A stretch of 64,000 nucleotides of DNA from Mycosarcoma maydis (taxonomy: Eukaryota > Basidiomycota > Ustilaginomycetes > Ustilaginales), in contig NC_026498.1 in the NCBI RefSeq assembly GCF_000328475.2, forward strand, positions 310,001-374,000, written 5' to 3'. The translations under genes were made by a program, and so were the position numbers. The notes under the pieces are model-generated. The model had not been told where the DNA came from and searched no databases. It saw only the letters and a program-made list of their open reading frames with translations. Shown here piece after piece: positions 1-64,000 of this stretch (positions within the stretch are counted from its first letter, which is position 1; each line of letters begins with the position of its first letter).

Positions 1-1
1 C

Positions 2-1030
2 CCCGAGCGGTCTGGTGTACCTCGTACCGAAGGCTCCGGCTTTGACAACATGGATGTCAGCGGTGGCGTTCGAAGCGGTTTTGGTGCCAAATTCCAGTCC
101 GCACCCCCTTCCAACCGCCCTCCACGCGATCTCGCCCCGGCGGAACCCAGCCAGGGCGACCTTGCCAGCCAGTGGAGGACAGGCAAGCCTGTAGAGGGCC
201 GTTCCCCTGCCAACTCGCGCCGTCCCTCTGGCATGGCTGACTCGGACTCGCGACGATCCTCCTTCCGTCACCGCAACGATGCCAACGATGTCGACGATCG
301 TTTTGCATCTCAAGAACGCATGGGCTTTGGCTCCAAGTTCACGCCTGACCAGACTCCCCCCGAGAGCCCCGGCAACGCCAAGAAGGGCTTTGGCTTCGGT
401 GCCGCCGAGCGACGTACCAGTGGTCAACCTCCCGCTGCAGCCACCGCCTCTGAATCCACCGACAACTGGCGTACTGCCAAGAAGCCCAGCTCGAACTCGT
501 CCAGCCCTGCTCCATCCGCTACGGCTCCCGCGGAGCGCAAGAAGCTTGACCTCAAGCCTCGCTCCGCTGAGAGCGCTGCCGCTGCTGCCGCTTCAAGCAA
601 CAGCTCCAAGCCCAACCCATTCGGCAATGCCAAGCCCGTTGACGCCTCTGAGCGTGAGCGACAGATCGAGGAGAAGCTCCATCAACGTGAAAAGGAGAGG
701 CAAGAGGAACTCAAGGCCAAGAAGGAGAAAGCAAAGGCTGAGAAGGAGAAGAGGGACAAAGCTGATGCGACTGGTGCCACCGACAAAGCACAGTCCGACG
801 CCGCAGAGACGTCTTCCCCCGTTGCAGAGAATACTGCACCTGCGGTTACTATCGAGGCCCGTGCCGCGCCACCTACAGGTGCTTGGGGCGGAGGACGCAA
901 GCCTTCTGGTGCGCTCGTCGGTGGTGAGCAGAGCTCAGCTGATGCATCCGCTGCTGGCGACGAAAAGGCCGCCGATGCTCAGGTAGACGAGGTGGCTGAG
1001 AAGGTTCAAGAGGCCAAGATCGAGGCTTGA
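2..1030 (+). CDS. eIF4B-like translation initiation factor, C-terminal part
   Basis: The gene is cut by the window start; the open frame runs in from base 2 and gives 342 visible residues ending at a TGA. The visible part is low-complexity and charged: short W-R-T-G-K/A-K units (QWRTGKP, NWRTAKKP), glycine/phenylalanine patches (RMGFGSKF, KKGFGFGAAERR), the segment ERKKLDLKPRS, then NPFGNAKPVDASERE followed by a long Glu/Lys-rich coiled-coil stretch. The NPFGxAKPVD...ERE block and the LxLKPRS block are typical of fungal eIF4B (Tif3/Sce3), which binds RNA and stimulates the eIF4A helicase during scanning. The RRM domain would lie upstream, outside the window, so the assignment rests on the C-terminal blocks. 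No intron is needed in the visible part. Confidence 0.72.
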   Translation, partial: PERSGVPRTEGSGFDNMDVSGGVRSGFGAKFQSAPPSNRPPRDLAPAEPSQGDLASQWRTGKPVEGRSPANSRRPSGMADSDSRRSSFRHRNDANDVDDRFASQERMGFGSKFTPDQTPPESPGNAKKGFGFGAAERRTSGQPPAAATASESTDNWRTAKKPSSNSSSPAPSATAPAERKKLDLKPRSAESAAAAAASSNSSKPNPFGNAKPVDASERERQIEEKLHQREKERQEELKAKKEKAKAEKEKRDKADATGATDKAQSDAAETSSPVAENTAPAVTIEARAAPPTGAWGGGRKPSGALVGGEQSSADASAAGDEKAADAQVDEVAEKVQEAKIEA

Positions 1031-1518
1031 AGACCCATCTCTCGCGATAATCATTCAAGCACAAGGTCTCGACGACTCTCTTGACCTGTTTCTCTTCTCA
1101 CTTTCCAACCAAAAGAAGCGCTCTTCAGAGCAATCTGTCGACCTTCAAACAGCTTTCCTCAACACACATTCGGTCATTGCGCACAATCGTGAGTCCCCAG
1201 AGGCCGTCCACTTTCTGGATACCCCTCCCATCTCTTGGAAAGTGGAGAGCACTGCTATCATGTCGGTTCGTGACGCGCACACGTATTCTTTTGAGTCAAG
1301 CTCTTCTTTCTTGCCTTGATCTCTGTAATTTACAGCTTCTTCGTTCTTGCTTCTCTCCTCTTGTCAATATCATGCTCCCCTGGTCGTGGGCTTGCGGCGT
1401 CCTAGTTGCTTCTGCCTTTCTGCCCATTTCCGCTGAACAACAGCAGAAAGATTCTGAGTAAGCATCGCTTTGAAAACGTGTGCACTTAGTAACCCCTTTT
1501 TTTAACATAATTCATGTA
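1031..1518. other. spacer between eIF4B-like gene and transposon
   Basis: About 490 bases of pyrimidine-rich 3' flank. Open frames here are short and show no family resemblance. I see no gene. Confidence 0.5.
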
Positions 1519-3670
1519 GTACCGACTGTAAACTCGAATTACTGAGCCCCACCAGAATGGTGTGAGTAGTGTGGATGGATCGCGTCTGTGCCTTCACTCC
1601 GTCCCTGAGCCCCACCAACCGACTTTTTGATACCATTCGTGATTGTGGACCCTGAATCTGGCCTTTCAGCCGCTAAATGCCGCCTGATGTCAACAATATC
1701 ATGCATTCCCAAGCTCGCAATGGCCGGCCCTAGCATCTCAAAGCGGTCAATGGCAGCTCGAACAGCATCCGCCGCCGAGCGGGATGCCAAAGAAGCTCGG
1801 CTGCAGTTAGCCGCTAGCGAGCTCGGCAATGGGACATACTCCAGCATTCGACAAGCCGCTGCAGCCCACAATGTGCCCAAATCAACGCTCCGCCATCGCA
1901 TTCAGGGCCGTCAGCCCAAGAAGGATGCTCAGATGAGCATGCAGGCACTTACTCCGGCCGCCGAAAGCGCCCTTGTCGACCATATCCGGCGTTGTGCCTG
2001 CAGCGGGTACCCTCTGACGCCCGCACTTATGAGAGTACGCCAACACTGTCTTACGTCGCGTTGGTCAGACAGGGCGTGCCAACTTTGGGCGCAATTGGCT
2101 GCAGGGGTTCCTGCTGCGACATCCAACAATTCGGTCTCATTGGTCACGCTGCCACGACAATCATGAATGCACGCCTCACCGGAACAACAGAGGAGGTGGT
2201 TCGTCAATGGTTTGTGATACTCTTGCCGAGATCATACGTGAGTACTCAGTGGCGTCAACCAACGTCTTCATTATGAACGAGACCGGGTCCATGTTTGGGC
2301 TTGGCGCTAGTAAGCGAGTCATTGTACCTTCTGGGGACCCAGCTTCTCGGTTTAGGGAACAGCCAGGAACCCAAGAGTCAGCAACTGTCATTGAATACCT
2401 TGGAAGCGGCGGACAGGTTTTACCACCGCTCATCATCACAAAAGGCAAGCGCCACACCGTTGGAGAGCAGCGTCGTATGAATGGGTTCCCTGGTACTTGG
2501 CACTTCTCAAAGTCGGACTCCGGCTGGACCAACAGCGAGCTTGCCGTCGAATGGCTGGAAACCATCTTCGAGCCCAGCACACGGCCGTCGAAGCCGTCAG
2601 ATTGGCGTCTACTCATCCTTGACCGCCATGAGTCACACACAAGCCAGGCGTTTTGCGATGTCCTTTGGTCACACCGTACCATTCCATTCCTGCTGCCACC
2701 ACACGTCACGCATGTGATGCAACCGCTACATGTTTCTATCTTCGGTCCGCTCACTTCGGCATACCAGCGTTTGGTCAGCCATTCGGCAGAGAGCGTGGGT
2801 GCGTTTATCGACAAAGCACAATTTGGAAGCGTCTACGCCCAGTCACGCGCACAGGTCCTCACACAGTCGGCAGCCCGGAAAGCTTTCTCAGACTCCGGTA
2901 TCACGCTTAATCCAAGTCCAGACAAGGTTCTACGCCGTCTGGCCGGCGGTTCCACGTCGTCAATGCAAGTTTCCAGAATGCAGTTGCAGGAACTTGCTGT
3001 GCCACGATCAGCCTCGGCATTCAATGACACCATTGATGCCTACCAGCAGAAACCCAACGCTCGGGAAGCACGAAAGCTCCGACGGTCAGTTCTAGAAGCC
3101 AACGAGAAGTTCCACGCTTCCATTGCTGTGCTGGAGGCCGAAATTACCATGCTCCGAGCTCAACATGAGGCAAAGAGCAAAATAGCTGAGTTGGTGGGAC
3201 GCAAGGTGGCAAAGGGTGATCAACAGGTGCTGTCCAAAGACGGCATGATCACCCGAGAACATTCAGAACGGGAGTTGGTGGCAAAAGGTCCATTCAAGGA
3301 AAGCAAGAGGCGGGGAAACCGCCAGGACGAAGCGGAGCAGGACACGGCACCTCCTGCAGCCACAGCTGCTGTTTACAACACCAGGTCTGATGATAGCAAT
3401 GTTGGTATTTTGGCATCAGCAATGACTCCACCTCCACCCCCAATGCATACCTTCTTGGATGAGCTGGACGATGGCGAGCCTCTCAGCTCAATCAGCAATG
3501 ACGACCCTGGCGAATTTGGATTCTTTGACACAGTTCCAGTAGCAAGCTCCTCACTTTGCAAGCATTGATTTCTGTTATCTCATCACGTATCATAGTATCT
3601 CACCATGTGGCAATCAAAGTTTCAACTTGTTGTGATCACAGGCGGCCGAGCTTACGATCATGATGAGTAC
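1519..3670 (+). mobile_element. pogo/Fot-type Tc1-mariner DNA transposon, copy 1 (decayed)
   Basis: The ends are set by comparison with the second copy at 19399-21139. Both begin GTACCGACTGT and end GAGTAC, and both are bordered by TA on each side (1517-1518 and 3671-3672 here), the target duplication expected for Tc1/mariner elements. Terminal inverted similarity is only GTAC plus little else. Inside is a transposase relic with an N-terminal helix-turn-helix and a DDE domain. The element is 2152 bp. Relative to the deduced coding frame it carries a 2-bp loss near 2035, a 7-bp gain at 2162-2168 and a 2-bp gain near 2214. Confidence 0.8.
1720..3568 (+). pseudogene. pogo-type transposase relic, copy 1
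   Basis: From 1720 the frame encodes a Psq/CENP-B-like helix-turn-helix (SSIRQAAAAHNVPKSTLRHR). It then passes through three frame breaks, and the second half is open from 2207 to 3568 as a DDE superfamily domain (NETGSM, LILDRHESH, VMQPLHVSIFGPL). In this family the catalytic residues sit in DETG, LILDGH and QPLD. Here the first Asp codon (2276-2278) reads Asn and the third (2729-2731) reads His, so only the middle Asp (2631-2633) remains. With frame breaks and two lost acidic residues the protein should be inactive. A C-terminal coiled coil and an acidic tail remain open. Confidence 0.82.
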
Positions 3671-3803
3671 TACCATCAGATTCAAATTTATATTTAATAG
3701 CGCGTCGGAGAGACAGATGCGTCGGAAATACAGCCACGTCATTGTCGTTATATCTAGTTTACATGTAGACCTGTGTCACCGATGCGGTGGTAAAGCCATT
3801 CCT

Positions 3804-5810
3804 TCAGGCGGAAAGTGGAGATACGACTGTGGAGTTCCACATTTGACCGGCAGCAATGAGCTTGCGAACGGCCTCTTTGCAGAAGATGACGCCCATCTTC
3901 GTTGAACAGATTCCAGCTGGACCACCTTCGTCGCCACCGCCGGTCCTCCGTTTGCGGTCTCCGACGCGCCACCAACCGATGAGGGTTGAGCTGTTCTTGG
4001 CTGGTGCCACTAAAGTCTCACGCTGCTCCTGACCCCAGCCATCGATGTCAGCATGTATCCTCCAAAAGCTGGAAAGCACCGCGACAGGACGCTTGGACAG
4101 CAACGTCTGGTAGTCGGAACTGGACTTGCGGAGGCGAGCAAAGTTAGGGCTCGCAGTGCCCAGATTGGCGTCCAAGCGCTCTAGCCAAGACGACATAAGG
4201 AGCCTCGGGTTGCCACCACCAGCGCCATAGATTCTCCAACCTCCGCCACCAATGTCGTGTTGGCGCGCTGCGCGTGCGCGTTGTCCTGGAGCCAGGATGC
4301 GGTCAACTACCGTCTTGCCTTTGAGCAGGCCGATGATGCGTGTGATGCCGACAGGCTCGATGAGAGCAGGCAGAAGGTCGTAGAAAAGCGAACCAAAGGG
4401 TCCGTGACGTTCGGCAAGATATCCTGCACGTGCTCCGGAACCTTGAGAAGCTGTGTCGGTGTACCAAGAGGCGGGAGTCTCTGCATCCACATGGAGGAAA
4501 GAATGCACCAGGTCAGGATGCTGAATGGCAAAGTCTTGGGCGAAAAGAGCACCATAGCCGGTGGAGACGAGCATGAACTTTCCGAGCAATTCACCATCCC
4601 CCTTTTCCTTCTTTCCCGCAGCATGCTGAGGGCTTGCGTTGAGGTCAACCTGGTCATGCTTTTGAAGAGCATGGTAGAGAGCTTCGGTCTGCAAGCGCAC
4701 CGAGGTAGGTTGGTAGACAAAGTCTGAATGACCGTAACCGATACGGTCCCAGAAGCAGACGCGAGTTAGAGCAAGGTGACCATCGTCGCCGCCGCCAGAA
4801 TTAGAAGGGGAGGAAGCCACCATCTCGCGGAGGAACTGCGCTGCGACTACGCCAGACACGCCTCGGTCCGACATGACCAGGGCGGTGGGTGCATCAACGG
4901 AAGCGTTGTCCGACTTGAGGGTACCTGGGCGAGCAGGAGTGGACTCGCAGGCGAGATGAAGGCGGAACGAAACAGGATAAGGGTTGACATCGGCCGGATC
5001 GGATGGGTAGACCGGATGCTTAGTGAGTGAAGTGGGATGCACCATGGTAAGATTGCCGAGAGGTCGGAAACCAGAATCGGCTGCGTCTAGCACTAAGTCC
5101 AAGGTTACGAGCGCAGAAGCGAGGGCGACAGCAAGGCAACCGAACAAGGCCCAGAAGAGCTTGAAACGCCTCTTCCACTTTGCTTGAGCTCGTGCCAGTG
5201 GGATCTCGGTGACAATGGGAGCGCCTACATCAGGATTGAGCGTGAAGGGAATTTTTTGCTTTTGCAGATGATGAGATGATAGGAAGGCCCAGAGCGTGGA
5301 AAGGAAGCAGAGAGCAACGGAGGTGAAGCCGAGGGAAGAGTGGGTGACACGAAATTCTGGAACGGCGAGGAGGAGCACCACGTCGGCCACGGTGCAGCAA
5401 AGGACGAAGAGATGAAAGAAATTGGTAGCGTGGGTTGCAAGCTCGAAGAAGAGAAGACCAGGGCCTAGCATGGAAACCGAGATGAGGCAAAACCAAAAGG
5501 GCAATACAGCAGGCGAGCGATGGGGAGGGAGGAGCAACGGAATGGGCTCAAAATAGTTGATGGCCAGTATTATGAGCAGGACGGTGACAGGTAGCAAGAG
5601 CAGCACGCCCAGGGCAAAGTAGAAACGGAGGAAGAGAGTGAGGTAAGGTGAGCCTCTCGAACGCCAAGCCCGTGGTGCAGATGGCAAAGAGTGGTGAGAG
5701 ATAGCGTGATAGTCGGGAGAAGTGGAAGATGATCCAAGGAGAGGCTGCCTCTCGCTGTCCTGAGCATGATCGGCGGCCGAAGCCACCGAGGAAGACGACT
5801 TGGTTGTCAT
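3804..5810 (-). CDS. polytopic membrane protein with degenerate alpha/beta-hydrolase domain
   Basis: This is an intronless 668-residue protein. A Ser-rich cytosolic head is followed by about five hydrophobic segments in roughly residues 55-250. After them comes a soluble half with alpha/beta-hydrolase landmarks: DRIGYGHSD (the DRxGxGxS oxyanion strand), then the nucleophile elbow region LVSTGYGALFAQDFAIQHP around residues 413-430. Aligned with the usual G-H-S-x-G-G elbow, the serine position is occupied by glycine, so classical hydrolase activity is doubtful. Related fungal proteins are annotated only as membrane alpha/beta hydrolases. It is divergently arranged with the sugar-nucleotide transporter at 6898; the two share a 1.1-kb spacer. 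The ATG at 5808-5810 opens the longest frame and precedes a plausible cytosolic head. I infer a non-enzymatic or scaffold role but cannot name a substrate. Confidence 0.72.
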   Translation of the reverse strand: MTTKSSSSVASAADHAQDSERQPLLGSSSTSPDYHAISHHSLPSAPRAWRSRGSPYLTLFLRFYFALGVLLLLPVTVLLIILAINYFEPIPLLLPPHRSPAVLPFWFCLISVSMLGPGLLFFELATHATNFFHLFVLCCTVADVVLLLAVPEFRVTHSSLGFTSVALCFLSTLWAFLSSHHLQKQKIPFTLNPDVGAPIVTEIPLARAQAKWKRRFKLFWALFGCLAVALASALVTLDLVLDAADSGFRPLGNLTMVHPTSLTKHPVYPSDPADVNPYPVSFRLHLACESTPARPGTLKSDNASVDAPTALVMSDRGVSGVVAAQFLREMVASSPSNSGGGDDGHLALTRVCFWDRIGYGHSDFVYQPTSVRLQTEALYHALQKHDQVDLNASPQHAAGKKEKGDGELLGKFMLVSTGYGALFAQDFAIQHPDLVHSFLHVDAETPASWYTDTASQGSGARAGYLAERHGPFGSLFYDLLPALIEPVGITRIIGLLKGKTVVDRILAPGQRARAARQHDIGGGGWRIYGAGGGNPRLLMSSWLERLDANLGTASPNFARLRKSSSDYQTLLSKRPVAVLSSFWRIHADIDGWGQEQRETLVAPAKNSSTLIGWWRVGDRKRRTGGGDEGGPAGICSTKMGVIFCKEAVRKLIAAGQMWNSTVVSPLSA

Positions 5811-6897
5811 GCTGACACTCGCAGCGAGGATGTAAGATCAGGGCGGATGCGAATTTCGATGGAATCCAGTTCTATAAGAGGGAAGTCAAACTGTACCGTG
5901 ATGTTGACGAGGCACAGAGTCTGCTGTTTTGCTACCACCGTCGACGGATACCGCGTTGAGGATGATGGTGCTGTTGGGGGGTGCGGTGGTGGTGAGGACG
6001 ATGGAGCACACGGCCCTAATCCGCCTGTGATGCCCTCCTTCACTGTATGGGGTTACGGTGCGGGGAATGTGATTCACGATTCGGAAAAGCCGAAAGTGGA
6101 TATGACGCCAGTATGCGCAACTCCTCCAAACGTGTCCCTGCGTTCAAATCACTGAATGCTGTGTCTCATGAAACACAGAAGCAGCAGACGTCAAGGAGCA
6201 AAAAGTGGAGGCTGCAAACTTCAAAAATCAAATCACGAATCGCGTGGACCACGAATGTGATTTTTGCGAGAAGACAGCTAACTTAGCCAAAGTTGATTAT
6301 TAAGAGAGAAAAAAAAGGGTTTCATGAATCACTTCGCAACGCTCCCAACGGGTGGGACGTGTCTGTTGAGCTTCTGCGCTGTCGTGTTGCTTGTGGCGTG
6401 TGGTGGAAAGTGTCTGTGTGCGTTCTGGAAGAACAACTGTGAAAAGGGTTAGAGGAACGCGCCAGAGAAGAATGGACGAGAGGCGTGCAGTTAAAGTGCT
6501 TTTCATGTGTCACTTTGACTTGCGACTGGGAGTCGCATTCACCATCGCTTTTTTACAGTCCACCGCTCACGCCTTGGTCGCTTTGAGTGGCTCAACAGGA
6601 TCCATTTGGCCTTGACCGTCGTAAGCATCTCCAACGCCGCACGCGCCACGCTCGGCACCTCCGATCTGAGCAGCAGTCCACCAGCCTGGTGCCACTGCTA
6701 GTTGGTTGCAACCCAATACGACCGCCCACTTCATAATCCAGGTCCACCGACGCCATCGCTCCCTGCCATTCTGTGATTGGCACCTTTACTCGTCGCCTCT
6801 CACGCTCAAGGCACACAGCCTCATCGGCGCTTTCCGTATGTCTTGACTCTTTCTGCCGCAGCATTTCACCTCTCCGAGCTTGTAGCCTCTCTTCAGC
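5811..6897. promoter_or_regulatory. divergent intergenic region
   Basis: Shared upstream region of two divergent genes. It holds several CACG/CGTG ten-mers (about 6063-6080 and 6228-6262) and a GCTAACTTAGCC word near 6277. No coding sequence is seen; short open frames are shadows. Confidence 0.5.
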
Positions 6898-8313
6898 ATG
6901 GTCAGCACCGTCTTGGGCCTGTCTCTCAAGCAGGTCTCACTCGCCGTGCTCACTCTTCAGAACACAGCTCTTGGCGTCGTGATGCATCACAGTCGTGTAT
7001 CTGCTCCTGTCGGCAAAGCCTACTTCTTTCCCACGGCTGTGCTCCTCACAGAGCTGCTAAAGTGCATCATATCGTTTGCCATTGCCGCCCTCTCTATACC
7101 CACCTCGAGCGACTCGCTTCCAATGCCATCAGGCTCACACAAGGCACCGACTTCCAAGCGCAAATACTCGGCTTCTGAGCACGACGTACTACAGCCGCTA
7201 CGATCCGACGCCTCTTGCTCGCGTCTGGCTCACTCGAAGCTCAATCTGGTGCTAGATCAGGTTACGGCCCAAGACTATTGGAAACTTTCCATTCCTGCCT
7301 TCCTCTACGTCCTCCAGAACAACCTGCAGTACATTGCCGTCTCCAACCTCGAACCGCCCGTCTTCATCTGCGCGTATCAGATGAAGATCCTCACTACTGC
7401 CTTCTTCAGCATTGTTCTTCTTCGCAAAAAGATCGGCATGTGGCAATGGCTTTCGCTCGGAATGCTAGCCATAGGTGTCGCCATCGTACAGATACAGAGC
7501 AAGTCAGTTTCCGGTCTGGTGCCCTTCGAGGTTCACACTCACGGTTATGGCCACGTATCTGCCGGTCCCGCCGCTGATCTACCCCCTCCGCCACCACCAC
7601 CTCCCTTCGATTCGCATCGTGCCCCACCCCCCGAACGTCTACCAAGCATCGGCTCCTTCCTCTCCGGCTCCGACACCAAGGACTACGACCGTCTGCCTCC
7701 ATCCTCACCTTCTTTTCCCGGCTCGCGCATATCCATGAGTATGGAGGAGAGCGCAAGAGCTGACAAGCCAATGCAGCCCATTCAAGGCTTTCTCGCCGTC
7801 ATTGCTGCATGCTTCACCTCGGGTCTCGCTGGCGTCTATTTCGAAATGGTGCTCAAGACCTCTGATGCCAATCTTTGGGCCAGAAATGTGCAGCTTTCCG
7901 CCTGGTCCCTTCTTCCCGCTGCGCTCCCTGTCTTCCTAGAGATGGTCCGTCATGGCATCGACTCGCCCTTCTTGCATTTCGGCGCGAGCGCATGGGCCAC
8001 CGTGGTGCTTCAAGTCACCGGTGGTCTGGCCGTCGCCATGGTCATCAAGCACGCTGACAATATCTTGAAGGGCTTCGCGGTCAGCTTCAGCATCGTGCTC
8101 AGCTTTGGCTTCAGCGTCGCCTTCTTCAATTTCCCATTTACCGCTCCCTTCGCTGCAGGTGTGACACTAGTCATCTTGAGCACACTCTCCTATTCTCGTG
8201 CGCCCATGAAAAGGCTTACAAAAGCTCCATCTACTTGGGCCACCGTGACAGACGCTGCGTCGTCCTCAGCAACTTCTTCCTTCCGCGACAAGACTAGGTT
8301 GCTCCGAGACTGA
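6898..8313 (+). CDS. UDP-galactose/nucleotide-sugar transporter (SLC35A family)
   Basis: This intronless 471-residue multi-pass protein matches the Golgi nucleotide-sugar transporter family. Family blocks in order are LTLQNTALGVVMHHSR at the N terminus, PAFLYVLQNNLQYIAVSNL, FICAYQMKILTTAFFS, GFLAVIAACFTSGLAGVYFE and NILKGFAVSFSIVLS near the end. These match the UDP-Gal/UDP-GlcNAc/CMP-sialic acid (SLC35A; fission yeast Gms1) subfamily. It should exchange UDP-galactose for UMP across the Golgi membrane to supply galactosyltransferases. Two loops are long for the family: one near residues 75-105, and a Pro/Ser-rich loop around 205-290, likely cytosolic. The ATG at 6898 begins directly at the first membrane segment. 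Specificity within SLC35A cannot be settled from sequence. Confidence 0.88.
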   Translation: MVSTVLGLSLKQVSLAVLTLQNTALGVVMHHSRVSAPVGKAYFFPTAVLLTELLKCIISFAIAALSIPTSSDSLPMPSGSHKAPTSKRKYSASEHDVLQPLRSDASCSRLAHSKLNLVLDQVTAQDYWKLSIPAFLYVLQNNLQYIAVSNLEPPVFICAYQMKILTTAFFSIVLLRKKIGMWQWLSLGMLAIGVAIVQIQSKSVSGLVPFEVHTHGYGHVSAGPAADLPPPPPPPPFDSHRAPPPERLPSIGSFLSGSDTKDYDRLPPSSPSFPGSRISMSMEESARADKPMQPIQGFLAVIAACFTSGLAGVYFEMVLKTSDANLWARNVQLSAWSLLPAALPVFLEMVRHGIDSPFLHFGASAWATVVLQVTGGLAVAMVIKHADNILKGFAVSFSIVLSFGFSVAFFNFPFTAPFAAGVTLVILSTLSYSRAPMKRLTKAPSTWATVTDAASSSATSSFRDKTRLLRD

Positions 8314-8584
8314 ATCATCACAACCATTACCACTTCCTTCAGCATAACCTCACCGACCTGTGCATTCATCTCTGTTGTGCCCATGTGTCTCGCTGAGCTC
8401 AAGCATGTACACGATCTAGAGCTTGCTCGCGTTGGCCCACTGTGCTGTCCAGTCCTAACGTGCTCCCGGCATCTTGAGCAATCTCTCATGTGCATTCGTG
8501 ATTATCGACTCGATGGATGCTGTCAACGGTGTTTGTTATCCTAAGGTAGGCTAGCCAAATGCCGGTACTTATCTGCTACATGAC

Positions 8585-9531
8585 TCAAAAGAGATCTGCA
8601 GCTCTGACCTTGTGAGTCTCTAGCCCATCTCCACTCAAAGCTGCCTGCTCGTTGGGCGGGGGCACGTTCGCCGAAACTCCGCCTGTTGGCGATGGCGCTG
8701 CTCTGTAACCGGGCGGCGGTTGCCTTGGAGGTGGCCTTGCAAAGTTCGGTGGTGGAGCTCCGTAGACCGGTGGTAGCGTTGGTGGAGGCACCGAGTACGG
8801 TCCAGGTGCACCAAACCCGCTCAACATGCCTGGCATCATACCGGGTATTGGCGCCTTGCCGCTCATGAGGGCCTTGTGTGCCTCCAGCTGGATTCGCAGT
8901 TGCTCTTTGGACAGCACAAGCTTCTCGATTCGCGGGCGTTTGTTCTGCGTCGGTACGTTTCCGTCAGCCCTTTGAGCGGCTCGGCGTGCCTTCCATTCTG
9001 CTAGATCCTTTTCCGGGATACCTGCCATGCCATAGATTTCGATCTCGAAAGAATCTCGCCCAGGTAACGTGTTCTCGATCCTGTCCAGCCGAACCAAAGT
9101 AAGAATGGGTCAGCGACTAGCGTGAGGTAATAGTTTGGCACATCAAGTCGGAGCAGCACCTACTTTTCTGGATCCGCTTTGTGTACTTGCGTAAGATGCA
9201 CTGCAAGACCCCCTGCTGTGTTCAGCCTTCGCGGACATTGTGGACATCTGTAGTGCTTGGATTTTTGATGCTGCAGTAGAACTGTTACAAGAGAGCAGCA
9301 AGGCGTTTGAGGTCAATTGTGAGACGATGCGAGCTCGCGTTCATTCTAATGGCCTACCTTTCTCGTCTTCGAACTCGCGACTACAATTCATTGCAAGGTA
9401 CGCGTTGGGATGTGGTCAGGTTTTTGTCAGCTACGATGCAGAGTGAGCGAGGGGTCAACGTGACAACCGACTTACTCGCAGTACCAGCACCACGCCTCGA
9501 GCTGAAGCGTCTTTCTCTTCTTCTTTGCCAT
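8585..9531 (-). CDS. BuGZ/ZNF207-type zinc-finger protein, four exons
   Basis: I rebuilt four exons on the minus strand: 9531-9476, 9380-9358, 9281-9164 and 9080-8585, with GT-AG introns and consistent phases, giving 230 residues. The joined protein starts MAKKKRKTLQLEAWCWYCD, then REFEDEK, then a finger region (HQKSKHYRCPQCPRRL...HLTQVH) and the block LPGRDSFEIEIYGMAGIPEKD. This order is the hallmark of ZNF207/BuGZ, a two-finger C2H2 protein that in animals binds microtubules and Bub3 and takes part in spindle assembly and splicing. The C-terminal half is Pro/Gly-rich and low in complexity, as in BuGZ. I do not see a clear GLEBS (Bub3-binding) motif. It converges on the transporter gene, with 271 bp between stops. 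Exon 2 is only 23 nt. Confidence 0.9.
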
Positions 9532-10569
9532 CGTCGCTGGCTCTTCCTGTGGTACGCTTGGGTCGAGAATTCTGATGAACGTGGAAAGCAAGAAGGATTC
9601 TAGCTTTCGACGACTCAGAAAGAACGCAGCTCCACTTGGAGCGCCAAGGACCCTTAACGCGCGAAGAGTTGCACTGCCAGTCGTAATGATGACTAATTCA
9701 GGAAGGTCCGAATTACACATGTCTCACTCGAAAATCGTGAATGTATCACGTTTTTTCGCCTGCTCTTCGAGGCTCTACTGTACAGTCTCGTCACTCGCCG
9801 CACGCGTTCCACGTTCACAAGATTCAATCGTGATTGATGACTCACGCTTATGTTTCACATGGCTCCAAGCTTGCTAGAGGAAACATCTTCGATTGTCACC
9901 AGGACTGTGACTCATGCCGTCCGTGTGAGCATACGAGGTTCATCTCTGTGACAAGTGACTCGTAGCTTTGTGACTCAGGCGACTACCCTTTGAAGTTTCT
10001 CAAACTTGATTGGATCCGAGGATAACCACTTTGAATAGAGCAAGATTTTCAGATGCGCTTGGCTCGAGCCAAGCGGCAGACGTCTCTGATAGTTCTCTAC
10101 AAATTTTGCAAGGGGAGTTTCACACGGGAAGCTGGACGAAGACAATGCTGTCAGATGCTCGTGCAAAGCGGTAGAATCTGGAAGGCTCATGCACTGCACC
10201 TGACGCAGTATGAGAAGCTGATGTTCACGGATAAGCTCACAAAGGGAGCACGCACACTTTGTATTGTTTCCCTGCTGAAGAACACTTTAAGCTCGTGCAC
10301 TCGGAACATACGACCACAGGCTGACAAGTGAAGGTTGCTAAGTTATCTAACGGAAGCAAGACCTAGCTTGGGAACATTCACTTCGTAAAAAACGGAGAAA
10401 TCGATCCTCGCAAACAGCCCCGGAGCCACCCTCACCCATCGCAGAAAGCCGGCGTAGCAGGCGTCCATGCAATATCCGAGCAGCGAGACGTATGTGTATT
10501 ACCGATTAGGCAGCACAGGGACCACATATTGTGACGCTGATCCGGTCGCGAAGTGTTGGCGAAACTCTT
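9532..10569. other. spacer upstream of the BuGZ gene
   Basis: About 1 kb without a gene I can support. It contains CACG/CGTG ten-mers near 9735 and 9825-9845 and a GCTAAGTTA word near 10335. Confidence 0.5.
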
Positions 10570-11335
10570 TCTTTCCCAAGAGCTGGTGGCTTGCTCGGCG
10601 GCACCATTGGTGCAGAACTGAGCGCCCTCGGCGTACCAGTCGACGTTGCCAGCTTCGGTGGCGAGTTTGACAGCGACAGCAAGGGGAACGTCAGCCTGAA
10701 CTCCAGCGGCACCATCAGTGGCGAGCGCCGACGTCTCCTTGGGCCTTACGCTCAGCCTTCTCAGGATCATGGTAGAAGAACATGCCGGGCATCATCGAAA
10801 GGTCACCACCCTTGAGCCGGAGGACAGTGCGGCAGAGCAGACACCAGAGAATAACAACAGAGTGACGGCCACGGACGTTGCCGGGTATAGCGATGTCGAC
10901 AAATCTGAGAGGCGGGACAGAGTCGTGAGTCGACAAACGAGATGCAGGATATGTTGACTTACAAGGCCTTGTGCATGGCCTGGTGGCTAACATGGGGGTC
11001 GATGACGATGATAACACGGGTCTCCTTGAACCAACGGGTGACATAGTTGGTGGAAGAACCGGGGGTGAAACGGTCAGCAATGTTGATGGCACCGGTCTGG
11101 CCAGCAAACGTGAGCACGGCGCAGTAATCGTACTGACGGCTGGAGACGACAGGAATTTCGGCAGGGTTCTTGAGAGTGACAACGGTAGCAAGGATACGAG
11201 CGGCGAAGATGATCTTCTCCCATTTCTTGCCGATACTGAACTGGTGGACACCGTCAGCGTGGCCTTTGTAGACTTACCGAGCCATCTGCTTGTCGGCGTT
11301 CTTGGTTCTGATGTGCGTCTTCAATGAGCATTGAG
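10570..11335 (-). pseudogene. relic of small-subunit ribosomal protein S0 (uS2/RPSA)
   Basis: Reading the minus strand gives recognisable uS2 segments in order: [68 protein letters not shown], then in another frame PPLRFVDIAIPGN and GRHSVVILWCLLCRTVLRL, then MMPGMFFYHDPEKAE. Two codons that should be Tyr (before VYKG and before VNI) read TAA. Between [10 protein letters not shown] and FVDIAIP there is one 7-bp gain at plus-strand 10924-10930 (AGT becomes AGTCGTGAGT); removing it restores an open frame through the conserved segment. A further frame change follows DPEKAE. Even where open, many positions differ from normal S0. I infer a dead duplicate, with the working gene elsewhere. No introns interrupt it, so retroposition is possible but not shown. 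Confidence 0.75.
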
Positions 11336-12608
11336 CAGGGTGCGCAGCTCCGAGAGCTCCCGCACCAGAGCTGTTCTCCAATCACGCGAAGGTTGATTCG
11401 GTGGTCTGCTCGCCGCCGAACCCAATCGTGAATGTCGGAAGGCCAGGAGCACTGCACAAACAGAGTAGTACAGGCTTGATGCCTACGTTCTCGCAAGATG
11501 CCAGCATGGGCCTTTGCGATCGCATTTTAAATCTTACCAAAGAGAGAGAAATGAAGGAAGGGAGAGGAGATGACGGGCTGAAGATACTCGAGACAGTCGA
11601 GGCCACTGGCAAGGCCAAGTAGTCGCACCGTCCCAAACAAGCGCCCCGATTGCAATCACGAATGAGAAATAGCATTGAACGTCGATGTGGGCTTGCAGGA
11701 AGGGAAGGATCTGGAAAACACCAATCTTCAAATGATCAAGGCGCGTCTTATTGCCCGGCACTGTCGTGGTTGCCCATCGCTAACGTGGCCGTTAAGCGCT
11801 CGCTTCCGTCTGTCGTCATTGAATTACGTATCTTGAGGCCAATACTCGTCGAGACTATGTTTTCAGGTAAACTGGGCGTCATCTGTAGCCCATCTGGAGC
11901 CCGTTCATCGAGTTCATAATGCGCTGGTCATATTTGGCGGTTGAATGGTTAGCGTGAGGAAGGAAGAGGGACAGCTAGGTTGTGAGCTTTGAATGAACCC
12001 ACCCCGCACCTCGCTGAGGCCATTATTTATCTTCAGAGTGGAGAATCGTGAATTCACCTTGTACTGCTCTGCTACCCGTGCTGCCCCTGGAGCACGTCCA
12101 GGTACACTGCTGAATCAGCGTCCGAGAAGTTCTGTGTTGCATATGGTGGTTTGTGATGGTGTCGCAAGCGCCGACGACCGAGGAAAACATGAGGTCCTGT
12201 TTTGGTCAGCTTGCTAGGGTGTTTACGAAATAAAGTAAACTAAAATCAAGTAAACTATGCTGTTGCTGTCGATCTCAAGAAACAGGCAATGCTGAACTAA
12301 TTGAGTTGATCGACACTCGTGACTGATGTTTTGTCTGTTGAGGCTCCCTTAAGAAGGGCAATGCAGCAAGAGTCGGGAGCTCAGGTGCGTACGGTGGGAC
12401 TGACCAACTGCAACTATTTGTTCCCGTCCAGCTCTGTCTTTCTATCTGCAAGTCCCGCCTCCACCAAAAAAGCACACTATGACTGAGCTTGTTGATATGA
12501 CTGCCACAAGAATAAAAAAGACAACCAGTTCGAGGTATCAGCACTGGTGGCCATGGTTGGTCGTCGGAAGAAGCCAAGTCGCAGAACAGCATCGGCAGCA
12601 ACGACACA
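11336..12608. other. gene-poor spacer
   Basis: About 1.3 kb. I see no gene or family match. There are scattered ten-mer words (near 11424, 11655 and 12047). Confidence 0.45.
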
Positions 12609-12848
12609 TACGTCGTGAAAAATGGAAAAAGTCGTCCTCGGAGCCACCCCGGCAACCACCCAGGGTAGCTCCCCCTGAAGAGCCACCCCTCAGGAGGATC
12701 CTAGATCGGGAGTAAGCAGCCACTCTAGGTGGTTGCTGAGGTGGTTTCCGATGAGCAACCACCCCCATTAATCATGAATCAACCGATCCCAGCAAACAGC
12801 TCAATACGCCACAGTTGTTCACGGTTGTCGATGCAATCACAAATCATG
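12609..12848 (+). repeat. fold-back element, copy A
   Basis: It starts with the shared head CGTCGTGAAAAA and a GGAAAAAGTCGTCC block. An interior of iterated words of the type GAGCCACC / GGTGGCTCC lets the two halves pair. It ends in a tail shared with copy C (CAGCTCAAT...GTCGATGCAATCA). No open frame. At 12817-12826 it carries GTT-CACG-GTT where copy C has a single GTT. Confidence 0.7.
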
Positions 12849-12851
12849 AAT

Positions 12852-12972
12852 CACGTCGTAAAAAAAAGGAAAAAGTCGTCCTAGGAACCACCCTGGGCGG
12901 CTCCTAGATGGCTTCTCGCAGCAATCACCCCTCGCAGGTGGCTCCTAGGGTGGTTCCGAGGACGACCATCCT
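12852..12972 (+). repeat. fold-back element, copy B (short)
   Basis: It begins CACGTCGTAAAAA directly after AAT. GTCGTCCTAGGAACCACC near 12875 pairs with GGTGGTTCCGAGGACGAC near 12965, which makes a near-complete hairpin of about 100 bases. This is the cleanest hairpin of the four copies. Confidence 0.72.
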
Positions 12973-13185
12973 CTCAATAGCTCATCGGCCAGTCACGAAT
13001 CACGAATGTTAATAATGTATACAGTATACTCAAGTATGGGATTTATATAAACTTTAACTGTGTTGACGAGGAAATTTACGAAGCGCATATATTCATGATT
13101 TCACCTGGTTTGTGTATATGAGCTCACCGTAGTATCGCCCGTGAGCTGATCTCTATACATTCACGATTCGTGATTCGTGATATTA

Positions 13186-13275
13186 ATCTAAGCCAAAAAG
13201 CGAGCAAGTGAGATGGACGAGTAAGTAAAGGGCCAGCAGCCAAACGAGCGAGTGAGACCAGCGAGTGAGACCAAT
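13186..13275. repeat. GAGCGAG-type minisatellite block 1
   Basis: This is a purine-rich block of GCGAGTGAGACCA-like units that follows the word TTAATCTAAGCCA. It is paralogous to 14021-14182. It reads GCAAGTGAGATGG at 13205-13217 where block 2 has an extra 7 bp. Confidence 0.7.
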
Positions 13276-13289
13276 TATTGAAGTTTTAG

Positions 13290-13747
13290 TGAATCTTTAG
13301 CGGGCGCTAGATGATCGAAGTCTCCCTTTCCTTAGAGAGGCGAGTTGGGACTGAGTAGTGGTCGAGAATAGTTTGGAATGTGTTTGGATAGCTTGTTTTG
13401 GACGAGGGGACTAACTACAAAGTGTGAGCGTTCCCTCTGTATTTATGTACATGAGTTGACTGGGGTACCCTACATGAGCTTCTCCCTATACGTCACCTCC
13501 TCATACAGCTGACTAGCTGTAGCCACGACTGGCCAGATGCATGAGTCTGTTCTCCCTCAGGTTCTACCACTTGGTGCGAGTCTGTAACCAACGGCATATT
13601 CCCACAGTCGTCCAGCGACTTGTGTGAATCGTGAATCTACTCTGGGCTTCTCCTTACCAGCGCTATGTTGTGAACCGGGGAAACTCTGGCGTTCTGAGAT
13701 ACCTACTCGTAACCGTCCGGTCACTCGTGTATACCGGTTGGGTAACT
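13290..13747 (-). mobile_element. LTR family 1, copy L1 (lacks minisatellite, truncated)
   Basis: It shares the LTR 3' end (plus strand TGAATC...TTAGCGGGCGCT) and most of the body with the copies at 14690 and 17467. It lacks the whole 77-bp repeat array and ends where fold-back copy C begins. At 13627-13636 it has AAT-CGTG-AAT where both other copies have a single AAT. Confidence 0.72.
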
Positions 13748-14006
13748 CACGTCGTGAAAAAAGTAAAAAGTCGACCTAGGAACCACCCCGGCAACCACCC
13801 TGAGTGGCTCCCCCTGAAGAGCCACTTGAGCAAGGGCCCCCGATCTTGCTCCCGATCTAGGGCTCCTCCTCAGGGGTGGCTGCTCCTTGGAAGCCACCCT
13901 GGGTGGTTCCGACGAGCAACCACCCCGCATCAATCATGAATCAACCGGTCCCAGCATACAGCTCAATCACGAATACGCCACAGGTGTTGTCGATGCAATC
14001 ATGAAT
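13748..14006 (+). repeat. fold-back element, copy C
   Basis: It begins CACGTCGTGAAAAAAG directly after ACT and interrupts LTR copy L1. The interior has GAGCCACC/GGTGGCT words able to pair. The tail is shared with copy A, with AAT-CACG-AAT at 13965-13974 where copy A has one AAT. Confidence 0.72.
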
Positions 14007-14020
14007 ATAATATATTAATC

Positions 14021-14182
14021 TAAGCCAACGAGCGAGCGAGCAAGTCACGAGTGAGATGGACGAGTGAGTAAAGGGCCAGAAGCCAAACGAGTGAGCGAGA
14101 CCAGCGAGTGAGATCGACGAGTGAAAGAGACCAACGAGCAAGACCAGCGAGTGAGATCAACGAGCGAGACCAGCGAGATGAA
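14021..14182. repeat. GAGCGAG-type minisatellite block 2
   Basis: This is a longer relative of 13186-13275, with units such as CGAGTGAGACCAG repeated with variation. It contains AGT-CACG-AGT at 14043-14052 where block 1 has a single AGT. Confidence 0.7.
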
Positions 14183-14674
14183 TGGGGCGGGCTAGCAGGG
14201 TTACAATGATGCACGGGCAAGCTGGCGACAAGGAATCAGGAATCACGAATAGGATGACGCTTACCAACTAGGCAGTTGACGGAAGGGGTTTTTGTGGCCA
14301 TCGGCGGAGAGTGACTTGCGAGAGGAGGACAAAGACGAAGAATCCAAGCTGGATCGAGATCGCTTGCCGCAGACGGTCGGAGGCAGCAGTCACATGAGTA
14401 CGGTCCATCGTGCATGGTTGGTGGACAAGAGATGGGGCTTGCCGTTCACCGACAGCTCGAGGGCGGTGGTGTGGCTAGCCAAGTTGAAAACGAGCTCGAC
14501 GTAGTCTACGATGGGCAAGGAGGCGACTTCGACGACCATAGTGGTAGCGTATCACGTATGGGTAGAGTCACGAGTCGCTGCATGGTGATGGTTGCAGACG
14601 AGTTTTAAGACAAATCACGAATCACGAATGTCAGAACGTAGCCAAAGGCGAGAGAGCGTATCTGAGCAGGTCAT
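14183..14674. other. short spacer in the repeat island
   Basis: About 490 bases. No supported gene. AATCACG repeats lie near 14612-14632. Confidence 0.4.
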
Positions 14675-14689
14675 ATTCAATATTCTCGG

Positions 14690-15579
14690 TGAATCCTTAG
14701 CGGGCGCTGGATGATCGAAGTCTCCCTTTCCTTAGAGAGGCGAGTTGGGACTGAGTAGGGTCGAGAATGGTTTGGGATGTATTTGGATAGTGTGAATTGG
14801 ACAAGGGACTAACTACAAAGTGTGAGCGTTCCCTCTGTATTTATGTACATGAGTCGACTGGAGTATCCTACATGAGCTTCTCCCTATACGTCAGCTCCTC
14901 ATACAACTGACTAGCTGTGGCCACAACTGGCCAGATGCATGAGTCTGTTCTCCCTCAGGTTCTTCCACTTGGTACGAGTCTGTAGCCAACGGCGTGTTCC
15001 CACAGTCGTCCAGCGACTTGTGTGAATCTACTCTGGGCTTCTTGCTACCGGCGCTATGTTGTGAAGTGGGAGAACTCTGGCGAGTTACTATACTTGCGCG
15101 CGCACCGCGGTCGTACTGCGGGTGCATTGAGCGCGTGTCGCGCGCGTATGGCGCGCGTACTGCGAGTGTATCGCACGCGTACCGCGGACGTACCGCTGGT
15201 GTACTGAGTGCGTGTCGCGCGCGTATAGCGCGCGTACTGCGAGTGTATCGCACGCGTACCGCGGACGTACCGCTGGTGTACTGAGTGCGTGTCGCGCGCG
15301 TATAGCGCGCGTACTGAGAGTGTATCGCACGCGTACCGCGGACGTACCGCTGGTGTACTGAGTGCGTGTCGCGCGCGTATAGCGCGCGTACTGAGAGTGT
15401 ATCGCACGCGTACCGCAGACGTACCGCTGGTGTACTGAGTGCGTGTCGCGCGCGTATAGCGCGCGTACTGAGACACCTACTCGTTCCCGTCCGGTCACTC
15501 GTGTATACCGGTTAGGTTACTGCAAGGGTTGCATGATTGTGGGCGATCAGACTAAACGCCAATCGTAGATATTCTAACA
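14690..15579 (-). mobile_element. LTR family 1, copy L2
   Basis: Read on the minus strand it begins TGTTAGAATATC and ends CGCTAAGGATTCA, the TG...CA ends of an LTR; the TGTTAGA start is common in Ty1/copia LTRs. No matching 5-bp target duplication is visible at its two sides. No internal retrotransposon domain is attached, so it behaves as a solo LTR. It contains a 77-bp minisatellite. Confidence 0.68.
15128..15475. repeat. 77-bp minisatellite inside LTR copy L2
   Basis: Unit starts (TGAG(C/T)GCGTGTCGC) lie at 15128, 15205, 15282, 15359 and 15436, so the period is exactly 77 bp with four full units and a partial fifth. Each unit contains GC-rich near-palindromes around a TATA centre (CGCGCGTATAGCGCGCG) and a CGCACGCGTACCGCGGACGT stretch. 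Because 77 is not a multiple of 3, long minus-strand frames open here are an artefact. Confidence 0.88.
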
Positions 15580-15622
15580 CTTTTGTCGCCCATTTGTGAT
15601 TCGTGATTAGCGTGAATCATTC

Positions 15623-15901
15623 GTGATTGGATTTTACATTAGAATAATTAGGGGAAAAACCCCGTGATGGTTCTCGGCAGTTTTGATGAAGGGAAGAAAA
15701 TGGTGAAAAGATCGCTTAATTTTCTGAACTCGAGATTACATACAAAGTGAGCATATTTATGTCTTTGTGAACTGCTAGTCCTGCGACTCGGGACATCTAC
15801 CGTCACTTTCCCCCTCGTCTTCGCTCTGTGCGGGGCGTGGCCTGTGTGCCTTTTTCGTGTAGACTCTTGCAGAGTAGGCGAGGGCTATCTCATCTCTGCC
15901 T
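15623..15901 (-). mobile_element. LTR family 2, partial copy at gap
   Basis: Nearly identical to 18326-18601 of the second LTR type; it is cut by the N gap. Confidence 0.65.
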
Positions 15902-16001
15902 NNNNNNNNNNNNNNNNNNNNNNNNNNNNNNNNNNNNNNNNNNNNNNNNNNNNNNNNNNNNNNNNNNNNNNNNNNNNNNNNNNNNNNNNNNNNNNNNNNN
16001 N
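15902..16001. other. assembly gap (100 N)
   Basis: The true size is unknown. It lies between the start of an LTR-2 copy and the interior of an LTR-1 minisatellite, so a repeat collapse is likely. Confidence 0.98.
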
Positions 16002-16304
16002 TGCATTGAGCGCGTGTCGCGCGCGTATGGCGCGCGTACTGCGAGTGTATCGCACGCGTACCGCGGACGTACCGCTGGTGTACTGAGTGCGTGTCGCGCG
16101 CGTATAGCGCGCGTACTGAGAGTGTATCGCACGCGTACCGCAGACGTACCGCTGGTGTATTGAGTGCGTGTCGCGCGCGTATAGCGCGCGTACTGAGACA
16201 CCTACTCGTTCCCGTCCGGTCACTCGTGTATACCGGTTAGGTTACTGCAAGGGTTGCATGATTGTGGGCGATCAGACTAAACGCCAATCGTAGATATTCT
16301 AACA
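16002..16304 (-). mobile_element. LTR family 1, partial copy L4
   Basis: It enters from the gap inside the 77-bp array (about two units) and continues to the LTR border GATATTCTAACA. Confidence 0.7.
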
Positions 16305-16441
16305 GTGTCGCGCGCGTATAGCGCGCGTACTGAGACACCTACTCGTTCCCGTCCGGTCACTCGTGTATACCGGTTAGGTTACTGCAAGGGTTGCATGATT
16401 GTGGGCGATCAGACTAAACGCCAATCGTAGATATTCTAACA
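16305..16441 (-). mobile_element. LTR family 1, short tandem fragment L5
   Basis: Directly after L4, the last 137 bp of the same LTR are repeated, starting inside a 77-bp unit and ending at the same border. This suggests unequal exchange or slippage rather than a new insertion. Confidence 0.7.
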
Positions 16442-17451
16442 GGTCAAGGCAATCAGGAATCAGGAATCGGCGGAGCTTTGCTGAAATGAGTCAAAGAAGC
16501 ACGTCGAGCTGCTGCTTGGCAGGAAGGCGATGGTGAGATGAGACGGAGGGGTTAAAGCCAACGCGACGAAACCAATTCACGCAGATAGGACCGGATGGAC
16601 GACGGCAATAAGGACCGCGATCCTGACTGAAGTTTGTAGATGCGAGGCCCTACCAAGAGATAAAGGGTGGCTCGCTGGGTGATACCGAGAACGCTGGTGT
16701 GTTCAGAGTATTAACGTTGAGAGGGTGAGAGGTCGATGACAGGCACGAGGGTAGGCATTTGTGAATCACTAATGAAGGAGAGAATTTAATCGCGAAAAAT
16801 CACGAATCACGATTCGTGATTTGTGATTGAAAAGCGTTTGCGTGTTACTAATTGTAAATAACGGGGACGTTGGATGGTTGTTTCCGGGATGCAGAATCGA
16901 ATGACAATCGTGAATCGTGATTATTCGTGATTCACGATTTGAGTCATGAGTTTCTCTTTTCATGATTCAGGATCACGAATCGTGAATCGTGAATCGTGAA
17001 TGCGCGATTATATCATGTAAATTAATCACGTATAACGTTAATCACGATTGATACGGATTGGTGTGTTCAAACATGAAACGCGAGAGACAATCATGTATCC
17101 TGCATCTCCAATCATTGAATTTCCAAACATCACCTTGTTTGTGCATATCATGCTTGCGAATACGCACCGGCAAAACAAGGCGGTGAAGGTTGGAGATGTT
17201 GGTCTAACAGGCTGCACTTGTCTAAATTCGGTCGATCATTCGTGGTTCATGATTGTCCTCGATCTAATCACGAAATGTGAATCGTAAATCATAAAATTCA
17301 GTTTCGCGTGTGTTTATGTATGATTCACAAACTCATGACTCCTGGTTTTTCTTCCATTCATTCGTAAATCGTGAATCAGTGAGTTCAACATCTCTTCTCT
17401 CTGCTGACGGCTTTTTCATGACATTCCCGTGATTTTCTTAGACTTCTTTTT
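16442..17451. other. ten-mer-rich spacer
   Basis: About 1 kb without a gene. It is among the densest stretches for CACG/CGTG heptamers (16798-16830, 16903-16945, 16970-17050 and 17335-17375). Confidence 0.6.
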
Positions 17452-17466
17452 ATTCAATATTCGCGG

Positions 17467-18281
17467 TGAATCCTTAGCGGGCGCTGGATGATCGAAGTCT
17501 CCCTTTCCTTAGAGAGGCGAGTTGGGACTGAGTAGGGTCGAGAATGGTTTGGGATGTATTTGGATAGTGTGAATTGGACAAGGGACTAACTACAAAGTGT
17601 GAGCGTTCCCTCTGTATTTATGTACATGAGTCGACTGGAGTATCCTACATGAGCTTCTCCCTATACGTCAGCTCCTCATACAACTGACTAGCTGTGGCCA
17701 CAACTGGCCAGATGCATGAGTCTGTTCTCCCTCAGGTTCTTCCACTTGGTACGAGTCTGTAGCCAACGGCGTGTTCCCACAGTCGTCCAGCGACTTGTGT
17801 GAATCTACTCTGGGCTTCTTGCTACCGGCGCTATGTTGTGAAGTGGGAGAACTCTGGCGAGTTACTATACTTGCGCGCGCACCGCGGTCGTACTGCGGGT
17901 GCATTGAGCGCGTGTCGCGCGCGTATGGCGCGCGTACTGCGAGTGTATCGCACGCGTACCGCGGACGTACCGCTGGTGTACTGAGTGCGTGTCGCGCGCG
18001 TATAGCGCGCGTACTGAGAGTGTATCGCACGCGTACCGCGGACGTACCGCTGGTGTACTGAGTGCGTGTCGCGCCGCGTATAGCGCGCGTACTGGAGAGT
18101 GTATCGCACGCGTACCGCAGACGTACCGCTGGTGTACTGAGTGCGTGTCGCGCGCGTATAGCGCGCGTACTGAGACACCTACTCGTTCCCGTCCGGTCAC
18201 TCGTGTATACCGGTTAGGTTACTGCAAGGGTTGCATGATTGTGGGCGATCAGACTAAACGCCAATCGTAGATATTCTAACA
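17467..18281 (-). mobile_element. LTR family 1, copy L3
   Basis: Same TG...CA borders as L2. It holds a shorter 77-bp array (17904-18175) with single-base insertions in one unit near 18075-18095. Confidence 0.7.
17904..18175. repeat. 77-bp minisatellite inside LTR copy L3
   Basis: Three full units and a partial one, against four and a partial in L2. Copy-number change between otherwise near-identical duplicates shows that the array is unstable. Confidence 0.82.
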
Positions 18282-18325
18282 CTTTTGTCGCCCATTTGTG
18301 ATTCGTGATTAGCGTGAATCATTCG

Positions 18326-18765
18326 TGATTGGATTTTACATTAGAATAATTAGGGGAAAAACCCCGTGATGGTTCTCGGCAGTTTTGATGAAGGGAAGAA
18401 AATGGTGAAAAGATCGCTTAATTTTCTGAACTCGAGATTACATACAAAGTGAGCATATTTATGTCTTTGTGAACTGCTAGTCCTGCGACTCGGGACATCT
18501 ACCGTCACTTTCCCCCTCGTCTTCGCTCTGTGCGGGGCGTGGCCTGTGTGCCTTTCGGTGGTAGACTCTTGCAGAGTAGGCGAGGGCTATCTCATCTCTG
18601 CCTTCGTTTGGTCGTACAGAAACCACGGGTGATGACACGTAATTGATTTTTGATCCTGCTGAATTTATTTTTGATCCTGACGAAATTCCGCGTGATGGTA
18701 CGTAGTTTTCTGTTGATCCTGCAGAGACTATCCCGAAAAAGTCTTGGTCGACCATTGTATCTTCA
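18326..18765 (-). mobile_element. LTR family 2 (3' LTR of copia remnant)
   Basis: On the minus strand it begins TGAAGATACAATGGTCGACC just after a G-rich polypurine tract (CATTGAGGGGGGAGT, about 18766-18781) and ends GTAAAATCCAATCA. It is about 440 bp. Its start recurs in the other orientation at 19164-19185, and its end at 18935-18949 beside the pol fragment, which supports both borders. Confidence 0.68.
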
Positions 18766-18809
18766 ACTCCCCCCTCAATGGTCGTACCACCTCAATGGTC
18801 GTACCAATC

Positions 18810-18932
18810 CTAGTCTGTTAACAGCCTTGCGGAGGGCTCGGGTTGGAATGGTTTGGTGAGGATGTTGGCCGCGTTGTCTGCCGTCCCAATGTGCTCGATA
18901 GTAATGTCACCGTCTTGAACAGCGTTTCGGAC
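18810..18932 (-). pseudogene. Ty1/copia pol fragment, C-terminal RNase H
   Basis: The minus strand encodes 40 residues and a TAG stop. They include GDITIEHIGTADNAANILTK followed by PFQPEPSARLLTD. The pattern I-x-H-I-x-T-x-D-N-x-A-N/D-I-L-T-K is the end of the copia RNase H domain. The rest of gag-pol is missing: the fragment abuts an LTR-2 end (18935-18949), so an internal deletion has joined LTR to pol. Confidence 0.85.
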
Positions 18933-18949
18933 CGTGATTGGATTTTACA

Positions 18950-19398
18950 TTCATGATTCATCAAACCGACTTCATCATGTTCACGAATAGCCTTAAAATT
19001 CGTGCAGTGGGGCCTTGAATCGTGAATCACGAATTCGTGATTCGTGATTGAATAACCGTGCATGTGTTTGGTCTATTTACGGCTAAGGCACATTCACGAT
19101 TCACGATTAGCAGCCCAATTTTCATATCACTCACGACTTACGATTAACTTAAGTCACGAGTTAAGATACAATGGTCGACCAAGAAGCGTTCAGCCATCAT
19201 GCATGTGGGCTTGTGGACAAACGAGGATGAAGCTAATTATTTTTCTCTAGGAGCTAAAGCAGCCCTGGCTTGTTCAGCTCTCGCGTACCACACGAAGGCT
19301 CAGCCACCTAGAGACGAATCGTGAATGACGATTCACGATTCACAAATAACTAACGTAATCCATGTAGTAAAAAATATAACAGTATCAGCGCGCCCATA
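18950..19398. other. ten-mer-rich spacer with LTR-2 fragment
   Basis: It contains ATTCGTG/ATTCACG words (19015-19060, 19090-19110, 19318-19345) and a 22-bp LTR-2 start at 19164-19185. No gene. Confidence 0.5.
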
Positions 19399-19599
19399 GT
19401 ACCGACTGTAATTTCGAATCTGTGAATTCGTGATTACTGAGCCCCACCAAAATCATGGGAATGGTGTGAGTGGATGGCGTCTGTGCCTTCACTCCGGCCC
19501 TGAGCCCCACCAACCGACTTTTTGATACCATTGTGGACCCTGAATCCGGCCTTTCAGCCACTAAACGCGCGTCAACGTTGGGCGCAATTGGCTGCAGTG

Positions 19600-20990
19600 G
19601 TTCCTGCTGTGACATCCAACAATTCGGTCTCATTGGTCACGCTGCCACGACAAATCGAGACAACAGAGGAGGTAGTACGCCCAAGGTTTTGATTGTCTTG
19701 GCGATATCATGCGTGAGTACAGCGTGGCGTCAACAAACGTGTTCAACATGGACGAGACCGGCTTCATCATGAATCGTGAATGTTTGGTCTGGGTGCTAGA
19801 GAGCGGGTCATTCGTGATTGTACCTATTGGTGATCTGGCACACCCTCCTTCTAGGCTCCTCCTCAGGGTTCGCTCTTCAGGGGAGCTACCCGGGGTGGTT
19901 TCCGGGATGGCTCCTAGGACGACTGTTTCCTTCTTTCGCGATATGAATGGCATCCCGGCTTCTTGGCACTTCTCAAAGTCGGATTTCGGGTGGACCAAAA
20001 GCGAGCTGGCTCTCGAATCGAACCTCACACACGGCCTCAACGCCATCACACTGGCGTCTGCTCATCATCGATGGCCACCGATCACACACAAGCCAGACAT
20101 TTTGTGATGTTCTTTGGTCGCATCGTATCATCCCTTTCCTGCTCCCACCCCACGCCGCGCATGTAATGCAACCACCTGGCGTTTCGATCTTTGGCCCGAT
20201 GACATCAACATATCGGCGTTTGGTCGGCAGCGCCGCAGAGAGCGTTGGCGCCACCATTGACAAGGCGCAGTTTGGAACCTTCTATGCCTAGGCACGCGAG
20301 AAAGTTCTAACGCAGTCAGCAGTCCGGAGGGCCTTCTTCGACTCGGGTATAACAGTCAACCCAGACCCGGACAAGGTTTTATGCCGTTAAGCTGGCCGTT
20401 CTACGCCATCCGAAGCTTCTAGAATGCCACTGCAGGAGATCACTATTCCACGCATAGACTCTTTTTTCAATGCTGCCCTTGACGCTACGCTCAATGCCCA
20501 CGCTCAGGAACCTAACTCGCGTGGTGTATAGGATTTGAGAGAGATAATTAAGCAAGCAAACAAGGCAGCGCAAGCATCTATTGCAGTCCTAGAAGCCGAA
20601 AACACCATGCTTCGAGCTCACCAGGCGCGGAAGAGCAAAACACTGGCAAAAGTGGGACGAATGGTGGCAAAGGGCGATCAACGGGTGCTCTCAAAAGATG
20701 TCATGATCACCCGAGAGCATGCAGAGCGAGAACTGGTAGCGAAGGGACCGGCAAAGCTGCAAAATGGACAAGGAAACCGCCAGCAGGAGTAGGAGGAAGA
20801 GGAAGAGGTAGCATCTCCTGTGGCTGCATTCTCATGTCTCTGAAGGCGACTCCGAGTCTGAAAATGGCAGTGATGCTGTTTTGGCATCAACAACAACACC
20901 ATCTCCACCTCCCATGCAAACCTTCGTCATTGATCTCGATGTTGACCCTCTCAGCGCCATCGGTGATCACGACAAAGATCCCTTTGGATT
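19600..20990 (+). pseudogene. pogo-type transposase relic, copy 2
   Basis: It keeps the first catalytic motif intact (NMDETGF, 19746-19766) and the second (LIIDGH, near 20068) but has QPPGV where QPLDV is expected, so the third Asp is lost. Several stops interrupt the C-terminal half (near 20288, 20387 and 20529). Frame breaks include a 14-bp gain (19768-19781, CATGAAT plus CGTGAAT) just after the DETG motif and a 7-bp gain at 19813-19819. Confidence 0.82.
19846..19940 (-). repeat. fold-back element, copy D inside transposon copy 2
   Basis: On the minus strand it matches the head of copies A-C (GAAGGAAACAGTCGTCCTAG, then GAGCCATCCCGGAAACCACC, and GTAGCTCCCCTGAAGAG). It sits between transposase sequence homologous to about 2335 and about 2470 of copy 1, so it arrived after or with a deletion there. 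Confidence 0.7.
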
Positions 20991-21141
20991 TTTTGAAACA
21001 CTTCCGCACCACGGCCCTTCCCGAACAAAGTATTGGTTTCCGTCTCGCTCGCCGTGTACCGTAGGCTCCCACCATCTCGCAATTCAAGTCTCGCTTCCTC
21101 ACAATCACACACGGCCAAGCTCACGATCACGAGGAGTACTA

Positions 21142-21632
21142 CCATCATACCAAGATTAAGGTAAACAATTGCACCGATAATATATGAATTACGTTGTGTG
21201 CTACCCTTCGGACTCCTACTCTAGTGCCGCGCTTAAGCATCCTCTTGCCGTCGGTGTGTCATTGACTCGTGTCATTTCTTTGTGGAAGAGGATATATCGC
21301 CGACTAGCATCGCATGTGTCATGTGTCAGGTACATCGTTTCATGACTCGGCACAGAACCCATGACTCTCATGTATCTCCCAGTTGAATTATTCAAACGGC
21401 GGACAGTTGCGTTCGCGCATAGTCATGAGTACTAAGGTAAAAGCTTGCCTTGTCGGCGGTCCCCGTCGCTCATATTCACAAGGTGATGCGGGCTCTCACG
21501 CAGTGCTGGAGCCAAATAGACACAGACCTGATGGAGACGATGTAACCGCGGCCGTCTCCCGATCGAGGGGCCGAACGATCATGGATAGGAAGTACGATTA
21601 TTATACAGCAAAGGAAGCTGTGTGACTAGATG
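21142..21632. other. spacer downstream of transposon copy 2
   Basis: About 490 bases; it ends at the stop of the minus-strand membrane-protein gene. No gene seen. AGT-CATG-AGT lies at about 21421-21430. Confidence 0.45.
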
Positions 21633-23591
21633 CTAAACAAAGTGCCTCCCCATATCCCTCGGCGCGTATGGCGGCGGTAGCAAGGTCTCGCCAGTGTGAT
21701 CGTCAAACATGCCATCCTCAGATAGATGAAACGAGCAAGCGTCTTGTTCGATGCGATAGCGCTGAGATGCACTACGATCGACAGATACAGATGCTTGCGG
21801 AGTGGTTTCTGTAGTGCCGCTGTGATTCGGATCGGCCGCCGACGACGTCGGTGAAGTGGCGGATGGAGAGGGATGGGCCATAGTACTAACAGGCGAAGTT
21901 GCTGTGGGAGGCATCGGAAGTGGACGACGTGAGCCTGTTCTCGCGAGTCTATTTGCCGCTGGCGCGGTCGGATCCTGGAATGGATTCGCATACGGTAAAG
22001 AACCGTTTCGGCTATGATGCAAGTAGCTGGTGCTTGCGCCTGCAGGGAGTGCGGCGGGACCATTGCTTGACGAGTACAAATTCATAGAGCCGGAGCGTTG
22101 GTGCGATGGCGGCTGGTTGGTTCCAGACCGGCTGTTGGTCACAGATTCAGCATTCCAGGGAGCAGGATGATGGGGCTGTGCCTGGGCGGTGACATGAGCA
22201 GGAGTTGTGGCAGACAGAGGAGAGAAAGGCTGACCATTCTCGGTGGAATAGATGGTAGAGCCCAGATTGATCTCGCTAACGGGGCTAAGATCGGTGGGGG
22301 ATGACGTCGCTGAGACCTGAGATGAATCAAGACGGATTTCTTGAAAGATGGCGGGGGCTCTGCTGGATTGCCTCATGTCGGTGCCCTGAGGCAACTCGGT
22401 CTGGGATCGAACCCAGTACTGAGACTCAGTTGTGGTAGCAGTAACCCTGCTTGGTACCCTGCCGAGGTCGCCCTGACTGGCAAGGAAATTGACATCGAGT
22501 CGCAAGCGTGACGACCTGCGCGAGCCGCTTGTCTCGAAATTGGAGGACGATGAGCGTGGAGGCAACAACACGTCCTTGCGTTCGTTGTCTATCTGCGCCT
22601 GGAGAAGACGTCGGGGTCGGACCAGTTTGTAGTAGTACAGAAGCGAGCCGATGAGGAGAAAGAGGCCGATCATAACTACGGCTGTGAGGGTAGAAGCAAT
22701 GATGATCACTTTGGTGTTGGAGGTGGCGGGCATGAAAGACTTGCCTGGTCTGTAGTTGTTTGGGTTGATGACTACGCCCCAGAAGTTCATGTCGGTGAAA
22801 TTGTTGAGATTGCTCATGACGACATAATGCGTGCCCTCATCGAAGGTATCAGAGGTCCAGATGGCAGGCGGCAGTTGGGTTCCAGACGAATCGGCAAGCT
22901 CGTCGATGTGGGAGTAGGCATCGATGATGACCGATGTGGTGTTGTCGATGGTGACATTGTATTTGCCTCGAAAAGGCCCTCGATAATCAAGCACGGACAG
23001 ACCATGTCCGGTAAAGTAGAAATTGACCGAGTCGCCCGCTGTCAACGAGGTGTAGTAGTAGTCGATAGGAGATGTGTTAACATTGTCTGGGACGCTTGTA
23101 TTGCGCCAATTGGAAGCTGGCCAGAAGGAAGAGCGCGGGTCCCGATTGTCAATGATGCCAGAGGACCACAGCAACGAGGTGTTCCAAGGATTCGCGACAA
23201 CGTCTGGGGTTATGGGTACATTCGACATAGTGTTGGCTGCATCAGTGTAGGAGGATGCCGAAGATTGAACGACGTTGTCGGACGATGGCTGGCTGGTTGC
23301 AGAAGCCCAAGGTGTGGATGAAGATGATCCATAGCTTGACGTATCAGGCAGATCGTACGACGCGCTCATGATGAACGACGGCCGAGATCCAAGACTATAG
23401 CGAATTTGCTAAATGCGATACCAGATGTGACTCTGCCTCGAAGAATGGTGTGAAAGCGATCGAACTGTTACCATACGAGGCGGCAATGTGATCGCCCACC
23501 GATAATCAGGTTGAGCCGCAGTAAGGACGAACAAGAAGAATGATGGCAAGTAGGTGCGACTGTGGCGGGGGTGGGTAACGGTAGAGGACAT
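21633..23591 (-). CDS. single-pass type I membrane protein with PPxY tail
   Basis: I infer two exons: 23591-23472 and 23408-21633, with a 63-nt GT-AG intron in phase 0, giving 631 residues. Exon 1 supplies a hydrophobic leader (YLPSFFLFVLTAA) that the long exon lacks, which is why I chose this start. The ectodomain, to about residue 270, has several N-x-S/T sites and aromatic-rich segments. One membrane helix (about 272-300, IIIASTLTAVVMIGLFLLI) is followed by a basic stop-transfer stretch and a long Ser/Thr/Pro-rich cytoplasmic tail. The tail ends with LLPPPYAPRD, a PPxY motif of the kind bound by WW domains such as those of Rsp5/Nedd4 ligases. I recognise no catalytic domain. The layout resembles fungal cell-surface sensors or Skg6/Axl2-type proteins, but family membership is not shown. 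Confidence 0.72.
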
Positions 23592-24486
23592 CGTCGAGTG
23601 ACAGCTGATTGAAATGTATTTCTCTGGGTTACTTCTCCACAATCGTCCATCGTGAATCTGCTGCGGGACCGGCAGAAACTGTGAAATGACTGCAGAATTC
23701 ATGATTCAGCGTGCCAACCGTGGCTAAGTTAACTCAAGTTAAACAAGTTTTTGACTGGCGAGCGATAGCGAATCGCCCGCTGATTTCTCAAATTTCAAAA
23801 CAGTGCCTGTGACAGGATTAAAGATATAAATAACTTAATACTGTATATCGGGCGTGATTCAAGTGTCGGCACGCGGATGAATACAAATCGTGAATGTGAA
23901 TAGTTATCAAAATCCAATGCACACGATCAGCTGGGCATGCACACGCGAGATTGCAGCATGGCAGTCTAAGACAGGTTGCCAAGCTATTTATGGCTCAGAA
24001 CCCAGTCACGAGTCTGTTGAGTGGCAATCACCGAATCGTAAATCGCTTGCATCAACCATCTCGAGTTCACCTCGTTTTGTTCCGCCATTGTAAATTGTCG
24101 AGGTTCTTGGCATTCACGGCATTGATCATCATGAAGTCGTTAAGTCCTGACTCACCACATTTCTATAGCTCCGCTTGATTCGTGATTCTTCACAAGGCTC
24201 ATTCACGATTCCGGATTGGAGGGCAATCGCTCGAGACTGATGAGCTGTCACGCTGGCTCGCACACAAACTCGCGCTCAACAATGAAAAAGAAGTATACGA
24301 TTGCATGCAAACATAGGCGGGAGCGTTGAAAGGTAAGCGAGCTGGCAACTACGGGACCAAGGGACATGGAACGATGCGGGTCGAACGAGAACGCGGACAG
24401 GGAGCAACGAGAAAGGGCCACGAAACAGATCGAAATGGCGTTAAACTACTTGGGAGGCGGCGGACAAAAGCAAAGATTGAACGTAT
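23592..24486. other. spacer between two minus-strand genes
   Basis: About 900 bases, serving as promoter of the membrane-protein gene. It contains ten-mer words (23650, 23698, 23888, 24004, 24178-24212) and a GGCTAAGTTAACTCAAGTT stretch near 23722. No gene. Confidence 0.45.
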
Positions 24487-27408
24487 CTAGGCTGATTCCG
24501 AGTCAGTCTTGCAGTCATGCGGCACGGCGTAGCCATCAGTACGCTTTCCTCCACCCCATGGTGTGCGTCCGATGACGCTGGCATCAGTACCCAGACCGCG
24601 CTTAGCGAACGCCTTCCAAAGTAGACACTTGTTCTGACCGCCCGTGAGGTGCTTGTCGGCCTGTACAATTGCATCACGCGCATCAAAGAAGCTCGGTCGG
24701 CATGGCTGAAGCTTCATTCCGTCCAGGATGAGCTGCACCAACAACGAGTTTCCGTGGCGAGGAACACGTCGCTTGCTCACGCGGTGCTTGCCGAGCGAAG
24801 CCAACTCTTCATCATCGAGGAAGAACACTCGCTGCTCCTCGGCGGTGGCGTTGGTAGCAGGAGGGAACAGATTGGTGGTGAAACCGTGCTCAAACACCAG
24901 CGCTTCCTCGACCTCGTTGAGCATGGTGGCCCACACCTCGCCGATGGCGTGGACGCCCCAGTAGCCGGCGTGGTCCAAGTAAGAGTAGGTCTCTGGATTG
25001 ATCGTCTTGTTGGTCGAGTAGGGATAGTTGCGAATACCCTTGACGCGGTTCGAAGCCCACGAGCCCATAGGCCAGTCGTGAGGAGCCGCTCCGGTTCGAC
25101 GGATGATCGAGGCAAGTGCGTCACCCCATCCTTCGCCCATGCCTCCAGACTCACCCCAACCGAGGCAGCCACTGTTGGCAGGACCTCCAGTCAGACGCGT
25201 GGAAAGACCATGGCTGTACTCGTGGATGACGATGCCAGCTTCAAAGTCTCCATCACGATACGGAGTTGACTGGTCCCAAACGTACATGCGCATCCTGCCG
25301 CGCTGGCCGTCAGGTGGTGTCATAAAATCAGCATTGTCGGTTCCAGCACCATCTTGGGCGAAAGCAATGACGCCGTCGTAGGCTTCACCGCCGCGGCCAA
25401 AATTGTGCTCCTGGAAGTTGCCAGAAACCTCGTCGAAACCGTATGCGTAGAGCAGGTCGTGGTACTCATTGATGGTGACAAAGAGCTGGACGGTGGCAGC
25501 TGCAACGTAGTCGGTAGGAGGAAGCTCGGCATGCTTCTTCTCCGACTTGCGCCACTTGTAAGGATAGTCGAACAACATGTCGGTCGACTTGTCTTCGCTC
25601 AGACGGCCCTTGGGCCGCTTGAGATTAGTCGACTTCCATTCGCCGTTGCCCGATGGGTCAGCTTGAGCAAAAACGTTGTTGCCTCGCGTGTCAGTGTAGA
25701 TAGTGTTATTGCCTACGACCCAGCGAGCATCGTCCGCACCGAGCGACGAGAAAGGCGAATGCTTGCCGGGCACCGTGTGCCAGCCGAGGGGAGAAGCCTC
25801 CTGGTAGCGCTCGCCCTTTTCGTTGGATCGCTTGCCCTCGGTGGGGTCGTTGAGACCCCACTTGAAAACGCGGTATACGGGATCATGGCTCAGGGAGTCA
25901 GGTTCATCGGCTTTGGAAGATTGGGAAGACTTGGTGGGGTGGTAGCCGGAAAAGTCGGGACGACCAAGCTCAGGCAGCTTGCGATCGCCAAACTCGGGGC
26001 GACCGAGAGTAGCCAATTTGGCAGGTTTGGCAGCTTTGTTTGCGCGGGGACGGGGCATGCTGTGAACCCAATCAACGACCGTGCTGATGCTACCTGGTCG
26101 GTGTGCGTCAGCATAGGCTTCGTACGCATTGTCCTCCAGAGGGATCTGGAACTTCCACACAAGGTTAAGACCGTCGGCTTCGGTCTGGACGTAGGCGAGC
26201 TGCGCAGGCACCGGACCCTTGGCAGTGGGGACGTTGTGAAGGTACTCGATCTGAGTGTAAGAGGCTTGAACGCCCGAGTCCGTCTTGCCTGCGTGGGGCT
26301 GGAGCTTGTGCTCGAAAGAGGTAGCGATCTGAGCAGCCTCGATTTCGGCAGCGTGCGGGTCCGAGAGGCGCGCAGCAAGTGCCTCATCAGGGGTGGCTTG
26401 CTTGAGGAAGTAGATGAGGGCAAGGCGAGGGTCAACGATAGACTCGGGGCCATGGACGTCGCGCTTAGCACGCAGATACGGGAGAGCACCGGTGATGCGC
26501 GAAGAAAGGTCTGCACCCTGGAGAAGCGGGTCGTCAGAGGGGACGCCGCAGAGATCGTGAAGCTCCTCCTGGAGAGGCAGCACAATGGCAGGGTCTACGT
26601 TGACGCGGTGTGGTGCGTGCTCGGTAGCGGGGCTCGAGAGGCGGTCAAAAACGTATTGGTGGACACCACCGCGAACGTAAGCTTCGTTGTTATTGGCCCA
26701 GTCGGCACCACGAGATTCAGTATACTCGGCGGAGGGAGTCTCGGGGTAGAGGAGAGGCTCAAGCTCGGAGCGGAGCTGATTGCAACGCTGCTCAAGCTGG
26801 GCTTCGGTTGCTGCTTCGGACGAGGAGACACCCGGGTTGGTAAAGGGAGGAGGGGCGTGTCCGGTAAACAGGGTGGAGCCGAAGGAGAGGATCTTGCCCT
26901 CGGGCGAAATATTGATATTGAGATCACCATCAGCGACCTCAAGACCATTGACGAGCTGTCGGACAAAATAGTGCGAGATACCACTGGATGGGTCGGTGTA
27001 AGAATCGGGACGGACGTAAAAGTCGTGGCCAGAGGGAGCGAGGCCGTTGGCATACCCGAGGAGGTGCTTTGCGAGGCGGGTGGCCACCGAGTAGGGATTC
27101 TTAGGGCCATCCTCAGCGTTGACGTAGTGGATAGCGGCGGCGTAGGCACGCTTGCGGGATGAGTCGAGGCCTCGCTTGGTGGCAGCAACATCGGCGGTGG
27201 CATCTAGATCAGCAAAGACCTTGTTAGCGTGTTCGGGACCCCAGGCAAGTGACTTGCGAGAAGGGTCCTGAGGACGAGCAGCGATGCCGTCTACGATATG
27301 GGCATGTGCAGTCGGGCTGATAGTGAAAGCAGCGAAGCTGAGCCAAAAGGGGAGTAGGGCAATGAGCGCAAAGAGGCGCTTGTGGCCCTGATTGACGGAA
27401 CGCGCCAT
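24487..27408 (-). CDS. secreted fungalysin metallopeptidase (M36)
   Basis: This intronless 973-residue protein has an N-terminal hydrophobic leader (about residues 12-36, LFALIALLPFWLSF). An FTP-type inhibitory prodomain follows (YFVRQLVNGLEVADGDLNIN region), then the M36 catalytic domain. The zinc site HEYSH is at residues 729-733, with the downstream GMGEGWGD motif supplying the third ligand; FQEHNFGRGG and the CLLWKAFAKRGLGTDA end are also typical. Fungalysins are zinc endopeptidases released after prodomain removal. In Ustilago maydis a member (Fly1) is reported to cut plant chitinases and to affect cell separation, and this could be its counterpart. At 973 residues it is longer than the roughly 630-residue ascomycete enzymes; the extra length lies in the pro-region and a charged linker around 470-560. 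It shares a 1.36-kb divergent upstream region with NUP192. Confidence 0.93.
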   Translation of the reverse strand: MARSVNQGHKRLFALIALLPFWLSFAAFTISPTAHAHIVDGIAARPQDPSRKSLAWGPEHANKVFADLDATADVAATKRGLDSSRKRAYAAAIHYVNAEDGPKNPYSVATRLAKHLLGYANGLAPSGHDFYVRPDSYTDPSSGISHYFVRQLVNGLEVADGDLNINISPEGKILSFGSTLFTGHAPPPFTNPGVSSSEAATEAQLEQRCNQLRSELEPLLYPETPSAEYTESRGADWANNNEAYVRGGVHQYVFDRLSSPATEHAPHRVNVDPAIVLPLQEELHDLCGVPSDDPLLQGADLSSRITGALPYLRAKRDVHGPESIVDPRLALIYFLKQATPDEALAARLSDPHAAEIEAAQIATSFEHKLQPHAGKTDSGVQASYTQIEYLHNVPTAKGPVPAQLAYVQTEADGLNLVWKFQIPLEDNAYEAYADAHRPGSISTVVDWVHSMPRPRANKAAKPAKLATLGRPEFGDRKLPELGRPDFSGYHPTKSSQSSKADEPDSLSHDPVYRVFKWGLNDPTEGKRSNEKGERYQEASPLGWHTVPGKHSPFSSLGADDARWVVGNNTIYTDTRGNNVFAQADPSGNGEWKSTNLKRPKGRLSEDKSTDMLFDYPYKWRKSEKKHAELPPTDYVAAATVQLFVTINEYHDLLYAYGFDEVSGNFQEHNFGRGGEAYDGVIAFAQDGAGTDNADFMTPPDGQRGRMRMYVWDQSTPYRDGDFEAGIVIHEYSHGLSTRLTGGPANSGCLGWGESGGMGEGWGDALASIIRRTGAAPHDWPMGSWASNRVKGIRNYPYSTNKTINPETYSYLDHAGYWGVHAIGEVWATMLNEVEEALVFEHGFTTNLFPPATNATAEEQRVFFLDDEELASLGKHRVSKRRVPRHGNSLLVQLILDGMKLQPCRPSFFDARDAIVQADKHLTGGQNKCLLWKAFAKRGLGTDASVIGRTPWGGGKRTDGYAVPHDCKTDSESA

Positions 27409-27930
27409 GATGACAACCAGAGAATGGTCAACGCAGCCGACGATGGATCTGTTGCCGTCGTTGCGTCGTGTAGAAGAGACGTTAGTGTGCAGCGGTCAAC
27501 GCTGCAGAGTCTATGAGGGAGGAAAAGGCGAGCGAGCACAAGCTCGGCGATTCACAGGAGATAGAGCGACGTTGACGAATGAGCGGATGTGCCGAGAAGT
27601 GAGGATAGAGTCGAGCGTGAATTGGTTGAGGCTCAGCTAGTCTTGATGGAGCCGAGTGAGCAGATGAATAAGATGTCGTAGTGATTGTTGATGGTGTTGG
27701 TTGAAAGATAAGAGAGCAACGGTGTGGTAGAGGAAAAGCGGACGAGATGAGAGATAGGCGACTCGTCAGCAGCGTGTGACCGGGTGGTCCGAACCAGGGT
27801 CAAGAGGGGGCTGATCGGGCGGTTGTAGAGTCACGAGTTCAGGGTCCTCTGTCGGATTGCCCAGATGAAAGCAAAGGCAAAAGCAGCGACGCAGGGTGGA
27901 TGCCGTTATCAACGTACAAATTGATAGCAT

Positions 27931-27969
<39 letters not shown>

Positions 27970-28767
27970 CTGGATCAGTGTCAAGGCTGGGCGTCGACTG
28001 AGCTTTCCTATACTCACTTAACTTACTAGCCGGCTGTAAATTTGCGGATGGACCGTTCTCCACTTCATTACAGTCACGCCACCAAACACCAAAAACAAAT
28101 GTTCGTGATTTAAATAAAAAGCAAGTCGAGCAGAAATAGGCAGGCGGCGTGACCGCTTAGGCTGCGTTGATGACCCACGCTCGTCTAGCCAGCACGCCTT
28201 GATCGGAACCCCCTTTTTTGCGTCTCGCTTGACTTTGACCTTTCGTGATTCTGCTGGCGTAGCACTCAGCCATGCGCGCACAGCAGCTCGCTCCTGAATC
28301 GACGACGTTGGTGATTGCGAGCACTGCTGGGCAAGTTGCCGTTGTCCCAGTCGTGAGTGATCCTGCTCTGCTCAACGTGAGTCTGCCATGTCGAAATTTG
28401 TGATCGGGTTGAGCCAAGTCACGTCCAACTCTACGTCGCAGGTTCGTTTCGTCACTCGATTTGTGGATCTGGGTTCTGTTTGATCGGAATCTGAAATGGG
28501 ATTTGCAGATCGTCCCGATGACTATTTCCCGATGTTGATGTTGGCGGAGCTGATCGCGATACGCACAGTCACGAGTCTACTTTCGTGTTGAGCTGCGACA
28601 GCTGAAAGAAAATTGGACAGCTTTTCCTTCGCGAAGCGAACAACACCAAACATACATACACGAAGCTGGTCCATATCATCACTCATCAACACCATCATCA
28701 TACAGCAGGCGGCCCTAGCCATCTATCCAGCCATCGTCGAGCAAACCATACTCGTCACCACCTCGCT
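27409..28767. promoter_or_regulatory. divergent region of fungalysin and NUP192 genes
   Basis: 1.36 kb with no supported gene. It contains a (CAG)12 tract, an AGT-CACG-AGT word near 28569 just upstream of the NUP192 leader, and a CTTAACTTACTAGCC word near 28014. Confidence 0.5.
27932..27967. repeat. (CAG)12 microsatellite
   Basis: Twelve uninterrupted CAG units in the spacer upstream of the fungalysin gene; not within a supported coding region. Confidence 0.95.
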
Positions 28768-31700
28768 ATGGTGCAGGCAACTTCCCAGTCAGACCCGTCT
28801 ACGAGCCATGCTTCCACATCCAAAGCCGGCGTTGCTTCCTCGTCCGACCTCTTTGTCTCTTATCAAGACATCTTTGAGCACCTTGAGCTTGCGCGCCATC
28901 AACGTGACACAGAAACCATCCGATCCATTCTTTCAGCACGCAAAGACAACCTCAAATCTTGTCTTCAGCCCTTTCCCATCCTCTCAGCTCCTCAATTTGA
29001 CTCCTTCTCCTCCTCCTCGCAAGCTACGCCTCCTACTACGCTCAAGCTTTCCGATGGCTCGGTCCATACGCCAACAGAACAAACACGGCAGCTCTGCGAA
29101 GCCATTGTCGAACAGTACCATATCTCGCACGAAGACGCCTTCNNNNNNNNNNNNNNNNNNNNNNNNNNNNNNNNNNNNNNNNNNNNNNNNNNNNNNNNNN
29201 NNNNNNNNNNNNNNNNNNNNNNNNNNNNNNNNNNNNNNNNNNAGTCGGTCGACGTCAGGCCAATTCGGGCTTCTTCGACAACGAAGCCCTAGAAACCGTC
29301 GAGTGCATCTCCAGTCTGCTCGTCCTCATTGCTGTCGAGACACTCTCGCTCGAAGAGGTCATGGATGGTTTGGATATGCTTCAGGGCTCCGATTCTCACA
29401 TCTCGAAACACCCACAAAGTCTCGAACTGGCCCTCGACCTCCTCAGCAACACCTCTGCCGATCCCTTGCATGCACCCATCCTCCTCGCCTGGGCACTCGT
29501 CCTCCACCGTCTCGAAGATGCCCTAGCAGCTCAGTATGATGCCTCCGACCTCGACCCTTCCCACCAACTTCCCGACTCCACATCTCAACTTGCAGATGTC
29601 ATCAGAACCGACGACGGTGGTCCGCCTTTGTGGAGGAGGTTGGCTCAAGCCGCTTTTGCTCCCGAACTCCGCCTCTTTGACACCCTCATGTCTCTGCTTG
29701 CCTCGCCCTTGTTGACCAGCAGTAATGGTGCAAGCACCCCCGCTGTGGCCGGTCCATCGGCTCTAGCCTACCGCGCCGTCTTCAAGGGCCTTTTGCTCAG
29801 CATAACCGAGCTCGTCAAGCCCGAATTCCTCCCCGATTTCAACACCCTTGTCAGTCTTTGGGAGGCCACTTTTGGCTCTGGCGTCGCTCTTCAGCTCAGT
29901 CAGACCGCCATTGATGGCGTCGCCGCCCTCTGCGACCAATTCTGGCTCGTCGACAGCAGGTATGAGTCCAGGTGCACAACTCTGGATACCGCCCGACGTC
30001 GATGGCCCGTTAGCTTCCGTCCCTTGATCCTGCTCACAAGGGCTCTCTCTGGTCACGCCAGGGTTGATGCACAAGCATCTTGGCCCTCCCTACTCGACGG
30101 CCGCTCCCGTCCGGAGGCCGAAGAGCGAGCCTGCGCTGCTGTCTTTGACTATCTTGCTAACGTGCCAACATTCGCACAGGTCCTCCCTGTGGGCGCCAAC
30201 ACGCCCAATGCGCCCTTTGAGACCATGGAAGGAGGAGACTATACCTCGGTTACTTATCGAATCACCCGTACCATGCATATCCCAGGTACTCAGGTCCGCT
30301 TCTCGCCTGGAACCACCGGTTCCACAATTTCGGAGCTCGGAAAAGAGCCTGTCATCGTCCTCTGGAGTCCAACGCGTCCTATCAGCGCATGGAAGCTCAT
30401 GCGAGACATTCTCTCTTCCTTCCCGCCGGCTTTCGCGGAGCTCGGTGCTGCTTTCAAGGATGTCGACCCCTTCCGCGATCAGAAACAGTCTGTCAGCTTC
30501 GCCCAGATCGCTCCTGCGGATTCCAACGAGGCCTGGGAAGAGCTTGCGTCTGACGTGCTTGATCTCTTCGCCAGCATCATTTCTGCAAGCGCAGATCTCG
30601 CCTGGACCCTGCTTGCTCATCTCGACGGTCGCGACATTAATGCTGACGAGATCTCCCTTGATTACGAGCCCGAGGAGCTCGAACATATCCAAAAGGAGAA
30701 GGAAGAGCTCGCAAACGCAAAGAGCCTCTCCTCCATAGCCGTCAGCCTGCTATCACATGCACTTGTTGCGGCTCCCATCAACATTCGCCTTGTTCGATCA
30801 TCTCTTCGCCTACTTACCGTGCTTCTGCCATACGATCCTGATGTGGTGTGGCAGGAAGTGCGATCATCCAACGCCCTCATCGGAAGCCCAGGCGCTATTC
30901 CTTACCTGTCCAAGGGTACCGCCGCAGCAGGCTTGCCTACCGTATCAGTCTTGCTGAATCAGGAAATGGCACGTGCTTCCTACGGTGGTCTCATCTCGTT
31001 GCTCGACTTCCACATATCCCTGTTTTCAGAGCTACGCAGGTCATACTCCACCTCTTCTACAGATGCTCTCGAGACCAAAGCCAGCGTTCTCCTTCGTACC
31101 TTCAATTGGATCTTCGAATGCGTTTGGCCCGAATATCAAAGCTGGCGATATGTGCAATTGGCAGAACGGCTCGAGATCGGCACCAAGTGCACTCGACTCC
31201 TCCATATGGCTCTCGAAGAGCGCAGCTGGCGCCTCTCACCGACACCAACTTCAACTCTGGTCGATGAGCCTGGACCGGCAGCTCTTCTCGTCGAAGCCGC
31301 CGAGAGGAGCTTGGTAGGAAATCCCAGCATCGTTGGCATTGCACCTATGATCACGTGCATTGGAACAGGCCAGCAGTTGCTCGACGCCTTGAGCAGGGCT
31401 GGCAGACAGACCGATGCCGTCTTGGCAGAAGAATGGATCCTATCAACCCTGCGTCTCGCCGCGCTCATTGTCTCTCGCAAGCGCGAGGGCACTCTTGCCG
31501 CCCTCCACGATTTATCGACGCTGCCTGCAGAGACGGCCAGGAAGGCCGTGTCAGCGCGGATCAATATGGGCCTTTTCGAACGACTCTTTTTCGACCACAC
31601 CATTGTCGCCTCTCGAACCGCATTTGGCGGCGGACGCAGATCGAATCGAGTCGAGCTGGCAAGTGCCACTTTTGCCTATGTGCTTTTCCCGACTTCCACT

Positions 31701-34700
31701 GCCATCAGCTCCGAGGCGGCACACCTCGTCACTTCCGTTTTGAGGTCCGCAAACGATCTTGCCTCATCAGGCAAGCAGATCCCCGGCCTCATCGGCCACA
31801 TGGGCACTCTAGAAGAGCTCGAGGAAACGCTTTCCGGGTTGGTCGACCTCGTTGCCAATTCAAACCAGCATTCCGCCCTCAAGGTACAGGTGTGGACAAT
31901 GCTTGCTGCCATCGTCGATACCCAGCCAGCCCTCGGGACGCTCCTCTTGACCGGCCGCCACCTTGCCATGACGACCGAAACCCGCCTCAACAGGTCCGAA
32001 GGTGAATCGGAATCCAAGCCGACTGAGCCTGCCGCATCTGCACCCGCCTCGTACAGGTCCAGTAACGGTCGGGCACTCGATAAAACAGCACTCGATGTCG
32101 CTTCCGAGGCTGTCCTTGCCTGGCGAGCAGCTTACGACGGCGCATCACAGCTGCTCGAAAGTGTCCTCCGCTTCCTCGATGTTGCTTGGGTGCATGCGGC
32201 TGAACACGTCGCTGCATTTGATACGATCCGCACAAACTCGGCATTCTTCCGCGCCTTGGCTGACGTAATTTGCGAAGCGACCGAGATTCCAACAACATTG
32301 GCCGAAAGATTTATTGATTCTGAGCCGGCTTTGCATGCTAGCAACGATGCCGACGTGTCTGCTTACTGCTACCGGAAGATGTGCCAGGCACGCTCGCTTC
32401 GACTTCTTCAGCATGACATCCAGCTCGGTGGGATTCTCAAGAATCGGAACAAAAGCGATGCATCTAGCAAGGCTAGTCTTGAAGCGTTGCTCGACATCCT
32501 CGCCTCGTCGGACCGCACGCTCAAATCGATCGAAAAGAGCTTCTCGATGCCTTGCGATCCATTGATGCGCGCGACCTTGGAACTAAAGCTGGCAGAAATC
32601 TTTCCTACCATACATGTCGAGTCCCTGCGCCATCCGTCGCGTAAAGATGACTTTGACCTCGACAAATGTTACGGTGACAACTACCACTTTAGCGTCTCTG
32701 CTTTCCGAAACAAAGCCGAAGGCCGTGTCCTCGATGGCGAGCTCGGTGGCGAGGTGGCGCTGATTGAAGAGGGCCTCCTTGCCATCTTCACCATCAACAT
32801 GGAGTGGAGTCTGATCGACGTGCAAAACTACTTGCTTCAGGCATGGACGCAATGCATCGAAGTGTGCATGGGCCGCATTGTTGCGCAGGCACTCAACAAG
32901 AACAGCATGTCTGCACTGGAGACATCCGCCATCACAAGTTGGACCCGGCTCGCCACGCTAGCTGCTGACGAGGGCCGCGAGGGCGACTTCATGCGCGGCG
33001 TCCATGCTACCCGACTTGGTCTTCTCACCAAGCTCATGGAACTTTCCTGGGGCCACCGCCGCAGCAAGGAATCGTCGACTACCGATCAGATCGTCCAAGC
33101 TGCCACTCTGTGCGGACGCCTTGTGACACACCCCTTCTTCCGTGTCGAAGACAGCCTCAAAGCGACCGTACCGCCCGAGTTCCACCGCGATGTATTCGAA
33201 ATGGTCCTTGTATGTGTCGCTCGTATTCGTGCCTTGTTGTCCTCGAAAGGCTCCATGGTTCGTCCGAACGAAGAGACAATCGAGAGCCACAAAGCGCTTC
33301 ATGCATCTGTCGAACTCTTCTGTCGCCACGTTACAGACGCTCTCCGCATCAAGATCGAGGACGCGCTTCGGAGTTTGCAGATTTCTCAGCAACGCCAAGT
33401 AAATCTACAGGTGTTGGAGGACGACCTTGACATCCTCGTGAGCATCTTCGAGATGACGATCCGACGCGACGTAGGCGCTGAGACGGCGGTGTGGTTGGCT
33501 CACGTCCAAGAGACGCAGCTGCTACAGACCGCCCTTCGTCTCCTGGGACGAGCACCAGTGCTGCGACCGGAAAGCATCAATGGTGCCAATACGCCTGTCA
33601 ACCCAAACAGCGCTCACCATGTCGCTTTCATGAAACCGTTGCTCTCGCTGCTTGTGGCTATTGCATCACAACCCTCTTCGAGCGAGGAACTTGCCCTGCA
33701 AGGTACCGTCAATGTATTGGCCTCCAATATGCTTACCGATTCTCTCGAGGATGGCCAGATCTCGCCTTTGTTGCTCTCTGGTGATCCGAGTGCGTCTCAT
33801 GAGTGCTGGAGATTGATGCTACGTGTCCTTGTCAATCTGATCGACAATCTGGGAGCCGGATCCGACTCCCCGAACTGGAGAGGCGTCAGCGCCAGGTTTG
33901 TGGAAACGGATGTCTATGGGTTTGTTCGCGTCTACCAAAAACAGATTGATCGGGCGATGAACCTCAACGAGCTGCACGCACGACTTGCTTCGATGTCAGG
34001 CGTCTTGAGCCACCCATCGTCCATCCATGACCGCTTTGGCGACGGGAATGTCGGCGCTGCTGTCAGTCTAGAACAACTGGAGGAGATTGAGCTGATATCG
34101 ACTCTTCTGTACAGCTTGACACATATCGAAGGCGAGCAGTGTTGGCACTCGCATGGTGCACGATCCGAGCGCGATGTAGCGGTTCCTTCCATCGTGCAAC
34201 ATCTCGCTGTGACTTCGGCAGGGACGGTGCAGCCCCTTGTGCACCTCTTGCAACATCCGAACGAGCTTACGAGTCTGCTCGGCTTGGACCCGGCAGCAGC
34301 AGAAGCCACGAATGTTGTGCAAGATGCGGCAGCGACCAAGATTCGCACGATTGTATGCGTGCTGATCGCCAGCCTGTGGAATTATACTTCTTGCGCGTTG
34401 GTGTTGTGTCGAGGCTCGGACGCTTGGCCGTCGACCGAGTCTGGACGCGCAATTGTGCGGCCGACGACGCGAACCAGCACTGTGCGCATTGCTACGCTCG
34501 GCACGCTTCTGGACCTCAGCACTCATCTGACCGACTACATTAGGACCAATAAGCAGAAGCTGACAGCCGAGGATAAGGGACGCTTCTCGGCAACACTTGA
34601 ACAGGCGCTGGGCCTAGCGGCAACTCAGGCAGCCATCTGGGCAGCTGGAAGGTCCAAGGATCATACAGAGCCGGCAAGGCTGGAGCACATGGCGCGGCAA

Positions 34701-34835
34701 GAGCTCGAGTCGGGTCTTTCGAGGGATATCGTGTCTGCATTGAGGGCAGCCGAAGAAGTTGTTGGCGCGCAAGGGAATTTATTCTCATTGATCACGACAT
34801 TTGTAGAGTCGAAACTGAACAGCTCGCGCTTTTGA
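28768..34835 (+). CDS. NUP192: inner-ring nucleoporin Nup192/Nup205
   Basis: This is a very large gene interrupted only by the N gap at 29143-29242: 125 residues before the gap and 1863 after it. The N-terminal part carries an all-helical start (DIFEHLELARHQRDTETI). After the gap, RRQANSGFFDNEALETVECI and the following LLVLIAVETLSLEEVMDG match the Nup192/Nup205 family, as do the overall length (about 2000 residues) and the lack of other domains. Nup192 is a superhelical scaffold of the nuclear pore inner ring that binds Nic96 and Nup53. Start: the ATG at 28768 opens the helical N terminus; the overlapping frame upstream is a shadow. The frames on the two sides of the gap differ, which is expected with arbitrary gap length and is not evidence of a frameshift. 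No introns are needed. Confidence 0.88.
29143..29242. other. assembly gap (100 N) inside NUP192
   Basis: The gap lies within the N-terminal region of the coding sequence, and its real length is unknown. Unlike the gap at 15902, no repeat borders it. Confidence 0.98.
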
Positions 34836-35120
34836 GCCCTCTCACGAATGGAGCTGCGATGACGTCAATCAAGACATGTATTTTGATGCTTGCCTGACTG
34901 TTGGCTATGTGATTGAATCGAGGAGACATCGAAACGAGTACGGAGGACAGGGGCGAGTCTAGGGGCGAAAAACCGTGCAGGTAGGACTTGGATAGGCACG
35001 TCGGAAAGGTTGACGTCAAGTTGCGCAGCTCAAGTGCTGGCGCACTGAGCACGGACCCACAGCAAGCGCGGATCCATGTTTCGTAACTTTCGTTGGTTGC
35101 TAAGTTACCACCAATCAGCG
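34836..35120. other. spacer between NUP192 and the nine-exon hydrolase gene
   Basis: About 285 bases. It includes a GCTAAGTTA word near 35097 just before the next start. No other feature is seen. Confidence 0.4.
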
Positions 35121-36813
35121 ATGTCGACAAGTTCTCTCGATTCTGGTCTAATCGGATCCAAGATGCCTTATCTGCCGCTGCTGCCGGAGCTGGTGTCCTG
35201 TGAGCCGGACAGCAGCGTCGGGCTGGAAAAGGGTGAGAACAAACGATGGACCAAGATTCCGGAAGGAGAACGATTTTGGCCAAAATCATACTGACGAGAA
35301 CACGTCGATGCCGATGATGTAGTCCAAGGCGCTAGAAGCGGCCTTCTGCGCTGGCAGTCTGCAGCTGGGAGCGGACGGGTGGAGCTTGTCATGTACCTTG
35401 ATGAATGGCTCGACGCAAGTACGAGTGGTACGATCGAGCAGGTGGTGGTGCATGTGCATGGCAAAGGTGAGTAAACAGCCGGCGTCGTAAACTGGATTTG
35501 AGTCTGCATGGGTGCCAACAACCTGATGACCTTTTGTCGCTTGCGGTTGATGTGCATGACAAACAAAGAGAGGCAAGCTGACGCTGCGTGGGTCGACATG
35601 GCCACGGCACGATCTCGGGTCTCGAGGTCAGACCGAACGCGAACGCTTATCGTAGCGCCTCGATTCGTAAGTTGGATCACTGTAAACACGCGCTGATGGG
35701 TTTGCATTGAAGCGTTACTTGATTCAAATTCGATCGACAGTTGAATGGACTCGACAAGGCTGCAGTCGCAAAACTGGACTCGACTGCGTTGCTTGTGTGG
35801 AAGTCCAACGGTGTAAGTGTATTCGATACTCCATGTTCGACTGCTGCATCCGGCTGATCGGGAACATGGAAGCTTGTGTGAAAAACAATAGTGGGGGGAA
35901 GGATCGCCATCCGTCCATCCGAAACAGCAAGACGGAGTATCATCATTCGAGGCGCTTGATGCGATTGTGTGCCACTTTGCCAGCCGAAGCAGCTACCCAC
36001 GGCTGGGCAGAGTCGTGCTTTGTAAGTCCCAAGCTGCGCTCTACTCGACCAGATTGAAGAAGCTGACGATACATTCTGGTCCGAGTTTAGCTGGTCATAG
36101 CCTGGGCGGACAACTGGTGCATCGGTATTCGATTCTCGGATGTCCACCGCTGACTTGGCAGCAGCGGCAAGCGTTGGTGGTTGAGTATGTTGTGATGAAT
36201 CCTGCGAGCTATCTCTACTTTACACCGGAACGAGCTGGTCCGCCTGCTGCTGTGAGTGGTTTCCACCCTCTCGCCAACCCAGATGGAGGCAGCATCGTTG
36301 ATACGTTACTTGCTTGGTGATCGGACAGGGTATGAATGTGTACAAGTGTAAGTGATTGTGTACCGCGACAGATCGTTGTTGCCTCGGCTAACGTTTTTGG
36401 CATGCCTGTGTACACGGGGTAGACGGCTTGGAAGACATCGGTACAAAGCTGTCTACCTATCGAGGTCTGCCGGACCATCGAGATGCGCGCTTTTGGCTGC
36501 ACCGAATGCTTGGGGAGCGACGCATCCACTTTGTGCACGGAGAAAACGACCGGGGTGTGGGAGACGATCGACCTGAGGCGATGGCACAAGGTGCGTACAT
36601 GCAGCACCTCGTGTGTTAGCGTGAATCAGAGGCTCTACAAGCGCTCGGCTGACCAATCTCTTTCGATGTGCAAGTATAGGAGCGAATCGAGTCGAACGTG
36701 CGTGCAACTATCATGCGCATCTACAGCAGTTACAATCGATGCACGCGACCCAAAAATGCCTCTGGACCGCAAACTGGGTACCTGGTGTCAAACATGACGG
36801 CAGAGCCGTGTAA
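35121..36813 (+). CDS. alpha/beta hydrolase, nine exons
   Basis: No single long frame marks this gene; I rebuilt it from splice signals. Exons: 35121-35232, 35323-35466, 35569-35666, 35741-35812, 35892-36021, 36091-36251, 36329-36347, 36423-36590 and 36680-36813, all GT-AG and phase-consistent, giving 345 residues. The joined protein reads VVVHVHGKE (oxyanion strand), TLIVAPRF, ALLVWKSNGWGEG, SGHSLGGQLVHRY (nucleophile elbow, Ser), YVVMNPASYLYFTPER, NVYKYGLEDI, HFVHGENDRGVGDDRPEAMA (acid region), then NRVERACNYH and WVPGVKHDGRAV (catalytic His). The full Ser-Asp-His order is therefore present. It resembles an uncharacterised fungal alpha/beta-hydrolase family; the substrate is unknown. The start is uncertain: ATGs at 35076 and 35163 are in the same frame. 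The acceptor of exon 3 (AAAG) is the weakest junction. Exon 7 is only 19 nt. It converges on UBA3. Confidence 0.85.
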
Positions 36814-36961
36814 GTCTCACCAGCCAACCTCACCAACTCGGTTGACACACACTGACTCGTAAGCTGCCATTTTCTGCACAGCACCACATCTAATGTCGCC
36901 ATCGCACGAATCTTTCCGTTTGACACTGCATGATATCTTGTTGTGGATTTGGATCGCATAT

Positions 36962-38224
36962 TCAACTGAAATTCACGATGATGCCCAAGGTGAATGGCAA
37001 TCTTGCGTCTGTGACGGTGATCTCGTCGCCCTGTTCGCAAAGCTCGACGAGCTTCATCTGCAAATTGGGCCTTGTCGCGTGTTCGAGTTGTGGAGGAGCT
37101 TGATAGTACAGTGGTTTACCGGCGAGCGAAAGCGAGGGTTTTTTGATCTGCAAATCTGTGAGTTCGCCGAGCTGCTCGATGAGGCGCTCGAGCGTGTCTT
37201 GTGCGGAGAAGGTCATGGGCCGCGCTTCGCCACCGCAAACGGGGCAATCGGGACGCTTTTCGTGCTCGAAAGTGTAGGTGTAGACGCTGTCGTTTCCGGT
37301 GAACATCATGTAGTTGTTGAGGAATGGCGCAGCGGTGGTGGCAAACTTGAAGGCTTCGAGGACGCAAGCGGCGGCGATGATGGCATTGGTGGAAGCAATG
37401 GCAGGGATGATGTTCTTGACGACGCCTTGAGTGAGGTTCCATGTGACGCCGGTGATGCCGAACGAAGCGGCACGAGTGGAAGCATGCTCCAAGAGCCACG
37501 AAATGTGATCTGGATTGTCGTTGTCAAGCTTCTTGTCCGGGAAGACGCGTGGCCACTCGAGCACGCTAGCCCATTCAATGCAGTGTTCGGGTAGACGCGG
37601 AGTATTTGCAATGGTGCAGATGGGATAGGTGGTTTGCTTGTTGAGCATGTCGAGGCTGCACTCGTAGCACGAAGTGACGGTAGGCAGGATGACGCGAGCT
37701 TGACCCTTGAAGCCTTCGGTGCCGCCGTCGATAAGCGGTTTGAGCGAGTCTGGGTCTTGGTCATCGACCATGTTGACGAGCGTGGCGTTGATCCACCTCC
37801 TGGCCTCGACCGAATCGAGACCACAGACAATGATGTTGAACTGTTTGTAGTATTGTTCATCCTTGTCCTGGATCTTGCCATGGTAGGGGGTGATTTGTAC
37901 GCCAGGCACGCGTTGCTGAACGAATTCGGCTGCGACGTGCGCTTTGGAACGACCGACATCTTTTTCACGGAAGAGGAATTGGCGGTTGAGGTTGGAAACG
38001 TCGATGGTGTCCATATCGATGATATGGATGTTGTAAAAGCCGGTGAGGGCGAGGTTGGAGAGGATCTCGCAGCCGAGACCGCCAGCGCCGATGACGAGGA
38101 TGCTGCATTGGGTGCGCAGAAAGTGTTTGACGGCTGCGCCGGCCTGGAAGGCGTCATCGGTGGAGGGGCCTGGCTTGTCAAGGATCCTGTCTACATGGTC
38201 GTACCTGCCTGGCCACTGCAGCAT
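36962..38224 (-). CDS. UBA3: NEDD8-activating enzyme E1 catalytic subunit Uba3
   Basis: This is an intronless 420-residue protein. The adenylation domain shows ILVIGAGGLGCEILSNLAL (nucleotide-binding loop) and DMDTIDVSNLNRQFLF, followed by the Zn-binding Cys pairs CYECS and CPVCGG. The catalytic cysteine lies in YPICTIANTPRLPEHCIEWA (Cys203). The C terminus VTDARLPFTLGIIVNF is the ubiquitin-fold domain that recruits Ubc12. With Ula1/APPBP1 it activates Rub1/NEDD8 for cullin modification in the cytosol and nucleus. Length agrees with the family. It converges with the hydrolase gene: 148 bp separate the two stops. Confidence 0.95.
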   Translation of the reverse strand: MLQWPGRYDHVDRILDKPGPSTDDAFQAGAAVKHFLRTQCSILVIGAGGLGCEILSNLALTGFYNIHIIDMDTIDVSNLNRQFLFREKDVGRSKAHVAAEFVQQRVPGVQITPYHGKIQDKDEQYYKQFNIIVCGLDSVEARRWINATLVNMVDDQDPDSLKPLIDGGTEGFKGQARVILPTVTSCYECSLDMLNKQTTYPICTIANTPRLPEHCIEWASVLEWPRVFPDKKLDNDNPDHISWLLEHASTRAASFGITGVTWNLTQGVVKNIIPAIASTNAIIAAACVLEAFKFATTAAPFLNNYMMFTGNDSVYTYTFEHEKRPDCPVCGGEARPMTFSAQDTLERLIEQLGELTDLQIKKPSLSLAGKPLYYQAPPQLEHATRPNLQMKLVELCEQGDEITVTDARLPFTLGIIVNFS

Positions 38225-38493
38225 GTTCGCAGCAGGATGGTTGTCGAGCCGAATCGACCAGGGACACGGTCGACCAGGGACACGCTTTGGGTTGATAGTG
38301 AATAGAAGGAAAGCGGTTGGTATGCAACAAAGTCAAAAGTGGATGGTGCTAGACAGAGTGTCTAGACCGAGTGTGGAGGCAAGCACCAAGGTTGGTGACA
38401 TTCACGATTCGTGATTCACGTTTGTTGATATTCGCAGACAGGCCCGTGCGTTTTCCGCGACTCAAAATTTTGGATGCTAACCTAACATTTGAG

Positions 38494-38528
38494 AGCACGA
38501 AGCACGAAGCACGAAGCACGAAGCACGA
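38494..38528. repeat. 7-bp tandem array, AGCACGA x5
   Basis: Five exact copies of AGCACGA. The register is triplet AAG plus core CACG. Confidence 0.9.
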
Positions 38529-40030
38529 AGCGTGACTCACGAGACTCACGACTGTGAACGTGAAAATCACAGAAACCCAACCAACCCACGACGGTGAACG
38601 CGAGACTCGTGACTGGTGACGGACGGACTTGGACGAGCGTTGCAGATCCCAAGCGGCAGAAATGAGATTCGCGATTCACGATTGGCTCGAAATCGGGACT
38701 CGCAGGGGAGAACAAAGAGGTAAAGATTACCATCCAAATCCGATTGGTTGTCTAGAGAGCCTTTTGGTATAGTAGTTAAGCTTCAAGTCAAGGACACGTT
38801 GGTGGACACAGGCTGGCAGACTGAGCGGAGCAGCAGAGCCGGTCATGTTTTGGCAGGTATTCAAGGAGTGGTCCGTGGAGTTCTTGGCATGCACCCACAT
38901 GCCAAGGAGATAATTGGAGCAGCACAGTTCAGCAAAGTATCCACGCTGAGACACGCGGGTTTGGCTCAAGATGGATTGGTGTAGAGAGTGAGAGCACAGA
39001 GCAAGCAGGGTATTATTGAAAGCGGCAGCCGTGCAACGTGGAAGCGACTCTTGTATGTGAGAGTGACGAAGGAGTCTTGCGAGGAGTAGCAGCAAGATGC
39101 AAGGAGCGCTGGGATGCTGCTGAGTTTTGGCTGGTTGGTGTGAAAGCAGGCTAAAGCAGGCTGGCAAAGGATGCGAGTCACAGAGCGCTCCGATTCATGA
39201 TTGGCAGACGTGCAGGTGTGCGTTGTGCATCGCGAATTGGCAAGCGCGGGAAGTCAAAGTGGCACTCGGTTGACACGAGCAGCAGAAGCGTGCAGCTGGA
39301 GGTGCAAAGTAACCGCAAGACACGCTGTGTTGAGCGTCTACCAGCGCGACTGGCAGGCCAGACCAAGAATCGGAAGCTGAAACCGTGAATCAGGAATCGC
39401 ACACGCCATTCAAGATGGACACGTGAGTTGGATATGGTCAGGCCAACGTGCGGAGTAACTGGTGAGGGTGGAGTAACTAACTTGATCAACAATCACGAAT
39501 GTGTAGTTGTTGTTGTTTCTTTTTTCTTCTTGAGTGGGGGACGGTTAGGAATCTTGCATGCCCAACGCAGACGAGTAGTTAGCGTGACGTTTTACTGTAG
39601 CTTGTGCTGCACGCCTGGTTCAAAGTATTGAATGGCTAGCAAGTCTTGAACACGAGAAGCTTGACGAGGTTGGGAGTTTTGAGTTTGGATTCACCCGCAT
39701 GCTGGCACATGTTTACCAAGACAACTCACGACTCGTCACTCATGCTGTCACGTGCCCCAGGTCGTGCCGCTGCTCACGGCCGTATAGCGCAGAATCACGA
39801 ATGTGAATTGTGCAACACGGTTGCGAGCGTCAGCGTGTCACACTGGCGTATGACTCGTGACTGGATGGCGCGATTGTCGCGAGGGGTGAGTGGCTCGAGT
39901 TGATTGCTCAAGCGCGGCTGGGACGCGGAATTCCGCTTCCGCCTGCCAGTCAGCCAGTCATTCAATGATTTATGAATCGAACAATAAGGCGGCGTAGGCG
40001 ATCTGCACAGCCAGAGAGTCGTGCGTCGTG

Positions 40031-40058
40031 ACTCGTGACTCGTGACTCGTGACTCGTG
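40031..40058. repeat. 7-bp tandem array, ACTCGTG x4
   Basis: Four exact copies of ACTCGTG, preceded by CGT-CGTG units in the same 7-bp register. Confidence 0.9.
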
Positions 40059-40913
40059 ACTAGGCGCGTAGTGCTCAAGAACCGTCAAGAATCACAATTA
40101 CGACACAAGAATGGGCGACTGACACACTCGGGCAGCAATGTGCTGCACAAGCGCATCATGGCCGTCGTTTTCAGTCGTCTTTGATGGAATTTGAGCTTTG
40201 TTTTAGCGTCAACAGGACGGAGTCAAGGGTTAAGTTATGCGAACAAGCGGGGATGGCTGCCAATAATTGAATCACGATTCAACGATTCGTGCTTCAGATT
40301 CGTGCTACTCTTGTGCACATCAAGCCAGTCGTCACCAGAACCAAGAGGCTGTGGCTCGGAAAATTGCAACAGACCGCCACACTGGCAATGCAGCCTCCCA
40401 ATGAGAGCAAGAGCGACTGCATGCTGTTCCTGTACAATGCGATGCGAGGTGAGCGCACAGAGGCTTGCAGGTCGCACATCTAAGTTTTTGTACTCTACTG
40501 TAGTGTTCCGACCACTCCGCTGTCGACGCAGTGGTGGCTTTACCGTGTTTGGCAGCTTTGCAGGGCGCGCTGGAACGCCACGATCGACAGACGAGACGTT
40601 TGGCTGATCGACTGACCGCCTCGCGTAACACGGGTTCTCGGATGACCGCAGTTGCAAACGTGAAGCGAAACCCACGTCGGTTTGCCTGCCCCTTAACTCA
40701 AGTTAGCGTACAGTAATATATAAGTCACGAGTATTATAATAATAATTCTGATACTCTGATATTCGTGATTCTTGCTCGTGCTCGTTTTCCGAGTCTCGCA
40801 TGGCTCTGCCGATACGCGTGAGTCTACCAAGTTGTAAGTTAATCACGAAATAAACGCGGCTTGAGCTCGTCGAGAGTGACTGCAGTCGTGCGTCGTTGAA
40901 TATTTACCGTACC

Positions 40914-40941
40914 ATTCGTGATTTGTGATTTGTGATTTGTG
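40914..40941. repeat. 7-bp tandem array, ATTCGTG then ATTTGTG x3
   Basis: One ATTCGTG followed by three ATTTGTG units, consistent with one C-to-T change followed by tandem spread. Confidence 0.9.
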
Positions 40942-41998
40942 ATTTGGTTTGGTTGGCTTGCTCCTTCACAGCCACGCTCGTGAGGTTGAGCTTCATCCAA
41001 CTAAAGAATAACTTAGTTACAATTAAACCGAGAGCGTAAGGTATGCACTAAAACCTGTGCCTGTAGATGGAGCAGCTGTCGACATTCGCGATTCACGAAA
41101 ACGATTCGTGATTCACACAGTATGTGACAGGCTTGCAACACGGCCCACGCCAATTGTGATTCTGATTTACGATTCCATCGGAACTGCGAGACGAGTTTGC
41201 AACTCGCTCAACCACGCGTTACATAAGAATTGTGGATATCGAGACGAGAGGCTGTTTTCGCCTTGACCCCGAAACCCCCCTGACTGGCGGCCTTGGTATG
41301 GATGGGCTCGGCTAGCCTACGTCGCGCTGCCCCTGGACGAGATTCACGAACTGTAATTCACACCCACGACTTCTGTACCTTTCTGAAACCGTGAAACCGT
41401 CACTGCGCTGTATTGAATAAGTTATCCTTGTTGTTGTTTTTCTCTCTTTAGTTTTTTTTTTTTTTTCTTCTTTTTTTCTTTCTTACTTGTTCTTCTTCTT
41501 TGTTTCCCCACGCCTGGACACACACTGACGACTGTGACTGACAGACTACTCGTGACTACGCCGCCGAGGATACGCTCGGATTCTGTGACTCCGCTGGACG
41601 AGCCAAAGGTTTTTGCAACCTTCGGTTCGCAAGGCCGTCGTCGGTTTCTGTCTCTTGGTTGCGGTTGTCCCTGCGTCGGTAGCAAAGCGAGGCTGAGCCG
41701 CTTCTACCTCTGACCCGCTCTTTGTACCACCATCCTTGCGCTTGTTGGCCCCTGTCGTATCCCTTCCTATCTCAGTTCCCCTCCCATCCTTTCCGTCTCT
41801 CTTCCTATCTCCACATATCAAGCCGTTGTTCTTTTCGCTCTGCATCCCCGTTTCGTCTTGTTTCGCTTTTGTCTCGATTTGCCCGCTTGCTCCTCGTCAT
41901 CCACACCGTACTCAGCGTCGACCACAAGTCAACGCCACGCCATCGTCACTTGACACATTGGCAGGTCTCATCACCACCGCCGCTCGTCGTTCACCGTC

Positions 41999-43849
41999 AT
42001 GCCGCGTCCAACATCACGTTCGTCGCCCAACTCGGACTACTACAGCCCCGACCCCATGACCCCCACTTTTTCGCCTCCGGGCGAATACACCGAATTTCAG
42101 ACGCTTCGTCCTGGCACCCCAGGTACATTAGGAAGCATGGGTCGCCACTCGGTCGTCAGCAGCAACCTCGACAAGTACGACCGCGAAGGCGCCCTCACCC
42201 CCCAAGCACAGGCTCTTTTGCCGCTCGACGACACTGGCCGCACTCAACGCTCCAGCACCTACTACTTTGAAAAGGGCGCTCCCTCTGCTGCCGCCGCAGA
42301 CACCTTCCGTCAATATGCCGGTAGACGCGGTCAAGGCTACAACCCTGCCTCCAACACCGCCACTCTTGAACACGGTCTCCCCACCAAGAAACGCCCTGGC
42401 TTTATCCGACGCAGACCCATCCTCTTTGCCCTTCTCGTCTTGCTCGCCCTGATAGCCGCAGGTGTCGGCGCAGGTGTCGGCATCTCGCAATCCAACAAGT
42501 CCAACAGCAAGAATCTTTCGGCCGAATCCTCCAAGAGCGGCAACAACAACAACAACTCTGGCTCCACCACTGGCTCCTCTTCCGACAACAAGGGCAACAC
42601 CAACACCAATGCCACCACCACCTCGGCCGCACCCGCTCCCCCCAAAATCACTCCGTTCGCCAAATACAGCTGGACCGATGTCAACACCAAAGCCTATGGC
42701 GTCAGTCTCGGCTCTTGGCTCGTTCTCGAGCGGTGGCAGATCGAAGACTGGATGGTCCAACAGGGCGGTGACAGTGCTTGGGACGAGTGGCGCTTGATGC
42801 AAAACCTCGGCAGTCGCGCCGCCTCGGTCCTCGCCGACCACCAGAATAGCTGGGTCACTGAGGCTGACATGGACCTTTTGCAAAACAGCGGCGTCAACAT
42901 TGTTCGCATCCCTATTCCCTTTTGGGCGTTTATCCCTACCGTCTCTGGCGAGCCGTACTACAACGACATGGCCGCCTACCAGGCGCAGCTCGACAAGATG
43001 CTCCAGTGGTGCTACCAGCGCGGCATGTACGTCATGCTCGACCTCCACGCCATGCCCGGTTCTCAGAATGGCGACCAGTCGTCCGGTCACAACACCACCA
43101 ACATTCAGTGGTTCACCCAAGCCAACCAGGAGCGTTCCGACGCGTTTGTCAACAATGTCCTCTCTTGGGCCACCAGCAGCAACCTCAGCTCGATCATCAA
43201 CGCGATTGGTGTTGTCAACGAGCCTCGCGTCGTCAACAACGACTGGTCGCTCAACCAGTCGCGCTTCCAGATCACGCGCGACTTTTACGAGCGCAGCTAC
43301 CAGACTTGCCTCAAGTACAACATCCCCATGACGTTCCACAATGGCTTTGCGCCCGGCAGCGTCACGGACAAGATGGATCTCTGGCGACCATTTATCTCGG
43401 GTAAAGACCCCAACATGCTCATCTACGAGGACCACCCTTATCCAGGCTGGTTCTCGGATCCGGAACCTGGTCCGAACGAGATCCAGACGTCGGTCTGCGC
43501 GTACGGTGCCGCCGGCAGCTCGCTCGGGATCCCGATTGTGATGGGTGAATTTTCGGCGATCCAGAACACCAACTCGGCCAGCTACGCGCGAACGTACGTA
43601 CAGATGCAGCTCGCCACATACGGCTGGTCGGCCGGCTCGATCTTCTGGAACTTCAAGGCCAACAGCTCGAGCAACGCGGTGCTTGCGCTGTCTAGCAACC
43701 TGATGCAGCTCTACTCTTACGTCGACATGATCAACGCCGGCACAATGCCCAACCCAGGAAAAGGTGCCAACGTGCGCAACTTTTATGCCAACCTGCCCAA
43801 CCCCTGTGGTGGCTTCCAGACGTATGGCTGGGCCAACCCTGCGCAATAA
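41999..43849 (+). CDS. membrane-anchored exo-beta-1,3-glucanase (GH5)
   Basis: This intronless 616-residue protein is a type II membrane protein. It has a cytosolic Ser/Pro-rich head of about 137 residues, one helix (about 138-162, LFALLVLLALIAAGVGAG), an Asn/Ser/Thr-rich stalk, then a GH5 domain related to yeast Exg1/Spr1. Landmarks are GVSLGSWLVLERW, VNIVRIPIPFWAF, MYVMLDLHAMPGSQNG, the acid/base Glu in AIGVVNEPRV (about residue 407), and the nucleophile Glu in IPIVMGEFSA (about residue 517). It should trim beta-1,3-glucan at the cell surface during wall remodelling. Compared with secreted Exg1 the membrane anchor and stalk are extra. It converges on STT4. Confidence 0.92.
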   Translation: MPRPTSRSSPNSDYYSPDPMTPTFSPPGEYTEFQTLRPGTPGTLGSMGRHSVVSSNLDKYDREGALTPQAQALLPLDDTGRTQRSSTYYFEKGAPSAAAADTFRQYAGRRGQGYNPASNTATLEHGLPTKKRPGFIRRRPILFALLVLLALIAAGVGAGVGISQSNKSNSKNLSAESSKSGNNNNNSGSTTGSSSDNKGNTNTNATTTSAAPAPPKITPFAKYSWTDVNTKAYGVSLGSWLVLERWQIEDWMVQQGGDSAWDEWRLMQNLGSRAASVLADHQNSWVTEADMDLLQNSGVNIVRIPIPFWAFIPTVSGEPYYNDMAAYQAQLDKMLQWCYQRGMYVMLDLHAMPGSQNGDQSSGHNTTNIQWFTQANQERSDAFVNNVLSWATSSNLSSIINAIGVVNEPRVVNNDWSLNQSRFQITRDFYERSYQTCLKYNIPMTFHNGFAPGSVTDKMDLWRPFISGKDPNMLIYEDHPYPGWFSDPEPGPNEIQTSVCAYGAAGSSLGIPIVMGEFSAIQNTNSASYARTYVQMQLATYGWSAGSIFWNFKANSSSNAVLALSSNLMQLYSYVDMINAGTMPNPGKGANVRNFYANLPNPCGGFQTYGWANPAQ

Positions 43850-44173
43850 GTTTACACGCACCTACTTGCGCCACACACACTCGTTCGGACACTTTACTGT
43901 TTTGTTTCTTTCCACTGTTTGCTTGTCTTTCGTGTAGGTTTGTCTGTTCGCGCTCGCGCTCGCGGCTAGGAATCCCATGTTTGCATTCACAATGTGCACT
44001 GCACGTTGCACCTATTCAACGAGCGTTTGTGTTAGTTTGCACAGTGCGTGTGTGCGGAGCGCTCCAGCTAGACCGAAAGTGACGAGTGTGATTGACGCGT
44101 ACGAATGACGGCTGCTGGTGCTAGGCAAAGAGAGGTGCGGGATGGCGCATCACGGATCGGCGGACAGGAACAT
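43850..44173. other. convergent 3' spacer
   Basis: Shared 3' flank of the glucanase and STT4 genes; T-rich after the glucanase stop. No gene. Confidence 0.5.
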
Positions 44174-47100
44174 CTACTTTGCGAAAGGGATGTCGTTGGT
44201 GACTTCCTGGAGTTTGTCGTAGAGCACCGCTCTTCTGTTGCCGTACGCGTCTTTGACGAGCCATTTGGCGTGGTCGGCGGCTTCTCGTTCTGACAAGTCG
44301 GGTTTGAATCGGTCTCTGAGCCTGTCGATGGTGGGAGCGCCTTTGAAGCTTGGCAGTTGAGTGCCCAACATGAGTTTGCACGTATCCACCATTTCGGCAC
44401 AGAACGGTCTGCATGCCAAAAACGCCTTGACGACCAGTTCCTCGAACATCCTAAAGCCTTGACTGGCAGGACCGCCCATCACATCGATCATTTCGTGGCT
44501 AAGCTTGAAGCTGTATGGTTCGAAGCGCATTCCTCCTGGTCCGATATCGAAGAGGAAGCCAAAGTCGATATGTACCAGATGTCCATCTCCATCGATCATC
44601 ATGTTGCCATTGTGTCGATCGCGGATCTGCAGGATATGGCAGACCACAGAGTAGGCAGCCATGGACTGGATAAAGTTGATGCGCGCGCGCTGGAAAGCGA
44701 TCGTGTCCGGATTGCCGTACTTGCCGATGAAGAACGTGAGCAGGTGGTTGATCTTTGCACGACCCATTTCGTCGCGCGACGTAGCATTGGGCACCACATC
44801 AATCACACCACACCCCGGTCCTGTCGCAGTGACCCGGTACGGGTTCAGGTACAGATCGATCCCTACAGTTGTATAGATGTTCTTGAACATCGCAATCACC
44901 TGCAACGCCAGCACGTCCTGCCGACAGTCATCACCAACCTTGAAGATGGCCGCCTGCCACACATCTACCCCGGTCTTCTTGGGCGGCGTGTTCTCATCCC
45001 CCTCGTCGCCCGGCTTCACAATCTCGCGGTGCACCTTGAACGTCGCCATAAACGGCGCCTTGGCATGACTCTGCAGCGGTCGTCCCGACTTGCGATCCAG
45101 ATCTACCACCACACCATCCGCGTTCGACGGCAGGTACACGCCCGGATCCACCTTGATCTTGCTCATCTCCTCGTCGATCTTGGCCTTCTTCTCCGGCTTG
45201 CTCTTCTTGATGTACGGCTTGAGCTTGCCCGAGATCGACGTCACCTCGTTGAAGAAGCCGAATTCGCGCTCGTAAAAGTCCTGCGCTTCGCCTGACAGCG
45301 CCGACACAATGTTGTCCACCATCCGGTCCAGCGTAGGCTTCATCGCATCCTCTTCCTCCGCATTGTCGTCCTTGTAGCTGTTCGCCTTCATGTTCCAGAT
45401 GATCTGGTGGCAGAACAGCTGCGAGATCTTGGACGTCTCAAAGATGAACTGCTCCACATATCCGTACTCGTCCGTGCGCAGAGCCTGCACCACTTGCGGC
45501 ACGTAGAAGAACGTGAGCTCCACCGGATGCTGCTCCAGTGAGCGCATCGCGTACTGCAGCACCATAGGATGGTTCTCATACTCCGGCTGGAACAGGTCGA
45601 TCGCTTCCACCGGCGACACGGCTGCCCAGTACTGGAGCCACTTGAGATCCGCGTTTTCCTTCTTGGCCAGCTTCAGGTGGTCCTCCAGCAAGTATTTCAG
45701 CGCCGACGGCGTGTCCACCACCTTGTACGGTTGACTTCGGATCAGTCTACCCAAACTCGACTTGAGCGCTTTCGACTGGAATCGCGATCCCAGCTGCACC
45801 GCAGTCACCGCATCGATCCTCCACGCCGACTCCACCACGCCGCTCCAGTTCGACTCGTTCATCGACCTGCTCAAGCTGCCGACAAAATCGCTGCCCCTGC
45901 TGCTCGTGTTCAACGGGTTGGCCCACACCGACAGCCTCGAACACTCGTTCTCCACGAGCAACTGCAGCAACCTCTTCTTCTCGTCAAACGACTTGGTCGC
46001 CTCTTGCAACGTCAGACCGCCGGGCATGCGAACCGAAGAGAGCGTCGGCGGGAAGCTCGTCACGTGCTGGTCCGCACGCACCACATCACGCTGCAAAAGC
46101 TCCAACGTCTCTTGCAACACCTGCATGTCAGCGCTCAGCTGCAAACGGTTTCCACCAAACGACCATTGCGGCGAACTGGCAAACCAGCCGTATCCGAGCT
46201 TGTACAGCGATTCACGCATGTGATACTCGACCAGCCCTTCCAGTTGGCTCGTCTGGATCAAGCGGAAGCCAAAGTTGAGCAACGTGAAGCGTGCCTCTCG
46301 CGACAGAGCGTGGGTGGACATGCGGTCTACAGCCGCACCCGAGTACTGAATCAATCGCACCAGCGCCAGCACCATAGTCGGATCGCGGTACCGGAACGCC
46401 TGGAACCGGCTCGAGATGAGATGGATGAGCGACAGATGTGGTGTAAACAGGCGCGCAGCCTGCTCCTGCTCGGCGACGATCTCTTCGCGATCGAACGCAC
46501 CCATCTCGGTCTTTCGCAGGAAGGGATGTTTCGTGGTCAGGCTCGGCGAAAAGATTCCCTTGCGGGCTTTGGCAGTCATCGCCCAACCGATGGTGAGCTC
46601 CACCATAATCTTGGTCTCCACCTCGGGTCGCGCACCAATCACCCACGTCCACACCTGGCAAGCGGTCGAGATGGCCTCGGGCGTGAAGACGAGGAAGGGG
46701 ATCGAGACGATAAAGTGCAGCAGCTCGTAATCCGGCTCAGGCAGCGCCACCACCAGCGCAGCGGTTCGGTACAGAAGTCGACGCAGCTCGGCAAACGGAA
46801 GTGCCTTGCGTTTGGCTCCGACGTCGTTCGACAGAGTGGCGAGCTGCTCGCGGCACTCGGCTACGCTTGCAGGCGACATGGTGTTGCTGGGATCGTTGGA
46901 CAGCTCCACTACACCTTTGGTGAGAGAAAGGTGAATGCCCGTCATCTCACCTAGGTACGTGTTCTTGGCCGAAAGCTCGCCAATGAACGAGCTGCTCGCG
47001 TCTGAGCGCCATCCACCCAAGTTGGGCAGCAGTCGCTCCTTGCGAGCCGACACGGGCATGCTGCGTGCGTACTCGAGTGCAACACTCTTGCCGAGCTCGC

Positions 47101-50100
47101 TGCGGTCAGGCAGAGTCGAGTCGTCGAACGTGCCCAGGTAGCGTTCCAAGATGCCCTGCAACTCCAATGGTGCCAACTTCATGACGAGCGACAGGTACTC
47201 GCGCGACTTGGTGAGGAACTGCGAGAGGATTTCGTTCCTCTGCACGTACGAGTCGGACAAGTCGAACGAGATGTTAGCACGCTCGGACACGTAGTGATAC
47301 GTGGGCGCAAACTCGTCTTTGTACTCGGCCTCGCAACCTTCACGAAGGAGCGTCAGGATCTCGAGCATGGTTGTCACCACATCCTGATCGCAAAGGAGCG
47401 AGGGGAGCGCATACAGCAACTTGTTGAGGATGCTCTGCGAGACCTGGCGAACCTTGGCGACACGATGGCAGCAACCTAGCATGAGGTTCTTGACCTCATT
47501 GGCAACGCGAGGGTCGAGCAGATGTCTGTTGACCTGAGTGCCGAGATCACGGATGAAGAAATCAATCACCTTGTCGGCGATAGCCTGCATAGCACCAACG
47601 AGGGCACTATCGTTAAGGCCCTCGTTGGTAAAGTACGACAGAACCATAGAAGGTCGGCCCATCCGGCTGCGCAGGCACTCAAGGTCGTAGATGGTGGAAA
47701 GGAAGGTGACCTGTGCGTAGCTGAACGAACGAACCTCCGAGGCGTGCGTGGGGATGACGGTGCTAAGCGCCTTGCGCTGCGAGTCGAGCGTCTGGTTGGA
47801 AAACTCGCGTTTGAGAACCGAGTTGTACTCGAGATCGCTCTCGAGGTAGTTGTGCGCAGATTCGGGCACCAGCGTCGGCGTCTTGAGCGAGATGGAGCTG
47901 AGCGACTTGCCGACGATTTCTGCCTGTGCTTCAGCCGCCGAAGAAGGACGCGATACAGCATTGCCATCCGCAGTCACATGGCTTCGGATGTTTGAAGGCG
48001 AGGCAAAGCCGAACAGTACCGAGAGGAACCACATGTTACGGAAGAGCGAGACGATCTCGGTGGTCGGCTGTACCTCGGGGTGAATGTCCTTGTGCTCGAG
48101 GACCGCCGCGATGGCAGGAAGAAGGGTGGCAAGGTCCGTGTTGAGCTCGGCGAGCTCCTCTGCACTGCTCTTGCCAGAGGAAGCGACGGTCTGCAGCTGT
48201 ATACCCTTTTCGGCAAAAAGTTGAAGCAACTCGACAAGGAAGATCTCCTTGCGACCGCCGGTGGCTTCGTTCTCACCCGAAGAGGCCGAATCGCGTTCGT
48301 CGCGTTCATCGAGACGGCCGAGACCACGGGCAAGCTTGAGCTGAGCCGACTCGACAGCCACGGCCGCTCGACGATTGGCACCGCCGGTGAGCGCGCTCCT
48401 TGAGACAGCAGAAAGAGCCCTTACAACGTCGATGTAGGCGCTGCGGGGACCAGCGAGCGCCAACGGCACAACGTTGTCGAGAATGGCGGCCTCGGCCGAG
48501 ACGTCGGCATTGCGAAGACGTTGGAGCAGCATCGAGATGGTCAGCGCGGTAACATCGGGTTTTCCCACCTCCAGCGCGAGGCGCGAGATGACGGTGATGG
48601 TGCTAAGGTTGATGAGCCTCCTCTGATCCTCGGAGCGGGCCGAGATGTTGGCCTGCGAGCCAGACATGGAGATGCCGTTGACCTGGTCGCGGGCAGTGAC
48701 GGCACGCGAAGCACCACTGCGAACCGAGACACCGCTGCCGGCGACTCCGCCGAGGCCGAGACCACCAGGTGTATCTCTTCCAAGGTAGTTGAGAAGGTTG
48801 TACATGGTAGATACGACCAGATCATCGCCCGGAGCAATGGTGACGCACGAAGCGAGACAGCGAGCTGCAGCCAGGAGCACGGGGGAGCTGGCCCCGTGCG
48901 CGTTGGGCAAAAAGACGGGGATAGGCGAGGTGACAAAGTGACGAAGGACGCGTGTCATCGGGAGAGCAAGCGCGCTGTTGTTGCGGACAAGCACGCCGAC
49001 GCTCTGCAGAGCAGCACCCTGCACGCGTGGGTCATAGACGGGTGCACTCTCGCTGAGAAGCGTACGGATGCGTACAAAGACATTATTGTCGACGTTGGCG
49101 CCGCCAGCGAGACTGCGAGCGACGGAACACAGAGACGAGAGCTTGAGACTCTCTGCGAGAATCTCAGGGACGTGAAGCTCAGGGAGGACGTGTTGACTCT
49201 TGAGACCCTCGCTGAGGAGGAATCGCTGCACGTCATGGAAGCTCTTGTTGCTAGCGCGGAGCACGGCATAGAGGGTGTCGTCGAGCTCGTACAGCGTATT
49301 TTTGTCGATTTGAGCAGAGCCGATTTGGCCGAACGCAGCCGACTTGTCGGTGCCGGATGCGAACGATCCGATCAGGGTCACAGAAGCAAGGAGGCTGCTA
49401 CCATTGCCACTACCATTGCCATTGGTTTGTGGGGCAGAAGCGTTGGTAGTGCCATTCGCATGACCCCCGGCAGCCGGCGCAGAAGCAGCCGACTTGAAGT
49501 AGCTGGTGTCGATCGAGTAGCGGAGAAGCGAGTTCCAGGCCTTCTTGGTGGCATCAGGAGCAAGGATGGCGCGGCTAGAGGCATGCTCGTCGTTGTCGTT
49601 GTCGTCGCCATGCGCGGTGTCGGCGTCGAGATCGAAGCGGTCCGCCTGTGACTGACGGCTGGGGTCGATGCGGTCGAGGTCGAGACCGTGCTTGTGGAAA
49701 TCAGAGAAATCCTTGATGGGTGGGCGAGCGTTTACGGCAAGCGCTTGGGCGAGCGTAGTGTCGAGGATGTCGATCGAAGACAGAAGAACGTAGTGGCCCG
49801 AGAGAGGGACGCCAGCGAGGCGGTACCTAGCGAGGAAAGAGATGCGGTAGTCTTGCGCATCCTGGGCCGAGCGAGCATTGTCGGCAAAGGTGAATCCACC
49901 TTCGGGGCCAACAATGTCAGCATCCTCGTCCTCATCGCCAGAGAAAAAGGTGTCGACACTAGCCTCTGACTGGTCATCGGTGGGACGTACGGTGGCGACT
50001 TTGGGAGCTCGACGAGTAGCGCGCACTGCCTGCTGACGGATGTCGAACTGATCGTCAAGCAGAAGCAGCACCTCGTTAAGCCTCCTGACGGTCTGCACAG

Positions 50101-50737
50101 AGGTGAGAATAGGGTTGAGGATGTCGGCGAGACGAGCAAACTCGTGGAGCTTCCAGGCAAACGAAGTGGAGGCGATGGCTCTGTAAAGGCCATTGAAGAG
50201 AGGGACGAGCTTGACGACGACGATTTGCGCATCTCCGGCGGTGGCACCGAGAGCATCGCTGAGCTTGGCAGCAAGGTCAAAGATGGCGTTGATGCAGCGG
50301 GATCGGTGTTGAGGAGCGTTGATGGATACGCGGAGGAAGCTCGAAACAAGAGCAAAGGCAAGTTGATCGGGCAACGAGTGGTGGGACCAGCTCATCTCCT
50401 GGTCAAAGTCGACCAGGGTGAGCTGACGGAGGAGTTGCTCGAGGTCATCGATGACGGGGACGAGGTGCTCATCGTTCTTGATGTCGGTGGTGTGCTCGGT
50501 GGAGCGAGAGGCCGAGGAGATGGAAGAGGCAAAAAGAGCCAAGCTGATCTGGGTCCGAGTAGCCGAGGCCGAGAGGTAGAGCTTGGAACCAGTGGTGACC
50601 TTGCTGGTGGTGGCGGATTGAGCAAAGACGGAGCGAACCTTGGATCGAGCGGAAGGCACGTTGGCGATGTTCTCGGCGAGGTTGAGGGCCAGCGCGTCTA
50701 GGATAAGCTGGTGGGTGGGCAGATCGAGGCTGTCCAT
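44174..50737 (-). CDS. STT4: phosphatidylinositol 4-kinase III alpha (Stt4)
   Basis: This is an intronless 2187-residue protein. The long helical N-terminal region is followed by the lipid-kinase unique/helical domain and a PI3/4-kinase catalytic domain at the C terminus. Kinase landmarks are PLQSHAKAPFMATFKV, FKVGDDCRQDVLALQVI, the catalytic loop RDRHNGNMMID and the activation segment HIDFGFLFDIGPGG. The DRHNGN form and the SHAKAPF block distinguish the Stt4/PI4KA class from Pik1. Stt4 makes PI4P at the plasma membrane together with Efr3 and Ypp1. Length is close to human PI4KA (about 2100) and longer than yeast Stt4 (1900). The ATG at 50737 begins a helical N terminus typical of the family. 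Confidence 0.95.
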   Translation of the reverse strand: MDSLDLPTHQLILDALALNLAENIANVPSARSKVRSVFAQSATTSKVTTGSKLYLSASATRTQISLALFASSISSASRSTEHTTDIKNDEHLVPVIDDLEQLLRQLTLVDFDQEMSWSHHSLPDQLAFALVSSFLRVSINAPQHRSRCINAIFDLAAKLSDALGATAGDAQIVVVKLVPLFNGLYRAIASTSFAWKLHEFARLADILNPILTSVQTVRRLNEVLLLLDDQFDIRQQAVRATRRAPKVATVRPTDDQSEASVDTFFSGDEDEDADIVGPEGGFTFADNARSAQDAQDYRISFLARYRLAGVPLSGHYVLLSSIDILDTTLAQALAVNARPPIKDFSDFHKHGLDLDRIDPSRQSQADRFDLDADTAHGDDNDNDEHASSRAILAPDATKKAWNSLLRYSIDTSYFKSAASAPAAGGHANGTTNASAPQTNGNGSGNGSSLLASVTLIGSFASGTDKSAAFGQIGSAQIDKNTLYELDDTLYAVLRASNKSFHDVQRFLLSEGLKSQHVLPELHVPEILAESLKLSSLCSVARSLAGGANVDNNVFVRIRTLLSESAPVYDPRVQGAALQSVGVLVRNNSALALPMTRVLRHFVTSPIPVFLPNAHGASSPVLLAAARCLASCVTIAPGDDLVVSTMYNLLNYLGRDTPGGLGLGGVAGSGVSVRSGASRAVTARDQVNGISMSGSQANISARSEDQRRLINLSTITVISRLALEVGKPDVTALTISMLLQRLRNADVSAEAAILDNVVPLALAGPRSAYIDVVRALSAVSRSALTGGANRRAAVAVESAQLKLARGLGRLDERDERDSASSGENEATGGRKEIFLVELLQLFAEKGIQLQTVASSGKSSAEELAELNTDLATLLPAIAAVLEHKDIHPEVQPTTEIVSLFRNMWFLSVLFGFASPSNIRSHVTADGNAVSRPSSAAEAQAEIVGKSLSSISLKTPTLVPESAHNYLESDLEYNSVLKREFSNQTLDSQRKALSTVIPTHASEVRSFSYAQVTFLSTIYDLECLRSRMGRPSMVLSYFTNEGLNDSALVGAMQAIADKVIDFFIRDLGTQVNRHLLDPRVANEVKNLMLGCCHRVAKVRQVSQSILNKLLYALPSLLCDQDVVTTMLEILTLLREGCEAEYKDEFAPTYHYVSERANISFDLSDSYVQRNEILSQFLTKSREYLSLVMKLAPLELQGILERYLGTFDDSTLPDRSELGKSVALEYARSMPVSARKERLLPNLGGWRSDASSSFIGELSAKNTYLGEMTGIHLSLTKGVVELSNDPSNTMSPASVAECREQLATLSNDVGAKRKALPFAELRRLLYRTAALVVALPEPDYELLHFIVSIPFLVFTPEAISTACQVWTWVIGARPEVETKIMVELTIGWAMTAKARKGIFSPSLTTKHPFLRKTEMGAFDREEIVAEQEQAARLFTPHLSLIHLISSRFQAFRYRDPTMVLALVRLIQYSGAAVDRMSTHALSREARFTLLNFGFRLIQTSQLEGLVEYHMRESLYKLGYGWFASSPQWSFGGNRLQLSADMQVLQETLELLQRDVVRADQHVTSFPPTLSSVRMPGGLTLQEATKSFDEKKRLLQLLVENECSRLSVWANPLNTSSRGSDFVGSLSRSMNESNWSGVVESAWRIDAVTAVQLGSRFQSKALKSSLGRLIRSQPYKVVDTPSALKYLLEDHLKLAKKENADLKWLQYWAAVSPVEAIDLFQPEYENHPMVLQYAMRSLEQHPVELTFFYVPQVVQALRTDEYGYVEQFIFETSKISQLFCHQIIWNMKANSYKDDNAEEEDAMKPTLDRMVDNIVSALSGEAQDFYEREFGFFNEVTSISGKLKPYIKKSKPEKKAKIDEEMSKIKVDPGVYLPSNADGVVVDLDRKSGRPLQSHAKAPFMATFKVHREIVKPGDEGDENTPPKKTGVDVWQAAIFKVGDDCRQDVLALQVIAMFKNIYTTVGIDLYLNPYRVTATGPGCGVIDVVPNATSRDEMGRAKINHLLTFFIGKYGNPDTIAFQRARINFIQSMAAYSVVCHILQIRDRHNGNMMIDGDGHLVHIDFGFLFDIGPGGMRFEPYSFKLSHEMIDVMGGPASQGFRMFEELVVKAFLACRPFCAEMVDTCKLMLGTQLPSFKGAPTIDRLRDRFKPDLSEREAADHAKWLVKDAYGNRRAVLYDKLQEVTNDIPFAK

Positions 50738-51631
50738 GTTGACGGTTTGAGCGATGCAACGCTCTGATCGATGAATGGAATCGGATGTACTTTTTGGTGG
50801 TGATCACGATCGAATTCGAGGGCAAAGTGATGGTAGGAGGAGGAGGTGGTGGAGGAGGAGGAGGACAAGCCAAGCCAAGCATGCGGGGTAACCTTGAAAT
50901 CTCCAACCCACGGCTGTGACATACGAGAGAAGAAACACGAAAGTGCAAGTGCGGGTGCCGTTCGTGGTTCAGGCGGTTCCGCCGATGACGATTAAAGTCA
51001 CGAGTGTGATTTCGTGATTCGTGATTCGTGAAAAATTGTGTGGAGAATCCGTGACACCACAAAACAAAACAAAAATAATAATAAAAAGAAAAAAAGGCGT
51101 GAAAGTGTGAAAGCGTAAAAGAAGGGCGGTGTGAAAGTGGTGTGAGATTCGTGATTCGTGATTCGTGATTCGTGATTCACGATTAACGATATCGTTAACT
51201 TACTCAAAATTCACAGATTCACCATGGATTCGGACGCTTCGGCTTTGAGACACGCAAGGCAATTCACAGTTGTGAGTGCAGGACACCTCCTCGCCTGTTC
51301 AAGATGAGAAGAAACGCTCGATCACCGTCTCAAGATGGACGAGACTGTTTAGTTTGAACAAGCACTTGAAACGTCTGCAGAGCCTTTTATCTGTCATGCG
51401 GTGACGATAGATTCAAAAGCAGACGCTCTACAGCGCCATACAGGCTGGGCCCACCAGGCTGTGGCGCCAGCAATCGGAGGACTATATATACAGACGAAAG
51501 TGCCCTCACTCGACAAACGACGGGTTTCAAGCTGGAACGCGTCCATGGTTGTACGCATGGGTTTGTTCGCATGTGCTGCTTCTTCCAAAGCTGACAGCAC
51601 TATGTGCATCCTCGACACGACCAAGATCAGC
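50738..51631. promoter_or_regulatory. upstream region of STT4
   Basis: About 900 bases between STT4 and the YPT6 3' end. It contains AGT-CACG-AGT (50998), a 7-bp array (51147-51188) and a GTTAACTTACTC word. No gene. Confidence 0.5.
51147..51188. repeat. 7-bp tandem array, ATTCGTG x4 with variants
   Basis: Four ATTCGTG units, then ATTCACG and ATTAACG in the same register. The core switches from CGTG to CACG inside one array. Confidence 0.9.
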
Positions 51632-53471
<1,840 letters not shown>

Positions 53472-54521
53472 CTATTGGTTTGAGGTGCCCAAGCTCACGT
53501 GTTTGAGTGCAAAGTTGGCCTTTTCCAGATCGGACGAGGTTGACTGGCTCGATCGAGTGCTGGTCGACTCTGCCGATGATTGTCCGTGGCACAACCCGTC
53601 AGTGGAGGTGCTTGCGGGGAGAACGCGATCAAACTGCTTCAGCTGATCCTCCTCTTTTTTCTGCAACTTCATTTGATACCTCTTCTCCAACGAGTCGCCC
53701 ATGCTCCACACCACCCAAGCGCCCCACACTTGGCAGAAAGCCAAGCCGATCGTACAGATCCAGAAGAGTGCATCCCACGCGCTTGCGAGCTCTCTACTCG
53801 AAGAGTGCTGATACTTTACCCATACCCATACAGTCCCTCCGATGGATGCCAGCTTGAACACCAGGCTTTGCGCCGCTGCGATGCGGAACAGCGGACCGAG
53901 CACTTTTGCAGGCGCTGACAAGCGGTACAAGAACAGTGCGATAAACACAGTCTGTTCGGTTGTGGCCTGAAAGATCCAGAGCAAGCCTGTGAGAGCGAAG
54001 CTCGGATCCTGCAGCCGTTCCAGCATGACGAGCGACAGCGAGATGGCAAAACACGTGATGGCGTGATGCGCAATCATCGGATACGTCATTCGATACCTGT
54101 AGATCAGCTCGAACAGGTACAGCGCAGCGATCAGACACGCCGCCGCTCGTAACACGTTGAACCTCCACACGCTAAGCTCGTTCTTAAGCAGCCGAGATAC
54201 AGCAAGCTGGCAGATGAGCGCCGCGCTGGTGACGACGACTTGGAGAACGTAGATCACCATGGTGCGGCGGTGTTCCGCTTGGATCTCGTTGTACCATTTG
54301 TGCCCGATGACACGTGGGAGCACCCAGTTGTGCAGGACATTGGCGAGCAGGTAGAGGATAAAGAGGAGCGTGATAAACGAGATCGGGAACAAATAAGGCG
54401 TTTCGACCATAGTTTTTTGGTTGATAAGCTTGAAAACTTGGTCCATAGATTCGGGAGAGAGGTGCGAGAAGATCGCTGCTGGTGGAGAGGAGAGCGAAGT
54501 GCTGGTCGATGCGAGAGACAT
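53472..54521 (-). CDS. multi-pass membrane protein, TLC-like
   Basis: This is an intronless 349-residue protein with about seven hydrophobic segments between residues 42 and 285. The central block LYLFELIYRYRMTYPMIAHHAITCFAIS, with its paired histidines, resembles the TRAM-Lag1-CLN8 (TLC) domain. The surrounding segments (TEQTVFIALFLYRLS, FKLASIGGTVWVWVKY) fit the same multi-helix plan. The C-terminal tail is a short coiled coil (EKRYQMKLQKKEEDQLKQF) and a Ser/Thr-rich end. It lacks the full ceramide-synthase Lag1p motif, so I would not call it a ceramide synthase. The residue-level role is unknown; the location is probably the ER or another internal membrane. Confidence 0.6.
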   Translation of the reverse strand: MSLASTSTSLSSPPAAIFSHLSPESMDQVFKLINQKTMVETPYLFPISFITLLFILYLLANVLHNWVLPRVIGHKWYNEIQAEHRRTMVIYVLQVVVTSAALICQLAVSRLLKNELSVWRFNVLRAAACLIAALYLFELIYRYRMTYPMIAHHAITCFAISLSLVMLERLQDPSFALTGLLWIFQATTEQTVFIALFLYRLSAPAKVLGPLFRIAAAQSLVFKLASIGGTVWVWVKYQHSSSRELASAWDALFWICTIGLAFCQVWGAWVVWSMGDSLEKRYQMKLQKKEEDQLKQFDRVLPASTSTDGLCHGQSSAESTSTRSSQSTSSDLEKANFALKHVSLGTSNQ

Positions 54522-54774
54522 CGTTGTGGAAGTGCAAGTACAAGACTGGCAGCTCTTTCGTTGAATACAGTGCCGAAAGCGGAGACAAGCAAATCGAGAG
54601 CTTCTGAGGCAGAGACGTTTTTGGTACCACTCTTGCCATAGTCTTGCTTGGTTCTTATACCACTCTCGATCCGCTTCCTAGTCGAGCGCTGTTCTTGATG
54701 TAGCCTGTACAGCAACGACAAGAACGAGAGCACATGCGCAGACCTCAATTGCACAAATCCAATCTTAGCGATCT

Positions 54775-54799
54775 CAGCCAGCCAGCCAGCCAGCCAGCC
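54775..54799. repeat. (AGCC)6 microsatellite
   Basis: Tetranucleotide tract upstream of the TLC-like gene. Confidence 0.85.
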
Positions 54800-56012
54800 G
54801 CAAGCGGGATGACAGGAACGCTACAGTAGTCCGGACCAATTCAGCGCACACGCAGATGCACGCGGGAGCAGAGCCGGATAGACTGTCACGGATAAGCTAT
54901 ATCTGGGAGCTCCCAAGCTTTTGACGCCCAAGGAAGCAGCATAGATCCTAGCCGTAACCTGAGCGGTTGGACAAACAGTTGTCTCGCAATCGAGCCGGCA
55001 GACAGGGTCAAGCAATGCTCCCCATCGGGACACCACCAGCAAGGGTGAGCATGCAGCTGTTGGAGCGGGCATGATCATCGTGAACAGATCAGCCAACTTG
55101 CAAACTGACAGACGGCGCAAGATTCTGCGCAGCGCAGCTCGAGAGCAAGAGTTTCTTGACAGGTGTGACCAACAGCACCGTTCTCCGTGCTCGCAGATCT
55201 TGACTTTTTCCGGTGGTCGTCAAGTGCCAGTGTCTGCCGTTGACCCTTGCGTCGGGTCGTTGACACAGGTTTCATCAGGCTTCTCCTCTTCGAGATCTGG
55301 AGTCACCTCGGGACTTGTTTCTCGATGCAGGACGGCGAATGGCTGCGCTGAAAGACAAACGAAGCACCGCACGTCAAGACCATGTTGCCTCGGCACCGCT
55401 AGACTGGTTCCTTGGCGGATGGGCGTGTGAAGCGGTTGTCACTGAGTCAGTGTGGGACGAATTCAATGTTCGAGCAGCGCGTGCAAGTTGCTGCATGGCA
55501 AGCAGCGTGTGGTGGAATCGCATGGCAAGCGCGAATTATGCGTCAAAGGCTACGAACCGATGTAAGCAGACCGAACACGAACGGACGGCCCAGGAACGAT
55601 GCATACACGATTGGACATCGGAAAATAAGCTGGCTGCCGATGTGCGCACCGTTGTGTTGGATGAACATGCATCTGTGAGAGACAAATGTGGGCTGGAAAA
55701 GTGTGTCATATGTAAATCGTGATTGTGTAACAAAGTTGTTTGGTAAGTTAGCAAGCATACCGTATAGGGGACGGGATTGGCGGAGCTGGAAAGGTGTCAA
55801 ATCCAAACTTCTCTTGCAACCAAGCATAAAGCACGAAGGTGAAGTTAGCAATTCGTGATTCGTGATTCACAGATCGAAAAACTTGACAGGTGCCATTCAC
55901 GATTCGTGATTCGTGATTGTTTTTCACGTTTCGTGTTTCGACGTTATCAAGGCACGAGGCGAGAATCACGAATCAGTCGTGAGTGAGTGAATCACGAATG
56001 GAGTCACGAGTG

Positions 56013-56054
56013 ATTCACGATTCACGATTCACGATTCACGATTCACGATTCACG
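56013..56054. repeat. 7-bp tandem array, ATTCACG x6
   Basis: Six exact units; the longest perfect run of this heptamer in the window. AGT-CACG-AGT lies just left of it (56002-56011). Confidence 0.93.
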
Positions 56055-57464
56055 TTGCGGCCCGGCGGCAGGCGGGCAGGCCAGCTCGTCGATACGCCCG
56101 CTTTATCAGCCCTCGTGCCTGGCTGATGCGTAGAGACATTACATTGATATTGCTGTACTTGCTATGTTCGACATGCCTCGCGCGTCTGCTGTGCTTGGAT
56201 AGCAGTCGCCTTGCTGTGTCGGTTCGTCGATCCGATCGCTCGGGCGTAAGTTGGGACGTCGTTTCTTGTGGGATCGATGCCGAGCGGGTTTGTTTTTCCG
56301 ATCTCTTCTGTACACTCACTCTTTCCGCGCTTCATCGCCTGTCTCTACCAAACACCTCAGCTTCACCGATATACTATGCAGTGTGTCAGGCAGTGATGAC
56401 CGAGGCCCGTCGCAGTGGATTCTCGCTTTCCGTGCGAAACAGATATCGATGTTCCAGACGTCTTTGGTGCTGTTGTCACTATCCTCTATCGACAGCAGAG
56501 AGGAGGCATGGTGATGTTGGAGGCGGACAGTGTTCATGCAGCCCACCGTTGATGCAGGAACCCAATGAGAGGGCGCATCGATTGATAAGCAGAAAAGACT
56601 CTCTGTGTGGGCAGCATGGTGATCCATCGTTTTGTATTGGATGAATAGAAACAACTTAACAGCACCGAGAAATGCACACGGCACATGTGGCACATGGCAC
56701 GCAGCACGCAGCACGCGTTCGGGGTACACGCACGACGGTAGCATGCGTCACGTGTGTGTTTATCCGAGGGGGGACCAGATCTGTGCCAACCGGAGCTCAG
56801 CACGAGCTCAGTCGTCTGCCCTCTTTGCGTTTGTTTCTGTGCGGCTGTTGATATGTGTAGTTGGAAGACGAACAAGCCAGGATCATCGGTGTGACCTTTT
56901 CTCAATCCGATCGAGAACCTCTAACCGTGAACCACGAGTAACGCCTATACTGTACATGTTCAAACAGAGTAAAAAAACTGAAAAGACAAAGAAAAGATGG
57001 GATAAAAAATTGCGCTTACACTCGTCGATCTAAGGCGATTTACAGTATCGGGCATGGATCTTCGGGTCGATCGATGGACGACGTCGATTCGAAGATGTGC
57101 ACCAAACCCTGTTGGCCCATTTCCGCGCACAACCGGCATGGGCGAGCCAACGGTTGCACCACAACCAGTAACGACGTGCGTCATTAATGGTACAGTCGCA
57201 GTCTCAGGAGTGGTAAGTTGTGAATGACGTGCAGGTCCGCATTTGCAAAGTGTGCACACCAGGACTGCAAATCAAGCAAAAGAAAACGAATCAATTTACA
57301 ACATCTGAGCAGTCAAGCATGGCTACACGTGTGAGGCTCTCTGGCTCGAAAGCAGTCGGACATGGTGTGCATGCCAAAACCCGGAACGCTGTGCCGAGAA
57401 TCTAGCAGAGGACCCGACGATCAAGACAAAAACGAGTATTTCGAGTGGTCCAAGAGAAGCTCAC

Positions 57465-58697
57465 TCATTTGTAAAGAGCACGCTTGGCAGCGCGAACGAC
57501 GATAGCCGTGTCAGGGAACGAGAGCTTCTCGAGGTTCTGTGCGTAAGGCGTGGGCACAGCTGCACCGGTGACACGCTCGACGGGTGCATCGAGGTGGTCA
57601 AAGGCAAAGTCGTTGACAGTAGCCGCGATTTCGGCACCCACCGAGAACTGAGGGAAGCCGCTCTCGACGGTGACGATGCGGTTGGTCTTTTTGACCGAGT
57701 CGATAATGGTGTCGACATCCATGGGAGCAATGGTGCGCAGGTTGATCACCTCGGCCTCTACACCCTCCTCCTTCTTGAGGATCTCGGCAGCCTCCATGGC
57801 GTAGTTCATGCCGATCGAGTGAGAGACGATGGTGATGTCTTTACCTGCACGTTCGATCTTGGCCTTACCGATGGGGATGGTAAAGTCGTCCGAGAGCGCC
57901 TCTTGCGAGATAGGGAATGACTGACCGTAGAGGATCTCGTTTTCAAGAAAAACGACCGCATTCGGGTCACGAATGGCCGACTTGAGCAGACCGCGGCAGT
58001 CCTCGGCGGACCAAGGCGAGATGGTCTTGAGACCGGGGATCTGACCGTACCAGGCAGCGTAGTCCTGCGAGTGCTGAGCACCGACACCGGCAGCTGCACC
58101 GTTGGGACCACGGAAAACGACAGGACAAGGTACATTACCACCGGACATGTAGTAGGTCTTGGCACCCGAGTTGATGATCTGGTCGATGGCCTGCATGGCA
58201 AAGTTGAACGTCATGAACTCGCAAATCGGACGAAGACCGGAAAGAGCCGCACCGACAGCGAGACCGGCGAAACCAGATTCGGTGATGGGCGTGTCAATGA
58301 CACGCTTCTCGCCAAACTTGTCGAGCAAGCCACGGGTGATCTTGTAGGCACCATTGTAGCGTGCCACCTCCTCTCCGAGGATAAAGACCTTGTCATCGCG
58401 CAGCATCTCCTCTTCCATGGCCGAGTTCAACGCATCTCGGACGGTGATCTCCTGCGGCTTGCCATCCGTAGAAGCGTTGCGGGTGCTGGAAGGGATAAAG
58501 GCGGTAAGGGCGGCAGGGTTCGTCGTGAGGCGCGAGGAGCTGGCGATGGGCGACAACGACGATGACGACGAGGTGGCCTTTTCGAGCAAACGCGAGGGCT
58601 GCTTGGCAGCGGCGGTGGTGGAGACAGATCGAAGGCCCGAGCGGCTAGCGACGTGAACACGAGCCAGGGAGGCGAAAGCGGAACGAGCAGCAACCAT
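57465..58697 (-). CDS. PDB1: pyruvate dehydrogenase E1 component subunit beta
   Basis: This intronless 410-residue protein has an Arg/Ser/Ala-rich N terminus with no acidic residues in the first 40, as in a mitochondrial presequence. The transketolase pyrimidine-binding domain follows ([55 protein letters not shown]), with [20 protein letters not shown] and [18 protein letters not shown], then the C-terminal transketolase domain ([39 protein letters not shown]). With the E1 alpha subunit it forms the thiamine-diphosphate decarboxylase of the mitochondrial pyruvate dehydrogenase complex. Length and all family blocks are normal. Confidence 0.97.
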
Positions 58698-60373
58698 TTT
58701 TGCACGCGACTAGTACGAGCGACGACGAGGACGATGACGGCGAGGACGATCGGCGAACTTGGACGAGCACAGGTCGAGAGTGGGGTGGGCGAAGGAGAAA
58801 GGGGAGGAGCAAGTGCTAACGAGATGACCAACGAGATCAAGTCATGAATCGTGAGTGGACGACCGACCAGATACAGAACTTGAAACCTGTGCGAAAGCAG
58901 AAGAAATCAATCCTGAATCGCTCTGATCTCAGCAAAGCGCTTCAGCAGCAGCAGCAGCAGCAACACAAACCCACAGCGCGCCCAATCTGACCTCCAAAAG
59001 AAGAAACCAAAAAAACCAAAATGCGACAGAATCACAATTATAATTAAGTAAATTGGAAAAGAAGAAATAAAAGCAAAAACAGAGTGCGGAAGTGGAAACA
59101 AAAAGAGGTTGAACTGCTAAGCTTTTTTTTTTTTTTTTTTTGTCTTTTTCTTTTTCGTCGTGTCTGGTTCAAGGGTCTTTGAGATGCACATCGATAGGAT
59201 GCGAGAAATTGGGATCCATGTGTCAGCGAGAGCCACAGTCACGAGTTGTCAGAAGTGTGGTTCGAATAACAGTCAACGGCTGCACAAATCACGAATACAA
59301 AACGGTTGCACGGTCCCTTCAGAATCAATCACGAATCACGAATAAGCTCGGAGTTTGTTCGGCCACTCGTTTTTTTTGAACATAGTCCTGCGGAAAAGGT
59401 CCCAACAAGTCACAGAGTCACAAGTCGTGAGTCGTGGGCCGTGAGCATCGTGCGTGCTTGCGCACACCTGCCAGATCTAACACTGTAGACTGCTATGCAC
59501 AATGCGTGTGCGTGTGCGTGTGCGTGACATCCACGATCTTTGCAGCCGCTTCTGACCACGATGACCCGCCGCGCGATCATTGACGGGTCAGTCACGTTGG
59601 TTGACAAAATAGAATCCTCTTGGTCTCGAAAGCATGTCGTTGCAGAACTACACGATCTGCAAATTGTCATTGCAGCTAGCTGTACAAAGAAGGACGCAGA
59701 AGGACATGTCTAGACGACGGTCACAGTATCGAAGCTTGTCGCTGCCATCTCGCATTTAGCGGCAACATCGGGGCATGATCAAGAACGTGCTTGGGTTTGC
59801 ACTCACGACTTACGTGCTAACGTTGTTGGACTGTTAAGACAGCTTCAGTATGCGTTGAACCAGGTCAATCGTGAATCACGAATGAGCCACGGCTCTATCC
59901 GCCTTCACTCGGCGCATGTCAGTTCGAGAGGCAGAGACTGTATTCCCAAGCAGCAAGCACCAAGCTAAAGTTATCGTGTGTTGGGGTCTCTCGGCTTGCT
60001 CAAACTTGACCGGCGAATTTCGCGCATTTCCTCAACGGAGCGGCTTTGCTCGGTGCAACAAATCACGATCAGGAACGGACAAGAACGATCGTATCGGATC
60101 GTGTCTTGTCTCGCATGCTTCCAACTACCCCGATCGATCGACACCTCAGAAGCGCGTCGCTGCATTCGCGAAGCAACTCGTGACTCACACTGCAACAAAT
60201 CAAAAAATATTTCACAGTTGAGTGAGTTAGGTTATCACGGTCGTGGGTCATGTGCGAATGTGGTCTGATCACACAAATCGTGAATCGTGAATATTTCAAC
60301 CAACTCTGACTGTCTGCTTGGCTGTGGTCTCGTCTGGGATTTGTCTCATTTTCCATCGCAAATCATCAAGCAA

Positions 60374-60422
60374 GCGACAGGCGACAGGCAACAGGCAACA
60401 GGCAACAGGCAACAGGCAACAG
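60374..60422. repeat. 7-bp tandem array, GCRACAG x7
   Basis: Two GCGACAG and five GCAACAG units. Same 7-bp period as the CACG arrays but a different core. Confidence 0.92.
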
Positions 60423-60490
60423 ACAGCCGCCTCGAGACGCGGATCCTCGAATCAACTCGTGCGTGAATACTCACGACTGTATGTTGGTGA

Positions 60491-60525
60491 AATCGTGAAT
60501 CACGAATCACGAATCACGAATCACG
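60491..60525. repeat. 7-bp tandem array, AATCGTG + AATCACG x4
   Basis: Five units in one register, with the core changing from CGTG to CACG after the first. Confidence 0.92.
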
Positions 60526-61093
60526 AATGGCAATCTTAGCTCATATTCGTGATGGATTGTTGCACGACTCTGACTGACAACTCTCAACTCTTTTTCTTTG
60601 CTCACTGAATTTGCGCTCCACACACACTCACGACTCTCTCTCACACACCTCTCTTTCTTTCGCTTGGCTTTCTGCGCATCGTCTTCATCTTCGCTCTCGG
60701 TCGTATCTCCACTTGTTGGATCCCTGGCGCTGCACTCTTCACCCAGACGGACAACCTCGTCCAACCTTTGAGGACATCGATCTCGTGAGCACTTGCCAGA
60801 CAAGACATCCACATTTCTCCGACATCATCGATTCAAGCCTCTGTGATCAATCAGAGCTTCCCTCACAGAAGCACAAGTGAACAAGGGCGAAACCGCAGTC
60901 TAGTCATCGATACAACAGGAGCAGCTGATCCACTCCCATCGCAACTCGCGCTTGTCTCAGCGCTAGCGACGTGCAAGCGCATTTCTGCCTTCCAGAACAC
61001 CTATTCTCTCGCTCTCACGCATCTTTCTGCCTCGATCATCCTGCTACACACACGCAGCAGCATCGACACGGCTTGCAAGCTATATCTGGAAAG

Positions 61094-62302
61094 ATGATGG
61101 ACGATCTCACCGAAGCGAGCAGCGACTACGCAGCCAACTCGTGGGTCACCTGGTTCCTCTCGACAAAGGGCAACGAGTACTTTTGCGAGGTCGACGAAGA
61201 CTACATCCTCGACCGCTTCAACCTCACAGGTCTCAATGCTGAAGTGCAGCACTACCCACATGCGCTTGATCTCATCACCGACTCGCTGGAAGGCGATCTC
61301 TCGGAATCGATTCGCGACTCGGTCGAAGCGCAGGCAAAGCTGCTCTACGGCCTCGTACATGCACGCTACATCATCACCACTCGCGGCTTGGCCAAGATGC
61401 TCGAAAAGTACAAGCGCGCCGACTTTGGCCGTTGCCCTCGCGTGCTCTGCTATCAACAACCTTTGCTTCCCGTCGGTCTCAGCGACAATCCTTTCCAAAA
61501 GGCCGTCAAGCTCTTCTGTCCACGATGCGAGGACATCTACTCGCCCAAGAGTAGCCGTCACGGTACCATTGACGGCGCCTTTTTCGGCAGCACCTTCCCG
61601 CACATGCTCTTCATGGTCTATCCCAACGTCTTGCCTTCCAAATCGCCCACCGCGCAATCGCCCTTTTTGCTCACTTCCTCCTTACACCACCGACTCGATG
61701 CACGCTCGCACGCCGAACACGCAGATGTTGACGACTCGATCATGTCCGTCCCAAGCGGTGCAGGCGGTACAGGCGGTGTAGCCAACGGCTCATCGCTTTC
61801 CGGAGTTGCCTCGTCGTCGTCGGCAGTGGCCGGTGCAAGCGCCAGTGCCGCCGCTGGCGCTCCCGGATCCAATGCTGCACCCGCCAATTCAACAGCCGCT
61901 GCTGCCGCCAAGGTGGAACGCTACCGACCGCGCATCTTTGGCTTCCCCGTGCACGAGACGAGCAAACTGCAGAAATGGCAGGACAAGATGCGCGACCAGC
62001 AAATCGAGCGTCTAGAAAAAGTGGAAGCTGCCGGTGGCATTGCTACACCCGGTGCAGCTGCCTTTTTCAGGAGAGCAGCGCCAGTGCCGACAACAGCTTC
62101 GGCAGAGCCAACATCGGCGCCAGCGCCAGCACCAGCAGCAGCACCAGCCCCACCAACATCAGCACTAGCTCCAGCACCCGTGGTACCAACATCAACATCC
62201 ACAGCATCATCACCTCAGACAGCAGCGTCCAAGTCCATGTCGGCATCGGCAGTCACCACCAGCACTCCATTGCAATCTGTTCCCACCAGTGCACGGTCTT
62301 GA
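61094..62302 (+). CDS. CKB1: casein kinase 2 regulatory subunit beta
   Basis: This intronless protein has 403 residues from the ATG at 61094 (a second ATG follows at once at 61097). The upstream part of the open frame is leader sequence and lacks family similarity. CK2 beta blocks are WVTWFLSTKGNEYFCEVDED, YILDRFNLTGLN, LYGLVHARYIITTRGL, and the zinc ribbon CPRVLC (about residue 114) with FCPRCEDIY (about residue 140), then DGAFFGSTFPHMLFM. The protein dimerises through the zinc ribbon and carries CK2 alpha subunits. An Ala/Ser-rich insert, about residues 215-275, precedes YRPRIFGFPVHE, and the last 90 residues are Ala/Pro/Thr repeats. This makes it much longer than the 215-residue animal subunit, as in several fungi. 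Confidence 0.95.
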   Translation: MMDDLTEASSDYAANSWVTWFLSTKGNEYFCEVDEDYILDRFNLTGLNAEVQHYPHALDLITDSLEGDLSESIRDSVEAQAKLLYGLVHARYIITTRGLAKMLEKYKRADFGRCPRVLCYQQPLLPVGLSDNPFQKAVKLFCPRCEDIYSPKSSRHGTIDGAFFGSTFPHMLFMVYPNVLPSKSPTAQSPFLLTSSLHHRLDARSHAEHADVDDSIMSVPSGAGGTGGVANGSSLSGVASSSSAVAGASASAAAGAPGSNAAPANSTAAAAAKVERYRPRIFGFPVHETSKLQKWQDKMRDQQIERLEKVEAAGGIATPGAAAFFRRAAPVPTTASAEPTSAPAPAPAAAPAPPTSALAPAPVVPTSTSTASSPQTAASKSMSASAVTTSTPLQSVPTSARS

Positions 62303-62548
62303 TGCGCTGCGCGAGCTCAATCTCGTTTGCATTTCATAGCCACAGCTCGCCACACTTTCAACCTAACTTGCACCTCGCTGTATACCATGTTTTGTTTCTG
62401 TCGAGTCACAATGCGCATGCTACAGCTGACTGTCTCTTGTGAGGTGTGAGTGCACATTGGATCTGAATGCCGAGACTGGCACTGAGCAACTCGTTGCGAT
62501 GCGATGGCAGTTGCGCCTGAGCGTTGCGAGGGGTCGGTAAGGGTAAAA

Positions 62549-62563
62549 GGGGGGGGGGGGGGG
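62549..62563. repeat. G15 homopolymer
   Basis: A run of 15 G, then GGGA units, in the convergent spacer between CK2 beta and PNP. Length may be unreliable. Confidence 0.85.
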
Positions 62564-62591
62564 AGGGAGGGGGAAAGCAAGAATCAGCTGT

Positions 62592-63644
62592 CTAGACCGG
62601 AGTGGAGCAAATGACTTCTGCGACGAGACGTCGGATATCGTCGGCTCTGTTTGCACCAGCTTGGAGAACTTCTTCCTGGTTGGCTGCTGCGGCTTGATCG
62701 GATTGGATTAGTCGGTTGACGATCAGTTCGAGTTTTTCGCCGCCTTGTTTTTCGGCTTTGAGTGCCGAGTGAAAGTCAAAGTGGGGTTCGAGGACCACTT
62801 TGTTGGTGATCAGACTGATGGCAAGCGTTTTCAGACCAGTGTGCGCAGCGGCGATGACTTCGGGGACGGTGGACATGCCAACGGCGTCGGCACCTACGCT
62901 CTTGAGAAAGTTGGCGTCGGCACGCGATTCGTACGATGGACCGAGCACGTAGGCGTACGTTCCCGAGGCGAGCGAGTCGAGCAGCGACAGCTTCTCGGCA
63001 GCGCGATAGAGAGCCAAACGCAGTTCGAGATCGTACGCATTCGACAAGGGCGGAAACCTAGGCCCCAGAGCCGAAATGTTGGCTCCAATCAGCGGATTAG
63101 TCGCCGTCAAAGTGGGAAGCGAAAGGTGGTCGTGAATCGACATGATCGTTCCCACCTGAAACGTATCGTTCAGTCCGCCCGCCGCGTTAGTTACGACCAG
63201 TGCCCGACAACCGAGCAACTTCATCACGCGTGTTGGGAATACACACGTTGCCGCCGAATGTCCTTCGTACGTGTGGAATCGTCCCAAACACGCCACTACC
63301 GCCACACGCTTCGACGGCGTCGTACTGAGATATCCAAACGCAAGCGACGACGTGTGGCCTTGCACGGTGGATTCCGCAAATCCTGGAATCGACGTATATG
63401 GCACATGTACCGCCGATTCCAGCGTCGATGCCAGACCGGACAACCCGGACCCACTGCAAGCGTCAAGCAAATCCCAATGGTCGTCAGTACGATCAACTAG
63501 AGTGCGCAAAACCAAACGAGCTTCCTAGACGTACCAAATGATGCCCCATTTCGGAGACGCCAATTCGGCCGGTACGGCAGCACGGATCGCTTCGACCGCC
63601 TGCTTGAACTGCACCGGCAGCGAGTCAAGGTCTACGTTGGACAT
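62592..63644 (-). CDS. PNP1: purine nucleoside phosphorylase, two exons
   Basis: Two exons on the minus strand, 63644-63535 and 63453-62592, with an 81-nt GT-AG intron, give 323 residues. Exon 1 encodes MSNVDLDSLPVQFKQAVEAI to PKWGII; the joined GIICGSGLSGLAS is the phosphate-binding loop. Then come GRFHTYEGHSAATCVFPTRV, LVVTNAAGGLN (purine-site region), LGPSYESRA and VGADAVGMSTVPEVIAA, all typical of trimeric PNP (family 2). It cleaves inosine and guanosine to the base plus ribose-1-phosphate in purine salvage. A frame that starts inside the intron would lose the phosphate loop, so the spliced start is preferred. It converges on CK2 beta. Confidence 0.95.
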
Positions 63645-64000
63645 ATTTTCAAGTCTTTGGTCGTGAGTCTACCAGAGTCAAACTTGTTGATGGTCTAGAT
63701 GAACAAGAAGCGATGCAACCCAAACCACGAGCATAGCCCAAATGTACGACTGTGGTGGACACACGTCCGTGATCAAATTTGATTCCGTGTTACACTCCGC
63801 CTCTGTTCGTCCAAGCTGCAACCAAACACCACGCATGGTTCAGGGCTCTTGCACGCTAAGAGTCTCGAGGAAATTCTCCGCCAAGCCAAGAGCCAAACGC
63901 GATTGTTCGGATTAACCGGTGCGAGCAAGAGCAAACACTCAGGCACACGATAACGTGTAACAATCGTCAATCACGATTACAGTTGCGAAGTAACTTGGCA
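63645..64000. other. region upstream of PNP gene
   Basis: About 356 bases to the window end. No gene; a short ATCACGATT word at the end. Confidence 0.4.

Follow-up and report, generated by a model that had tools for sequence, protein, structure and literature searches.

A recurrent 7-bp insertion of the form ANT-CACG-ANT in the genome of Mycosarcoma maydis and its probable origin as a transposon footprint

The stretch of DNA analyzed, here called the window, comprised 64,000 nt of Mycosarcoma maydis (NC_026498.1 of assembly GCF_000328475.2, positions 310,001-374,000 of the forward strand). It held copies of a pogo-like (DDE_1) repeat and of an LTR-like repeat, together with words in which one ANT triplet stood on both sides of CACG or CGTG (Table 1). 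Such matched-triplet words numbered 117, against 0.76 expected (maximum 3 in 50 first-order Markov resamplings). When any triplet and any CRYG core were allowed (NNN-CRYG-NNN), the count of words with matched triplets was 177; the frequencies of the flanking triplets predict 29.8, and resampling of the same kind (50 first-order Markov sets) gave 24.7, with a maximum of 35. The whole genome contained 27,565 occurrences of ANTCACGANT and 262 of the reversed pattern that served as control; the two strands contributed equally (13,811 and 13,754), so that neither orientation was preferred along the contigs. Matched words were present in all 20 sampled 10-kb loci (one per contig, C1-C20) at 0.5 to 3.1 per kb. 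Scaling the 27,565 words by the matched fraction given below (361/402) led to an estimated total of approximately 25,000 insertions, which at 7 bp each amount to about 0.9% of the 19.7-Mb genome. The original prediction of a recurrent 7-bp insertion was thus confirmed by its excess over composition controls in the window and genome-wide, and the phenomenon is much larger than the window alone could reveal.

Table 1. Insertions, bare sites and runs of units located in the window (64,000 nt)
Feature	Position	Strand	Remarks
117 matched ANT-CACG/CGTG-ANT words	1635..60635 (span)	.	
ATT-CGTG-ATT insertion in pogo-like (DDE_1) repeat	1635..1644	+	bare paralogue at 19530-19532
Bare ATT, empty site for the 1635 insertion	19530..19532	+	
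ATT-CGTG-ATT insertion	19810..19819	+	paralogue with bare ATT at 2321-2323
Bare ATT, empty site for the 19810 insertion	2321..2323	+	
AAT-CGTG-AAT insertion in LTR-like repeat	13627..13636	+	present in 3/45 genome copies, bare in 42/45
Bare AAT, sister LTR-like copy	15025..15027	+	likewise at 17802-17804
AAT-CACG-AAT insertion	13965..13974	+	sole carrier; bare in 5/6 genome copies found
GTT-CACG-GTT insertion, non-ANT triplet	12817..12826	+	sole carrier; bare in 5/6 genome copies found
AGT-CACG-AGT insertion	14043..14052	+	bare AGT at 13207-13209
Two opposed units on ATT, CACG then CGTG	13159..13175	+	
Four CGTG units on ACT	40031..40061	+	
Five units on ATT, CGTG x4 then CACG	51147..51184	+	mixed orientation
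Five CACG units on ATT	56013..56050	+	
Five units on AAT, CGTG then CACG x4	60491..60528	+	mixed orientation

Six pairs of duplicated sequences had been put forward as clean alleles, one copy with the bare triplet and the other with the insertion; all six were found at their places, with a single 7-bp insertion as the difference in each case. When the window was aligned against itself without reference to these positions, 7-bp gaps emerged at 1635, 12817, 13627, and 13965; the gap scan took alignments of at least 150 bases only, and the other two sites, 19810 and 14043, were missed for that reason. At the three sites having more than two copies, most paralogues were bare. In the repeat with sites 13965 and 12817, four of the six copies were bare at both and the other two carried one insertion each. 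Two of the gains proposed to lie within coding frames fared differently: that at 19813-19819 was a clean 7-bp allele, whereas no clean allele was found for 2162-2168, where the paralogue differs by a 17-bp gap. Locus L001 shares 17 bases around 1635 but gave no alignment with the window repeat; it seems to be a run of units with no relation to that repeat.

In 264 kb of sequence the triplets around CACG, read in either orientation, matched in 361 of 402 ANT-CACG-ANT words, in agreement with the expectation that matched triplets would exceed unmatched ones. The table of left against right triplets was nearly diagonal (AAT 151, ATT 115, AGT 54, and ACT 41, with 41 words in all the off-diagonal cells altogether), and this, along with the bare paralogue sites, upheld the proposed process of duplicating a 3-bp target and adding 4 bp. 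Regarding triplets other than ANT, GTT was supported by its clean allele at 12817, but AAG (9 seen vs. 1.0 expected around CACG in 264 kb) and TTT (4 vs. 0.5) displayed weak excesses only. Among spacer lengths of 0-14 bp compared in the same 264 kb, strong enrichment occurred at 4 bp only; the signal at length 11 (257 of 648 matched) reflects double units. Longer cores with CAC at their start (5 to 10 and 15 to 40 bp) accounted for 142 of 4,024 matched vs. 249 of 10,664 unmatched cases, a slight matched excess that may come from decayed runs, and CACAG formed a weak additional class (12 of 15 matched in 264 kb).

The core is a single word, CACG in either orientation, and is narrower than the CRYG class originally predicted. 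Among words with matched ANT in 264 kb, CACG/CGTG was found 361 times (192 and 169, respectively, that is, in two complementary forms), CATG 17 times and CGCG 7 times, whereas the non-CRYG cores CACA (34), TACG (20), GACG (17), and CAAG (14) were about as common as CATG and CGCG or commoner. Matched triplets and CACG/CGTG cores were therefore retained from the predicted grammar and CRYG as a class was rejected. CATG and CGCG are expected as substitution products of CACG; that CATG does not exceed CACA matches the prediction of CpG decay, takes support away from the C-R...Y-G ends that had been proposed for the source element, and leaves mixed heteroduplex repair unsupported as a source of CATG and CGCG. 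Genome-wide, the words AATCATGAAT (1,010 places, AAT and ATT flanks being both counted since CATG is palindromic) and AATCACAAAT (748, AAT flank only) derive from CACG by CpG decay. With the word read as CACG, the triplet had a purine in its middle position in 205 cases and a pyrimidine in 156 (264 kb); for isolated units only, the split was 116 and 97.

The base adjoining the triplet was also biased. In isolated scars (n = 213), C preceded the triplet at a frequency of 0.46 and G followed it at 0.39 (background 0.29 each); with both sides pooled, this C-ANT-G context reached 0.42, vs. 0.28 at non-coding ANT (P = 6e-6), and nothing comparable was found in the flanks further out. A weak context of this kind suits a symmetric transposase complex. 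Scars preferred non-coding DNA: 335 of the 361 matched sites lay outside ORFs of at least 200 aa, and the share of ANT sites scarred was 6.2% outside such ORFs vs. 0.44% inside.

A 3-bp duplication, a fixed 4-bp core in both orientations, mostly bare paralogues and a genome-wide scale were observed, and the best inference from them is that the scars are probably footprints of a cut-and-paste transposon of DDE type with 3-bp ANT target duplications. Each ANT-CACG-ANT word would be the scar of one past insertion, with the 3-bp target duplicated and four fixed bases left behind. On insertion, the transposon would use a 3-bp stagger at ANT; its later excision, by cuts four bases inside its ends, would give a CACG overhang on both flanks. 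With two mismatches in the center, these overhangs could anneal through the C:G pairs at their outer positions, and repair fixing either strand would yield CACG or CGTG. In an equivalent variant, three bases would derive from one end and one from the other (CAC+G). The element may move at very low copy without net gain, each jump producing a scar and no copy, or may have been lost. Excision scars usually vary in length, so the single dominating length seen here counts against the footprint reading, and the middle-base bias (205 vs. 156) is a weak point against strand-blind repair, which predicts equality. The variants GACG, CAAG, and CACC seem more frequent than plain substitution of CACG would make them, which also counts against the footprint model.

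Transposon footprints, as first proposed, remain the best reading, but the C-R...Y-G ends do not. The sequence read, roughly 2% of the genome, showed no element that combines ANT-CACG...CGTG-ANT ends with inverted repeats. In 357 kb (about 315 kb distinct, as some loci overlap), the 42 candidate ANT-CACG...CGTG-ANT pairs had no more than one additional base that matched immediately inside their ends. A scan for inverted repeats with any 3-bp duplication (264 kb) gave 175 matches, of which 14 of low complexity were dropped and 27 of the remaining 161 had ANT; among the best 120 of the 161, CACG/CGTG starts beside ANT were runs of the words themselves. All-against-all comparison, with low complexity masked, matches below 50 bases and exact matches above 500 dropped and pairs within the window excluded, returned overlaps between loci, runs of heptamers, a local repeat in locus L007 and a 65-base match between loci L008 and L012, and no family of such elements.

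Direct micro-insertion is unlikely, if still to be reckoned with. According to it, an enzyme (e.g., a domesticated transposase or an RNA-templated polymerase), which the lineage has or once had, would cut ANT with a 3-nt stagger and add CACG in either orientation, no mobile element ever having been there. That 27,565 words exist while the sequence read showed no source element, and that the product is almost invariant in length, speaks for it. Against it, insertion of integrase type produces a 3-bp duplication with a near-symmetric C-ANT-G context, and the simplest source of a fixed 4-bp cargo is the ends of an element; moreover, we know of no enzyme that makes a 3-nt staggered cut at ANT and adds CACG.

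Footprints of a transposon find partial parallels in known systems. The Minos scar consists of TA plus four end bases repaired as heteroduplex; its 4-bp core occurs in two forms and its target duplication is TA, of 2 bp. It resembles the present scar in combining a target duplication with a fixed core from the element ends, found here too in two complementary forms (CACG 192, CGTG 169), and differs in the gain (6 bp vs. 7 bp), in its TA target as opposed to ANT, which includes ACT and AGT, and in that the element is not in hand here. The TA duplication of Tc1/mariner (Minos-like) footprints does not fit the target of the scars. In Sleeping Beauty, the outer bases of the overhangs pair around a mismatch in the center and the core hence takes two complementary forms, as proposed here, but core (3 bp) and target (TA) are different. 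CACTA/EnSpm elements share 3-bp duplications and ends starting with CAC and differ in leaving heterogeneous scars; models of CACTA tnp2 and Plavaka gave 0 matches in the genome, and likewise 0 in the control genomes. Published work gives a six-bp, "hit and run" scar for Minos (PMC3386967), the footprint TAG(T/A)CTA for Sleeping Beauty (PMC2874221) and, for PIF/Harbinger, a model of excision via staggered cuts within the duplication (PMC4561436). The beginnings of abstracts retrieved from open-licence PMC papers contained no report of insertions such as those described here.

PIF/Harbinger elements still resident in the genome are an improbable source of the footprints. The DDE_Tnp_4 model of this group gave three matches, a low copy number (contigs C2, C7 at 3319, and C20 at 144343), relatives are present in Sporisorium reilianum, Testicularia cyperi and other smuts, and the group (Tourist) resembles the scars in duplicating a 3-bp target whose middle base is free, duplications of this length being typical of it according to PMC4561436. 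The same paper, however, reports excision to be generally precise, and the C2 copy (the one of the three read) was rejected as a source: its inverted ends start AGAGGTTTTGGTC and are flanked by TTA and CTA, not CACG with ANT, and its frame appears shifted.

Still less probable is a heptanucleotide microsatellite, (ATTCACG)n, spread via slippage and expansion. Pure AATCACGAATCACGAAT runs occur 770+797 times, and 47 of 65 adjacent unit pairs had the same orientation, more than the 10 expected if insertions were independent. Runs of a 7-bp unit are indeed what such microsatellites have in common with the scars, but here 267 of 314 runs were single units, four triplets were each duplicated, and both orientations occurred within one run. 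Neighbors of opposite orientation (18 of the 65 pairs, or 22 of 69 when all four cores were counted) need separate insertions; simulated uniform random insertion yielded about 10, with a maximum of 24 in 500 runs. Since bare alleles hold no CACG to copy and most units are single, slippage in existing arrays is excluded as the main source; it may enlarge runs and cannot start them. Under the footprint reading, the short heptamer runs would come from serial insertion at one triplet plus ordinary slippage.

A conserved binding motif, e.g., for a transcription factor reading ANTCACGANT, is the least credible account: sites do concentrate outside ORFs, with weak constraint on the base adjoining the triplet, but left and right middle bases need not agree in such a motif and it would not produce 7-bp gains in single repeat copies. 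As the origin of the words it is refuted by the diagonal triplet table, which is compatible with their secondary use as binding sites.

If the words are hit-and-run scars, they constitute a record of transposon jumps invisible to copy counts, and genomes poor in elements, those of smuts among them, may have taken shape under elements of which few copies or none are left behind. Without an element, the writer would be a new kind of DNA-modifying activity, and true micro-insertion would amount to programmed, genome-wide writing, in steps of 7 bp, of about 1% of the genome. Under either reading, presence or absence of the 7 bp would provide a dense strain marker, and the insertions would be a source of frameshifting mutation.

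Concerning age, background-corrected words with 0, 1, and 2 changes numbered 359, 254, and 298, respectively, the last being a noisy shell (control cores 431 to 1,522) from which a burst is not separable from a steady rate; the one-to-zero ratio of 0.71 points to a long history. There was no sign of recent activity within the LTR-like family: among 37 copies at 97-99% identity, net differences in length from the query ran from 0 to +2 bases and none reached 7 (matches of at least 500 bases, the query itself left out and length judged by coordinates). One LTR-like copy at 94% identity was 7 bases longer than the query stretch.

The ten-base word of the original prediction, in which one triplet flanks a 4-bp core, was confirmed and extended beyond the window. 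Matched triplets surrounded 177 NNN-CRYG-NNN words in the window (29.8 expected from flanking triplet frequencies), and ANT-CACG/CGTG-ANT words (ANT being AAT, ATT, AGT or ACT) numbered 117 vs. 0.76 expected (50 Markov resamplings). Words were present in all 20 sampled 10-kb stretches, one each from contigs C1-C20 (0.5 to 3.1 per kb). Throughout the genome (19.66 Mb in 27 contigs; C21, which holds the window at 310,001-374,000, has 470,505 bases), ANTCACGANT occurred 27,565 times (13,811 and 13,754 on the two strands) vs. 262 for the reversed control, with unequal triplets in 7 of about a hundred places listed at the start of C1; the double unit AATCACGAATCACGAAT was found 1,567 times and its reversed control never.

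The six pairs of scarred and bare copies predicted in the window (scarred at 1635, 19810, 13627, 13965, 12817, and 14043) were exact in every case. A genome pattern search for the 13627 site returned 45 copies of an LTR-like repeat, 42 bare and 3 inserted, and these three may share one event. Another repeat, with two sites, was found in 6 copies, four of them bare at both; of the remaining two, both in the window, one alone carried GTT-CACG-GTT and the other alone AAT-CACG-AAT. The predicted use of GTT as a duplicated triplet was thus proven by a clean allele. The 1635 site matched two window copies only, one bare and one inserted. No CACG was available for copying at the site in bare alleles, and the change is a gain, not a loss. 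The LTR-like repeat (about 570-730 bp, 114 genome matches) formed one cluster per contig on the 18 contigs listed, with frequent pairs 5.8-6.0 kb apart, which points to centromeric LTR retrotransposons, so the stretch at about 12-20 kb of the window may be the centromere of C21. Two diverged pogo-like elements (stretches 68-85% identical) carried CTGAGCCCCACC after a TA close to their start, and an ORF in one matched DDE_1 (PF03184).

Among spacer lengths 0 to 14 only length 4 stood out (661/1,031 matched; base rate 0.30 at lengths 5-10 and 12), the excess at length 11 (257/648) being caused by double units. Spacer length, matched triplets and bare alleles supported the proposed duplication of 3 bases with addition of 4. 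The proposed CRYG core, in contrast, had to be replaced by CACG. In 264 kb (the window plus a 200-kb sample), with palindromic cores halved in the two-strand count, the commonest ANT-matched single-change variant of CACG was CACA (34), which is not CRYG, followed by TACG (20), GACG (17), CATG (17), and CAAG (14); CACC (9), CGCG (7), CTCG (7), and CAGG (6) were rarer, and AACG, CCCG, and CACT had 1 or 2 sites each. CpG transition turns CACG into two products, CATG and CACA, and the most plausible reading of the CRYG class is therefore CACG together with its decay products. GACG, CAAG, and CACC are seemingly more frequent than decay by itself would make them. CATG had been included in the class because the window is richer in it (12, vs. 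9 CACA) than the 200-kb sample (5 vs. 25). Eight of those 12 words were clustered, partly via duplicated copies. Genome-wide, CATG lay between AAT or ATT at 1,010 places and CACA between AAT, the only flank counted, at 748. A weaker 5-bp core, CACAG/CTGTG, had matched ANT in 12 of 15 cases in 264 kb (14 places in 315 kb) and may be a longer scar from the same process.

The pattern matches integrase-type insertion into a short target that is nearly symmetric. In 213 isolated scars C preceded the triplet at 0.46 and G followed it at 0.39 (background 0.29 for both); pooled, this context reached 0.42 vs. 0.28 at non-coding ANT sites (p=6e-6). Transposon excision footprints are the best, but unproven, explanation of the scars. 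A transposon with CACG ends leaving by staggered excision would produce a CACG overhang on each flank; these would pair C:G at both outer positions, with an inner mismatch and either strand fixed, thus giving a constant 4-bp insert that exists in two forms, one the complement of the other. Both forms were about equally frequent (192 and 169 in 264 kb), with a slight purine bias in the triplet middle base, read as CACG (purine 205, pyrimidine 156). Minos, which has a 4-bp core and a heteroduplex step, is a precedent for a fixed-core scar left by excision. PMC3386967, which cites Arca et al., gives the Minos scar as six bp. Non-replicative jumping would add one scar and no copy per jump, and a single lineage could thereby accumulate scars by the thousand while keeping next to no elements. 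If instead an enzyme inserted CACG directly, with no element involved, the missing element would be explained equally well, but we know of no precedent for this. A binding motif would leave the two middle bases independent, whereas the triplets were equal in 361 of 402 ANT-CACG-ANT cases in 264 kb (AAT 151, ATT 115, AGT 54, ACT 41), a tie that indicates duplication. Non-ANT triplets around CACG gave a further 124 matched words, part of them due to chance.

As regards the transposon that excision would imply, 42 candidate pairs ANT-CACG...CGTG-ANT were present in 357 kb of sequence (about 315 kb distinct), and immediately inward of the ends none of them matched by more than one additional base. 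No element family appeared when inverted repeats in general were sought across 264 kb (best 120 of 161 matches) or in an all-against-all sequence comparison, this hunt by sequence covering about 2% of the genome. Transposase models for CACTA tnp2 and Plavaka had no genome matches, their controls being likewise silent, and PIF/Harbinger (DDE_Tnp_4) had three. The copy on C2 (2.5 kb read), with inverted ends AGAGGTTTTGGTC and flanks TTA and CTA, is a probable PIF/Harbinger element, about 1.7 kb long; it was rejected as scar source because of these flanks and of ends other than CACG. Its transposase frame is apparently shifted near the start, a second, convergent ORF is present, and several smuts, among them S. 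reilianum and Testicularia cyperi, have relatives.

Coordinates of features in the window (C21) and on C2
Feature	Contig	Position	Strand
Pogo-like element	C21 (window)	1526-3680	
ORF matching DDE_1	C21 (window)	2207-3568	
CATG cluster	C21 (window)	12770-18958	
LTR-like repeat	C21 (window)	13289-18603	
Pogo-like element	C21 (window)	19420-21147	
Fungalysin-type M36 metallopeptidase gene	C21 (window)	24490-27408	-
CACAG/CTGTG word	C21 (window)	51209	
CACAG/CTGTG word	C21 (window)	59408	
PIF/Harbinger element (probable)	C2	1,201,608-1,203,325	

After background correction, 359 words had no change and 254 had one, which indicated an old process, reaching back to about 7% divergence if it was a burst and to a depth of about 20% if steady. 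A net 7-base gain was found in none of 37 LTR-like matches of 97-99% identity, by match coordinates; thus, recent activity was not seen in this family.

Most scars (335/361) lay outside ORFs of at least 200 aa, where 6.2% of ANT sites were scarred vs. 0.44% inside. A conserved window gene had its closest named matches in Sporisorium reilianum (85%), Ustilago trichophora (84%), and S. graminicola (84%). Single units made up 267 of 314 runs. Adjacent units had the same orientation in 47 cases and the opposite in 18 (47 and 22 with CATG and CGCG counted); uniform random insertion gave about 10 pairs of each kind, with opposite pairs reaching at most 24 in 500 runs, so that repeated hits could explain the mixed runs, whereas slippage enlarges those of uniform orientation.
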